Source: Membranipora membranacea
Lineage: Eukaryota > Bryozoa > Gymnolaemata > Cheilostomatida > Membraniporidae
Direction: 5' to 3'
DNA length: 64,000 bases
Assembly (NCBI GenBank): GCA_914767715.1
Contig: OU612071.1
Span: 12,257,493 to 12,321,492 of the forward strand
In this document: piece by piece, positions 1-64,000 of the stretch
How positions within the stretch are numbered: the stretch's first letter is position 1
How the letters are laid out: each line of letters begins with the position of its first letter
Notes under the pieces: generated by a model
Seen by the model: the letters and a program-made list of their open reading frames with translations, nothing else
What the model was told of the DNA's origin: nothing
The model's database searches: none
Position numbers and translations under genes: made by a program

Positions 1-337
1 TACTGTTGGCTGGCTTTTCCTCCCAGCCACAGGTGTGTTTTCAACCTGGTGCTAACGGGTTTTCAAGCGTTGGCAGCACTGGATTGTGGTTTCGTACAGG
101 GGCGTAGGGAGTTCAAGCTTGATTCATTTGCCTGCGTTTGGAGTTGCACCAATGAACTAAACTTCTCCCTTCTCCCTATACTGGTCACACTGCAGGCAAA
201 AATGACTGGGGCTTGACCAGTAGTTGGGGGACCACTCCAAAAACATTTTTATGTTCATGATAAGCTGCAGAACTCAATATTTGCGTTTGGATGGCCACTG
301 AGAACGGCGGAATAGAGGCTTATGGATGTTAAATTTT
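1..337. other. Non-coding stretch at window edge
   Basis: I see no supportable gene, repeat boundary or RNA here. The sequence is less AT-rich than most of the window and holds no long open frame on either strand. Confidence 0.4.
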
Positions 338-723
338 TTACATTGAGAAGTAGGCGGGTTTTTCGCAGTAACTTGAAGTGTAATTCCAGGCTTGATGAAG
401 AGCACTTGGGCCAGTGAATAGTATACTTGCTTGGTTTGGTGTAGAATCATGCACTATACATTCTCCTTCATTTATTTTGTCATAGCGATATAATCTGCAT
501 ATTTGACGAATAGATGGACAGAAGTCATTTGTGAACACATTCCAGGGAGAAGGCCTAAGAACTGTTCCATGGTACTCCTGGAGTTATATCCTTGAGAAAG
601 GACATGTATCATCTGATCTTTACACAATGCTGGCAATTGTTCAGAACTCACAATCACACTTAACTTTTTAATTGTTGCTCCACTATATGAGCTGTCAGAT
701 AATAAGACTCCAGATAAAATCAT
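338..723 (-). CDS. Weak coding-like ORFs in two overlapping frames
   Basis: Two minus-strand open frames of 83 and 66 codons overlap by 67 bases and lie in different frames. Reading the first frame and switching near position 480 would give one continuous stretch of about 125 residues, so this could be a decayed exon with a frameshift. I do not recognise the product, and there is no clear splice site or start context. It could equally be chance open frame. Confidence 0.15.
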
Positions 724-2330
724 CTATACTTGCCGGTTTGCTGAGGCGCATTTCAGGAATTGATAGCAGTTGGTGCTAACTCAACGTCATGATTATTTTT
801 ATTCGATTGCGCTCTACGAGAGCTATCATACTAAACGACCTCTTATTATAAAATGTTAATAAATATTTTACTTGTAATAAATATAGGTATAGTGATTTGT
901 TCTTGATATATTCTTGTGCAAAAATTATTAAGATTTTATAACTTCAATAGCACAATGCAACTGTATTGCAACATCATCACCACTTAAACTGAAAATTGAA
1001 AACGTGAGCAGAAGTGAAAAATGATTTGATAGCAATCCACTACAAAACTACGTCTAGTCTTAATTTTTACAAGTACAGACAATTCCCAACTTTAAACCTA
1101 CACAATAACGCAAAGATACAAAAGTAATATCGGTCATTGATGCAATCAGAGAAAAAGCGGTATCAACAACTGAAAACGGTATAAAGAAAAATTTGATGCT
1201 GCACACCGCATATCAGCTATGAAGGAGGAAGAGAAATATCATTGACTTAAATATTTTGTCCTGATGTCGATAACCATGTAAGGCTGTCAGTCTAAGAAGA
1301 GTTACGCTGCTTGAGTATTGAGGCATTGAAGTCTGAATCGTCATAGCAATATGATGAGCAAGCTACAAAATAAACAGCAAGGTTGACATTAAGATCATTA
1401 ATGTTTATCTGTAGATATAATTAGATTGCGTATGAACCAACAATTTATTTACTAACAACAAGGTTAACACTTGAGGCACCAATGCTATCATTCGATCGCA
1501 TACGTGTTACTCCTGCCCAATCCGGAATGAGTTGATTCTTAACATTCATAATATATCCATGTTTACGATAATAATATGTGTTTTTGGCTTGAGAAGCATT
1601 TATTTCAATGTATTACCTAGTTTGCAGAACAGTACAGCCATTATAGCTTTAACACAAGTTTGTTGTCAGAGTGCTTACCTACTGGATCTCGTGTTTATAA
1701 ATGTGAATGGTATATCTGGTAACTGGTGTCCATGATATGACACACTCAGGAAACCCTAAACAAATCAAAACAGTAAATCAAGAACTGAGACATCTACGTC
1801 TAAATTTGCCGAGGTCAAGTTGAAGTGGAAGATAATCACATCATCAAAAGTTTAACGTTAAAGGCATCCCTATATGACGGATAGATTGGACAAAACAGCT
1901 CAATGTGCTTGGCTAAAGCTAAGAGTCCGAACTGTTGGGGCAGCAAAACTCAACCTCCAATTTGTGTTTTAGAAGTAACTGATCCTAAGATCTGATCCCT
2001 AAATATTTTGCAACATACCTTTACTATTCTGTTGATGAACAGTCGAAGCTGACAGACAGCTCTTTGCCATATCCCTAATTGAGTACATTCTCAATGTCCA
2101 TCAGGTATCCCAGTGTAGGTACAAGAAAGCATGCATGATGTTCTGCACTAGTGATAAGCTATGTTATATCCTCGTCAAATATGTTTTTGGATCAGAACCG
2201 CTTTGGTAGCTGAGGATGGTAGCCATGGTTAGGACTCAACAGTAGTTTGGAGAAGCTACAACGACATAGAAAAGTTCATTGATGATATTTTTTCAAGCTT
2301 CAAGTTTGGTAATAAAAACAATATTGTGGA
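724..2330. other. AT-rich intergenic, no gene seen
   Basis: No open frame here looks protein-like. The longest, 67 codons near 1532-1735 on the plus strand, is hydrophobic and low complexity and has no splice context. I see no RNA gene or clear inverted repeat. Confidence 0.4.
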
Positions 2331-2337
2331 TACCATG

Positions 2338-2422
2338 GTGGTGGTTAAGTGGTGGTTAAGTGGTGGTTAAGTGGTGGTTAAGTGGTGGCTAAGTGGTGGT
2401 TAATGGTTAATGGTGGCTAATG
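2338..2422. repeat. 11-bp minisatellite (GTGGTTAAGTG)n
   Basis: About five head-to-tail copies of the 11-bp unit GTGGTTAAGTG are followed by degenerate copies (GTGGCTAAGTG, then GTGGTTAATG and GGCTAATGG). The copies are adjacent without spacers, so this is a simple minisatellite and not a CRISPR-like array. Confidence 0.9.
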
Positions 2423-2608
2423 GACACCACACATAGTATCATAGTATCATAGAGTGACAAGGAGAGTGATATGAATTGACAGACGGAGAAGAAGACAGAA
2501 GACAAAAGGCAGAAGACAGAATTTCTGTATTTTAACCAGCCCTTGGACATACTTGAATCGATTCATGAAAATTCAAGTAGTCTTTATTGCTATCAAGGGT
2601 ATGTTTAG

Positions 2609-2902
2609 ATGTATCAAACCATCCATGAGGAATCACACAATGCCAATGATTTAAAGCAATCCTGTTGCCCGCTTGTAGAGTTGCATGGTAGAATAAAAGA
2701 TGTAAATAGCTTTACCAAATTTCAGCAGCAAAGCTGGGGTGTAAAATTGAAAGATTGTTGTCCAGTTTGCTGTGAACTATGTGTCAAAAGAGGCCAGCGA
2801 TACGACGAAAGCTCATTGGAAACAAAATGTATTAAAAAGATGAATACTGTAACATATTTGTTTTATTTTCAGTTCAATTTTAGCTGGTGGAAGACACGGT
2901 AA
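2609..2902 (+). CDS. Coding-like ORF, unrecognised
   Basis: A 97-codon plus-strand frame whose first two thirds look protein-like: mixed polar composition and a Cys-rich stretch (KDCCPVCCELC at about residues 49-59). The tail becomes aromatic and low complexity, as if reading into an intron near position 2840. I cannot name a family. It may be a single exon of a mobile-element gene or a chance frame; there are no neighbours to support it. Confidence 0.22.
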   Translation: MYQTIHEESHNANDLKQSCCPLVELHGRIKDVNSFTKFQQQSWGVKLKDCCPVCCELCVKRGQRYDESSLETKCIKKMNTVTYLFYFQFNFSWWKTR

Positions 2903-4704
2903 TATAAACATCCTTGTGCGCAGTATAATTTGACAGGCATTGATCGGTTGCCGTATTGTATTTAAGCCCGCAGGTTTCACAAAGGTGGTGGGAGGTTCAT
3001 TAGATCAATGCATTGATTGTAATTATTATCTGGGTGTCCCTATGAGAATAAAACGGCTAAGAGCTCGGAGTAGAGTTTTCAGTGGGAGTTGGACATAAAG
3101 CAGTAGATTATCAAACAATCTACACTTGTCATTGAAAACAGATTGCAGGACATTGAGTGATGTAAATTTTGTATGTCAACCGACCCAGCTATATTCGGCT
3201 GCTTGTTGTTAGAAGTAACGCTAATCGCAAACATGAATTTATGTTTCCATCCTTACGGCAGCAAATTATTTCAAATCCTGACAGCAATTAGCAGCCTTTT
3301 TGAATCTTCTAATTGATAGCCATTGGATGAGTTTCTTAAAGTATGACAACAGCAGGCTCTGGATGCCATTTATAATGCATGGATTAGACTGACCTGTCCT
3401 TTTAGGGGTTGGATGGCTGGGAATCAGTGGCAGACTGTAATGGTGTAGGGTGGTCATAATCAGCGTGGTATTGAAGTCTGAAACCATCATAGGAAACTAT
3501 TTACATATCCGATCAGTAGAGATTTGGAGACTTCACCAACAGCATGTCAGCTTGATTGAGAGGAAAACCTAAAACGAGACAGTAAAAATAGATTGTACAG
3601 TGTATAAATTTAACACAGTTTTATTTATACTCACTACAATGTGACACTTTATCTTGCCTCCAATAAATAGTTGAGTAGTTGTTCAAAACACTCAATCTAC
3701 AAAAACAATTCATTATTATAATTGTGGATATTGTGATGACTGAAATCTATAGTGTTGTGATGTAATATAAGTTCACCGAAAGTGGTCAAAAAAGTACACA
3801 TGCTAGAACTTTATCAATCCTAATAAGCGCTACATGTGCAGATCAGGCATATCTTTGGGAGGGAGGGGGGAGGGTGTTTCTATGCATATCTGAGCCTAGG
3901 ATCACTCCAAGGCAAGATGATCAACTACCAACGTGTTTAAAAGTTAGAACATGTGCACCAAGTGACATCACAGACAGAAGTTAGATGATTGTATTTAGAA
4001 TCTTTCTTGAGTGACATTTTATAGATTTGTCATGTGCGAAAGTTATTACAAGAGCTGAAATTCGTTTCCTGAAACTGTAACACAATATCTTTTGACTACC
4101 GCTGGCAAAAACTGTCAGGTCAAGTCTGTTGCAAATGAACTGGACTTGGACTTAGATTTGCTAACCGACGTCAAGAGGATGAAGAAAATCCTTCACGCAT
4201 CTACGTAAATAATGTTATTTTGTTATCATTTTCAGTGTGTTGCATACAGGGCCTAAATCTTTTATAAAATATGTTAGTATAGTCAAACAACTGAGAGCTT
4301 CTTGGTAAAATTAGCGGTTAACCTTACTCTAAGAATCTATGTTTAAGTACCACCGGTGGCTAAGAGTTGATTTTGAGCGAACTCAATTATCTCCACATTT
4401 TGGCCGGTGTTTCTGGTGCCTGTAAAGGAAAAAATGATGAAGACTGTCGTTAGAGGGGTTTTGCCATGTTATGATCAGGTGGTTTCAGTGAGCATATCAG
4501 ATCATGTCACCTGTCATATCTCAACCATTCAGCTTAGCACGAACTGGCTGTGGTACGGTTTGAAGGGGAAATAAATGTGAACATTCACAAGACTTCACTA
4601 ACCGCAAGTATGTAATTTTATTTCTTGAATTTACTTTATATAGGTTTTATTGTTGTGTGTCAGGTTTTGCTTGGTCGCAAGACAAATTTTTGTTGCAACA
4701 CTCC
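2903..4704. other. Intergenic, no gene seen
   Basis: I see no convincing coding exon or RNA. A 74-codon minus-strand frame near 3266-3490 has no family resemblance and no splice context. The stretch ends at the TTAA that borders the downstream transposon. Confidence 0.35.
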
Positions 4705-7700
4705 TTAAGGTATAGTAACGGCATCGGCGAATTTTCTTAAAATTTATATGGTTGGATAGGTAATAAGTAACTAATAAGTACACAAAAAAAATTTTTGAAA
4801 TATTTTGAGTCATTCATATTTTATCGCTAATTTCATTATTACTACAATTACTACGAAACAGAGCGCGGGAAATATGTTTATGAATGAAAACACTCACGCA
4901 TCGTGCATAGCGCAACGCGTCATACCAGAAGTGTGTATAATCAGCTGATTGATGTTTACTACTTACTGATCACAATATTAGGTGTTGGTTCAACCATGCT
5001 TATTACAGATGCAATATCATATCATTTGCAGTTCGTCCCGCAAATCCGCTGTAAAGTTGGCTTGTGGACATGGATGATAGAACTATGCAAGAGAAAACAA
5101 GTCCTTCAGCTTGGTATATTTTTATTTTTTTCTTTAGCAGTCCAAAAAAGTTGGTTTGTCATAGCTTTTGGACATGATTTTATAGAGGAATTTAACGGTA
5201 ACTTGTGAACTTGAACACAGTCAATTGGAATAAAAATGCAAAATTTAACAAGTAACAATATTTACAGGATTCAACTCCTAAATCACATATTTGATTTTCA
5301 TGTGTGATTATGCTTATTCGTAATCATATCTTTGAGTGCAGCCACACAACCTGGTAATAATAAATACTGTTAGAACCACCCTCCCCTATAAATACTATAA
5401 TGTGAATACAAGTGTAAATAGTGCATATAAATTAAAAAATAGTCTCTACTAGTAATATGTCTATAGATAATATGTAACAGTGAAATAAATATTGTCCAAT
5501 AATATAAGTAAGGAAATACATGATCATAATAAATGCGCAAAGGATGGAATGTTTATCTGATTAGAAGTAAGTTAGTATAAATAACACGATAATATAAATT
5601 TAGTAAATAAGATAAGAACAACAGTCTTGAATTCGCAGTCACTGTCATAGTCACAGTCAATGTAAAATACATATACTACAATAAAATAAATAATAAATAT
5701 CGATCATACATCTACATCCCATAAGTATATATACACAAATTACTAGGTTAAATTTACTACTCGAGGTTGTGGTGCTTCAAATAAAGATAATATTACCAAA
5801 TAATCACATCACTTTAAACAAACCAAACTCTTTCTCAACCCACCACGGCGTTTCATCGGAAAAACGATTTCGGGCAAAATAGCGCCAAAATAAAAGTTTC
5901 GTAATTTATCAAACATTTTATCTCTAAAAAAATCTTCTTCTCTCATGACCTTTATGTAGGCAAAGTCTTCTGCACCAGCAACAACTAGCAAACAGTATGG
6001 TAAGTTAAAAATATGTAGCAGACCTTGGATCTGGTAGAAATAATTGTGTCTCTTGCTTAGTTGGGGGTCTGCAGATTGTGATAAAAAGTTGGCCTCACTG
6101 GCTGCCTTCCCTGATTGAAACAGGCTATATGGTGCCTTGTACTCAAGTAAAAAATTTTCATTTGTCAGATTCACAATACCATCAGGTGATCCAGCTAAAA
6201 ACTTGTGTTTCTTGTCTGCAGTCAGTGAGGGGTGCTCAATCTTTATCCCTGGATACTTTAATTTAACGTCTTCCTCAATCTTTGCCTCCATATTATGACC
6301 ATATCTGGTTGCCTCGTTGCCATTGAATGACGAGTAGAGGAGGCTCTTCACTAGGTTCGAGGGGTCTTCTGTCTGAATAACAGAAATACAGCATGAAGTT
6401 TTGTCAATTTGATTGTAATGACAATTTTTTACATGGTAATGCATAGCATAAGCATTTGTATATGGCCTTGATATAGATGGAATATAGATAGAATCGTCAT
6501 AGCCGAGCACAACAGAGAGGCAAATATGGCACAGCATACAAACCCCACATGTATTGATTAATGTCATCAGTTAGAAAGATTATCGGTATGAAATTACCCT
6601 TCTCTTGCAGATAGTTCCAAAGTTTGAACTAGTCGCTCTTCTTTTCCTTTCATCGAGCCATTCAATTGTTCCCTGCTCTGTCCTGGTCACTTTCTCCTGA
6701 ATACATCCGTACTCTGCCGCTATTGATTCCTTCAGTAAATCCTCAGGCAGATCTGCCTCAAGAAGCGAGCAATTAGGCCCATAATCTTTACCTTTAATAA
6801 AAACAGATGGTAATTGGCACTGATGAGCAATCGAAGGGAGTTTGCAAAGACTAGGAATACAATCAATCGGAAGTTGTTCACACCTGATTGAAGAGGGGAT
6901 TATCCCAAATTTATAGGTGCTGAATTGCGACTGGAATTGAACAATTTAGAGGCAAATAAGACAGAGTATCTGCTGATCCTCGCAAACCAAGTTGTGTGTT
7001 GGGAGCAAAAATAAACAGTAGCAACAAGAATCATTATAATTACACCAATATGTCTTATCCCCTTGTCCCATCGGGTATCCAAGCAAGATCACACTACCCT
7101 CTGTAAATCTTGTTATTGTTATTTGACTTACTGTGCTCCTTCAGCTCTTTTGAAGAGTATTTCCTCGCTATCCTTCTCTGCCTCATCTCTTTTGTCTGCA
7201 TTAGCGCCACATCATATGTTTTTTTAGCAATCATTGAGCTGTAAAGAAAGAGAGCTATGAGTCTCTGGTTTGGCTAGTAACAGAATATCCAAGTCTGCCA
7301 GGACTGCACGTATACAGAAATCAATTAACCTCAAATCTAAGATTACTTATACCCAAAACTATTTTTGTGTGTACTATCATATAGCCAAAGGTTTTTATAA
7401 TAATCAGAACTAACCTGAAATAAAGCTTTGATGGTTTCCCAGTCCTAATGCAGTAAACTTCCTCCAGGAAATCCTCTACCCAACCGATTCCATTGTTAAA
7501 TCTGAGTGCAGCAGCGTAGCATCTGTGCTGCCAAGACCCACGCTGGCCACGATGAACTACCTTATTACCGTCAATCTGTGACCGGACATTCATAAAGGCA
7601 TCAGCGAGGTTAGAGGTTTGCTGTTGGATTAGGCTTTTGGGATTCCGTGCCAACTTATCCAGCTCAACCTACCAAATGATGTTATTTAAATCAATATATG

Positions 7701-8370
7701 CTGTGATGAGAGAAATTTAATGATATAGAAAGGCAACACCAATACAGACACATGCTCTCAAAGAACCTACTGTAAATATAACCTTTTGAAATTGAAAGCA
7801 ACAATGTCATATCCAGGGGTCAAAGTCTCGGGGTTCAAAGTCTGAACACAGATGAAAAAATATAAAACAAAAATACCAGATTTGTGTATGCCTACCTTTA
7901 TTTTAGTAATTAGGACAGAATCATTGCTCACAGCACCACAATCTCCTCTTTCCCTGTTGCAGAAGTCCAGGGAGCATTGCCTGTGGTCTCCAAACACATG
8001 AAAAACACAGTTCCTGATGTCATGGGCTAATGTAGCAAGAACAGTTGGATTCGTGCCCTGTTGGGTCCTTCTCAGCTTAACTGCAGATGTTACCGAATTA
8101 CATAATCTATTTATTGTAAAATCGGTCAGGGACTTCCGGTTTCCTTTTTGCAGCAGTTTAAGATTCTTCTTTAGATTCTGAAATTTACAGAGAACTTCAG
8201 GGTTGATTTTCATCGCAAACTTATTGACTCACTGATTGAAGAACATTGATTGTCATAAGACGTTACGTCCTCGATTCTCATAGAAATATTCTCCTACGTA
8301 GATGGTCTTTCATATGTGCCAAAATCAACTAAATCGGACAACTTTTTTTTTAGGCGTTACTATACCTTAA
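4705..8370 (-). mobile_element. 3.66-kb DNA transposon with TTAA target duplications
   Basis: The left end reads TTAA then GGTATAGTAACGGC (4705-4722). The right end, on the other strand, reads TTAA then GGTATAGTAACGCC (8370 down to 8353). This gives 13 of 14 matching terminal bases inside a TTAA target duplication at both sides. The element body is 4709-8366. TTAA duplications are known for the piggyBac and Kolobok superfamilies. The cargo is the minus-strand transposase/YqaJ gene at 5809-8213. About 150 bp separate that gene's first coding exon from the terminus, too little for a full transposase N terminus. The copy is therefore probably internally deleted. An AT-rich tail of about 1.1 kb (4709-5808) lies 3' of the gene, with no supportable exon. 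Confidence 0.65.
5809..8213 (-). CDS. Mutator-like transposase C-terminal region plus YqaJ nuclease
   Basis: Multi-exon minus-strand gene, my model: 8213-7896, 7668-7415, 7238-7132, 6883-6598, 6372-5809. The first three exons splice in frame. Exon 1 carries a VFHVFGDHRQC motif and exon 2 carries NLADAFMNVRSQ and QRGSWQHRCYAAALRF, which I recognise from the C-terminal part of eukaryotic Mutator-like transposases. Exon 4 has EWLDERKRRATSSNFGTICK and exon 5 has GNEATRYGHNMEA, GSPDGIV, LLEYKAPYS and a QIQ segment. Together these are the ordered motifs of the YqaJ/lambda exonuclease PD-(D/E)XK fold, a 5'-3' DNA exonuclease used in strand-annealing recombination. The SPDG aspartate and the E-x-K of LLEYKAP would be metal-binding and catalytic residues. 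Exon 3 to exon 4 does not join in phase by one base, so there is a missed microexon or a lesion. The upstream catalytic half of the transposase is absent. It is inferred to serve the enclosing transposon, not the host. Confidence 0.7.
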
Positions 8371-9059
8371 CCCTAAAGTGTATATGGAAATTGAACGATG
8401 GCAATGCCATGCTGCTCTTTTATAGAAGGTTAAATATCTGGACTCATAGAAAGTTCATTTCACATAAACTTTTTATATAACATAATCATATATATATATA
8501 ATATATATAATCAGTGAGTTGCAGCATATACTAATATAATTGTAGCTGTACTCACAACCAATCTTACATTTTCACAGCTGCACAGCTCTATAACATCTTA
8601 TTGTAAAGCCATCATGTCCTTGCATCACTTTCACTTGCTTCGGTTTTGCTGAAATCAGATGAAATCAATTATAGATGATGACTTTTGGCCAATTAGAAAT
8701 TTGAGACACACATCTTAGATACACACATACAGCCTCCCCATTTCACCAGAATTATATATATTAATTCTGGTAGGTCATAGGTCCGGGGACTTTTGTACGG
8801 AACCAAAGATATGATGGGTTACTTGAAAAAGAATAAACTGGAGAAGTCTGTGTGTGAGCTGACAGTTTTAACAGACTCACTATAACATAGCTTAGTTTTA
8901 TTTTTTTAGTTTTACAGGCATCAGGCTAGCATCTATAACTTGTCTCACCTTTTGTTCAATTTGGATTTATGATTTTTACACACTAAATTTGCAACCAAAA
9001 TCATTATTATGACCTCAAGTCCAAGCGGATTTGATTTCACATTCACTCCGGGATGCCAT
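8371..9059. other. AT-rich intergenic with short TA microsatellite
   Basis: A (TA)n run lies around 8488-8509. I see no coding exon or RNA in the rest. Confidence 0.4.
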
Positions 9060-9302
9060 TTTTGATCAGGCGGTGAGCGATCAAGAGGATTTTAAAATTA
9101 AAAACTGCCCGTAACTGAGTGATCAAGACCGTTAGGGAGCTCGTTACCAAATCACACAGTCATTGTTAAAAGAAACAGAATATGCAATTTGGGAACAAAT
9201 TTTCCTATTTGACAGACCAAATAAGCGATGATTTTGAGCAAAGTGCGAGTGATGATTTGCTTTAAAAAGCCTCGCTCATTATAATTGGATGACCATATAA
9301 AC
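9060..9302 (-). mobile_element. Diverged copy of the GGGGGTCTTTCAATTAG MITE family
   Basis: Internal landmarks of the family are present in order in degraded form: a GTGAGCGATC-like block, a TTTGGGA block, AGCGATGATTTTGAGC, TTGCTTTA, and a CTCGCTCATTATAATTGGAT end. The left terminus is not recognisable. Compare the well-kept copy at 14339-14598. Confidence 0.45.
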
Positions 9303-10900
9303 TCTCTTGCTAAAGAGTATGCAGATAGAATGGTCATTTTGCAGTTTTTACGGACAATTAAGGACTTCCCTTGGGGAATTAAGATCAGAGACTGCCAAAA
9401 TCACTATCCAATCGCGGAGCTGAGCGAGTGGGTCCAGCTAGTGATCTCAGTTCCCAATGGCTGACTATTTGATGAATATAAGATTATGTATACTCTGAAT
9501 AAACTATTTAGGAACAATAGGACAAATATTGATGAATGAATGCCAAGACTGGGCAATCCAGAACAAGATGCGCCTAAACGCTGCTAAAACGCCTAAACAT
9601 CGCTCTGATGAAAATATTATGGTCCAACACCTCTCTTCATTTCCCCATTGCTTTACATGCAAATTATGTTGACTTCTCACCTCCGAAAATGTGCTTCAGG
9701 TTCTTTCAATTCTTTAACCAGACCACTCAAATGACCTGCTTCTGCTCTGTCATACTTGAGAGTGTCAGATGGAAACTGATTGTAAGATTTTCTTCGGCGC
9801 TCCCACAAACACAGCAAGTGCACTTTTACAGGTTTACCAGCTAATTTTGCCTAAACTGACTCGTCAGCATAAAGCGCCCCAAATTGATTTTGCTAAAATC
9901 ACGGAAATTTCAATTGCAAATCCACCAGGCAACATTTTCATGCCTCAATATCACTGACTGCAGTACTATCAACTTGCCTAGGTCCTGATTTGACATCAGT
10001 CATACTAATTTTTTTAATTTCGAGGAGGGGTGCAACAAGTTGACCTAATTTAATTACAGGTGTATTACCTAATGGTGAGCATGGCGATTGCCAATGACAT
10101 AAATATGCTGTCCTAGAAGGCTAGAGCATGTATCCTACAAGGAACCGGGATTTTATGACATTCGGGGCATTGAAGACATATCCAGACATGTTTTAGACAC
10201 AGGCACTCGATGAGTATTCGCTTACTTTTTCAGCCATCTGTTTTCAGTAGTTTCGGAAATATGACCATCTGATAATTGCACTGTCGGTAACAACGTGCCC
10301 TCATCCAGATACCTAGTTGGAAAAAAGTAATACTGAGGTCAACACCAGACTCTAGTCATACTACCATGTATGTTTCAATCTCTATTTTGCCTTTACCGCA
10401 TAGGGAGTTGCCTGCTCTTGATACCCGAGCAAGCAACTCTCATTTACAGGTAACTGTGGGTTGCCTAAGCAATTAGAATTCAAAGAATACAGCAAACTAA
10501 GTAAGAATGCATGTCACCTGCAAGGCAGCTTGTCTATAATCATGCCACGTTTAAATAAAAAGCGAATCGCTATAAGCGTTATGGATTTCAGCAAGGCGAT
10601 GATAGAATAGCGACACAAGTGTTTAGCCCACAATGCAGCCGCAGGACGGTGAGACTCGACAGCAGCCAATATAGGCATCATTGAAAAGAAAAATGGGTGA
10701 GCTTGACTTGACGCATGAAACTGATCAGTTTTTATGACAATAAAACATTTTTTCTTTTGCAAATACAACATCTTTTTCAAAGCCAATAAAACAGCAAACA
10801 TTGGCTTTGACCAGTTTTTATTCATTCTTAACGGGTGTAGTCACATACACAAGGTAACAAATTATATACAAATAAATATAAATTTGAAGACTGACATCTG
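9303..10900. other. Intergenic with weak coding-like patches
   Basis: Open frames at 9608-9957 (plus) and 10514-10997 (both strands) are short and unrelated to any family I know. The minus strand of 9690-9830 also reads as a plausible Arg/Lys-rich segment ending at a GTGAG donor-like site, but without an acceptor. I do not call a gene. Confidence 0.3.
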
Positions 10901-10989
10901 CTGGTTTTCTGTTTGCAGACATCTGGTGGCGAGAACAGCTCGAGGAGAGAATGCTGGTATGAGAGTTCTTCAGCCTCAGGCAACCTGCA

Positions 10990-12060
10990 ATGATTAAAGT
11001 AAACAGCAGTCAGATAACGGGAGAGAGGCTAAGGGTGTGGGGAACTTTGTGGTTAACATGGACATGATACTGTATGCGCTGCAGGACTTCCAAAAGGGAC
11101 ACAGGACATTGGAAACTTGTTAGGATTGTATCATCGGGATGAGCTTAACAAGAAAGAAAGGCCTTACATGCAGCATTTCGTTAACATGCTGGAAAAATGG
11201 CTGCATCGGTTCTACAAAGCAGCGCAGGAGAGCAGGAGGGGCAGAAGAGGGTAGCTACCAACAAACAGTTCGGACATGCTGTGCAGGATAGCTGCCTTGG
11301 CATGCACGGGGCATGTCAGCTGTTTGCATCACTAGACATGTCATCGCTGGCTCAATCAAACTGCCAAAAGCTGGCCAAGCTGGTGGACAATGAGATGACA
11401 GACATAAGTAACAGAGACCTGAACAGACTGGCAGGGGAAAAATTTAATGATGACAAACTATGTGGCCTGAGTGGGGGTGGGAGGGGGCGATTGCCATAAA
11501 CCGTTGACAGCCGCTACAATTCGGTAAGGTTTGGCAATAAAGAGAAGATTGGCCTATGTGCCACACAAGGGGTAACAACTGCCATCGGACAACGATGGGC
11601 AGGGTGCAAAGCCCTACCAATAATCCAAGTAAATAATCGGGTCAGCACGGCCGTGGTGTGCTTCGGCGGCAATCATCAGATGTGTTCCAGACTGGTTGGC
11701 AGCAGCTGCTGCGGGACAGAAGAGGACAACTGGATGCTCAGTAGTTCACTGTTCCGGTCTGGGGTGTATAAACTGCAACGAAGAATAGAAAAAAAATCTG
11801 CTAGATGTTTTCAATATTCGCCTTCATGCAAACGCCCTTCAAGCGACAAAACTTGGATTTAGTACACAGCGCAACCAGGCATTTAACAGGGCATTGATTA
11901 AAAATATGCTAAAGAATGTCCTATTCAGTAGCCAAGAGCAAGAACCATGAAGAACAAAGACTAAGTGTTCTGAGCTTTTAAGCGTTTAGTTGACAAAAAT
12001 ACATTTTGAATCGGACCTTACTCATGGGCCATTGTGTTTTCCATCTTACGTCAACAAGTC
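10990..12060 (+). pseudogene. Decayed transposase-like relic (Mutator-like N-terminal region)
   Basis: The plus strand holds a 100-codon frame (11197-11499) containing GACQLFASLDMSSLAQSNCQ. The next segment contains TVDSRYNSVRFGNK, then GTEEDNW and LFRSGVYKL. After a frame change at about 11815 it reads FSTQRNQAFNRALIKNM. The order matches what I remember of Mutator-like transposases in early animals: a Pro/Leu helical region, a 'D.RYN' block where a catalytic aspartate sits, a Cys/His middle, then a 'TRHLxxxQRxxFN' segment. Stops and frame changes break it, so it is a relic. It is on the opposite strand from the 5.8-8.2 kb gene and is not flanked by the same ends. The family call is memory-based and moderate. 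Confidence 0.42.
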
Positions 12061-13345
12061 TGACAGCTGGAAAGATCAGATGCAGCTGATTAGCTAAAAT
12101 TCTGAGCAAAACCTTGAACTCTGTAAAGTTGACGCACCATTTTTCATACAAATGTTAAGGCCAGAAACATGCTATATAGCATATGTTGTTATGGCACGCA
12201 CAATAACTGATGGCACTGTATACTGATCAAATTTTATACTTCAATAGTACATGTTGAGTAAAACGCACCGAGTGAATAGCGCAGTGACGTCGCGTCACTG
12301 AATTAGAGAAGACACTGAGCCTGTATGAAATAGCCAATAGTTTCCAGTCTAGAGTAGTTATATGTTTATGATAGACACAGTCAGTACCAATCTTTATATA
12401 TTTATTTGCTTATTCTCATTCTTTTTAGCAAATTTATGCACTGAATAAAAGGTTTTTGTTCTTGTGAATTAAACAAACATATAAATTTTTCTAAATGAAA
12501 GACTGAAAGAACTGGACCTTGAATGAACGGCCCCAGATACTTTTGCTGAAAATGCATCGCTTATTCCAATTAAAACACCCCCAGGGTCATTCTAACTGAA
12601 AAGATCCAGAGCGATTTGCGCTCAGAGGAAGGAGGAAGACAGTCTATAAATACCCTCTGTTCCAGCCCCTTACACAGAACCACTTAGAAGTAGCGGTCGA
12701 ATCTAATGTTATGAAGAAGGGCAACATTTGTGTCCAGTGACAACTCCAAGTAGAAATACAATGTTGTAAGGAAATGCAGGCTAGTCATAATTATCTAAAC
12801 CACATTGTTGTTGATTGAAACAGACCCTAGACAATCAAGGGCCCCTTGGACTTACATGCCTTTACTTTGCCAACGTCCAGTATCAACAACTCAATATACC
12901 AAACGTTCGGTGTTTTGGGGATGGTTGATAAGCTGGACATCAGCACACTACAGGCTTGCATGTCCTTGGGGCCAATGGCACCAACCACTCATTCCCCTCT
13001 TAATTATCTCCTCATATGACCTGTATTGAACAAGCTTGTCAAGGCAGGTTAGCTTTCTTATAGACTTGCATCGCATCATGTATTTCAAGACTTGATGTAG
13101 TGACAATAGGCACTACATTCAAAACTATAGAATAGTTTTAATTGTGGGATATACTTTTTCATCGAGTCCTCCTTGCCCTATGCTCTACTAATCATTGCCT
13201 ACCTACCTTAACCTATTTGTATTGTAAATTATCTCTCAATAGTCACAGTGAATGTGATAGTGTTTGACTGTAGAATTTAATGACTACATGTAGTTTGACC
13301 AAGAAGTAATGTGTAGTGTATCCATAAGAACAATGAGAAGGAGTC
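12061..13345. other. Intergenic, no gene seen
   Basis: A short palindrome (GTGACGTCGCGTCAC, 12285-12299) is present. A segment at about 13023-13050 (GCTTGTCAAGGCAGGTTAGC) resembles the terminus of the small 9-bp-duplication element at 24595-24668. No gene is supportable. Confidence 0.35.
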
Positions 13346-13349
13346 CATT

Positions 13350-13602
13350 TGACTTTGACTTCAATTAGAAACAGCGAAAATTGCAATCTGCTCGCTCACC
13401 CAGTGAGTGAGCGACACCTGCTACCGCTACTAGCTAGGCTCTCGCTTTCAGCTCACTCACTCATGATGAAACTACTATATACACTTTGAGTGAGCGATTT
13501 GGGAGCGATTGTGTCCATTTGAAAGACCAAGTGAGTGATACTTTTTTGCGATGTGATAGTGATAACTTCCTTGCATCGCTCATTCTAATTGAAGCCCCCC
13601 TG
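13350..13602 (+). mobile_element. MITE, GGGGGTCTTTCAATTAG family
   Basis: About 250 bp, starting TTCAATTAGAAACAGCGAAA and ending CATTCTAATTGAAGCCCCCC, so the ends are inverted repeats. Inside are repeated GAGTGAGCGA/TCGCTCACTC blocks that fold on themselves. No coding capacity. Confidence 0.8.
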
Positions 13603-14338
13603 GTTAGACCAAGTAATTGACTCCATGCTTAGCAATTGTATATTATATAAAGATGATACATAAATAAGAGGATAATGAGTGAATGGATAATACCAAACCT
13701 GCAGAGTTGAAGGTATAATAGATAAGTTCATCACTGGTATTCAGACTTAAGCTCCTGTAAGTGAGAAATACTATTTCTTCAGATTGTCTGCTTTTCTGTT
13801 ACCTGATAACAAAGATTCTATCTTCTTGTTTCATGTGAGAAGTGTAGATAACTCTGTTGAGTCACAATGAGGTCCATGAAAATAAAATTACCAAAACAAC
13901 ATTGGAGATCAATGAGCAAAAGATGGAGCTTTGTTTCAAGCAAGGCCCTTCAAGAATCTCACTCCTATTTTTATTTCAAGAGTTCTCCTAGTATTATATA
14001 AGGCCAATGAAATGTAAATAGGAATAACTCACCAAACCCTCAACTGGGATTCTTATACACAGGTATTTGAGAAAAGGGCTGGAGTTTAGCCATAGCCTAT
14101 CTTCTTTTTTTTTTTGGAAAAAGAAACTGTTTGTTGTTCTAACATTTTATTTTATGATTATGATGATATGTTATTTATATGAGCAATTGTACCTATATAG
14201 AAATTGTGGAGTGTTCCTATCACAGGTTTGTTTGTTGTCATGTTGTTGTCTGTTGTGCATGTACCGTGTTCATATATCTTTGAGTTGTCTTCTCTGTTCA
14301 TACTACTGTACTGAGATGTGACCACCATTCTACCAGCC

Positions 14339-14598
14339 CTGGGGGGTCTTTCAATTAGAAACAGCCAAAATCGCAATCTTGTCGCTCACTCACTGAGTGA
14401 GCGATACCTGCTAGGGGTCTCGCTTTCAAATCGCTCAGTCACTTGTTGGAACTATAAACATTCTGAGTGAGCGATTTGGGAGCGATGTTCTCTCATTGAA
14501 ACACCAAGTGAGTGATGACTTTGAGCGATGTGATAGTGATGTGATAGTGATAACTTGCTTTAGTAAAGGATCACTCTTTCTGACTGAAAGACCCCCCT
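14339..14598 (+). mobile_element. MITE, GGGGGTCTTTCAATTAG family (well-kept copy)
   Basis: Starts CTGGGGGGTCTTTCAATTAG and ends CTGACTGAAAGACCCCCCT; the termini are inverted repeats. Sub-terminal GTCGCTCACTCACTGAGTGA is nearly self-complementary. GTGATAGTGAT is duplicated inside. The target duplication is not clear. Confidence 0.85.
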
Positions 14599-14740
14599 GA
14601 CCCACTTTATGACAGAGACTGACTTGACCTGTCCTGCGGCTGTAGCCTTAAAAAGAATACACATTAGGCACATTTCTCTACTGACTTCGACGGTGAGTGG
14701 ACTGCATTGTTATAAGCTAGCCATCCTGCTGAACCCAACC

Positions 14741-14954
14741 ATCTTATCGCTCACTGAACTACTAGTGAGCGATACCTGCTAGGCTCTCGCTTTCATATCA
14801 CTCAGTCATTGATGGGACTACATACATTATTAGTGAGCGATTTGGGAACAATTTTGTCCAGTTGAAAGACCGAGTGAGTGATAATTTTGAGCGGTTTGTT
14901 ATAGTGGCAACTTGCTTTAGTAAAGCATTGCTCCTTCTAATTGGGAGACCCCCT
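14741..14954 (+). mobile_element. MITE, same family, left end truncated
   Basis: Begins inside the family at TATCGCTCACTGA and runs to the right terminus CTTCTAATTGGGAGACCCCC. It lies 140 bp after the previous copy in the same orientation. The left terminal repeat is missing. Confidence 0.75.
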
Positions 14955-16245
14955 GTTGAACCCAACTTCATCACACGGTATCAGAAGTGGTCTTTAACCT
15001 AAGTGCTAGGTGAGGATTGGTGGTGAAGGAGAGGTAAGGAGGTGAATGGATAGGAGTTATGGTGTGATCAATAAACTCCCTCTCCCCCAGGAAGGACAAT
15101 ACAGACTTATTGTGGGCGTGATATAGTGTGACGTATTAGACCAATGAGTTAGACACATAATTGGCCTGTTATTAGATCACCTTCATAGCAAGGGCTAGTT
15201 GTGTTAGAATAATCGGCTCTCATTGTGTACATGTGACTAAACAATCACAACAACAATTCAGAACAGAACATGTTCTAGGATTATAGAGGGGGAGTAACTG
15301 TATTTGACTACTGCTGTCTCTAAATTTGGTGCTAAAAATATTGAACTGGTCAGGTTGATTGTTAATTTTTTTCCCGTTTTCAGAGACACTCTTATTTGAC
15401 TGACATTCCTGCAACACCCTGTATAAGCCTGCATCACTTGTGTTGAATTATTAATGTGTTATCATATCTTATATCACATTAAAACAGCATGGGGTCCCTA
15501 AATGCACCATTTGATCTTGCTCAATATCAAAGCTGGAAGACATTCGGTGCTAAAAATATTGAACCTTATAGTATAGTTCACCGCTAATTCTTTCTGGTTT
15601 TCAGAGACACTCTCATTTGACTGACATAACTCAATTTGACAAAAACTTCGGGCCATGTTAGGAACACATGAATAACAATATGACAGGAGGATTTTAGCGA
15701 GACATTTAATGTTGTTTGCCATGTCTGATACTCCTGCAACAGCCTGGTATACATTTATATTCAGGACATACAAAGGATGATATGTAGGCTTTTTGGGGGA
15801 CTGGATTCAGGGGACTTGTATAACAATCATAATATGCTTATTGCTGAAGAAACTGCAATCCTCCAAACAGTTTTAATTTGCCAATGTGATTTTTTTCGAT
15901 CATTCCATAGAAATTGTTCTGCCTTCGGATGACTCAAAAGCACAAATATACAGAGTTTATTGTTTCAACATTCCACAGGCCACTGGTACTGGAATCCCAT
16001 CACCAACAAGTACCCCCAAAACAAAAAAGTAGTCTGTGATGAGGCTAGTGTATTGTATGAATACGTTAGAGAAAATAATCATCAGTGTGAAATAAGGATA
16101 GCAAGCATATTTGGCGGAAGGAGGTGCTGGGTGTTTCGATCTGCTCGCTTCTCCGGTAACATCAAACATCAAAGTTCAAAACTACCTTCGGTTAATCAAA
16201 CAGCAATAATGCTGAATGACTTCATTTTTTTATTTTCAATTGCAG
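14955..16245. other. Intergenic around the local duplication
   Basis: Apart from the 15.3-15.7 kb duplication I see no structure. Overlapping frames on both strands at 15957-16259 are mutually exclusive and unrecognised. Confidence 0.3.
15285..15745. repeat. Local tandem duplication, about 240-bp spacing
   Basis: Two related segments, about 15325-15415 and 15547-15640 with a further match near 15730. Each begins GGTGCTAAAAATATTGAAC and contains TTTTCAGAGACACTC followed by ATTTGACTGACAT, then CTCCTGCAACA or CCTGCAACA. On the minus strand both read QSN-x-SVSEN-x-K in the same frame. This hints at a duplicated exon, but no gene can be assembled around it. Confidence 0.6.
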
Positions 16246-18808
16246 ATGTGAATAATTGATGCCAACAATGAGGAAAAACACTTGCTATAAAGGGTCTGAG
16301 GGAGATGAACCTAGAAAGATAGCTATATCATTGCATGGAGCAGCAAAGGTAGGTGAACTGACGGCTTACAAGGACACAACTTAATTCAAATAGTAAAACA
16401 CTTCAATATAAGCACTCTATCTACAATGTTGGATTGTGATGAACCAAACACACATTTAGATAGGTACCAGCAGGGTTACTAAGCCAGCTGTGGGCAACCT
16501 GCGGCCCTTTTTGCCAGTGCAGCCTAATGGGTAATCTTCTGGGGCTTATTGTGGCCTTGTGCCTGTACAAATTATTACATCATATTAATTTTGATTCCTG
16601 TTCTGGAGTTGGATAATCAGGTAGGCATAGTAGCGCTCTGCAACAAAAATATTTATTTTGAAATGGTGGGCATTCTGTATTATGCATGTAGCTATACTTC
16701 CCAAATTTTGAAAATAACCGGAACCTTTGGATGTTGAAATTGTAACATTGTCATTTTGAATGAGGAAGGCAGATTTGTATCAAACAGCTCTCATGTCCCC
16801 TAAGTAAACATCAGCAACCGACAGATAATCCCTGGTCAAGACTTTAACCAGAAGAGAGCTCAGTTTATTCAAGCGATCACAAAGCCATTTAGTGTTTTCA
16901 GTATTTCCTCTGTGCGGAAAATTTGGCCGAAAAATTGTCCTCACAATGACTTGCTTTCTACCTAAAACAATGCATATTATTGTGTGATCATCACTCTGAT
17001 TGGATCTTTTCGCACGGTCGTAAAAGAACCAGGAGTCAAAATTATACCAGAAGATACCAATCACCCATTTAAAAAATAGGTTTTGTCGCTATTAAGGTAA
17101 TAACTCCAAAAAAGAGAAATCACTTGTTATTAGGATTATTATTGCATTTTTTTTACAAGACCGAATAATTTATTCAATAGCAGAACAACAGTACCCCTAG
17201 ATTCACAAACTGTCTGAGTTTGCTATTGAGATTTCTCCAATGTTTTCTCACATTTCAGACACCACACCAGCTAGTTTTCACTTCGAGACACCAAACACAT
17301 CGAGCAGTCAGCTTCCTTGAAGGCGTTAAAGTCAAAAGTACATCAGCCAATTCTAATGATAACTCATCGAGTGGTATGTTATATCCAAATTAACAAAATT
17401 AAAAGACTTATCTCCAGTCATCTGATGTTGTGCCATAGCGGATAATTTGTAGCGGCCCTTGCGATATCAATAAAGATTTGCCGGCTAAGTCATTGGATAC
17501 TGTAGTCTGGGCGGGTTGTCCCCACCGACGACAGCCTGCCCAGGCCAGTAATGCCGTCTAACAAAAATATTACGTAATGCCATATAGTAAAATTGTTCAG
17601 GTAATTCGTTCTAAGGTTGTAGTGATAGATTTATAATTTTAAATACCAGTTTGTCTATTTGAATCATATGAATCAATCATATAAAATAGCCTGATTTACT
17701 GGAAACGCCACTTGTCCCAACGTCTCACAGTCATACCAAGACAAGGAGCGTCTGTACAAAATCCTCATGTCTATACTCTCACTCCTAATCTTAATATATG
17801 TTTTTATAGTTAGAAGATGCAAGTAAGGAAGAGCAGGCAGCTATCGAAGGTAAACCAACTAAACTACAGACATGGAGTTATATACCAGCTAATGCAATCA
17901 TGTGAGTCTTACTAACATGTATGATGTTGTTTTTATAAGCCTATGTAGATGTAGATAAAGGCTAATGTAGATGGTTAGTGCAATACTTAGATTCAAACTT
18001 AGAACAAGTTACTCTCTAAAATCTGTATGACTGCTTTATTCTTACTGTAACCATGGTGATATACAATGCTTGTGTCTATTTTTGGTCTGTGTCAAGGTCA
18101 TTCGGTAAATAGAATATGCTTCTTTCAATGATCATGTCGACATCAATGTTGCTTTGGATATTAAGGTGGTGAATTCATGTGATGTACATGGATTCTGTGG
18201 CTCACTCTCAGACAACTTTGGGAACCTTGAATTTAACCTTATATGTCAGAATCTGTGTAATATCTTATCGATTTTATATACCTTACTGCTCCATCGCAGG
18301 TATAATGTAGCAGGGACGGAGCTAACAGCTGAGGAGAAGATTGAGTTAGCCAGTAAAGTCAAGGTCATAAATCCCACTGCTACTCAACTTAATGAGAACC
18401 CGTTTGAAGATCCAGCAGCATCAAGCAGCCAGAACACGAAGTTCTTCAAGGGACTACCTGGTATGTAGGGATTGTAGTCTATATTTCTGTATTTGTTGCA
18501 GAGATCCATAGTATCAGTTTGATGACGGTTTATGATTGGTACTTTTAGTGTTTTTCTATATATAAATAAAATGTTAAAGTCGACTGGCCGATCCTTCTTA
18601 CTAAAATTTACCCAAATGTAAGTCGGTGTGCATCATTTGCGACTTAGCTGTGAGGAATTTGACATTTATATTCTCTCCTACAATGGAACAAATTGGGTCC
18701 CTCAAAATGATGATGATGATAGCATGGGGAGAGATTGAGGTTACTCCATTTATGTTAGATGCTGGTGACAAACCAATCAAACCTGTCACATCAGGGCCAG
18801 TGTTTAAG
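16246..18808 (+). pseudogene. ESS2: ESS2/DGCR14 pseudogene, copy 1 (central exons)
   Basis: Exon-like pieces match the splicing-associated nuclear protein ESS2 (DGCR14) in order. 16246-16349 holds IAISLHGAAK (human IAIKFGSALGK) with frame breaks. About 17262-17362 holds TPASFHFETPNTSS (human TPATFETPEV), then an in-frame stop and a frame change. 17810-17901 holds EEQAAIEGKPTKLQTWSYIP (human AEHQAIE..ETWKYKA). 18300-18460 is an exon reading YNVAGTELTAEEKIELASKV. About 18727-18808 holds WGEIEVTPF and SGPVFK, with its 5' part deleted relative to copy 2. Introns and splice sites (GTGAGT, GTATGT, CAG) are kept, so this is not a processed copy. Stops and the exon deletion make it a pseudogene. The N-terminal region is not found. 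Confidence 0.72.
16780..17064 (-). CDS. Hypothetical 94-codon ORF inside the ESS2 relic
   Basis: A minus-strand frame with protein-like composition (Trp, Cys, charged residues; contains NTENTKWLCDRLNKL) lies in what would be an ESS2 intron, on the opposite strand. I do not recognise it. Its start region (about 17056) is also the left edge of the local duplication, and the second copy retains only a few similar bases. It may be a fragment of an inserted element. Confidence 0.2.
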   Translation of the reverse strand: MIGIFWYNFDSWFFYDRAKRSNQSDDHTIICIVLGRKQVIVRTIFRPNFPHRGNTENTKWLCDRLNKLSSLLVKVLTRDYLSVADVYLGDMRAV

Positions 18809-21681
18809 GTATTGTAATGTGGCTACAAACCAACTAGCATTGTTGTCTTTTCAATTTTTGGGTTAAATGACAGTTAGGTCCTTCGATTAAAAACTGCCCT
18901 AATCATTATCTGAGAGGACGAGAACTACCTCAGGCCCTAAATCTAAATCATTCACAGCTTGATGGATTTATCAATCTTGCAAGCGAGAAAGATTTGAAAA
19001 TATTAGCTAAAAGAGCCAGAGGACTGACACTTACGATGAGGATCCCCTGCAGTATTTATTATCACAGAGAAATATTGTATGTATGTATGGATACCGATCG
19101 GTATTAGGCACATGTATGAAAAGGAATTATATGATTGACAAAAAGTATTGACATATCCCTCCACCAGTGTATGATAACAGTAATTTGTTTGTTGTGACAT
19201 AAGATGTAAAAGGCTGGCGACAGGCCGCCTAGAAGTCCGAGTTATTTAAAATTCAGGTCAGCTATATTTAGCCATGTATCTCAACAGAGTTGCTTAGTCG
19301 AATTGACCTCAGACTGCCCTTCACTATTTATGTAGGCCCTGGCTTCACATGCTGCTTCCGTGCACTCACTACTTGTATTCATTTTTGCCCAACGGTTTCG
19401 CTCAGACTTTCTACAATCAACTTAGACCAATTATTGCAGTCTCGGACATGGTCAAATTCAATATCACTATCAACAATTTCGAAAGGAGACTCACCATGAA
19501 GGGGTTACTCTCTCTCAAAGACAACCTGTCACTGTCATCAAAATCTTTTCTAACAATCAAGAACCCACAATCATGTTTGGCTTTGTTATACGCCTATTTT
19601 GTGCAACAAAAAGATTTTCACATGGAAAGGATAACTTCTATACAAACTTATTTTTGCATCACTTTTGACTTGTTTCAAGACCAACTAGAATAGTTCCAGT
19701 AGTTCTACCATTTTCCCTCATCATGTACGATATACTGAAATTCAATGATATAATGTGAAATTTTAAACAACGATGCGACAAAGATTGAATGTGTAGTGAC
19801 AAGAATGTTCGCTGTTTTATTCTGGAAGGCAGCACAATTTTTCTCACTTACGAAGATGCTTTGATTAAAGAGAGTACAAACAGGAGATGCCAACAGATTA
19901 TGGCATCGGTATCAGTTTTGCCCGAATTGCGCACCACAGTTTGCCCAATATACCTGTTTTGCGCGTTCTTTTGTACGCAATTTGGGAAAACAGGTATGCA
20001 GTGCCGAAGAAAGACAGCATTTACTGTATGTTCTATGCTTCATTGAAGCGGCTTGGTATGAGAGAATTCCAAAAAAACAGTCATGTGGCCACAATGATGG
20101 TCCTTCTAACAGCATGCTTGACGTTAGTTAAATTGACGCCACATACATTTGCCTTTGATGACATGTGGTATTCTTGATACATCAGCATTACTGCTCAAAG
20201 ATGGTTATTGTGCCATTTAGAGGATACGTCAGAGGAACATAGCATCAATTTTGGCTCAATTTGTTTTGAATCGTCGCTTGAAATTTCACATTAAATCATC
20301 AAATTCAAAAAACACACATTCTGTCCTGACGTAAGAAGCCACTTTAGGCTCACCATTAATCTGAGCCCCTTAGACTTTGCCCCACGCCCACCAATAATTG
20401 TGATGAACACGACCAGTGGAGTGGGAGCAACTCCAAACGTAGGAAAATTGACATAATTTGGTCTACCGACTCCATAGAGTTATTATATAATGACCAATTC
20501 CCAGAAGATCCCAATCACCCATTTCAAAATAGGGGCTGTCACGCCATTGATATTAAGGTAATAACTCCATAAAAGAGAAATCATTTGTTATTAAGATGAT
20601 TATTGCATTTTTGTTTACAAGACCGAATAATTAATATCAATAGCAGAACAACAGTACCCCTAGTTTCACAAACTGTCTGCAAGTTTGCTATTGAGATTTG
20701 GGAACCTTGAATTTAACCTTATGTGTCAGAATATTGGAAATATCTTAACGATTTTATATACCTTACTGTTCCATCACAGGTATAATGTAGCAGGGACGGA
20801 GCTAACAGCTGAGGAGAAGATCGAGTTAGCCAGTAAGGTCAAGGTCATGAATCCCACCGCTACTATACTCAATGAGAACCCATTTAAAGATCCAGCAGCA
20901 TCAAGCAGCCAGGACACGAAGTTCTTCAAGGGACTACCTGGTATGTAGGGATTGTAGTCTATATTTCTGTATTTGTTGCAGAGATCCATAGTATCAGTTT
21001 GATGATGGTTTATGATTGGTACTTTTAGTGTTTTTCTATACATGAATAAAACGTGAAAGTCGACTGGCCGTTCCTTCTTACTAAAATTTACCCAAATGTA
21101 AGTCAGTACGCATCATTTGAGACTTAGCTGTAAGGAATTTTACATTTATATTCTCTCCTACAATGGAATACTCATTGGGTCCCTCATAATGAGAAAGCAA
21201 AATAAACATTGGATATGCTCAGATCTAAACTAAGACTGACTTCACTTTTTTTTACTTTCCTATGTAGAGTTGATATAAGCGAGGAGATTGGACCCCCAAC
21301 ACCTCGGATACGGGGTCATGAATTTGTATCCACCCCTACACTGAACCCCTACGCAGCGGGTTCAGAGTCGCCGATGATAACATGGGGAGAGATTGAGGTT
21401 ACTCCATTTCTGTTAGATGCTGGTGACAAACTGATCAAACCTGTCACATCAGGGCCAGTGTTTAAGGTATTGTAATGTGACTGCAAACCAATTAGCATTG
21501 TTGTTTGTTCAATTTGCGGGTTGAATAACAGTAAGGACAAAAAAACCCTCAGGTCCAATATCCAATTCATTCACTGCTTGATGGATTTAGCAATCTTGCA
21601 AGGGAGAAAGATGTGAAAATGAGCCAGAGGACTGAAACTTACGATGAGAATTCCCTTTATGATTACAGAGAAATATTGATC
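17056..21681 (+). repeat. Tandem duplication within the ESS2 relic
   Basis: Unit 1 (17056 to about 19077) and unit 2 (about 20508-21681) align from CCAATCACCCATTT to ACAGAGAAATATTG. Unit 2 joins 17240-equivalent sequence directly to 18217-equivalent sequence, at ATTGAGATTTGGGAACC. It has therefore lost about 976 bp containing two exons. Unit 1 in turn has lost about 170 bp that unit 2 keeps, including the 5' part of the last exon. Weaker similarity continues to about 19380 and 22390 (TTCACATGCTGCT, GCACTCACTAC). Confidence 0.85.
18815..20505. other. Spacer between the two ESS2 units, no gene seen
   Basis: Several overlapping frames of 60-115 codons on both strands (19003-20177) cover each other and have no family resemblance or splice context. 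I regard them as chance frames in slightly GC-richer sequence. Confidence 0.35.
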
Positions 21682-22213
21682 TGGACTCAATTGGTTAGCG
21701 CGCGCCTGCTATTCACTGCATGGCGATTGGTGCCGCGGAAGTTGTGGAATTGATTCCCATTGTGGGAGCTTTCAAGGATGATTGTTCAAGGACGGGCGTA
21801 CACCCCTTCTTTGTGTGTTGTTCTTGTGTGACTCTATCTACTCATATAAATGTTTGGACAGCTATCGAAAATCCTCGTGTTGATCTGTCGTTGGATATCT
21901 CGACAAACCTTGTCGGCTTTGGGCAGACCAAACCTAGATCATAGTTTTGTAACTGACAGTCATATGGAATGAGTGGATAGCAGATTCTTATGCTGACAAT
22001 ATTGTGTGCAATAACGAAACAATTGCTATCAAATAGCCACTTCACCCCCTTCCTGTCATATCTTTTTTCTAAATAATAATGTAGTCGTGTATTTTATTAG
22101 CTGAAGGACGAGCCTAAGAGAGACAGGATCGGGAGAGAGTTAGCAGGAAAAGTGGCTAAATAACACAGAGATAAAAAAGCTCAGGCTGTGGAGAGGATTA
22201 AGCGTCTCAACAC
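20780..22213 (+). pseudogene. ESS2: ESS2/DGCR14 pseudogene, copy 2 (C-terminal exons)
   Basis: Three exon-like pieces. 20780-20940 repeats the YNVAGTELTAEEKIELASKV exon. 21268-21466 is the complete version of the next conserved exon and contains GPPTPRIRGHEFVSTPTL, SPMITWGEIEVTPF and SGPVFK. These match the human segment around SPMMTWGEVENTP and TPGPAFK. 22101-22213 reads LKDEPKRDRIGRELAGKVAK, then a TAA stop, then HRDKKAQAVERIKRLNT. This equals human LEPGRRERLGLKMANEAAAKNRAKKQEALRRV with a stop in the middle. The 20940 to 21268 join is out of phase, so an intervening exon is missing or lost. No remainder of the C terminus is found. ESS2 is a single essential gene in most animals, so the functional copy is presumably elsewhere. 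Confidence 0.78.
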
Positions 22214-22401
22214 GTATGTTTCCCTATATAGATAAGCTAGCCTGGTACAGATTGACTGTGTCTGGCCAAAACATATAGGGATTTAGAATTGAGAGTGGCT
22301 CAGTTGAATTGACCCAGCCATCCCTTCACATCGATAAAAGCCCAGGGTTCACATGCTGCTGTCGAGCACTCACTACATGTATTTACCTCCCGGTCACAAA
22401 T

Positions 22402-22794
22402 TTATGTCATGTCACTCATGGTATCTGTGCAGTTGAACTCAGCAAGTGTTAATTGGGCACAAGGATATTTCAACTTTAGCAACACCCCCTTTTTTTGTAA
22501 CTTTATAACATTCCCACAACCAAAGATTTTCAAGGGAAGAAACTGAGAATACGTTTTTGCGAGCCTGATACTGTTTTTTTTTGCATTGAAGTGAGACTGA
22601 ACTGAACGAATTGAACATTTGAGCTCTTTGAGTGTAGGTATTTCCATGCAACGAACAGCTGGAAATTCGCTCAAGGCTGTCCCATGGAAACACAGTGATT
22701 TCTTATCGTCATCCCATTCCAATATTGTTCTGCCTCTGTGTTTCAGAATGACAGCGGAGCAACTGGTTTGACCATGAAAAATGTGGTCCTTCAA
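22402..22794 (-). CDS. Hypothetical 130-codon ORF
   Basis: The longest minus-strand frame between 8.2 and 63 kb apart from antisense of the stalk exons. Composition is protein-like, and it contains HGQTSCSAVILKHRGRTILE and a Lys-rich second half. No domain is recognised. A second frame overlaps 22439-22693 on the same strand. It starts just inside sequence related to the end of the ESS2 duplication unit. Possible exon of a mobile element, or chance. Confidence 0.22.
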   Translation of the reverse strand: MKDHIFHGQTSCSAVILKHRGRTILEWDDDKKSLCFHGTALSEFPAVRCMEIPTLKELKCSIRSVQSHFNAKKNSIRLAKTYSQFLPLKIFGCGNVIKLQKKGVLLKLKYPCAQLTLAEFNCTDTMSDMT

Positions 22795-23334
22795 ACCTTG
22801 CGACTGGAGACATTGTCATAATGTAACCAAGAGAAATCTAAGCTGGCATATAAGGTGTTGGTATACACTACACAGAGGGCAGTGTGATAGCAGAATTAAA
22901 TATCACCTGGAATCTAGAACCGAGAATGAGTTTCTATAAAAGTACCATGGAACAGTGCTGAAAAAATTAAAAAAATTCATCCTAGGGGCCACACAATGAT
23001 GACAGAGTGGTTGGCGACAAAGCAATACCCATGACCATGATTAATCGAGATAAAAACGGCATATATATGTCGCAACAGCGTGATATTATTTTGATAATGT
23101 TGCTAAACTTTCAAATAATATGACATGCACCACCATGCTTTGAAAAAGAGCACAAAAAATAAAAATTGTTCTCCCTGATAAGTCAATGTCTTCTAAAACC
23201 ACATATAACCCATACCTTTACGTAAAAATATTGTAAAAGGGTTATTAGTATGTATCATTGTTTAGATCTTAACCCCCGATTCAATTCAATTGCAACTTTT
23301 GTCTTTATTAGCTGAAAATCTTTTAGTTTTGTTG

Positions 23335-23699
23335 AGCGTGGTTCACATTGTCCCAGATGACATAGGATGCCATCCCAGATGCTTATCCCAGATAGTCACA
23401 GTCTTATGTTCACATTATAAACTTCATCCTAGACTAGCAATTAGGTTTTTGTTTGGGATAGTGCCGGGATAATGTTCACATTGTTTAGGATCGTCCCAGA
23501 TCGTCCCAGATCATCCCAATGTGTGGTTCACGTAGCACCCAGAAGTAAAAGGAGTCCGGGTCCGTTTTGAAAAGTATCGGGAAAGTTTGACGCTTACGAA
23601 CTTTCCAGAGACAGTCCCAGACGGACCTAGACAGACTGGGATTGCGTCATTTTCATGTTCACATTGACTGGGATGGTTGACTGGGACAATGCGCACCAG
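23335..23699. mobile_element. MITE-like fold-back, GTTCACATTGTCCCAG ends
   Basis: The left part reads GGTTCACATTGTCCCAGATG. The right part ends GACTGGGACAATGCGCACC, whose complement (GGTGCGCATTGTCCCAGTC) matches the left part with few differences. Internal TCCCAGAT and TGTTCACATT motifs recur several times. No coding capacity and no clear target duplication. Confidence 0.55.
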
Positions 23700-24304
23700 C
23701 CATTACCTTCTGAGAGTGCGTTCAAAGTCTGTCAAATTTTTGGCAAGAGACGTCACTATCATGACTTGACTGTGCACATACCTTGTACAGAATTGCTGCC
23801 ACCTGCATTAAATTGGAATTGGCTTTGCAATGCTATCTGATTGACACAAGAAAAATCATTTCAATTTTGATGAATCTGATTTGCTTCATTTCCTGCCATG
23901 GCATGATGTTTTGAGATAAAACAATAGTGCTATCGATGATCACTAATGAAATGATTATTTGCAGGTAGAATAGTATTAAAACCTAACTATGATTGACTTC
24001 AACTCTGCTGACTTAAGATATGCTGCCTTACTGCTACAACTGGGTACACCCTCATTCTTTGATTCAGCACATTTTAGTACCATTAAGTCATTCTGTTTTT
24101 TTCCTGCCATCAAAATTGCTTGTTACGTCCTTTTTAGAGCGCGTCTTGTTATGCAGCTCTATCTGGCCTACATCCCTTTTTAAGCGTTTTGAGCTGCTAA
24201 TGGTTGTTTTCAAATATTATTTGAGATTGACAGTTGTATAAAGCATACCTCCTTGATTCTGAAACCTGACCGTTGCACTAAAAGCAAATATTCCTACGAT
24301 GCAT
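23700..24304. other. Intergenic before segmental duplication copy A
   Basis: Two overlapping 64- and 73-codon plus-strand frames (23989-24241) have no recognisable content. No other structure seen. Confidence 0.35.
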
Positions 24305-24585
24305 TAGGTCAAGTTTATGCAATGTGAAGAATTCATAAACTTTAATTTCATAGACTAAGCCGCTATCTATTGTAAGTTCTAAAGATATGCAAAACAACAA
24401 AAGATCCTAAATAGCAAGCTTGACTCAAAGAATGAAAGCAAAGTGTGCTAGGTGGAATTTGGTATTATTAAGACAATATTACGTAGTAACTAGCATTAAT
24501 TAGTTTTCATCAGGGAGTTACAGAGACTCCTTGGTTTTCATGAACAGCTCACAAAGGACTACATGCACTTTTATTCAGTTGACAC

Positions 24586-24677
24586 CATAGAGTTTAGCCA
24601 AGCTTTGTTCGGTGGGGGGGGGGGTGAACCCCCCCCCCCCACCGAACAAAGCTTGTCAAGACAGGCTACATAGAGTT
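24586..24677. mobile_element. 74-bp fold-back element with 9-bp target duplication
   Basis: CATAGAGTT occurs directly at 24586-24594 and 24669-24677. Between them, the element begins TAGCCAAGCTTTGTTCGG and ends CCGAACAAAGCTTGTC followed by AAGACAGGCTA. The arms pair perfectly over AAGCTTTGTTCGGTG plus a run of about 11 G against 11 C, with a 4-base TGAA loop. The left arm lacks about 9 bases present in the right arm (the TGTCTTGAC part of TAGCCTGTCTTGACAAGC). The same terminus occurs at 39653-39672 and 60240-60258. It sits about 50 bp upstream of the gene A start codon; copy B lacks it. Confidence 0.8.
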
Positions 24678-24727
24678 ATGCTTGACACGAAGAGAATCCA
24701 ACAATCAAACAAACCGATGAAAGAAAG

Positions 24728-24926
24728 ATGCCTAGACAAGGACGAGAAAGCTCTCTCAACAAGAATAAGGTGTTAATCGCTGGGTTGACACTGCTGCTTG
24801 TATCTGGATTCATCCTTGTAGGAGCGTGCTGTGGGCTTGTACTCACCCAACTGGAAGAGCTCAACATGAAGATGAGCGACATGGAAGGAAAGATTCGTCA
24901 AAATACTGACACAATCAACGACCTAG
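24728..24926 (+). CDS. Gene A exon 1: cytoplasmic tail and signal anchor
   Basis: Encodes a 12-residue basic head (RQGRESSLNKNK), then a hydrophobic segment of about 26 residues containing LTLLLVSGFILVGACCGLVL, then the start of the coiled coil (QLEELNMKMSDMEGKI). Basic residues before and acidic residues after the membrane segment predict N-in topology. Ends at donor GTAAGA in phase 1. By eye the coding bases match gene B at roughly 65-70%, less than the non-coding bases flanking the exon (about 87%). Confidence 0.8.
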
Positions 24927-27900
24927 GTAAGATAATACCACAATCACAGTCTAAAGATCATCAAATACCCTTGTAGGGGAGTATTTGACTTGAATGAAGA
25001 TATGTTTAGTTAACTTCATGCAAGCCTGCACCGAGTGTCAGCTAGTTGGTAGCTTTTATAGAATAATACTTGACCATTCTAGGGCGCATTTCTTCAGATC
25101 TTGTGACTGCTGTGTATTATAGTGCATTGAATGGTATTTATATCAAATTTAACCAATCGTCAATGCTAAAATATGTTGCAAAATTGATTGAAGATTGTAA
25201 TAATGATGATACATACATGATTTTCATTATTTCAACGTAAAAACAGGGATGAAATTTAACTCTCAACTTTGTTACATTGCAGCTTCAAATTCCATTCATT
25301 TGTGTGTTATGTATACGCATAGTACATGGAGTGGAAGCGCCACACTTTGGCCAAGCCATGCCAACTTTTTCCAGGTCCAACTTGGTCCATTTCAAATTAG
25401 ATTCCATTCAATCCTAAACTAGGCCAACACAGGAGGTAAATACACCCAAAGGTGCTGGGAGCTTAGGCAAGGGATCGTGTAAGCTCCCCCAGTGGGATAT
25501 GAAGCCACAACCGATGGCACCATCTCAACTTTGGAATGGTGAGATGGCGCTATTGGTTATTGGTTGCCATACAATTCATGACACATGAGTTGTGGCTCCA
25601 TTCAGTCATTCGCCATGACAAGCAACAAGGGTATTGTCGTGTGAGCTATCAACTTAGATTTCAGAAGAAATCCATCCAGTTTATTGTTAGCTTCTCATTT
25701 TCAATTGTTGACTCTCTGTGTATCACATCATGTCCCCATCATGTTAACATGATGTTAATAAATCCGGTAGTTAATAAAGTTCATAATAATAACATGCATG
25801 CTTGCAACTATGATAAATATTATATTATTGTTGTCAAGTTCATGAATGTTAGAATCCCATTACTCAAGTAGTTAAGTGTTCTCAAACAAACAAATTTACA
25901 ACGCTTCCGCTTCCGACCAAAATTTAACAAGTACAATTGTTGTGGACAATAGTCGGCAACAAGTTGGAAGTTTGTTGAGTTGATGCAATGACTATCATTA
26001 TTATATTTATTAAAGGTGGTACAACAAACTTATTTGGTTTAAGTGGCCGCGTGACAAGGCTAGAGGCTTAATAAATTAAGTTGGACAATTAAAAAGTGTA
26101 AATTGTTATTTTAATTGTAGAACGTTACATGAATCAGAGTTTGGCAGAAATTATGAAGCAGCAAAAGGAGAATGACGACGTATTTCAAAATCTCAGTGAG
26201 GGTTTGCTATATACCATTCCACTCCATGACATCATCAGTTACTGAATTCCATAGCAACACATTCAATATTGTCACAGTTTCATATCAAAAGTCGACTTGG
26301 ATCATTGAATAGTGCATTATTAGCAATCAAGCAGCTGTATTGTAGCAGAAAAGTTGTAAAGATTGTCAGCCACTATAGGCCAGGTCGTCAGCGACGGTCC
26401 TACTCAATCTTTCAGGTTTATTTTCACTTGAATCAAGACGAAAGTTACTGTCAAGTGACAGCAGGGAGAATGGTGACAGGGTATAGTGATTTTGTTACCA
26501 TGTTGCACATTGAAATGGCCAATTGACGGTGAGCTAATGATTATGTTTTTTGAAGGTTACCCAACCAAACAACCAGGAGGAGACACCACCGTTCAAGGAC
26601 ATCAAGGAGTGAAACATCAACTGTACCAGCAACTCGGTGAGAGCTCACAAACTCATAAGATTCTGCAAATATCTCAGTTCTTCAATTTAATCATAATTGG
26701 GTGGTTTTACTATTTAACATACCCTATAGGAGTTTAGTTTTCGCGGCATTTAGGATTCGCTTTTCGCGTTTTTGCCTAAGTAGCAAAATTAAGTGTATCT
26801 TAAATTAAACTCACTCACCATAGTTACATAAACAATGTACAATTATACAGGAAAACACCTTCTCTAAACATGCAAGGTTGTGTGGTGTAGTGGTCCAAGT
26901 GTCTGCCTTGCTATCAGGTGGAGGGTTATGCCCTGGGTTCGAATCCCAGCTTGGACATTTTTTTTTTAATTTTCACTAGTAAGCCTACTAGTGAAATTTA
27001 GTACTAGCGAATTTTAGTACCAGGTCCAGATAGCGAAATTAAACTCTATCTAAATTAAACTCCTATATGGTAGATTGATGGAAAGAAGAAAAGCTGCAAT
27101 GGTGTGTCAGAAAAAATAGAATAGAAATAAAAGTTTTCTCGAGTCTAGATAGACTACGTTCGATTCAGTGATCCTACATTCTGGCGGGTCTTTCAATTAG
27201 AATGATCATCGAATTTTCAAGCAAAGGTATCACTATTACCCCGCTCAAAATTATCGCTGATTTGACCTTTATGCAAGAATAATTTGCTCCCAAGTCGCTC
27301 ACTCTGAACGTTGTAGCTCTCTCAATGACTAAGCGATTTGTGGACCAGACCCTAGCGATAAGATCGCAATTTTGGCTGTCTTTAATTGTAATACTCTCCT
27401 TGGTCAGTTTAATTCTATTGGTGAGCCACCTGCACATAGGAAATAGGACCATGTGCTCTCATGTATTTAAAATTAGGAGTCACTATGATTGTAAACCGTG
27501 GGAGAAGTCATTGATATACATCCTTGTATATGCCTGCGAACGTGTGAAGTAGAATCAGAAGTCAGGCTGGCCCTTAGGAGGATGTGATGTATCCTAGAAG
27601 CTAGGATGGGTTCTGCATCAAATGTAGGGTTGTAACAAACTATGTCCTGATGATGCTGATGCTGAATCATAACAACTTGAATACTTATAATTCTGAGTGA
27701 TGTTTTAATAATATGATATAATACATAAAGGTGCATTCAAATACCAAATTTATTTCCCTACCATACCCCGATAAGTCTTAATGGTGCTGAATCTTAATAA
27801 TGACAATCTCAGTATACAGTTAATTTTTCTCAAGATTTAGGCAATTTCAATATTATTTTGAGACTAGCTTCTATCTACAATGGGAATATGAGGCCATTCT

Positions 27901-30900
27901 CGCAATCTAATATTCGATTTCTCTGGATTGCAGCTATGTCACTCGAGAGATTTGAAACAAAGATCAGCAACCAAGCGACCGAAATTGCCAATTTCAGAAC
28001 GGATTTGCAAGCAGCCGACGATCGATACAAAGGTACATTCAAATGCCAAAACTATTTCCCTATTATACCCCGGTAAGTCTTAATGGTGCTGATTCTAATT
28101 AATGAAAATCTCAGTATACAGTAAATTTTTCTCAAAATATAGGCAATTTCAATACTATTTGGAGACTAGCTTCTATCTACAATGGGAATATGAGGCCATT
28201 CTCGCAATCTAATCTCATTTTCTTTGGATTGCAGCTATGTCACTCGAGATATTGGAACTAAAGATCAGTAACCAAGCAACTGACATTGCAAACCTCAGAA
28301 CAGATTCACAAGCAGCCGATGCTTCAATGATCGTAGACATCACATCGCTAAATGAATCTATAAATCATGAAATCTCACTTCTACATACCATGTTGGAAGG
28401 AACGGTTAACGCCTCTGATAGCATGTTGTTCCACAAAGCTAAGTCACATCCTTCCACACCCTCGATAGAGATGATTGACCTACTGCACACCAAGGTTGAG
28501 AATATGAGCACTGCAATAGTTGAGGTTCAAGACTTCATCCATAACGCTACAGCACTCATGACATCAATCAATGAATTGGGTTCAAGGGACAGAAATCTAT
28601 TGTATAATCAACTAAACAACTTAGAAATTCATCTAAATGGTACAAGCCGTGATCAGCAGAATATGCGAGAAAGCATCAACTCCTTGAACACACAGTTAGA
28701 TAACCTGGAAAAATCCACACCTACGGCAATGGATGAAAGCTTGCAAAACTTCGCGAAAATCTTCAACAAGACGCTTGAAAACATTGAATCAAAGATGAAC
28801 CAACACATTGCGATGATGGAGTCAATAAATGACACGGCTTCGGCTCAGAGGAACACCTTGTACATACAGTTGAACGAGATGATGGCCTCAATGAACGATT
28901 CGGCCTCGGCTGAGAGGAACTCCTTGTATGTACAGTTAGAAAACCTGGATAAGTCCACTACAATGGCAATGGCTGAAACCTCCCAACACATCTCGAACAT
29001 CAACATGACAATTAATCAACAGACAGCAATGATGGAGTTGATGAATGACTCAGCGATGGTAGAGAGGAAAACCTTGTACACACATTTAGACAACCTGAAT
29101 GAGTCAACAACTACGGCGATGGATGAAGCCGCTCGAAACATCTCGAACATCAGCTTGAAAATTAATGAACAGACATCAATGTTTGAGTTGATGAATGATT
29201 CGGCCTCCGCTGAGAGAAACTCCTTGTACGTACAGTTAGAAAACCTGAATGATTCAACAACAACGGCGATGGATCAGTTGTATACTCAACGAAACACCTT
29301 CTTAACACATCTTAATGAGCTCACAACAATAGCGATTGATGAAAACATGGACTTCTCAAGTGCCTCTGCTTTGGTACAACCCTACTTTTGTAAGTTAATT
29401 GAGTCATTCATATGCAATTTGATCCCACGTTTCGAATCGGAGGCATCTAATGATTTGTCCGATTCTGATATGAATGAATGCGATTTTCCTGATGAATTTT
29501 AGGTTATGTATTATGAAACGCAGCCATAGGTCATCCTTGTTGGGACAATTCTGGCAGGAAGAGCGTCCATGAGCAAGGGCTCCTGTGTACCAAAATTAGT
29601 CATTGGGTCATTATCAAGTTGTTATTATGCATTGCTGGCCCCAAGTACTCATGTTAAACACTAGGTTCCGCTCCAAAAGTGTGTCATTGGTTACCATATT
29701 TTGTCACGATATCAAATCAATCATCCTCTAGCAGTCCATTGTGTCGAAACTATAATGGTAAGGGATGTCGATCATTGTGCTCGAAATTTACTGAGAACTT
29801 TGCGTGTTTTTCTGCTCATGCAATGCAATCAAGACTTTATTGATAATGTCCAATAACCATGACCTTTTGCTAAAAGACCATTCATTGAGCCATGATTCTT
29901 GGCTAGATGCTAAAGTGGATTATGATCTCATCACTGAGGTTGGGCACCTTAACTCTATTGTGCTATTCTCAGGCACTTTCGCATATGTGGCCTTTATGGC
30001 GATCCCTCATGTCGATCCTCAATGTTGATGCTGTAAAGTTTGTGATAATCTTCAATGCATTTTTACAACATTAAAACGTCGACGATCAGTACTACATAGG
30101 GTGAATAATGATTATAATTATGTTCAAAGGCGGTCAATGTACCGATGAGTCAAGCCCATGTACACTTGGAGAGTTTGACGAACTCCTCTGTCAGCGGGGT
30201 TTCCTGCAGTCGCATAAAAGATATGGGGAAAGAAGTTATTCAAATTTACTCCGTTATTCTACAATACTAAAGAATCCAGGATTCAAAGGATTGAGCATAA
30301 TATTCCATGCGTATGAGGTTCGTTGAGTAATAATAATAATAATAAATAATAATAAATAATAATAAAATATGCCGAATAAGATGTGATACAAAATATCAGC
30401 CTCAAAGTAAGTCTTCAAGTCTATGCCCCACACTGATAGCTAATGCGTCTGGTTACGGGACAAATACTCAATAGTGTGTTCAAGCCTACATGCGGTTGAA
30501 GCCCTTTTCACCAGATGTTTCTAATAAAATTAGCCATATAATTATACTTATTGCTCCAACAATTATTAGCTCAAATCCCATACATGTACAATCTGCATCT
30601 TTTTTTCTTCTTTCGGCCGTTTGATATAATTTCAGATAAATCAGGGACATTCTGATCAAAGATTTTCTACTGTTGATCAATAAATTCACAATGGTTTCAC
30701 ACTATTAGAATATATTAGAAGCACTAGTAGTGCAGATCATACAGAGAAAACCGATCCCTTGCCGAGCACTCATTAATTTGTTTTACTATAATAACCCCAA
30801 GATGGAAATCTACTCGAATGCGCAATAGTGGCATAATTTGTCGCCCTAGATACAAATGTGAGAGCAGTCGCTAATCAAGAGAGAGTATGAGTGTCATATT

Positions 30901-31289
30901 AATTTATTTTGCATTGCATATTGCTTCATATTATTACGCATTGTCGCTTATAGGTAGAAGAAGAATATGACTGGCTGGAAATCGGGATTGCTGATAAACG
31001 CTACCAGAGATGCGACAACTCTGTTGATCCTTTGATTTACAACTTTAACGTTTCAGAGGCTGACGATATCTACGTAACTTTTATGTCTGATTCTTCTGGA
31101 ATTAGACCTGGTTTTATGATTGAGTTCAACTTCGAATTAATCCCTAATACGGAATCAGCATACAAAGCAACCATAGATCATATTAAGTGTATAGTTTATG
31201 AATCGCCTCAAGCATTCCCTGATCCCTGGTCAACGGACACTTTCACATCTTCAACTCCTGAAACCATTGCCGACCCTGACGGCAAGTAA
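24728..31289 (+). CDS. Type II membrane coiled-coil/CUB receptor, gene A
   Basis: Seven-exon model: 24728-24926, 26121-26195, 26556-26636, 27934-28032, 28235-29389, 30130-30317, 30954-31289. The coding total of 2133 bases is divisible by three and gives 710 aa. The first five introns join in phase 1 and the last, within the CUB, in phase 0. Order: basic cytoplasmic N terminus (residues 1-14), signal anchor (about 15-40), short stalk exons (41-151), long repetitive coiled coil with many N-x-S/T sites (152-536), CUB domain (about 537-673), and a Ser/Thr/Pro/Asp-rich tail. No cleavable signal peptide is seen, so I infer type II topology with the CUB outside the cell, like scavenger-receptor or collectin-type stalked proteins. 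CUB domains are extracellular protein- or glycan-binding modules. An exon present in gene B (47243-47344) survives here near 26016 only as a stop-containing remnant. The start was chosen as the first ATG in frame with the membrane segment; an upstream out-of-frame ATG lies at 24717. The ligand is unknown. Confidence 0.8.
25440..25560. repeat. tRNA-like inverted pair in gene A intron 1
   Basis: Two arms, AACCGATGGCACCATCTCA and, 12 bases later, TGAGATGGCGCTATTGGTT, are inverted copies of an A-box-like tRNA 5' segment placed head to head. The left arm continues outward into GATATGAAGCC. Probably remains of two SINEs in opposite orientation. Similar head-to-head pairs occur in gene B intron 1 (44.6-44.76 and 45.1-45.28 kb). 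Confidence 0.5.
26725..27068. mobile_element. 344-bp TA-type MITE in gene A intron 3
   Basis: Starts TATAGGAGTTTAGTTTTCGC and ends AAATTAAACTCCTATA, a terminal inverted repeat. Sub-terminal copies of the same motif lie further in (TAAATTAAACTC at 26803-26814, AAATTAAACTC at 27036-27046). Copy B reads through at about 48540 without it (AGCATAGGTCGATAGG against A's TAGATTGATGG after the element), so the insertion is private to A. TA flanks suggest a Tc1/mariner-type target. It encloses a tRNA-like sequence at 26880-26957. Confidence 0.75.
26880..26957 (+). tRNA. tRNA-like sequence (probably not a functional tRNA)
   Basis: Has an A-box-like TGGTGTAGTGG, a good T arm CTGGGTTCGAATCCCAG (B box GGTTCGAATCC) and a 3' strand CTTGGAC followed by A and a T10 run that could end Pol III transcription. 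The acceptor does not close: GTCCAAG, which would pair with CTTGGAC, lies after the A box rather than at the 5' end. The anticodon loop appears to be 9 bases. I read it as a tRNA-derived promoter or pseudogene carried by the surrounding MITE. Confidence 0.4.
27180..27402 (-). mobile_element. MITE, GGGGGTCTTTCAATTAG family, reverse orientation
   Basis: Begins CTGGCGGGTCTTTCAATTAG and contains, as complements, the family blocks for AGTGAGTGATAATTTTGAGC, the GGGAGC block and the GCGATTTTGGC block. It ends CTTTAATTGTAATACTC. Lies in gene A intron 3, at the equivalent position to the copy at 48650 in gene B, so it predates the duplication. Confidence 0.75.
27728..28331 (+). repeat. 302-bp exon-intron tandem duplication in gene A
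   Basis: 27728-28029 and 28030-28331 align throughout: both begin AAGGT(G/A)CATTCAAAT, share TTCTATCTACAATGGGAATA, then a TTTGGATTGCAG-type acceptor and the exon start CTATGTCACTCGAGA. The first exon copy (27934-28032) has gained a donor, GTACAT, where the second continues into the long stalk exon. Gene B has only one copy. A 99-base phase 1-1 exon was thus added to gene A without shifting the frame. Confidence 0.9.
28235..29389 (+). CDS. Gene A stalk exon: repetitive glycosylated coiled coil
   Basis: Exon of 385 codons between acceptor TTTGGATTGCAG and donor TTTT/GTAAGT. It is built from repeats of about 49 residues, with core MNDSASAERNSLYVQLENL followed by STTTAMDEAxxNIS and a turn back to MELMNDSA. 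Leucine/isoleucine heptads predict a multimeric coiled coil. N-x-S/T sites recur in each repeat (NDS, NES, NIS, NMT). If the donor at 29390 is not used, the frame runs on 37 codons past 29389 to a stop ending at 29502, giving a CUB-less form. Gene B has one additional repeat of about 43 residues. Confidence 0.85.
30130..30317 (+). CDS. Gene A CUB domain, first exon
   Basis: Enters in phase 1 after TTCAAAG and reads GQCTDESSPCTLGEFDELLC with four cysteines (CG.QC, PC, LC), then KNPGFKGLSIIFHAYE, the buried strand that in CUB domains precedes the second half. Exits at a weak donor GTTCGT in phase 0. Matches gene B at about 65% of residues. Confidence 0.75.
30954..31289 (+). CDS. Gene A CUB domain, second exon, and tail
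   Basis: Starts after CTTATAG in phase 0. YDWLEI is the typical CUB 'YDYLEI' strand, RYQRCDN the C4 region, and YVTFMSDSSGIRPGFMIEFN the conserved 'V.F.SD.....GF...Y' strand. The cysteine expected before YDWLEI is missing (EEEYD), while gene B has it. Past the CUB comes TESAYKAT, one more cysteine, and a tail of about 30 residues rich in Ser, Thr, Pro and Asp. Only about 40-45% identical to gene B in residues. Confidence 0.75.
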   Translation, partial: VEEEYDWLEIGIADKRYQRCDNSVDPLIYNFNVSEADDIYVTFMSDSSGIRPGFMIEFNFELIPNTESAYKATIDHIKCIVYESPQAFPDPWSTDTFTSSTPETIADPDGK

Positions 31290-31455
31290 AATGATGTTGT
31301 GATGTCTAAGCCTGAGCAATGAGAATACAACTTTAACTGAGTTGTGTAGATGAAGTGGTTTTTGGTGTGATGAAACATGTAACACATTGAAAGCATTGTT
31401 GGCGAATACTTTCATGAATGTCTACGGGTTCAGGTTTCAGTTCACAAGATTTGAT

Positions 31456-31461
31456 AATAAA
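31456..31461 (+). promoter_or_regulatory. Putative poly(A) signal, gene A
   Basis: AATAAA lies 167 bases past the stop codon, the first canonical signal after it. A T/GT-rich stretch follows within about 50 bases. Confidence 0.4.
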
Positions 31462-31504
31462 ACGATACATGTAGAATGAAAGCCAGCTCACTTTATCTCT
31501 TCAT

Positions 31505-31855
31505 TGTAAAAGCCTAAATCTAAGTCTAAGTCTTCATTGCGGAGAGGGTTACCCCTCTAGAGTACAGGTGCAGGGACCCATGGTACTCAAGCCGCACCCT
31601 ATGCCCTTGCCCGCCGGAATTCCGGCTACTCTTTATATCGAAGAGGCAGAGGGGGATATTTTTACTGCATGAGGGGTGTGCAAACACACAGTGGACCTCC
31701 TGTAGTTTTAGTCCCATTCCGCAAGGACCTGGCTAGGATGAATGGCGCGCCAGTACCAAATCAGAAATGACTGCCGGTGCTGGGAATTGAACCTGTACCT
31801 CACAGATCGCAAGTCCGCCCCTTAACCATCAGACCACTCCCGACTGTAAGAGCCT
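31505..31855 (-). mobile_element. 329-bp tRNA-derived SINE with 11-bp target duplication
   Basis: Flanked by TGTAAAAGCCT (31505-31515) and TGTAAGAGCCT (31845-31855). Read on the minus strand, the head has an A box (GTGGTCTGATGG) and a B box (GGTTCAATTCC) in a tRNA-like segment. A conserved-looking body of about 250 bp follows, with a (TTAGAC)-type 3' tail. Copy B lacks it at about 53417. No coding capacity; it would have moved using a LINE's reverse transcriptase. Confidence 0.85.
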
Positions 31856-32391
31856 TTACATTGACTTTTATGAACACAGTAATAGAAAAAGAAAGTATAC
31901 CCATCACTACATCCAGAAAGGTTTTGCACATGTCTTGAGTGCTACACAAACCTTTAAGTTAATTACCAACGACAAGTATTGTGAACAATATGGATCTGAT
32001 AAATTTAAGAACAGTCTAAGCCAATTAATGAGGATTCTCTGTGATAACTTCTCTCTCCAATATTCCTTGTGAGGTTTTTGCAATGGTTGTAGTGATCAAT
32101 TAATTCTTCTAAAGTTGTAAGTGACTGACAATGAAAGTCTTACTAAGATGTGTAGTGGTAGTTGTCTCCCTGTTTTTCAACACTTATATTACAGTTAAGC
32201 AGAAAATCCTAGAATTTTCAGGGATCACTCTTTTCTATCTCGTTGGCAAAGGACATCAATCCTTTTGCACTGGCACAAGCTGTGCTGTTCAACCACAGTT
32301 AGGTTTTTTGTCATTAATAGTAACTGTTATAAGGATATACCTTCAATGATAAAACAGCGTTCTCCAAGTAAGAAATACTCAGTGTTAAGAT

Positions 32392-32461
32392 GGCTGCAAG
32401 GCGAGTTAGTGATATAACAATGTGATATTTGATAATGCGCTGCCCTAACTCACATTGCAGC
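32392..32461. repeat. Fold-back 1 (CAATGCGAGTTAG family)
   Basis: Arms GGCTGCAAGGCGAGTTAG and CTAACTCACATTGCAGC pair around an AT-rich centre. In copy B the same fold-back (left arm GCTGCAATGCGAGTTAG at 53999) has been split by the 2-kb element at 54058-56067. Confidence 0.75.
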
Positions 32462-32593
32462 TATTGCATTGGGACTTTCACCTTATCATAAAGACTGAAA
32501 ATGTCAGACAGTGAGTTTGGTTGCAAACATGTACACCACGGTGTAATTCATATAAAAAGAAGCCTGATTGATGTTAGTCTAAGTGATCAGACA

Positions 32594-32674
32594 GCTTCAA
32601 TGCGAGTTAGGAGAATTACATTATCAACCATTCCCATGGGTGATAATGTAATACCACTAACTCGCATTGGAGCC
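32594..32674. repeat. Fold-back 2 (CAATGCGAGTTAG family)
   Basis: Arms of about 33 bases, GCTTCAATGCGAGTTAGGAG... and ...CACTAACTCGCATTGGAGC, enclose TTCCCATGGG. Related in sequence to fold-back 1, 130 bp away. In copy B only the left arm and loop remain (56222-56268). Confidence 0.8.
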
Positions 32675-32862
32675 ATCTGAGCACGTAGACTAGGTTGATG
32701 AATCCATTCAACCAAAAAGAACAAATCTTGTGCTATGCTGCCAACACGCTGCTATAAACTAGATCAAGCATGATCCGACTGGCCTGCATTTAGAGTTTTG
32801 AGCCACAGCTTGCCATTAAATGGGAATGATCGAAATGTGGGTTGGATCATACTTGATATAAT

Positions 32863-33110
32863 CGAAGACTCTAACTTGGGTTCGAATTCCCGGTGGCCGC
32901 AGATTTGTTTCGATGTTATTTTTTCTCAGCTCTATCATGGAAATGGCTGCATATTTCGAGATCGAGCCAAGAGGTGACAACTCAGCTCGATGAAGGCCGA
33001 CCTTGAAATTCACATGGAAACATGGTGAATGGCTCCCATCAGTGAGTGAATTTTCAAAATTCTTCATTTTGATGCGCATATTATATTATTCGGGCGGACA
33101 GGCAGTGCGC
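32863..33110 (+). repeat. tRNA-headed repeat, copy A (head truncated)
   Basis: Begins within the tRNA-like head at GAAGACTCTAACTTGG, continues through the B-box region GGGTTCGAATTCCCGGTGG, and into a body matching 57760-57970. Copy B keeps the full head (57687-57756). Copy A has lost the first half of the head together with about 1.25 kb that lies upstream of it in copy B. Confidence 0.65.
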
Positions 33111-33944
33111 CTTGCAATGCTATAATTATAATTTTAATAGAACCTCTGATTTGACCGGTGCCTCTGAGGTAATCTAATAACGGAAACATTCACATAAATT
33201 TTACCTTTTTGGTGTGCCGGATCGTCTCAGTTTTGTTAGTTACTTGTTTTGCTCACAATTCCCTGTACTTATTAATTAAATTATTATTGCGCATCGAGCA
33301 TAGTAATTAACACCCATTATTTTAATTACAGTGGACTAATTCAAAAAGATATTTTGTGTGTAAAATGCATTGATATCAAAGGGTCATATTATCGAAAAAG
33401 ATAATTTTCCTAAGCAGAATGTGCACAAAATCCGAAAAAATATCATAATATAAAGTGTCAGCTGCAAAGTCATGGTATCAATACCTCATAAAATCCAACC
33501 ACAAATCCAACCATCAAATGACAGCTGAAGAAGAAAAAAGTTATACTAAATAGGGTCATAAAAAAACATAATTTGATCAGCAACAAAAAAAGTATATATG
33601 GCTGGAGAAATATAAAAAAAAACGAATATTCTGTGTAGATAACAGCGAATAAACTCGACCTTAACCGAATTAACTACCTAGTGATTAGCATACCGAATGC
33701 GGTTATAAAATAAGATAAGTTTATAATCAGTTTATCAGCGATGGAGTCAAGTTGCTTTGTGTCACCCTCGTATACACCACATGGTTACAATATTGCAATG
33801 TGGGTTCTCCGGTTTACGGAGTCACCACATTAACTCTCTAAGACTGAGATCTGTGCTCACGAGCTTGGGACGATGATTCTCGCTATGTGACATTGTCTTT
33901 GTACAATTATCTAGATACGATCTCATTTAATTCGAGCGCAAAAA
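33111..33944. other. Non-coding, conserved between copies A and B
   Basis: Aligns with 57970-59270 apart from two MITEs inserted in copy B. No gene seen. Confidence 0.5.
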
Positions 33945-35935
33945 TCTGACTCAAGAGCATGTCTTTAAATTCTTATCAAGTCATTTAAAATCAAACGCAA
34001 TTCAACTTAACACTGCATGTCTTCTTTTAACAAGTTATATTTTCTATTTAATAATACCATGCATGCTCAATTTAATTCATTTATTCTATTTCCCTATAGA
34101 AGTCAACTACTGTACAATAAATGGAATAAATATGACATGTAAAACTTTCATGTTTAAAAAGTGACCTGACACCAAATGAAGATGCAAACAAAGCGCCTGC
34201 CTGCCGACCAGAAGGCCGCCAAACAGATCATGATTTTCAATTGACAACAATGTTCTTAAATAGTATAAACCCAGACACATTAACAAACTGTTGACACCAA
34301 TAAGCAAAAAAAAACAAGATTTAAAACACAATTTTCAATTACTGCAAAAAGAGGGTTGATCCGCAGCAAGAGTGAGTTGGTGTAAGTCAACCGATGGAGT
34401 TTTATTCTAATTCTGCATTGTCTCTGTTGGCGCCACCTTTACTGCATTGTCACGGTTGTGGCGTTAGGTGGTACGGGCTAAAATTAGCATTTTTAATTTA
34501 ACTTAATTGCGTGACCTCGACTTGAAGTTTAATGTCCTGACTGTTAACAGCGTGTCCTTGAGTTTAGGATGAGTGTACTGATGATGATATGAATATTGAA
34601 TATTGTCTGACGTTGTTATCCTATGGTAGTTTTCCCTGGCTAGATATGTCTGCTACTGTGGATGGGACAGCAATACGGGATCAGTCACGTCTCTAATCAT
34701 AGTATATACAAATCTGTCTACAAAAGAAGCAGTGATATATTATGGATAAGGTAGCAATCGCAAAAGCTTCTGATGTTTTATTGAAAGAAATCAATTAAAA
34801 AGTCTGAGCACCGAAAAGGAGACTCTGTGTGAGCTGGAACGGGTATTGAACCCGATCGTAACCGGTGGGTTTAACCACCTCTGATCAGTACCGGGACGAG
34901 TCGGGTTTTACCTTTTCGGGTTTTAACTTCCTCAGGCCTAGCTTGTGAATTCATATACACTACCAACTTATAATTACTAGCTGGTCATAGCACTGCCTGC
35001 ACCAAGACTCAATCCCGGGACCTCATGCTACATTGGAAATGAATACTATATGCTCATAGCAACAGCTTTTAGTCATAATTATGCTGTGATCATTTAACAT
35101 TTCAACATTACATAAAGCTTTCTTCAGACATCTTTAAATCAAAATAAATCATTATACTTGACAGAAAATGATGAAATTTAGTCTTAACATAGCTCCTTAT
35201 GTCTAGATGAGAATTTACAAACTGAATCAAACTTAATACAGCAGTCTTTTATCCAATAGATATATTGGCTTAAAGTTTTTGTTTCAAAAAGCATGACGTG
35301 CTTTGGGTCCCAAGCGCTTTTATAGTAGCCACTGTACATGTACTGTACATTAGTTATTTTCTATGATATCAAAACGTCACTTCGTCAAAAAACGAGTTCT
35401 TGTCATAGCAGACAAAAATTAATTCAGTACCATAAACAAGGGACGTAAACATGGTTCGCTTTCGAAAACAGAGGGAAACGACAATGGTTGTTTTCCAAGT
35501 TAGCTACCAAAACATTCAAAATCCGGTGAAGAAGAATTGTCTGAGCTCCACTGTCTCTACATATTTCGCACCCCATCCCGTCCTTGACGAGGTCATCTGA
35601 TTTATATGTTACACACTCATAGACCATATATTGAATATTCATTAATTTTTGTGGACCTCATTGTGGCTCAACAGAGTTGTCTACACTTCACACATGAAAT
35701 CAGATGATAGATCATGCTGTTATCAGGTAACACAAGCAGACAATCTGAACAAAGCAAGGGCTTTATACACCACCACTTGAAGAAAAAGTCATTTTCACTG
35801 ACAGAGGCTATGTCTGTGTAAAATCAATGAACTTTGTTTGAAAATAATCTCACCTAACATTTGTATACCAGGGCTGTTCAATCCTTAACTCCTTATTCAC
35901 TATCATCTCTAAATGTGCAGTCAAGGAGTACTTCT
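33945..35935. other. Segment private to copy A, no gene seen
   Basis: About 2 kb absent from copy B (which passes from TTAATTCGAGC to a short unrelated stretch and the minisatellite at about 59270-59366). It contains two tRNA-like B-box-bearing segments on the minus strand (near 34850-34915 and 34995-35050). A stretch at 35650-35755 is the complement of 13785-13885, so it is a dispersed repeat. I find no terminal inverted repeats. Confidence 0.4.
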
Positions 35936-35941
35936 TCTTTA

Positions 35942-36019
35942 TACAGTCTAACCACTCATAGGTTGATGTAAGACTAAAGAGGAGTTAGCTATACCAAGGA
36001 GTTGGAGACTCCTAGGTTG
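35942..36019 (+). repeat. 54-bp minisatellite, left fragment
   Basis: One and a half units of the repeat AGGTTGATGTAAGACTAAAG / AGGAGTTAGCTATACCAAGG / AGTTGGAGACTCCT. The array is cut at CCTAGGTTG by the element that starts at 36020 and resumes at 38782. Confidence 0.85.
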
Positions 36020-38790
36020 GGGTAGGTACGAAAAACCGAACCACGAACTCACGAACTACGAACCCTCTAAAAACCGAACTCAGGATTATCCTCTCCTGCT
36101 TAAATCAATTTGCTCAAAGTTTAAATTGTCAGTAGCCAATGGAATGTCATGTCTTTGATAAGTGACCAATAATATAACAGACATCAAACTTTGACTTTTA
36201 ATAGAGCTCATTGCATCCTAACTAGGTGCACAAGCTCAAGGTCACTTGATGAAAAATTATGGAGCACACTGATCACGTGATATACTATTGCATGTATATC
36301 TCTGATCGATAGAGAGTGAATTAATTCACTTAGCTTGAGTGCAGCTGAAATTCAGTATTTAGGAGACGTGTGGATGATTACCCAAACTTTTGGATATACA
36401 CTTATCATTTTCTCATTCTTTGTTAAAATATTCTAATTTATATTTAGAAAATCTGAAATCACCTTTTAACAGTTTTAGAAGAGCATTTAGCACATGTTTT
36501 TGACAAGAAAAGTGACATCGAAACTGTGTATTGCTAGCCTAAGCTCAGAAGAGAGAACTAACAATGCAGAGCTAGGTAATTCTGTTTCGATCATGTCTGT
36601 TTGATAAAATTAAAGTTGTCCTCTCTTTCAGCCAAATGTAGGTGCTCAATATTTGCGACAGAAGCTCTATCGATCAGAGATACACATACTAATAGTGTAA
36701 TCTCGAAATCAGTGTGATTATGGAGAGCAAGATGCACAGTTTGGTACACACCAAGTAGATGTCATTGTCAAATTAGTCATCATGAATCCAAATGAACTTT
36801 TTACATTGGAGAGAGGAATGGTTTGACTATATATATATTCCTGCAAGTTTGAAAATGATGGAAGTATGTGAAGCTACTACAGAAGGCTGTAATGGAGGAC
36901 ACACCACACTTATATATTAGAAATGGTCACAGTTTAGTAAATTGGAGCCCCTTTGACTCGTCACAGGAGGAGCAGAAGACTGCCTCCTGAATCATCACCT
37001 CTCAACAGAGTTAACAAGTATGTACTATGGGTGTTGGCCTATCTTGAAATATTGTTTTGAAAGTTCATGGCTGTTCTTTGGTTTCAAACAAAGCATGAGG
37101 GGGAAAGTAGGACCTCTAATATATATACATTAAAATTCTTCTATAAAAAATTTGAGCTTATTTACTATATATATATAACTATAAGTATAACTGTTAACTG
37201 TTAGGTCTTACATACGGCATTTTGTGCTACTCTAAGAGATATCAGATCAGTGTTGCCTCTCTGAAATTTACATTAGCTTGATCAGGCTTCATCATCTATG
37301 AAATGATCCTACTAGTATGAAAGTGGTTAGGCAAATACTATATATTAACTGCATATTCTGTAATAACTAACATAAGAAATCTTGTGTTTGTAGATATCCA
37401 TGCGGGCCCTTACTCATTACAACCTCAGCTATTGATTTCTCTGACTCGTACCACAGAATACAAAATTATTTTGGTCCGATGGTCAGACAAACATGCTGTA
37501 CTATAGCTGTGTAACGAAGTCAGGTTCAAGCTGTGGTGGCCCGGACTAAACTGATAATGATAATATCCTAGTCTTCTGAAACGGCCTCGTGTAAAACAAC
37601 TACATAGTAATTAAGCTGCAAGTTGGGTCAGGTATGTACCAAAATTAATTGGTGTATTATTCATTTTATCCCAGTCGAGCATGATTGATAATGTAATGTG
37701 GTGTGAGCTTCACCAGTCACCATCTAGCCATAAAAAAAGCAAATAATATTAACCGGCAATGAAGAAACGGGGAGCTTGCCTCATACCCTAAAGCTATGAG
37801 TAGAGCGCAGTGAGCAAAAAGTGAGTTTTAGATTTTAACTGATAATATCATGACATATGATATCAAACACTTCTCTTTGAATTTGAATGTGATATTTTCT
37901 GTTTTTTTAGTTACGCAGTACTAGAAGTCACAGCACAATCCTAGTGATAGCTGTTATGCAACAGTGATGGCTTGATAGTTAGCTTACTGTCATTAACAAC
38001 GTACATTGCCACTACGATTGGATAGGAACTGCTTTATGTCCCCGATGGTCTACCATCACACGTGTATTCACAGCCATGAATGCTCACACTTCAGTATTAA
38101 TCCACCTGAGCCATTACTATTCTCTCAGGCCTTTTTTTCTGCCTCTCATCTTGCCACTTTTTCAGGCACCATAATATACAAATAAGTTCATTGAATACAC
38201 GTGTAAACACCATCAACAGTCTCTTCTCTGAACCATTACCTTTATTTGAATGCGCATATAATATGTTATCTGATTGGATCACCTTATCACTCAAACAGTG
38301 CAATGATCACATAAACAGAGTATTTGCAAGCATCATTTAGTAAGTTAAAGCATCACTGCGTGCATTTGTGCATAATCACTCAATTATCCAGGATCAGTCG
38401 CACAACCATGGTAATAATCACTAAGTTTGAACTTGGTGGCTCCCAGCTCTCCGGAACCTCTGTCTCAATCTGGAAATCGTTCAGGCCATGATCTAGCCTG
38501 GTGTCTCTTCTAGAACAAAATCCCCTTCTTTGTTCAGTCGGGGACAAACTCCCTGTTTCCTTCCCACTCTCACTGCTCATATGTCCCAAACTCTCTGCTG
38601 GGATTGGAGTTGTCCTCTACCATTTGCCAAAGTGCAAGAGAGGATAACTGTTCATCAAAGTTTTCACTTTTTGTTACAAAGAACATCATTGGCCGAAATT
38701 ATGTTATCAGACACATTGAAGGTTCGGTTTTTTAAAGGTTCGTAGCTTGTGAGTTCGTGGTTCGGTTTTTCGTACCTACCGCCTAGGTTG
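36011..38790. mobile_element. 2.76-kb non-coding TIR element with 9-bp target duplication
   Basis: CCTAGGTTG is duplicated at 36011-36019 and 38782-38790. The body 36020-38781 starts GGGTAGGTACGAAAAACCGA and ends TCGGTTTTTCGTACCTACCG. The inverted repeats continue about 45 bases (ACGAACTCACGAACTACGAA on the left). It inserted inside a minisatellite unit. A 9-bp duplication is typical of Mutator-type elements. No open frame in it exceeds 72 codons and none is recognisable, so it is non-autonomous. Copy B has the uninterrupted minisatellite. Confidence 0.88.
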
Positions 38791-38970
38791 ATGTAAGACT
38801 AAAGAGGAGTTACTGTTAGCTATACCAAGGAGTTGGAGACTCCTAGGTTGATGTAAGACTAAAGAGGAGTTAGCTAAACCAAGGAGTTGGAGACTCCTAG
38901 GTTGATGTTAGACTAACAGAGGTCAGGAGCTAGTTATACCAAGGAGTTAGAGACTCTAGTCTAACTCCAG
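38782..38970 (+). repeat. 54-bp minisatellite, right fragment
   Basis: About three units of the same 54-bp repeat resume after the inserted element and decay into TCTAACTCC. The unit contains AGGAGTT and its near complement ACTCCT, so single units can fold. The unbroken array in copy B is at 59366-59600. Confidence 0.9.
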
Positions 38971-39019
38971 TCCTTGGTTATTATACATACACACTCCCTT
39001 GGTCGAACTGTTTTATATC

Positions 39020-39020
<1 letters not shown>

Positions 39021-39053
<33 letters not shown>
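39021..39053. repeat. (AT)n microsatellite, copy A
   Basis: An uninterrupted AT run of about 30 bases is followed by GTGTGTGT. The equivalent run in copy B is at 59642-59670 and is slightly shorter. Confidence 0.9.
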
Positions 39054-39060
<7 letters not shown>

Positions 39061-39181
39061 CACTCATCATATTGGTTTAACTAAATAATGAAAGTGCACC
39101 TTCACAAACTATACACTATGACTGTGACTATAATTGATAGAATGTTTATAAATAATAATGTAATTTAATACGTGAGTTAGC

Positions 39182-39254
39182 GATCGGGATAAGCTCAGTT
39201 GGTAGAGCCTTGGACTCTTGACTGCAAGGTAGTGGGTTCGATCCTCAGTGGTGC
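39182..39254 (+). tRNA. tRNA-like sequence next to a MITE, copy A
   Basis: GATCGGGATAAGCTCAGTTG begins like a tRNA with a good A box (AGCTCAGTTGG), followed by a possible CCTTG/CAAGG anticodon stem with an over-long loop, then GGGTTCGATCC as B box. The acceptor stem does not pair well. Most likely a tRNA pseudogene or SINE head. The near-identical sister is at 59806-59879. Confidence 0.35.
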
Positions 39255-39270
39255 TCTCCGGTGCAACCTC

Positions 39271-39502
39271 CTGGGGGGTCTTTCAATAAGAAAGAGCCAA
39301 AATCGTAATCTGATCACTTAGTGAGCGATACCTGCTATGGCTGTCGCTTTCAGATCGCTCACTCATTGATGGAACTATATACATTCTGAGTGAGCGACCT
39401 GGGAGCGATTTCGTCTAATTGAAAGACCAAGTGAGTGATAATTTTGAGCGATGTGATAGTGATAACTTGCTTTAGTTAAGCATCGCTCTTGAAAGACCCC
39501 CC
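39271..39502 (+). mobile_element. MITE, GGGGGTCTTTCAATTAG family, copy A
   Basis: Starts CTGGGGGGTCTTTCAATAAG and ends CTTGAAAGACCCCCCAG: clean terminal inverted repeats, slightly shortened right arm. The allelic copy at 59878-60072 has lost the left terminus, joined at GTGGTGCTC/ACTCAGTGAGC. Confidence 0.85.
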
Positions 39503-40170
39503 AGATTAACAATTTGTGTTTGCGACTTGAAACCTGAAACAGGAAAACCAAAGACTAGTGCAGCTTGATAAAGTATATACCACAATAAATCACTAACTAA
39601 CTAGGCACTAAAACATGCATAGTATGCATGCAATCCTACAGCAATAATACTTGCCTGTCTTGACAAGCTAAATAGCCTACCTTAATACCTGCTGGTATTA
39701 CATTGGCAGCAGCATTAGTCGGATCTTTTTGACCGATCAATGAGGCATAGCACACCTATTTACGGGTCCCACCCATATCTTTTTGTTGTGGTACATTGAA
39801 TAGACTAGGCCCCTATTTCTTGTCGTTCAACTAACGGATTGTTCACTTTTAATCAAAATTGCATTTTGTTATCCAGTGGTTTTATTCACTTTTCATGTTA
39901 AATGCCAACTTAGCAGTCCCAAAAATTAAAATGTCATTATCAAGCTAATGTAATTTATGTGATGGTAAGACAGGCAGGGCATATTAGGAGATAAAGAAGT
40001 GAGAATCGGGTGGCAGGGTTTACGCCATGATCGGTCACTTGGACTTGCAAGCCTGTATTTCGCCCATATCCAGTCATGGACCACCCAAAACCTATAACGG
40101 AGTATCCATTCAACCATACATCCAATAATCCAACTCAATCTCCAGTTAACCTTGTACATAGTAAGTAGTA

Positions 40171-40440
40171 GGAGGTGGCTCAGTCGATTAGAGCGCCGTT
40201 CCTTTATTTAGCATGCATATGTTGACGGTTGTGGGTTCGAATCCCACTAAGTCCATCGGCTATTGGGGTTCTGCTGGCCCCCAGGTGTGCTCCGACCTGC
40301 CTGGTAACAGAGAGCAATCTGGCACAGATATTGCGGCCTCGCCAATAAGGCAACCACATTTTCGCCGTCCATGCTTTGGGATGTGGCTTGTGATGAGACA
40401 ACTGATTTTAATCAACTTTTTTTCAATCAAAGAGTCAGCT
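40171..40440 (+). repeat. SINE-like tRNA-headed repeat, copy A
   Basis: Head GGAGGTGGCTCAGTCGATTA (A box) and GTGGGTTCGAATCCCAC (B box in a perfect T arm). An unpaired ATG-rich insert sits where the anticodon arm should be. A GC-richer body follows, to about 40440. The sister copy is at 60565-60800. Overlapping frames of 114 and 65 codons in this body are not conserved as coding between the copies. Confidence 0.6.
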
Positions 40441-40555
40441 TCCAGTTCCCCTGAGGTTTTATGGCATTTATTACTGCGGTATTATCATAATAAGATCAGG
40501 CTTTGTAAAAGCTACAAACAGTTTTTTTTGGAAGCGGTTAGCACTGGGCCTAGAT

Positions 40556-40735
40556 AGGATGCTTTACAAAAGAAAAATATCACTATCATGTTGCTCAAAA
40601 TTACCATTCACTTGGTCTTGGGGCTCCCAAATCGCTTACTCAGAATGTATATAGTTCCATCAATGAGTGAGCAATTTCTGAGGTAGCGTTCATTAAGTGA
40701 GCGACACAGATTGCGTTTTTGGCTGTTTTTAGTAT
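40556..40735 (-). mobile_element. MITE, same family, reverse orientation, end-truncated (copy A)
   Basis: Complements of AGTGAATGGTAATTTTGAGC and of the TTGGGAGCCCC block are present, ending GCGTTTTTGGCTGTTTTTAG. The outer GGGGGTCTTTC terminus is missing here. The sister at 60936-61135 keeps a little more (TTAAATTAGAATGAGGGATG). Confidence 0.7.
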
Positions 40736-42251
40736 ATTTATGTGTATATAGTATATGACCATTGTTTGTATGATGGAATATTTATGCTAATTTTGTTTCC
40801 ATTTTTACAATTATCAGCTTTGAGAAGACCCTGAGTAGGTCTGTAGACATATGTGTCCAGAGAGGAGGAGTAATGATCCATCACTGCCAAGGATCAAGAA
40901 AAAATGTGATAAACCTCTGGCCCGAAGTTCTAGGGGAGGCAGGGAGGCTCTGCCTCCCCTAGAAAGCTAAATACAGTGGCCTCACAACACTATAATTGAA
41001 TAAACGGTGTCAGAATCAGCTCCTCTGGAATTTCCATTTGCTCATTAATGCCTTAATTTGCTCGGGGAAGAGCCTACAGGTTCCCTCCCCTATCATGTTT
41101 TTCTAAACTACTACATTCATATAATACCCTGGATGACTGACAGCCTCATACTGAACAGATATCTGGAGTACCGCACTATAGCTTGTGCAATAAACACTTG
41201 GTGTGCCTGTTATACCCTGTCTAGGCTAAGAACAAGTTTGTTCCCTCTGTGGTGGCATAGGGTTATCGCAAAAGTCGATCATCTGGCACGGCGCCTCCAT
41301 ATCCCAATTTTGGGCTATCCCTTCGCCACCATAGAGGAAACAAACAAAACAAACTGGTGACTATCTAACAGGGAAATTTCCCTTGATTCCATTATTAATA
41401 TATCGCATTAGAACTCGCAGCTGGTATCACCAAACACCTGTCCACCTTTCCAGACATGCCTTTCAGCCCAAGCACCTGTCTGTATTCGTTTCAGACACTT
41501 CAACAGGTCACAATCTTAGGACTGGTCTAGAAAGGCATCATTAATATTCAAAAATGGTGAAATGAGTACTGTCGAGGCACCCATGTGTGTGAATATTTGC
41601 ATTCTCAGTATCTGTAGTTTCCAAAGTAACATATCCTTTATTTTATATCGATGCAGTAAGATAACGAAGCATGTGGAAGTGATGCAAGGATGGCATATGG
41701 CAATGTCGGATGACTTTGCAAGAAGAAGTTATAGAGCTGTGCAGTTGGCGGCAAGAAAGTAACATTGGCGGTGAGTACAGTTACTATCTGTTACGGTTAC
41801 AATATGAGTTTGTAATACAACTCACTACATAATCATGCACCACTTGCGTTGAATGTTTAATGTCTTATCACATCTCACATCACATTAATAATTGCTCTTA
41901 CCACTTTTTAGGAACCTTTTCATTAGATAAACTTCCTCATCAAAACCTAGAGCACGTTCGATCCATTTTTCCCTCATTGGAATTCCCCCTCCCCCATACT
42001 GACACACCGGTTGAGGGGGGCAATTACAATGAGGGAAAAATGGATCAAACTTGATCTAATCAAAACCAGGGCTCCAGTAGGGCTTATTGGCTCTTTCTCA
42101 AATTTACACTGTTTGAGGCTATAGTAGCACTTTAGGGGTTGTGATATTTGCTGAGGTAAAAAAAATGGTGAATCAAAGCCAATTATCGTATTGTTCAGAG
42201 ATCGCCCCCACCCCAAATTCAGGGCACAATGATATGAAATTTGAGCATTAC
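40736..42251. other. Non-coding, about 96% identical to copy B
   Basis: Contains a short GGGGAGGCAGGGAGG palindromic segment near 40935-40965, which is also present in inverse orientation inside the element at 56717-57237. Open frames of 66-100 codons (41058-41360, 41562-41762) show no preferential conservation against copy B, so I do not call genes. Confidence 0.45.
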
Positions 42252-43000
42252 ACGGTCAAAGAACAGATAACAACTAAAATAGTTGGAAATTTACTCACTC
42301 AAAACATACAAAACAAAGCACTCTTTAGTAGTATTTTCAGGCAAACTTGCAATTCCAGAGATGCTTGAAATAGCTAAATTAAATACTGGTGAACAATAAG
42401 TCAGGGTTATCTTCATAACCCCTATGTTTTAGTACTAGAATTGTGAACTTGGTAGTCTGTAGCTAGTCCTATGATTCAGCTGATTTCTTTTGTATTGCTC
42501 ACTAAGTTCTAACAAACGCCTACCAAAAGAACTTGTGTCATGAAGTGTGGATAGCTGACATGATTAGACATGCTTAAAATAGCTTAATTAAACGCTAGAG
42601 AACAATATGTCAGGGTCATCATTATAACAGCTTTGCCTCCCACTCACAATTTTATGATACTGCTTCTGCTTTCTCTATAGCCCAATTTTATTCAAATTGC
42701 AGGTGACTCTACAAATACGAGCAGCAGAGGGTGAGACTGGGGACAAGTGAGCCATTATATTAAACTCAAGATTCTCTGAAGGTAAGAAAATCACATGAAG
42801 AAAGCAAATTAGTCTCAAGCAATATAACCAGTTTACCATTCCTGAAAGATGTCCTCGCTAGTGTAAGCTGTTGATAACACAGAACCATCTAGAGTCATAT
42901 TTATTATTTCTGTTTTCTGGCCTTAGAGTTATCCTCACATGGTCAAAGAGCGGATAATAACTAATATATTTAGAAACAAGAATCCAATTATTTGTGAGAG
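42225..43000 (+). repeat. Local direct repeats in the inter-copy spacer
   Basis: GGTCAAAGAACAGATAACAA at 42256 recurs as GGTCAAAGAGCGGATAATAA at 42940. GCTTGAAATAGCTAAATTAA at 42364 recurs as GCTTAAAATAGCTTAATTAA at 42570, with CAGGGT(T/C)ATC about 45 bases after each. Confidence 0.65.
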
Positions 43001-43704
43001 GAAAATTTACCCCATGTCATACCTGACAAGTCTCCCTATTTGGTAGGAAGGCTCCCAGTTCATAGGAGTTTTCCATCCCCTCTCTATCTCCCTTTTTCCT
43101 CCGTCTTTTTGCATCCTTCATCCAAAAAATTGTAAACTGGTAAATTTGCCCTCTTTCTTCAATCAAGCAGTTAGAGACAACTCCTGTCGCTTAAATTTAT
43201 CACTCAACTGCATATGTGATTTTTACCTCATCATCTTACCAATTTGGGCGGTTGAGCGGTTTTCACAAATCTTTTCTTGGTGATGACAATTTTAATCACT
43301 CTCAGCTAACATTCACTACTGACACGCCCTTCTACAACGACTGCTTTTTTTTAACACTTTAATTGGCAGTCTAATTCATTCCAGTAGCGGAACGTTTTCC
43401 GAATGGTGCCGAAAAAAAGCGGAAAAGGAAAGAAAGAAAGCTTGTGAATGATAATATAAGTTAAAATGGAAATAGCTTATTCGCATAACTATGAGAGATG
43501 AAATATCTTTGAGAAGAAAAATCCAAAAAATGTAAATGATATTTCCATTATAGTATCGTGCAGAGGCAAAACTTGTTGCAGAGATAAAAAGATAATGTTG
43601 TAATTTCAACAAAAGATATTTGAAAAGTCCAGATTTAAAGCATTTATACCTCAACACACAGGCTCGTTTGGTATTCCATCAGAACAAATAATCTTAGGGT
43701 GCAA
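42252..43704. other. Spacer between duplication copies, no gene seen
   Basis: AT-rich. The 93-codon minus-strand frame at 43376-43657 is Phe/Tyr/Ile-rich low-complexity sequence and not convincing. Confidence 0.4.
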
Positions 43705-44308
43705 TTGGTCAAGTTTATCCAATTGAGAAATCATTTTTTCTTTTTCATAGGCAGAGCTGCTATCTACTGTCAGTTTTGAAAATATGCAAAGCGAAAAATT
43801 CCTAATAACATGCTTGACTCAAAAAATGAAAGCAAAGTGTTTTAGGTGGAATTTGGTATTATTTAGACAATGCTATGTAGTAACTAGCATCAAATAGTCC
43901 TTGTGAACACACACAAAAATAAGATAAAGTTGATTTGATTCTGAGATAGTTCCCCTACTTTGCCTTTGCAATGAACTATTTTGACCCTATAATGACCTGC
44001 TAATTGAAGAACAATCAGCTGAAATTTGACACTTTGAAATAATAAACTTACTTTTGATATTGCCTCAAGGTGAATAAAGAGTAAAATTAGCTCTAAAATT
44101 TGTTGCCAAGTCAATTAATTTAGGTTCAAGTGGGGTAACAATCTGAGAATTTGACCTATTGACCTATTGATATTTAATAATAGAGTCATTTTGATTCTAG
44201 CTTCTCTTTGTGTGCAGTTAACAAAGGTCTACATGCCATTTTGTTTTGTTGTAATGCAGAGAATCCAATAATCAAATTCGTTCCGATCGACACGGGAGTC
44301 GACGAAAG

Positions 44309-44516
44309 ATGGCTATTATAAGACGCGGTCAAGATGTCGTCTCTATCAAAAACAAAACTAAGATGCTGCTTGCTGGCTCGACGATGCTACTTATCACCGC
44401 GTTCATCGTCGTAGGAGCCTGCTATGCGCTTGTGCTGTCCCAACTGGAAGAGCTAAAAGATAAGATGGCCGACATGGAGGGAACAAAACGCCAGAATGCT
44501 GACTTTGAAGACTTAG
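44309..44516 (+). CDS. Gene B exon 1: cytoplasmic tail and signal anchor
   Basis: Head MAIIRRGQDVVSIKNKTK, then a hydrophobic segment containing LLITAFIVVGACYALVL, then QLEELKDKMADMEG, which starts the coiled coil. Donor GTAAGA in phase 1. The start is the first ATG in frame; GTCGAC palindromes lie just upstream. Only VGAC, ALVL/GLVL and QLEEL blocks are well conserved with gene A. Confidence 0.82.
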
Positions 44517-47500
44517 GTAAGATAATACCACAATCACAGTCTAGAGATCAACAAAAACCCTAGTAGAGGCTTACACCAGAGAGTGCTTGGGGCTTGAACA
44601 ATCTACCTTGAAAGCTCCGAAAGAATTCGAACCTACAACTCTAGCGGCAATGATCGCCTGGCAGTGGACAGCAAGCGCGCTAACCGATTGCGCAATCTCC
44701 CCATCCCCAGAAGGTGAGATGGCGCAGTCGGTTAGGGCGCTTATGGGAGTTAATATTAGGAAGACTTCATTGAAGACATGTTTGGGTAACTTCATGCAAG
44801 CCTGCACTAAGTGTCAGCTAGGCGGTAGCTTAGATTAATAATTGACCACTCTAGGGTAGAATTCTTTTGATCTTACGACTGCTGTATATTATATTACATT
44901 GAATGATATTTATTTCAAATTCAAAGACTAGCTTTGAGGCGGCTCTTTCGTAAGACATCATATTCTCCATATTCTGTTCCATCATGTGAGCGATTTCCAG
45001 CTTTAGAATCTAAATATTGATGGAGTTATGGTCTCTCAAACTTTAAAGGAGATGGCTGTCGATCGGCATTTAGAATCCCTACACTAAAAATAGATTCACA
45101 AACAAAACATAATGGGTGCAAGTGGGTGTCGTACCCAGGTCCTTGGGATCGGCAGGCAACGTCACTACCATCGGACCACGACGTCCGGCTATATGAGGCC
45201 ATTGATAATATAGCGCAGTGGTAGCGGCGTTGCCTGCTTGTCAATAAGACCTTGGTTTGTGACCCACATGCACCTGTATTATTATGATATAAATGAGACA
45301 TAGTGTGAGGATTTTCAATGTCGATCGAGAATATGATGTGATACAAAATAGCAGCCTCAAAGTAAGTCTTTAAGCGATCATCGATGCTAAAATATGCTGA
45401 AAATTGATTGAAGTTTGTAATAATGATGATATATACATGATTATCATTATTAGTACTTGGTACAGTAGAAACAGCGCTGAAATGGAACTCTCAACTTTGT
45501 GAAAATCCAGCTTAAAATTTTATTCAATTGTGTGTTAAGTATATGCATAGTATTTAGAACTTTTTCCAGGTTTAACTTGGTCCAAGTCAAATTTGATTCC
45601 ATCCAATACTAGGCCATCACTGGATTCCACCCATAAAATTCTGCATTTATATCTCAGTTCTTGAATTCAATCATCATTGGGTAGTTTGACAGAGTAGCAT
45701 AGATTGAAAGGAAGCAAATAAGCTGCAATGGTGTAGCAGAAAAAGTTGTACAAGTTCTCTAGAGTCTAGATGGATAATGTTTGATTCAGTGTTCCTGCAT
45801 TTTGAAGGTTTTCAATTGGAATGGGCATTGCCTTTTTATTAAAAAGTACCACTATCACCCGCTGAAAATTATCACTCATTTGGTCTTTCGATATGTTCCC
45901 GAACCCCGAAGGTTATAGCTCCTTCCAATGACTAATCTATTTGTGAGCTAGACTCTATCGATAATATAACGATTTTGGCGGTTTGTAACTGAAATACTCC
46001 CCTTGAATGATTGATTGATTTATTGATTGGTTGATTATTTGATTGATTGATCGATTTTATTTCTATTGCTAACATGATATATGTTGTGAAATACTGGGCC
46101 CATGATATTAAAAATGATTGGTTGGTCCCCATACTTGCCAACTTGTACGCATAAAGCGTTTGTAGACGCTTATTTGACACTAATTGAGTTTTAAACGCAA
46201 AACGCTAGTTGTACTCATTTATGGTTTTCCAAACGCCTGTTCATCTAATTAGGCAATCAAAAACGCATCTTTTATCTTTAGTGTTTACTTGGTTGTCATG
46301 GTTAAATAATAGTCTAAAAATCTGGTATTGGCTGCAGAAAACAATGATGTTGATTTACAGTTGACTTTTTACCTGTCCAAGTTTTGCATGAGCCAAATTG
46401 CAACTTTTCTTCAATGAGACACAACATAACTAGTAAACCATTGTAGAATATGGTGGTTCTGCCAACTTCAACTTTCCTTTAATCAGAGTAACAAAGTTGT
46501 CTACCTCCTTGTTGGGGTGAGATAACTCAGATCTCCTGCCCCAGTGTTTCAAGGGCAAACCAGGGAGGATGGGCAAACAGGGTTTCAAATAGCCTGTCTT
46601 GTCCAGACAGGCTAGGTTACAAACAACTTCTCATTTATTATTAGCAGATTGCACCTTACAATGCAAAGGGAAAAAGACTAATGTTGAGTGATCTGCACTC
46701 CTATGCTACTAGGGACTACTTACTGTGATAATAGCATCTTTCGCGCGTAGCGCGAAAAGTTTTTTGGGGCATTTTCTGGTCATTTGAGGCACCCTGGAGT
46801 TTTGTACTCATTTTTAACCATTTTGCAAATTTTTGTACTCATTTTGGAAAAATTAGGTTGGCAAGTCTGGGTCCCATTCTATTGGGGAGCTTCCTGCAAA
46901 TAGGATTGTGTCTTCTCATACATCCAGTTCATTAGAAGCTTCTCATTTTCAATTGTTGACATTTCTATGTAGCACATCATGTTAACATACATGCTTTGAA
47001 CTATAATAAATATTATGTTATTGTTGTCAAGTTCATGAATGTTAGAATCCCATTACTCAGGTAGTTAGGGGTTCTCAATCGAACAAATTTGCATCGCTTC
47101 CCCCTCCCCCCCCCACTAAAATTAAATGAGGACAATTGCCGGGACAATTAGTCAGCAACCCATTAATAACAGCTCAATATTTACCTAAGGCTGGAAGTTT
47201 GTCAAGTTGGTGAAATGACTATCATTATCATATTTATTGAAGGTGGTACCACCAATGAGCCGCACGGAGGCACTGATGTGAATGCTCGCATTGACACCCT
47301 GTCCCGAGCCCAAAAGGAAAACTATCAGATGCTACAACGGTTCGGTGAGAGCTAGTTAACTCTGCACATATCTCAGTTTAAAATTCATTATTCATCATTA
47401 TTGTGTAGTGTCCGTAATAACAGGGTAGTTTCAACACCAACGAATTGAATCATGTATGGCTCAAGTATGTAATTGCCTTTTTCCATTGAAAAGAGCTAGA

Positions 47501-50500
47501 AGGCAAATGTCTCGTATATCACAGGTTATGCAAAAATTGATTAAAAACACGCCGAAGTCCAGTAGAAAAACAATTAGGAATATTTTTAGGCACTACAGGC
47601 ACAGTCCCATGCTTTATCTTTCTTTACCTTCTTTCTCAGAGGGACAGAAAATTTGGTTAGATACCAAGAGTTGTAGATATTGCAGCCGTATTTTAGCCAC
47701 ACTAGCCCTGTCACGGGCCCACTTATTTTGTTTAAGGCTTGAGGAGCTTAATGTTGGTTAATTAAAAAATCTTATTTTGTTTGTAGAGCGGAGTTTGGCC
47801 GCAATTACAAAGAGGCAAAAGAAGAATGACGATGAAATTCAAAATCTCAGTGAGGGTTTGCTATATCATTCCACTCTCAGGACATCATCAGTTCCTGAAT
47901 TCTATAGCTACAAGTTCAATACTGTAATGTCACGCCAAAAGTCTACATGAATCATTGAATAATGCATCATTAGCAATCAAGCAGCAGTGTTGTAATGTAG
48001 TGTAATGTAGCAGAAAAACTGCTGTTATTGTAGGCTATAGGCCAGGTAACCATTGATAGCCTTGCTCCGCGGTCCAGGTTAAATTACAATCCGAATGAGT
48101 GTCAAAATTTGAATGATCAATTATATTGCTATCACTAACTCAAGTAATTGTTAAAAATGCCCAATTGACTGTGAGCTTATGAAAGGATAGGATGGGCTTT
48201 ATTTGTCATGCGATTATACTCTCATGAAAATGACGCAACAAAAATTATCTCAAAAAGTAAGACAGAACTATTTGCTAGCAATTAGCATATTGGAAAAAGA
48301 AACTTCTCTTCAGCCTCTCAGTCCCACTGCGAAATATATATATTATGTTTTATATGTTATATTTATCTTATATTTTTGAAGAATACCCAACAAAGCAGCC
48401 AGTGGGAGACACGGCCGTTCAAGGACCTCAAGGAATGAATAATCAAATGTCCCAGCAACTCGGTGAGATCTCACAAACTAATAAAGTTCTGCACATATCT
48501 CAGTTCTAGAAACCAATCATGATTGGGTAGTTAAACATAGGTTAGCATAGGTCGATAGGAAGCAGAAAAACTTCAATGGTGTATCAGAAAATATGGTAAA
48601 AGTTTTCTAGAGTCTAGATAAACAACGTTTGATTCAGTGTTCCTGCATTCTGGGGATCTTTCAATTAGAATGAGCATTGCCTTTTTGATATAAAGTATCA
48701 CATCACCCGCTGAAAATTATCACTCACTTGGTCTTTCAATCAGACAAATGCGAACTCTAAAAGTTATAGTTCCTTCCAATGGCTAAGCTATTTGTGAGCT
48801 AGACCCTAGCTATTAGATAGCGACATTCAATTCCATATCCTCACCATTAGCTATCTTTTGCCAAACAATGGGTATGCAAAAAATAACCAGTCCCTAGTAG
48901 CATTCTAAGAAAGCCCAAATCAGCGATACTGAAGGGATTTCATTGCTGTTTGCGATTTTGTAATCAAGTCAATTTCCCAGGCTAAATTATTTTTGCTAGT
49001 AGGGACAGCCAATCAAAACATCATCAGACAAGTCCCTGTGCTAAGTGTTCTTCTTTATGATGTTATGATACTATTTCCGTTCCACAGGAAAGATTTAATT
49101 CAGTGGATAGCAATTTTGGCTGTTTTTAACTGGAATCCCCCCTTGGTCAGTACCATTCTATTGGTGAGCTTCCTAGGATTGTGTACTATCATAGGAGGCA
49201 ACTCGAAATTGAGCAATTTGGATGGATCCAACTTTCACGGGGACAAGAAGTATTAAAGGGAAGGCTTTTTGGTATCATTCTTGAGTTCTCATTCTAATTT
49301 AGAAAACTGCCATAAAGTTTATGTACATCATAATGCCCATGTCACCTCAAAGGTGAGATTTGAAGGCTCTAAAAATAAAGTTTTTGGTACAAAAAAAAAG
49401 AGATTTTTTTCTGCCCTTGTAACACTCTCCTTGTCTTGGCAATCAGTTCCAAGACATGACAAATAAAAAAGGTCAACTGAATGAGAAGTTGCCCTCCCTC
49501 AACCAACTAAGGAAAACTTATTGGTATGGAAAACTTAGTACTCCTGTTCACAGCCATTGATAGGCTTTTATGTTATTCACATCTTCTTTCCTTCAATCTG
49601 ATATCCTGTCAGCATGTCAGTATCGAAAGAAACAAGTCTGCTCAAATCAACACTTTCGGTTACAAATGAAGCGCCCCATATTTTTTCCCCTAAAATATGT
49701 TACATTATAAGAAAGAAAAAAGGTACTATTTTAATAACAGTTCATACAAAATAGTACCTTTTTAGTACCTTCCAATCTTAAGTTCGGCCAACTTTGAGTG
49801 AAAATCAGTTGAAACTGTGCCACTTGCTGTTAATAAACCTTATAGCAGTTTTCTAAATTAGACTGAGAAGGCTAGAATGATACCAAAAACCTGATTCCTT
49901 CACAGTCACTTTAAGGGAATGTATTTTTATTCACCAATACTATAGGGGTTGTCTTGTTTTTGTGATTCATGGTGTAAGTAATAGAGAAGAGAGAGAAATA
50001 TGATCACTATTGAACTTTTTCTGGATTGCAGCAATGTCGCTTGACAGTTTGGGAACCAAGATCACTGAACTCACAACAGTATTTGGGCGCCAAGCAACTG
50101 ACATTGCCAATCTCAGAACAGATTTAAGAGCAGCCAACGCTTCAATGATCGAAGACTTCGCATTGCTAAATGAATCTCTTAATTTAGAGATCTCATTACT
50201 ACACAGCATGTTGGACGGAATGGATAACGCCTCTGATAGCATGTTGCTCCTCAAATCTAAGGTACATCCTATCACACCCTCGATGGAGATGATTGACCTA
50301 CTACATACCAAGGTTGAGAATATGAGCACTGCAATAGTTGAGGTTCAAGACTTCCTCCATAATGCTACAGCACTCATGTCATCAATCAATGAATTGGGTT
50401 CAACGGACAGAAATCTATTGTATACACAACTAAACAACTTAGAAAATCATCTAAATGGTACAAGCCGTGATCAGCAGAATATGCGAGAAAACATCAATTC

Positions 50501-53118
50501 TTTGTACACACAGTTAGATAAACTAGAAAAATCCACACCTACGGCAATGGATGAAAGCTTGCAAAACTTCTCGAATAGCTTCAACCATACACTTGAAAAC
50601 ATTGAATCAAAGATGAACCAACACATTGAGAGGATGGCCTCAATGAATGACACGGCCTCGGCTGAGAGAAACTCCTTGTACATACAGTTCAACAACCTGG
50701 ACAAGTCAACAACAATGGCAATGGCTGAAAACTTGCAAAACGTCTCAACTATCCTGAACCAATCCCTCGAAAAAATTGAATCAAACATGAACCAACACAT
50801 CGAAATGATGGCCTCAATGAACGATTCGGCCTCGGCTGAGAGGAACTCCTTTTATGTACAGTTAGAAAACCTGGATAAGTCCACTACAATGGCAATGTCT
50901 GAAAGCTCCCAACACATCTCGAACATCAACATGACAATTAATGAACTGACAGCAATGATGGAGTTGATGAATGACTCAGCGATGGCTGAGAGGAAAACCT
51001 TGTACACACATTTAGACAACCTGAATGAGTCAACAACCACGGCGATGGATGAAGCCTCTCAAAACATCTCGAAAATTAGCTTGAAAATTAATGAACAGAC
51101 AGCAATGTTAGAGTTGATGAATGATTCGGCCTCCGCTGAGAGAAACTCCTTGTACGTACAGTTAGAGAACCTGAATAATTCAACAACCACGGAGATGGAT
51201 CAGTTGTATACTAAACTAAACACCTTCCTGACACATCTTAACGAGCTCACAACAATAGCAATTGATGAAAACATGGACTTGTCAAGTGCCTCTGCTTTGG
51301 TACAACCCTACTTTTGTAAGTTAATTGAGTCATTCATATGCACTATGATCTCATGTTTCGAATCGGAGGCATCTACTGAGTTGTCCGATTCTGATATGAA
51401 TGAATGCTTTAGATTTTCCAGTTGACTTTTAGGTTATGTATTATGAAATGCAGCCATAGGTCATTCTTGTTGGGACAATTCTGCCAGGAAGAGCGTCCAT
51501 GAGCAAGGGCTCCTGTGTACCAAAATTAGTCATTGGGTCTTTATCAAGTTTTTATTATGCATTGCCGGCCCCAAGTACTCCCAAAGTGTGTCATTGTTTA
51601 CCATATTTTGTCACGATATCAAATCAATCATCCTCTAGCAGTCCATTGGGTCGAAACTATAATGGTAAGGGATGTCGATCATTGTGCTCGAAATTTACTG
51701 AGAACTTTGCGTGTTTTTCTGCTCATGCAATGCAATCAAGACTTTATTGATAATGTCCAATAACCATGACCTATTGCTAAAAGACATTTCATAGAGCCAT
51801 GATTCTTAGCTTAATGCTAAAGTGCATTATGATCTCATCACTGTGGTTGAGCACCTTAATTCTATTCTAGGCACTTTCGCATTCAAGCCTCTATAGTAAT
51901 CCCTCATGTTGATGCTCATTGTTGATGCTGTGTAATTTTTGATATTTCATGCTACTTTACAAAATTAAATCATCAACTTATCACTACTACATAAGGTGCA
52001 TAATGATTATAATGTTGTTTAAAGGTGGTGAATGTACCGATGAGTCAAGCGCATGTACCCTTGGAGAGTTTGACAAACTCACCTGTCAGAGGGGCTTTCT
52101 TAAGTCTCATGCTGGCTATGGGCAAATTCCTTACTCCCCTGGTACAAAGACTACAAAACTGAAGAATCCGGGTTTTAAAGGACTGAAAGTAATACTACAC
52201 AAGTTTGAGGTTGGTGTAGTATTTATATGCATGTAAACTTTTATGGTATATTGATTTTTGAATAGTACATCGTTTGATCAGGAAAATGACTCACAATGCT
52301 GCTCTGTGTATGATAGATAGTTGTTATTCTGGTAGAAACTGATAATTTCATTTTAATTCATACTTTTCTAAGCCCATTTCACCAGATGTGTTCGCCGTTA
52401 ATAGTTAGCCACATATTTGAATTTAAGCTCACTATAATATAATTCCAGATAAATAAGGGACATTCTGATTGATTGATCGATTGTATCACTCACTATAAAA
52501 GAAAATTTCTACAGTTGAGCAATTCACTAATTGTTCCCAATTATTTACACATTCAATATTTTGACTGTTAAAATCGAACCTGTGCTACGCTTCCATATGT
52601 TAGAATATAGGAGAATTTGTAGTGCAGTTCGTAATATGAAGAAAAATAGTCCCTGTCAATGCACCCGTTAATTTGTTTTGCTCTAACCCCAAAATGGAAG
52701 TTTGCTCAAATGGGTAGTAGTGGCGTGATTGCCACCTTGATTTAATTGTGAGAGCTGTCACTGTTTAGTCAAGTGAGAGTTTGAATGTCATATTTATTTA
52801 TTTTACCTGATTTCTTGTTGCATTATTGTGTTATATTGTTACTCTTCTCTTCCTTAGGTAGAGGTGTCAACTTATTGTGACGTTGACGCGCTGAACATTA
52901 AAATATCTATCGCAGAATGGTTCAGGTACTGTGGCACTAACATTAGCGATGTAGTATTTTACTTTAACATATCGGATATAGATGAGATCGAGGTATTCCT
53001 TATTGCTAATGACAATAGCCATTATGACGGCTTTATGATTGAGTTCAATTTTGAAATATTCGCTTTTACAGAGTCAGCTTACACAGCAACCAGAAATTTG
53101 ATGTTTTTGGAGGCATGA
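44309..53118 (+). CDS. Type II membrane coiled-coil/CUB receptor, gene B
   Basis: Seven-exon model: 44309-44516, 47243-47344, 47787-47849, 48382-48462, 50032-51315, 52025-52209, 52858-53118. The coding total of 2184 bases is divisible by three and gives 727 aa. Introns 1-5 are phase 1 and the CUB-internal intron is phase 0, as in gene A. Head with Arg/Lys (residues 1-17), signal anchor (about 18-44), stalk to residue 579, CUB from about 580 to the C terminus. Exon 2 (34 codons, GGTTNEPHGGTDVNARIDTL) has only a broken equivalent in gene A. Exons 3 and 4 match gene A exons 2 and 3. Gene B lacks gene A's duplicated 33-codon exon and has one more stalk repeat. The CUB has both expected cysteine pairs. 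No GPI or second membrane signal. The function suggested by architecture is extracellular binding by a clustered stalked receptor; the ligand is unknown. Confidence 0.82.
44570..44760. repeat. Head-to-head tRNA-like inverted pair 1, gene B intron 1
   Basis: On the minus strand AGATTGCGCAATCGGTTAGC begins a tRNA-like unit that runs to GTAGGTTCGAATTC. On the plus strand GAGATGGCGCAGTCGGTTAG begins another, which is cut short. The two A-box ends face each other across about 14 bases. Absent from gene A at this position, where AAATACCCTTGTAGGGG leads directly to TTCATGCAAGCCTGCAC. Confidence 0.6.
44925..45372. mobile_element. About 450-bp TIR element with paired tRNA-like cores
   Basis: Left end AAAGACTAGCTTTGAGGCGG and right end GCAGCCTCAAAGTAAGTCTT are inverted repeats. 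Inside, 45105-45275 holds a second head-to-head pair: minus-strand GTGGTCCGATGGTAGTGACG and plus-strand AGCGCAGTGGTAGCGGCGTT, each followed outward by a tRNA-like remainder. Gene A lacks the insertion. A lone right end (CAGCCTCAAAGTAAGTCTTC) sits in gene A at about 30397. Confidence 0.6.
45810..46006 (-). mobile_element. MITE, GGGGGTCTTTCAATTAG family, degraded, reverse
   Basis: Begins GAAGGTTTTCAATTGGAATG, contains complements of GTGATAATTTTCAGCGGG, and ends ATTTTGGCGGTTTGTAACTG. The 150 bp before it also match the sequence before the 48650 copy (TATCTCAGTTCT, TCTAGAGTCTAGAT), so a whole intron piece was duplicated within gene B. Confidence 0.65.
47345..47786. other. Gene B intron 2 with an unrecognised open frame
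   Basis: A 101-codon plus-strand frame (47456-47761) is Arg/Lys/Ser/Leu-rich with no recognisable domain. It has no counterpart in gene A. I treat it as intron. Confidence 0.35.
48650..49142 (-). mobile_element. MITE copy interrupted by an insertion of about 280 bp
   Basis: Left part CTGGGGATCTTTCAATTAGA to about 48830 (TATTAGATAGCGA), then unrelated sequence. The family resumes at about 49110 (GATAGCAATTTTGGCTGTTT) and ends at AACTGGAATCCCCCC. GATAGC at both joins may be a target duplication. The insert has no recognised coding content. Confidence 0.6.
49143..50031. other. Gene B intron 4, distal part
   Basis: Nothing functional seen beyond a good acceptor, TTTTTCTGGATTGCAG, at its end. 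A near-perfect fold-back (AAAAAGGTACTATTTT and AAAATAGTACCTTTTT) lies at 49708-49763. Confidence 0.5.
50032..51315 (+). CDS. Gene B stalk exon: repetitive glycosylated coiled coil
   Basis: Exon of 428 codons, phase 1-1. Same about 49-residue repeat as gene A (core MNDSASAERNSLYVQLENL), with one further unit containing NVSTILNQSLEKIESNMNQH. Repeats alternate a leucine/isoleucine heptad segment with a Thr/Ser-Ala-Met segment. Many N-x-S/T sites. Donor CTTTT/GTAAGT at 51316. Reading through it leads to a stop ending at 51425, like gene A. About 93% identical in bases to gene A outside the extra repeat. Confidence 0.87.
52025..52209 (+). CDS. Gene B CUB domain, first exon
   Basis: Phase-1 entry after TTTAAAG. 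Reads GECTDESSACTLGEFDKLTC, then a divergent loop (GYGQIPYSPGTKTTK, against KRYGERSYSNLLRYST in gene A), then KNPGFKGLKVILHKFE. Weak donor GTTGGT in phase 0. The four cysteines match gene A. Confidence 0.77.
52858..53118 (+). CDS. Gene B CUB domain, second exon
   Basis: Starts after CTTCCTTAG. YCDVDALNIKI corresponds to the CUB 'CxYDxLEI' strand, WFRYCGTN to the 'rfCG' turn, and GFMIEFNFEIF to the final strand; TESAYTATRN then leads to a short end. The Ser/Thr/Pro tail of gene A is absent. N-glycosylation sites NIS and NFNIS-like positions are visible (TNISD, FNISD). Confidence 0.77.
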   Translation, partial: VEVSTYCDVDALNIKISIAEWFRYCGTNISDVVFYFNISDIDEIEVFLIANDNSHYDGFMIEFNFEIFAFTESAYTATRNLMFLEA

Positions 53119-53233
53119 TGTATAATATTGATCACCTGACAAAGCATAAACTGTCTGTCCATAATAATAACCGACAGGTTTACTGTATAACTTCAATTTC
53201 CTTCATTTCTTAACACTCCTTTCCCAGAAACCG

Positions 53234-53239
53234 AATAAA
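53234..53239 (+). promoter_or_regulatory. Putative poly(A) signal, gene B
   Basis: AATAAA lies 116 bases past the stop codon, in sequence unrelated to the gene A 3' end. Confidence 0.4.
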
Positions 53240-54055
53240 AACCCAATGCAACACCTTTCTTGTTAATATCTTATGATGTTGGTACAGAGTTGATTCATTT
53301 ATTGAGAAGACAACTGCGACTGGGTCATAAATTTGTTTGGTGTGAGGATGTCTATGGGTTCAGGTCTCAGTTTACAAGATATAGTAGAAATGCTCTCTTT
53401 ATCTCTTCATTGTCTAAATTGTCAAATTGTCCTTTTTAAACACAGTGACTGAGAAGTATAGTATAACCAGCACTTTATCCGCAAAGGTCCGCATGACTTT
53501 GTGAGGGTTCCACAAAATAATCTTAAAGATTGTTTCCAATGACAATAGTATTAGTGTTCACAAAATGGATCTGATGAACTCACGAACAATCTGAAACTCT
53601 GTGATAAACCTAGCTGTGATTAATCTCTGTTATAAATAAACCTAACTGTGATCAGTCTAACTTTGTGATAAACTCTCTCCCTGCGCCTCATGGGGTTCTT
53701 GCGGTGATCTAAGTGATCAATTAATCCATCTAAAGTTAAAAGTGACTGAAAAAGAAAGTCTGACTCATATTGAGGTCTCCCTGTTTTACAACATGTATAT
53801 TATGGTTTAGCAGAAAATCCTCCAATTTTCAGGGATCACTCTCTTCTATCTTGTCGGCAAAGGACATCAACCAGTTTGAACTTGCCCAAGCTGTGCCGTG
53901 CTGCTCTGTTCAACTAGAGTGAGGTTTTTTTGTCTTTAATAATTCAAATAAGGATACAACAGCCTTCTCCAAGTAAGAAATACTCAGTGTTCAGAGGGCT
54001 GCAATGCGAGTTAGTGGTATCACATTGTTATAATATTTGATAATTCAATGACACT
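53240..54055. other. Downstream of gene B, non-coding
   Basis: Aligns with about 31400-32440 of copy A without the SINE. The 72-codon frame seen in copy A (32131-32349) is broken here, so it is not a conserved gene. Confidence 0.5.
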
Positions 54056-56069
54056 TAGGCCACACCAAATTAATGTCTTGATCTAGATGACGAGCAAGAA
54101 GGAATTTTGGGGGAGGGAGGAGGTATATTTTTTTTTTTCGATAGTCCTCAATTTTCAGAGGAGGAATATAAAAATAATATTTTACTTTCCTGGGTCAATT
54201 TACGGATGGAGGAGGGAGGTATAATATTTTATTTCCGAGATTTTGTCGGACGTAACTGCTACATGTTTGAACGACCCAGTTTACGCAGAGCCCAAATCAG
54301 TAGACGAGTGATGGTCAAATGGCTTGAACATCAATATTTAATATCACTTTTATAATGTTATAGGAAATCGTCCTTGGTTGTAGACAGGCTTATATATTTG
54401 ACTGAACATGAACATATGTAGACAGGCTTTTATTGTTGACTGAATATGAACATAATGAACATGGATGAATCAGGAATCTAAATATCAGAAGACAAGGCTG
54501 GGAAGCAGCCAGCCTTGGTATGCGCCATCTCCACGTCATCCCCGCACTCGAGTAGCTTCATGTTAATCTACAAAACAAAAAAAGATATGCGGCCATCAAA
54601 TTTCACTTGCATATTTCTCTTCCTTATCGCTTCCTCTCTACAATAATAGTCATGAATGAGCGGTAAGTTTTGACTATGAGTCTAATTAATAAAAACTGCA
54701 TTTTAAACCTTTGGTTCGGACTCCAACTGACTATGATTGGGGCTACATGAAGCTTGTTTTGTAATGCAAATACTCACCCTATTGAAAACATGGTCTTCCT
54801 CGACAGCATCCCTGATAGTTGTACCACATACATATGTTATCCCTTCCAGCTCACGCTCCATATCCATAGTTCTTTCGAGACTGAATTTATTCCATGAATA
54901 AAGCACCTTCAAGCACATGAAATACAGTTTAAATAAACCAGCTATCTGTAGTCAAGTGAATTGATGGAATAAACATGGTGTAATAATTCACACCCAAATT
55001 AAGGCATACATGATTTTCAAAGGCAACAAGGGAAGACATTTCTGATGATTGTGCCTGGGGAGTCATTACTACCACTGTCTGACTCTTTGCCATAGAGCTC
55101 CTACAAGAAACAAAAGCAATGTAGTCCAATGAGGATATAGTTAAGACATCTGACCAGACTCTGTATTTAGTGAGCGGATAAAAGGCCCCTTTCTTCGAGG
55201 GATAAAGTGTGATAATGTTTGGAGAAAATCTAGAAGACTTTGAATGAAAATGTGAATTCAAAAGGCTGAGCAAATGAGTCATCTGGTGAAATAACTTTCA
55301 CAGCTATTCTCAAGGTTTTACTAGAAGTAATGGCTGCTCTGTCTCCATCACCACCACCAAGCACTTCAACTCCCTCCTCTTCATCATCATTGTGATAGTT
55401 ATCATCATCATCATCAATGTTGTTGATGCATATTTGGAAATTGTTAAGACTACCAGGGGGGGAGGGGGAAGTTCTTTGATCTACTACTGCTGCTTCTTGT
55501 TCAAATCCCTCACTTTCAGTCTCATCACTGCTGCTGTATGGCACTAGTGACTAGTAGTAGTTGGCTCATCCTCATGCATATATATAGTATGTGATGCAAA
55601 TAAATGTACCTCAGGTATGGCTGAAAATCTATTTACCAAGCATTGGTTGCTCCTGCTCAACGTGTGGCTTTTGCAAATTATAGTACTCTGATACTATTTG
55701 CTGGGTTGACCTAGAATTACTTGCCATTTGTGTTTTTCTGAGTTTTGAAGATAGGTCAAAGATGTTACCAAATTTTTGCTTCCACACTACTTTGTACAAA
55801 GCTATAGAGGATATTTTGTTTCGCATGATTTTAGTACTTTTGACAATTTCTTTTTTATAGATAATATAGCAATTTTTTGTGGCGGAAAATTATAAAATAA
55901 AATTTAATTTGCAATTTAATGTACTGGCGGCAGGAGGCATATTATTTTAACTATCCGCCTCAAATATTGTATAATTCTGTTTAGTACTGCTGGCGGATGG
56001 CGGCTTTTGTATGATATGGGAGCAGGTGGGCGGTTCACCTAGATCAAGACATTGATTTGGTGTGGCCTA
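54056..56069 (-). mobile_element. 2.0-kb TIR element with TA flanks and coding-like exons
   Basis: Body 54058-56067 starts GGCCACACCAAATTAATGTC and ends GACATTGATTTGGTGTGGCC. The inverted repeats extend about 30 bases (to CTTGATCTAG). TA flanks both sides. It interrupts fold-back 1, which is intact in copy A at 32392-32461. On the minus strand several coding-like blocks line up (see 54703-55826). On the plus strand an 82-codon frame (54107-54355) is Gly/Phe-rich and not convincing. The superfamily is not identified. Confidence 0.8.
54703..55826 (-). CDS. Possible multi-exon gene inside the 2-kb element
   Basis: Minus-strand blocks: 55826-55637 (basic, ends at donor GTAAAT; contains NIFDLSSKLRKTQMASNSRS), about 55530-55275 (acidic; SSDETESEGFEQEAAV and a run of Asp around NNIDDDDDNYHND, then KTLRIAVKVISPDDSF), about 55100-55015 (ELYGKESDSGSNDSPG or an alternative frame), and about 54905-54780 (WNKFSLERTMDMERELEGIT, ends at donor GTGAGT). 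I could not build one consistent splice model: the acceptor of the second block is poor. No catalytic triad or known domain is recognised. It could be a diverged transposase remnant or a captured host fragment. Confidence 0.3.
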
Positions 56070-56707
56070 AGTCACATTGCAGCTATTGCATTGAGACTTT
56101 CACCTTATCATAAGGACTGAAATTGTCAGACAGTTAGTTTGGTTGCAAGCGTGTAGGCCTACAACACGGTGTAATTAATATAAACAGAAGCCTGGTTTAT
56201 GTTAGTCTAAGTGATCAGACCGCTCCAATACGTGTTAGGAGTATTACATTATCAACCATTCCCATGGGGTTGATGAATTCATTCAACCAAGAAGAACAAA
56301 TCTGTGTGCTACGTTGCCATCACACTGCTATAAACTAGATCAAGCATGATCCGACTGGCCTGCATTTAGAGTTTTGAGCCACAGCTCACCAGTATAGCTG
56401 GGAAAGATCGGAATTCGGGTTGGATCATACTTGATATAGCCTAAAACCGTTCCTTATTTTCACCAAGGAGTTAGTGTGTCCAACTCCTTTGTTTCACCGA
56501 CTGCATAAGTTATTTCAAGAACTTCTGTGGGTATTTGTCGCTCCCTAAGAACAGGGACACATATTTGCAGATAAATTATGAACTTATTGTAGAAATACTT
56601 GGATCCTTCTTGTAACCCGAGCTTAGTATACTCATAACCTCAATGTTTCTTCGTCGATGTCACTGCGTATTCAGTTTGCACAAATCTTAACCTTTCCTTT
56701 ATGTAGG
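56070..56707. other. Non-coding, partly shared with copy A
   Basis: 56070-56430 matches 32445-32870 of copy A except for the lost right arm of fold-back 2. After about 56436 the sequence is absent from copy A. Confidence 0.45.
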
Positions 56708-57246
56708 CTTGTTACCCGGTAACTGTAAATTGCTGAACAGGCTGAACAGACTGAACAGCTGAACAGAATTTCTCAGACTAGAATTATTTTTTGTGTTATT
56801 TTCTGTGGCTGGCTATAACTTCTCGAACACATTCCTCCTAGCCAAATGATTTAGTGAGAATAATGAGTCACTAAGTTCCTGCTGGCTAACAGTAAAGTAA
56901 AAATAAGCAAACCCTACAATACTACAATATAACATAAACAAACTTATCCCAGAGGAGCTGATTCTGACATGGATCATTCAATAATAGTGTTTTAGGCCGC
57001 TTTACTTAGCTTTCTAGGGGAGGCAGTGCTTCCCTGCCTCCTCCAGAACTACGGGCCTGTAATACCCAAAAACCTACTGTGGATAAAATAATAGAAAGAA
57101 ACAAAGACAATTGCAAACTTAAAATAAGTATCCAGCAGAATATAAGGAGTTGTCCAGGCTTGTGCATAAATAGTAGTCTGAGAAATTCTGTTCAGCTGTT
57201 CAGCATGTTCAGCCTGTTCAGCAATTTACAGTTACCCCTTGTTACC
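56708..57246. mobile_element. 521-bp TIR element with 9-bp target duplication
   Basis: CTTGTTACC is duplicated at 56708-56716 and 57238-57246. The body 56717-57237 starts CGGTAACTGTAAATTGCTGA and ends TCAGCAATTTACAGTTACCC. Inverted repeats of about 60 bases carry a GCTGAACAG iteration and end at TTTCTCAGACTA. The left arm has one extra CTGAACAGA unit. No coding capacity. Confidence 0.88.
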
Positions 57247-57686
57247 AAATATTAAAACGATAATCACACACATCGTGTAGTACAGTGAACAAAGCCTCGC
57301 CCACTAGGGAAGTCGACCACCGCTGGTATTCCTCGAGCTACAGGCATTTGGTAATACTCAATAGAGAGAGTAACTACCCAGATATGTAGGGATTCAGCGT
57401 TTTGAACTCACGATTCAATTCAAATAGGATGCTTTGGATTCAATTCAAATTGAATTTTATCAAACTCGACAATGCACTAGATTCAATTCAAGATTATTAT
57501 TACATCCCTTCAATCACCACATAAGTCATCGAGTATCAGAGCTGATTTCATCACAGCCAATCATTGCATTTCCATGTTAATTTTGAGGTTGATCTGAGGC
57601 TAATTAAGAGGCTCTTCGAGCTATGGGAATGCCTCCGAGCTGAGCTTAAAGGTTCAGCTAGCCCTTAACTGCTCGCACTACAGTGA

Positions 57687-57980
57687 GCTGGCGTGGCTGA
57701 GCGGTTAGCATTGAAGACTCTAATGCGGAGGCCGGGTGCGAATCCCGGTGGCAGCAGATTTTCTTTTGATGTTTATATTTTCTCTGCTCTATCATGGAAA
57801 TGGCTGCATATTTTGAGATCGAGCCAAGAGGTGACAACTCAGCTCGATCTAGGCCGACCTCGAAATTCACATGGAACCATGGTGAACTGAATGGCTCCCA
57901 TCAGTGAGTGAATTTTCAAAATTCTTCATTTTGATGCATATATTATTCGGGCGGACAGGCAGTACGCTTTGCAATGCTAT
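57687..57980 (+). repeat. tRNA-headed repeat, copy B (complete head)
   Basis: Head 57687-57756: acceptor strands GCTGGCG and TGGCAGC pair in six of seven positions, the A box is TGGCTGAGCGG, the GCATT/AATGC anticodon stem has a 9-base loop, and the T arm CCGGGTGCGAATCCCGG is perfect. The body (ATGGAAATGGCTGCATATTT, then GAGATCGAGCCAAGAGG) follows and is repeated in copy A at 32925-33110. The over-long anticodon loop argues for a SINE head rather than a working tRNA. Confidence 0.55.
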
Positions 57981-58576
57981 AATTATAATTTTAATAGAAC
58001 CTCTGATTTGACCGGTGCCTCTGAGGTAATCTAATAACGGAAACAATCGCAATAAATTTTACCTTTTTGGTGCGCCGGATCATCTCAGTTTTGTTAGTTA
58101 CTTGTTTTGCCCACAATTCCCTGTATATCGTAATTAAATTATTATTGCGCATCGAGCCTAGAAAGTAACACCAACTATTTACAGCGGAGTAGTACAAAAA
58201 GATTTCTTGTGTGTAAAATGCATTGATATCAAAGGGTTATATTATAGAAAAACATGATTTTCCTATGCAGAATGTGCACCAAATCCGAAAAAATATCATA
58301 ATATAAAGTGTCAGCTGCAAAGTCATGGTATCAATACCGCATAAAATCCAACCGTCAAATGACATCTGTAGAAGAAAAAAGTTATACTAACTAGGCTCAT
58401 AAAAAATATTATTTGATCATCAACAAAAAAGTATATAAGGCTGGAGAAATATAAAAAAAAACTAGTATTCTGTGTAGATCACAGCGAATAAACTCGAGCC
58501 TTAACCTAATTAATAACCTAGTGATTAGCATACCGAATCCGGTTATAAAATATGATAAGTTTATAATCAGTTTATC

Positions 58577-58951
58577 AGTGATGGCAGGGGCGTATATTCT
58601 AAAAAATTTCACTCACTGACTTTTTAGAGATGAGCATAATGATCGGGCGCAGCCCGATCCACACGCCGTAGGCGGGGAGGGTGTGGGTGTGTCAATACAC
58701 CGGGCTTTTGATTGGCTTGTCCAGCTCAAGGTCAAAAGTCAAACTCTGTATGTACCGTAATTCTTCACTTATAAGACATCCCCCCTTGGGAAAAGTAAAA
58801 ATGCTCCAGTTATAAAGCACCCATTTGAAAAAAATCTGACATTGTTGGGATTCCAACCCACGACATTTTTAATAAACATTGATTTAATGTTGATTTTGAT
58901 TTACGGATATCCGTGGTCCGTGATTGCTAATATACGCCACTTGGCGATGGA
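58577..58951. mobile_element. MITE with GGCGTATATT ends (hAT-like)
   Basis: The body begins CAGGGGCGTATATTC (58585) and ends AATATACGCCACTTG (58943), inserted into CAGCGATGGAGTC, which copy A keeps intact at 33735. Flanks GTGATGG and GCGATGG form an imperfect 7-8 bp duplication, as hAT elements make. Inside is a GATCGGGCGCAGCCCGATC palindrome. Confidence 0.65.
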
Positions 58952-58974
58952 GTCAAGTTCTTTTGTGTCACCCT

Positions 58975-59110
58975 TGTATACACTAGACTGAAACAACAGT
59001 CTCTATCTTTGCGCTCGACAGCCCTTCGGTGATAGACTGCCCACCAGGCCTCGCTTCGCTCGGCCCGTCAGGAGTTGTAGTAGGCCTGTTGTTTCAGTCT
59101 ATGTATACAC
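58975..59110. mobile_element. 118-bp TIR element with 9-bp target duplication
   Basis: TGTATACAC is duplicated at 58975-58983 and 59102-59110; copy A has a single CGTATACAC at 33770. The body 58984-59101 starts TAGACTGAAACAACAG and ends with its exact complement CTGTTGTTTCAGTCTA. The GC-rich centre contains TCGCTTCGCTCGG. Confidence 0.92.
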
Positions 59111-59365
59111 CACATAGTTACAATATTGCAATATGGGTTTTCCAGATTGCGGAGTCACCACATTAACTCTCTAAGACTGAGACCTGAGCTCACAAGCTTG
59201 GGACGATGATTCTCGCTATGTGACGCTGTCTTTGTACAATTATCTAGATACGATCTCATTTAATTCGAGCTATCATTTATTCATGGCACACTTCACAACA
59301 TGGTTGGATGATTTGTATCATCAACAAATTCAGTTAAATGAAATTAAACTCAAACATGAGAACTA

Positions 59366-59600
59366 GGAGACTCCTAGGTTGATGTTAGACTAAAGAGGAG
59401 TTAGCTATACCAAGGAGTTGGAGACTCCTAGGTTGATGTTAGACTAAAGAGGAGTTAGCTATACCAAGGAGTTAGAGACTCCTAGGTTGATGTTAGACTA
59501 AAGAGGGGTTAGCTATACCAAGGAGTTGGAGACTCCTATGTTGATGTTAGACTAACTGAGGAGCTAGTTATACCAAGGAGTTAGAGATTCTAACTCCTTG
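59366..59600 (+). repeat. 54-bp minisatellite, copy B (uninterrupted)
   Basis: About four units of the 54-bp repeat (AGGTTGATGTTAGACTAAAG, then AGGAGTTAGCTATACCAAGG), ending in GTTAGAGATTCTAACTCC. Copy A's array is split by the 36020-38781 element. A stray partial unit occurs near 63090. Confidence 0.9.
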
Positions 59601-59640
59601 GTTATACACACACACTTCCTTGGTCGAACTGCTTTACATC

Positions 59641-59641
<1 letters not shown>

Positions 59642-59670
<29 letters not shown>
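59642..59670. repeat. (AT)n microsatellite, copy B
   Basis: Sister of the run at 39021-39053, followed by GTGTGTCAC. Confidence 0.9.
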
Positions 59671-59675
<5 letters not shown>

Positions 59676-59805
59676 CACTCATCGGATTGGTTTAACTAAG
59701 TAATGAAAGTTCACCTTCACAAACTATACACTGTGACTGTGACTATAATTGATAGAATGTTTATAAATAATAATGTAATTTATTACGTTATGTGAGTGAG
59801 TTAGA

Positions 59806-59879
59806 GATCGGGATAAGCTCAGTTGGTAGAGCCCCGGACTCTTGATTGCAAGGTAGTGGGTTTGATCCTCAGTGGTGCT
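59806..59879 (+). tRNA. tRNA-like sequence, copy B
   Basis: Sister of 39182-39254, with GGGTTTGATCC in place of GGGTTCGATCC in the B box. The loss of this key C argues that it is not a working tRNA gene. Confidence 0.3.
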
Positions 59880-60072
59880 CACTCAGTGAGCGATACCTGC
59901 TAGGGCTCTCGCTTTCAGATCGCTCACTCATTGATGGAACTATATACATTCTGAGTGAGCGATCTGGGAGCGATTTTGTCTAATTGAAAGACCAAGTGAG
60001 TGATCATTTTGTGCGATGTGATAGTGATAACTTGCTTTAGTAAAGGATCGCTCTTCCTATTTGAAAGACCCC
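59878..60072 (+). mobile_element. MITE, GGGGGTCTTTCAATTAG family, copy B, left end deleted
   Basis: Starts abruptly at CTCACTCAGTGAGCGATACC and runs to the intact right terminus TTTGAAAGACCCCCCAG. Copy A keeps both ends. Confidence 0.8.
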
Positions 60073-60564
60073 CCAGATTAACAATTTGTGTTTGCGACTT
60101 GAAACCAGAAACAGGAAAGTTTTTTAGGGAAAACCAAAGACTAGTGCAGCTTGATAAAGTATATACCACAATAAATCACTAACTAACTAGGCACTAATAA
60201 ATGCATAGCATGCATGCAATCCTACAGCAATAATACTAGCCTGTCTTGACAAGCTAAATAGCCTACCTTAATACCTGCTGGCATTACATTGGCAGCAGCA
60301 TTAGTCAGATCTTTTTGACCGATCAATGAGGCATAGCACACCTATTTACGGGTCCCACTCATATCTTTTCGTTGTGATACATTGAATAGAGTAGGCCCCT
60401 ATTTCTTTTCATTCAACTAACGAATTGTTCACTTTTAATCAAAATTGCATTTTGTTATCCAGTGGTTTTATTCACTTTTCATTTTCAATGCCAACTTAGC
60501 AGTCCCAACCATACATCCAATAATCCAATCAATCTCCAGTTAACCTTGTACATAGTAAGTAGTA

Positions 60565-60800
60565 GGAGGTGGCTCAGTCGTTTAGAGCGCCGTTCCTTTA
60601 TTTAGCATGCATATGTTGACGGTTGTGGGTTCGAATCCCACTAAGTCTATCGGCTATTGTGGTTCTGTTGGCCCCCAGGTGTGCTCCGACCTGCCTGGTA
60701 ACAGAGAGCAATCTGGGGCAGATATTGCAGCCTCGCCAATAAGGCAACCACTATTTTGCCGTGCATGCTTTGGGATGTGGCTTGTGATGAGACATCTTTT
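60565..60800 (+). repeat. SINE-like tRNA-headed repeat, copy B
   Basis: Sister of 40171-40440, with the same head GGAGGTGGCTCAGTCG and T arm GTGGGTTCGAATCCCAC. Shorter by about 15 bp near 60800. Confidence 0.6.
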
Positions 60801-60935
60801 TTTTAATCAAAGAGTCAGCTTCCAGTTCCCCTGAGGTTTTATGGCATTTATTACTGCGGTATTATCATAATAAGATCAGGCTTTGTAAAAGCTACATAGA
60901 GTTCTTTTTGGAAGCGGTTAGCACTGGGCCTAGAT

Positions 60936-61135
60936 AGGAAGCCTTTAAATTAGAATGAGGGATGCTTTACGAATGAAAAATATCACTATCACATTGCTCA
61001 AAATTACCATTCACTTGGTCTTGGGGCTCCCAAATCGCTCACTCAGAATGTATATAGATTCATCAATGAGTGAGCAATTCCTAAGGTAGCGTTCATTGAG
61101 TGAGCGACACAGATTGCGTTTTTGGCTGTTTTTAG
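60936..61135 (-). mobile_element. MITE, same family, reverse, copy B
   Basis: Sister of 40556-40735 with about 20 more bases of the outer end (AAATTAGAATGAGGGATGC). Confidence 0.7.
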
Positions 61136-62709
61136 TATATTTATGTGTATATAGTATATGACCATTGTTTGTATGATGGAATATTTATGCTAATTTTGTT
61201 TCAATTTTCACGATTATCAGCTTTGAGAAGACCCTGAGTAGGTCTGTAGACATATGTGTCCAGAGAGGAGGAGTAATGATCCATCACTGCCCAGGATCAA
61301 GAAAAAATGTGATAAACCTCTGGCCCGAAGTTCTAGGGGAGGCAGGGAGGCACGGAGGCACTGCCTGCCTCCCCTAGAAAGCTAAATACAGTGGCCTCAC
61401 AACACTATAATTGAATAAACCGTGTCCGAATCAGCTTCTCTGGAATTTCCATTTGCTCATTAATGCTTTAATTCTCTTGGGGAAGAGCTGACAGGTTTTC
61501 TCCCCTATCATTTTTTTCTAAACTACTACATTCATATAAAATCCTGGATGACTGACAGCCTCATACCAAACAGACATCTGGAGTACCGCAGTATAGCTTG
61601 TGCAATAACCACTTGGTGTGCCTGATATACCCTGTCTAGGCTAAGAACAAGTTCGTTCCCTCTGTGGTGGCATAGGGTTATCGCAAAAGTCGATCATCTG
61701 GCACGGCGCCTACATATCCGAATTTTGGGCTATCTCTTCGCCACCATAGAGGAAACAAACAAAACAAACTGGTGACTATCTAACAGGGAAATTTCCCTTG
61801 ATTCCATTATTAATATATCGCATTAGAACTCTCAGCTGGTATCACTAAACACCTGTCCACCTTTCCAGACATGCCTTTCAGCCCAAGCACCTGTTTGTAT
61901 TAGTGTCAGACACTTCTACAGGTCACAATCTTAGGACTGGTCTAAAAAGGCATCATTAATATTCAACAAATGGTGAAATGAGTACTGCAGAGGCACCCAT
62001 GTGTGTAAATATTTGCATTCTCAGTATCTGTAGTTTTCATAGTAACATATCCTTTATTTTATATCGATGCAGTAAGATAACGAAGCATGTGGAAGTGATG
62101 CAAGGATGGCATATGGCAATGTCCGATGGCTTTGCAAGAAGAAGTTATAGAGCAGTGCAGTTGGCGGCAAGAAAGTAACATTGGCGGTGAGTACAGTTAC
62201 TATCTGTTACGGTTACAATATGAGTTTGTAATACAACTCACTACATTAGCATGCACCACTTGCGTTGAATGTTTAATGTCTTATCACATCTCACATCACA
62301 TTAATAATTGCTCTTACCACTTATGATTTGCATATGTGCATATTGTTGAATTCAAACGATTTTTAGGAACCTTTTCATTAGATAAACTTCCTCATCAAAA
62401 CCTAGAGCACGTTTGATCCATTCTTCCCTCATTGGAATTCCCCCCCCCCCCCTATACTGACACGCCCGTAGAGGGGGCAATTCCAGTGAGGGAAAAATGG
62501 ATCAAACTTGATCTAATCAAAACCAGGGCTCCAGTAGGGCCTATCGGCTCTTTCTCAAATTTACACTGTTTGAGGCTATAGTAGCACTTTAGGGGTTGTG
62601 ATATTTGCTGAGGTAAAAAACATTGCGAATCAAAGCCAATTATCGTATTATTCAGAGATCGCCCCCCCCCCCAAATTCAGGGCACAATGATATGAAATTT
62701 GAGCATTAC
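61136..62709. other. Non-coding, about 96% identical to copy A
   Basis: Aligns throughout with 40736-42251. Differences include a GCACGGAGGCACTGCCTGC expansion near 61355 and about 39 bp present only here near 62325-62365. A 66-codon frame (61978-62178) matches 41562-41762 with three substitutions, no better than its surroundings. Confidence 0.5.
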
Positions 62710-64000
62710 ATACATATCTATATCTTATAGAGCGATAAAGAGGGGACAAAGTTAGTAATTGAGAAAAATTCAAAAAGAATTTAAATTTAGTGAAGCTTAT
62801 GGTTTCAACTGTGGCTATCAGCTATTTAAAAGTTTGCCAGGGTGATCTCAATTAGACTAAAAAGTTTTATATGATATACCAAATAGTTTGTGATGTCAAA
62901 ATTAAGCGGCTGAATCAGTTAGACACCGTGGGGGGGGGTGACCCCCCCCTTTCGCTTTTTACCACCACTGAGACTGTGAGTGTTATCATAAGAGATTTTT
63001 TTTATTCAATCGTGATGAACAAATTTAGTAGAGTGTTTGTTGCATACCACTAAATTGATGTCAGTTTTCAATGCTACACTACACCACACCAAGGAGTTAG
63101 AGGCTTCTTGATCACATTGACATCGAGACTTCACTATTAACATGTGTATCTCTGATCGTGAGAGTCATCTTAGACAGAGTACCTAACATGTTCCCGCCCC
63201 TAATTACTGAATTTTACAGCGGGGCGTCACACCAAGTTCCTATCTATGAGCGATAAACATCTTCCGTGTGTTGGTTCACCACTGCTATATATCTGGTACA
63301 TATCTGACCCTGAACAAGCGTATGGCTATTGATGTATTGTTGCTGGACCGCATTTCTCATTTTTGATTGGTCCACAAGTTCAGAATCTAGAAAATCTCTG
63401 TTGCCTGAGTTTTTGAAGGGTGATACTGGGACGTCAATCAATGCGTAACGTAAAAGCTCCAAGACTTTTAGCTTCATTTAGATCCTGACGCAAAGCTTTA
63501 TACTGATGGCAAAGCTCCACAAATAGCCAGGCTATGTATTTTACTACTGATGCATAAATTCATATCAATGTGGTACGTTTCTTACATTACACTCTACAGT
63601 GTCTGCCACTGATACCCAAACGTCAACAGAAAGGCTAGTCTCATCCATGCTTTGGATTTTGCCCATTGCCCTGTGATAATATAAAGACATTTAAAATCCA
63701 TGAATATTATCATGAAGGTTCCTACAGATGAATTCTGCCCTGTTTTTGACAAAACAGACATTGGGCTGCCCCTGAAGAGGGACGCAAGTTGCCCGATATC
63801 CTCATACTGAGAGTGTGATACATCCTAGAAAACTAAAATGCATCCTAGAGGTGAGGCCATAGAGGACCTCCTAATCGTGAGTGTGCAGCGAGCTGCCAAA
63901 AACTGAAAACAGGCACTTATCGCCCATTGGCAGTGACACTTTGATCTTGGCCAATAGGCCGAGGACAAGTGATGAATTCTGCTACTTTCTAAATATATTA
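62710..64000. other. Unique sequence at window end, no confident gene
   Basis: A GTGGGGGGGGGTGACCCCC fold-back lies at 62929-62949. A 77-codon minus-strand frame at 63244-63477 (contains VQQQYINSHTLVQGQICTRY) has protein-like composition but no recognised domain or neighbour; it may be a lone exon or relic. Confidence 0.35.

Follow-up and report, generated by a model that had tools for sequence, protein, structure and literature searches.

The two adjacent genes that we analysed in a 64,000-nucleotide window of the Membranipora membranacea genome are members of an array of some 30 tandem stalked-CUB genes whose heads differ. The earlier note had described a tandem pair; the two adjacent genes are real, but they are not isolated, being two of 31 copies on one contig (C7). 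The explanation that we favour, with a probability of roughly 0.55, is that the array is a lineage-specific family of type II receptors with a stalked CUB, amplified in tandem, which would form a cell-surface recognition repertoire with varied ligand specificities.

Both genes were proposed to splice in frame over seven exons, and this holds: every internal junction is of the GT-AG type, and the frames close over 2133 coding nt in gene 1 (710 amino acids) and 2184 in gene 2 (727 amino acids), see Table 1. The exon sets are not one-to-one. Gene 2 exon 2 has no more than a decayed counterpart in gene 1, recognised by eye. Exon 4 of gene 1 is a local tandem copy (27727-28018 versus 28029-28319, 88% in a self-comparison).

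Table 1. Duplicated units and exons of the two genes; positions are those of the window.
Feature	Positions	Strand	Description	Evidence
Proximal duplication unit	24285..42252	+	Segmental duplication, holds gene 1	Self-comparison, block identities
Distal duplication unit	43685..62710	+	Segmental duplication, holds gene 2	Self-comparison, block identities
Gene 1 exon 1	24728..24926	+	Predicted basic cytoplasmic tail (aa 1-14), signal anchor (~aa 15-40), stalk start	Gene model, hydropathy
Gene 1 exon 2	26121..26195	+	Stalk	Gene model
Gene 1 exon 3	26556..26636	+	Stalk	Gene model; type x3 upstream of array member L038 (L063)
Gene 1 exon 4	27934..28032	+	Phase 1-1, tandem copy of exon 5 start	Gene model, self-comparison
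Gene 1 exon 5	28235..29389	+	Sequon-rich stalk built from repeats	Gene model, self-comparison, periodicity
Gene 1 exon 6 (copy L049)	30130..30317	+	Cys-rich N-terminal hook, CUB first half	Gene model, profile search
Gene 1 exon 7	30954..31289	+	CUB second half, C-terminal tail, stop	Gene model, profile search
Gene 2 exon 1	44309..44516	+	Predicted basic tail, signal anchor	Gene model, hydropathy
Gene 2 exon 2	47243..47344	+	Stalk; decayed gene 1 counterpart near 26015	Gene model; type also in L062, L063
Gene 2 exon 3	47787..47849	+	Stalk, homologue of gene 1 exon 2	Gene model
Gene 2 exon 4	48382..48462	+	Stalk, homologue of gene 1 exon 3	Gene model
Gene 2 exon 5	50032..51315	+	Stalk built from repeats	Gene model, periodicity, predicted structure
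Gene 2 exon 6 (copy L050)	52025..52209	+	Cys-rich hook, CUB first half	Gene model, profile search
Gene 2 exon 7	52858..53118	+	CUB second half, stop	Gene model, profile search

At the sequence level the head is confirmed as a divergent CUB domain, with homology that is weak for most members. The full-length proteins have no CUB match in Pfam at E<=1. In the Pfam comparison that the earlier note had called for, the excised heads of gene 1 and gene 2 stay below the curated cut-off of PF00431 (13.2 and 13.9 versus 21.4 bits), but the head of a paralog, L054, exceeds it with 29.2 bits over profile positions 9-110. A match to PF00431 at E<=1 is found in 4 of 12 heads; the L038 head and L058 exon 6 match nothing in Pfam at that level. 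When a two-sequence profile of the window heads was searched against the PDB, the top 12 of the 16 sequences listed were CUB proteins (MASP-2, cubilin, PCPE-1, C1r and MASP-1/3), with a best whole-sequence E-value of 1.2e-5 and a best single-domain E-value, against MASP-2, of 0.085. The reversed profile, run as a control, returned three sequences with no CUB among them, and each of the six sequences that a profile of 12 heads returned at E<=1 was MASP-2 or C1r. The CUB identity of the window heads therefore follows from the profile and paralog results and not from single-sequence Pfam scores. Antifreeze proteins were also met by the reversed-profile control, and a weak Pfam match of the antifreeze protein CfAFP to the gene 2 head, which outranks CUB there, was rejected as below cut-off.

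CUB domains typically carry four cysteines in two disulfides (1-2 and 3-4), and CUBs without one disulfide are known. None of the 12 aligned heads has a cysteine at position 2; cysteine 3 is present in 11 (lost in gene 1) and cysteine 4 in all 12. In the calcium-binding subset of CUB domains the ligands are given as one Glu and two Asp (in the part of PMC10214685 that concerns them). The first candidate Asp is invariant in our 12-head alignment. Judged by eye, the second occurs in four heads (gene 1, L038, L039 and L054) and the Glu in the two window genes; gene 1 is thus the only head with all three, in a shortened loop. An AlphaFold model of gene 2 exon 7 alone, i.e. half of the domain, is poor (pLDDT 62) and has no structural match at E<=0.001.

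Copies were sought in all 18 contigs (339 Mb) of the source genome. We find 31 within 0.87 Mb of C7, one on another contig, and an exon-6 remnant; the C7 count is of exon 6 matches, with stalk-exon matches, paired by position, beside each of the 31. Relatives were also sought in a collection of 5.8 billion proteins, where one search gave 117 candidates, none at E<=1, and a second gave none at E<=0.01 among the best 7987 candidates scored. DNA pattern scans returned 28, 83 and 14 matches, none encoding a relative, and Rfam gave nothing at gathering thresholds. A mobile-element ORF, searched as a control, had 12 of 265 candidates at E<=1e-5, one of them, from a JGI source, 98% identical over 63% of the query; DNA of the animal itself or of a near one thus seems to be in the collection, and the spliced genes are probably absent from it. 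The literature searched holds no named family with a stalked type II CUB architecture. The suggestion that this is not a named family agrees with both searches (spliced animal proteomes probably fall outside the protein collection), and the array looks like a recognition-receptor family that is undescribed in that literature.

The window genes themselves lie in the two units of a segmental duplication. Across their aligned exons dN/dS is 0.27-0.54, so that no exon compared reaches 1, and no more than 2.1% of bootstraps have dN/dS >=1; positive selection between gene 1 and gene 2 is rejected. Their dS is 0.15 in exon 5, 1.1 in exon 1 and 1.3 in exon 7, a contrast that points to mosaic ancestry, by conversion or recombination, and not to a fast-evolving head. 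The idea of tandem copies with a diverging ectodomain is misleading for this pair but true of the array, where heads differ and exons reassort.

The 29 loci with intact head exons encode 24 distinct heads. Exon 6 falls into nine groups and exon 7 into ten, found in 13 combinations, from which we conclude that the two head exons have been reassorted among copies. The loops of the head alignment are variable, while a strand reading GFMIEF is nearly fixed. One identical head is common to five C7 copies, which is homogenisation, not diversity. Several pairs of copies have almost the same introns, yet the head exons differ and recombine; any selected sites and ligands are therefore directly testable, as in a natural experiment.

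These data suggest diversifying selection on the head loops. In eight close pairs, exon 7 before GFMIEF has pN 0.059 versus pS 0.026 (ratio 2.31, Fisher p 0.007), a split that was chosen post hoc, with the alignment already seen, and whose signal is dominated by two pairs (L032-L038 and L052-L057). For whole exon 7 the same pairs give pN 0.047 versus pS 0.037 (ratio 1.27, p 0.23), with pN > pS in four of eight; this pN also exceeds the intron 6 divergence of 0.027 (p 1e-4). Exon 6 has pN 0.050 versus pS 0.034 (p 0.20), with pN > pS in three of six pairs that partly overlap on the tree. An earlier set of overlapping pairs had given ratios of 1.59 (p 0.045) for exon 7 and 0.91 (not significant) for exon 6; for exon 7 it was superseded by the non-overlapping set.

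Could the proteins be structural or adhesive instead, forming a glycosylated surface brush or filaments of cell-cell or matrix adhesion, with an array that serves dosage and head variation due to drift and gene conversion? The long repetitive stalk with its many sequons, the five identical heads, the dN/dS below 1 between gene 1 and gene 2 and the non-significant whole-exon tests all suit such a role. We nevertheless regard it as rather unlikely, given loops that vary beside a nearly fixed strand, the excess of exon 7 nonsynonymous over intron 6 divergence, and the reassortment of head exons. The inferred recognition role is strengthened by the array. A narrower form of it, in which the genes encode gamete or self/non-self receptors and the array is a polymorphic compatibility locus, suits tandem genes with variable, reassorted heads; the present data fit immunity and allorecognition alike, and taken singly this version is distinctly unlikely.

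The rest of the protein supports, at the sequence level, a type II stalked CUB architecture with a predicted topology. Each protein has a single outstanding hydrophobic segment (KD19 of 2.5 from residue 15 in gene 1 and 2.4 from residue 25 in gene 2; maxima past residue 60 are 0.86 and 1.32). It spans about 25 residues, with a basic tail of 14-18 residues in front of it and the stalk immediately behind. The anchor exon type is present in 8 of 10 array stretches examined for it. A cleaved signal peptide, and hence secreted CUB proteins of an opsonin-like or matrix kind, would also accommodate a hydrophobic segment near the N-terminus, and CUB proteins are often secreted; with the basic tail in front, the stalk directly behind and a length that is long for a signal peptide, this is very unlikely.

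Past residue 60 there are 18 sequons in gene 1 and 21 in gene 2, versus 9.4 and 11.1 expected. Hydrophobic periodicity in exon 5 exceeds the 99% shuffle level. The anchor, the N-glycosylation sequons of the stalk and the C-terminal CUB that were first proposed stand at the sequence level. The period of the stalk is 3.6, not 3.5, so that 'amphipathic, probably helical stalk' is a safer wording than 'coiled coil'. The predicted structure of gene 2 exon 5 is mostly to almost wholly helical, with a pLDDT of only 50. Neither full-length protein has a Pfam match at E<=1 to SRCR, C-type lectin, collagen, protease, SEA, LDLa or frizzled domains. Weak matches on the stalk (Snapin/Pallidin, HrpF, apolipoprotein and others) and on the N-terminal part (PI3K iSH2 and others) were discarded as below cut-off.

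Least probable is an expansion of mostly decaying copies with few working genes, since against head exons damaged or missing in 4 of 33 loci, an L048 stalk split into two frames, a stop in one stalk match near L029 and anchor exons checked in few copies stand open head exons with intact splice sites in 29 of 33, 60 of 61 stalk-exon matches without a stop, and constraint between gene 1 and gene 2.

In the recognition reading that we prefer, the short basic tail would stay cytosolic and the signal anchor would hold the protein in the plasma membrane. A repeat-built, amphipathic, N-glycosylated and helical stalk of about 500 residues, which probably self-associates, would hold the single C-terminal CUB head, encoded by two exons, off the cell. 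Among the 31 copies, gene conversion and unequal crossing-over may add genes, make some copies uniform and bring head exons into new combinations, with the CUB loops diverging meanwhile. The ligands may be microbial or symbiont surfaces, or conspecific cells. No signalling motif was seen in the cytoplasmic tail, so signalling would need a partner; alternatively, binding and clustering may be its mode of action.

Several known systems share parts of this plan. In class A scavenger receptors there are collagenous as well as SRCR or lectin parts, whereas the head here is a single CUB, with no SRCR, lectin or collagen match listed. In the part of PMC4493455 that treats them, these receptors and LOX-1 (SR-E1) are type II proteins whose N-terminal tail is short, which cross the membrane once and whose extracellular part binds ligands; a coiled-coil part is ascribed to both but not to MARCO, and the head of LOX-1 is C-type lectin-like. 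The hydrophobic segment and stalk periodicity of our proteins would fit a type II anchor and helical stalk of this kind. Two A. digitifera proteins join CUB with collagen and SRCR (PMC5119243, in part). The CUBs of MASP-2, cubilin, PCPE-1 and C1r are homologous in sequence to the array heads, which differ in having no second cysteine, an extra Cys-rich hook and a single CUB ending a stalk. Matriptase and MFRP are not known to have a long repeat stalk. Each is described as a type II membrane protein with a pair of CUB domains (sections of PMC5567652 and PMC4214712). They carry SEA and protease domains, or LDLa and frizzled-type ones, of which none is listed for the gene 1 and gene 2 proteins.

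As regards arrays, the sea urchin 185/333 genes have two exons, and we know of no membrane-anchored CUB among them. Their tandem arrays have been diversified, according to the relevant part of PMC1988830, by gene conversion and recombination, and positive selection, judged by dn/ds, acts on half of the gene sets. A tandem array with mosaic members is likewise found here, in proteins that are unrelated. The SRCR genes of sponge and sea urchin have expanded greatly in tandem (PMC10855680, in part); the receptor domain expanded there is SRCR, here CUB.

Somewhat more tentatively, at a little under even odds, this may be an undescribed non-self recognition locus of an invertebrate, in which about 30 tandem stalked type II genes carry heads assembled in the germline by two-exon reassortment and loops under diversifying selection. 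If true, this would be the CUB-based equivalent of immune or allorecognition arrays that are built on Ig or lectin domains. CUB domains are known mainly from proteases, complement and developmental proteins. A large clustered family in which a membrane-anchored stalk ends in one diversified CUB would add a new format of recognition receptor in animals.

The two neighbouring genes, described in the earlier note as a tandem pair, belong to an array. The window occupies C7:12257493-12321492 of a genome of 339,339,785 bases in 18 contigs. Across this genome, a search with the gene 2 head, encoded by exons 6 and 7, gave 69 matches, among them a short fragment on C11 and three weak matches. Exon 6 is matched at 31 places on contig C7 between 11.606 and 12.476 Mb (27 on the forward strand, four on the reverse), and once each on C1 and C6. 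When we matched positions, stalk-exon matches adjoined all 31 C7 copies, with one partial match on C1. The leading C7 stalk matches are open frames of 277 to 660 aa; one copy, L048, has its stalk split into frames of 277 and 189 aa, and of 61 matches a single one, near L029, contains a stop codon. Of ten short stretches expected to contain an anchor exon, eight do so, in two of them with the exon cut by the stretch end; those for copies L030 and L033 have none. Head exons are open, with AG acceptors and a GT donor, at 29 of 33 loci.

Features of the window, the array and related loci (plain positions are window positions; L, array locus or genome stretch; C, contig)
Feature	Position or locus	Observation
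Mobile-element remnants	5812-6570 (-), 7770-8228 (-), 11185-11496 (+)	YqaJ-type and Mutator-like transposase matches; 7770-8228 below cut-off
Duplicated pieces	18217-18710/20697-21192	93%
Duplicated pieces	18715-19077/21373-21678	76%
Es2-like frame	21206-21472	Similar to the nuclear protein Es2; E 1.1e-5, 25.9 bits, just below cut-off 27
Second frame	near 18.7 kb	Apparently an incomplete second copy of the Es2-like frame
Duplicated unit, 18-19 kb	24285-42252 and 43685-62710	
tRNA-like sequence, then T run	26890-26960	Gene 1 intron, by eye; no ARAGORN call; perhaps a SINE
Most alike part of unit	40111-42252 and 60506-62710	92% by blastn, 96% without gaps; short repeated ORFs, two scanned, no Pfam match above cut-off
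Exon-3-type copies	L063 1568-1645, 2872-2949, 3496-3573	Upstream of copy L038
Head exception	L028	Frame broken at exon 6 start
Head exception	L034	5' half of exon 7 lost
Head exception	L044	Donor GT changed to GA
Head exception	L058	Exon 7 not found
Outside array	L061 (C11:16.58 Mb)	Short exon-6-like fragment
Outside array	L059, L060 (C3)	Weak head-like frames, E about 0.01
Second large cluster, about 0.85 Mb	L002-L008 (C3:22.76-23.60 Mb)	Canonical CUB exons in repeated units

Over about 2.2-2.8 kb, 22 pairs of similar copies differ by 0.2-1.2% (14 pairs), 1.6-3.8% (four) or about 16% (four, each including L037). They are not exact assembly copies, and could formally still be haplotype duplicates.

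The seven-exon frames close in both genes exactly as claimed (2133 nt, 710 aa and 2184 nt, 727 aa), with GT-AG at all internal junctions, and the proteins are identical at 470 of 743 BLASTP columns (63%). Between the genes, dN/dS is 0.27 in exon 1, 0.38 in exons 2 and 3, 0.54 in exon 5, 0.43 in exon 6 and 0.45 in exon 7, reaching 1 or more in at most 2.1% of bootstraps. Since the ratio lies below one in the exon groups compared, the frames are constrained as coding sequence. The exons show no one-to-one correspondence; exon 4 of gene 1 duplicates the start of exon 5 in tandem, and for exon 2 of gene 2 the sole counterpart in gene 1, identified by eye, is decayed. All stalk exons (2 to 5 in both genes) are of class 1-1 with lengths divisible by three, so gain or loss in frame is possible. 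The three exon-3-type copies upstream of L038 are possibly alternative-splicing cassettes setting stalk length. Intron structure and the Es2-like fragment point to an animal source, at no finer level.

Each protein has a single prominent hydrophobic segment near the N-terminus, after the basic tail (KD19 2.5 in gene 1, 2.4 in gene 2). Beyond residue 60 there are 18 and 21 sequons, respectively, where shuffles give 9.4 and 11.1. Pro and Gly each make up about 1% of the exon 5 product, and its hydrophobic period of 3.6 exceeds the 99% shuffle level; the AlphaFold model of gene 2 exon 5 is nearly all helix, but with a pLDDT of 50. For the proposed coiled-coil stalk, 'amphipathic helical stalk' is the safer wording.

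By sequence homology the head belongs to the CUB domains, an assignment established by profiles and by one paralog, L054. The full-length proteins match no Pfam CUB at E<=1, and the excised heads score 13.2 and 13.9 bits against a cut-off of 21.4, with a weak antifreeze-protein match outranking CUB for gene 2. In phmmer the gene 1 head has no CUB among the PDB matches listed. A profile of both heads, however, places CUBs as the first 12 of 16 PDB sequences listed (E 1.2e-5 to 0.039), drawn from few proteins (MASP-2 x4, cubilin, PCPE-1 x2, C1r x2, MASP-1/3 x3). The MASP-2 score sums two domains, the best single one at E 0.085; cubilin reaches E 1.1e-4 from one stretch. The reversed alignment matched three PDB sequences, none a CUB (best E 0.023). 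A 12-head array profile gives weaker matches than the two-sequence profile, with six sequences at E<=1 (MASP-2 x4, C1r x2; best 1.2e-4). Singly, four of 12 array heads match PF00431 at E<=1, copy L054 passing its cut-off (29.2 bits, positions 9-110), and the L038 head and L058 exon 6 have no Pfam match listed. None of the 12 aligned heads has cysteine 2 of the canonical CUB pattern, and cysteine 3 is lost from gene 1 as well. Modelling of exon 7 by itself, which covers half of the domain, gave a poor structure with no structural match. Genome-wide, PF00431 has 162 matches; among those listed, many lie in the second cluster, on C3.

The array is mosaic. Between the duplicated units, identity is 59-72% in the 5' flank and introns 1-2, 91% in intron 5, 58% in intron 6, 47% in the 3' flank and 82-96% in chosen downstream blocks; dS is 0.15 in exon 5, 1.08 in exon 1 and 1.29 in exon 7. 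Ectopic conversion or recombination would be expected to leave such an alternation of old and young segments. Among the 29 intact heads, exon 6 encodes 15 different proteins and exon 7 encodes 22, which together make 24 different heads, one common to five C7 copies and another to two. Grouping at 90% identity gives nine exon-6 groups, ten exon-7 groups and 13 combinations; exon-6 group A has five partner groups in exon 7, and exon-7 group c has three in exon 6. For example, copy L047 joins an exon 6 of L032 type to an exon 7 of L036 type, and copies L031 and L051 agree in exon 7 and show no difference in intron 6 (p 0.000, 595 bases), yet are about 13 changes apart in exon 6.

Selection on the heads was examined in eight pairs with non-overlapping paths on the exon 7 tree, using Fisher's test, which is approximate on rounded counts. 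Over whole exon 7, pN is 0.047 against a pS of 0.037 (p 0.23; pN higher in 4/8 pairs), and exceeds intron 6 divergence (0.027, p 1e-4; with the 3' flank added, p 0.005). In the part preceding the GFMIEF strand, pN reaches 0.059 against a pS of 0.026 (ratio 2.31, p 0.007), at a split point picked post hoc on an inspected alignment and with most changes from two pairs; from that strand onward the ratio is 0.40. Exon 6 gives 0.050 against 0.034 (p 0.20; pN higher in 3/6 partly overlapping pairs). This hint agrees with per-column entropy across 24 heads, where loops are variable and GFMIEF and NPGFKGL almost invariant. Diversifying selection may act on the head loops; the data are suggestive, short of proof.

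Among the papers listed in searches of the literature, largely outside subscription journals, none was seen to name a family of type II proteins with a coiled stalk and a C-terminal CUB. The parts are of known kinds; their combination and the array are new relative to that literature. The nearest architectural analogues are class A scavenger receptors and LOX-1, with heads other than CUB (PMC4493455); matriptase and MFRP are likewise type II with CUBs, and their further domains were not found here. The nearest genomic analogue is the sea urchin 185/333 arrays (PMC1988830). The analysis does not distinguish between immune, allorecognition and adhesive uses; by these analogies, the family is best read as one of stalked CUB recognition receptors.
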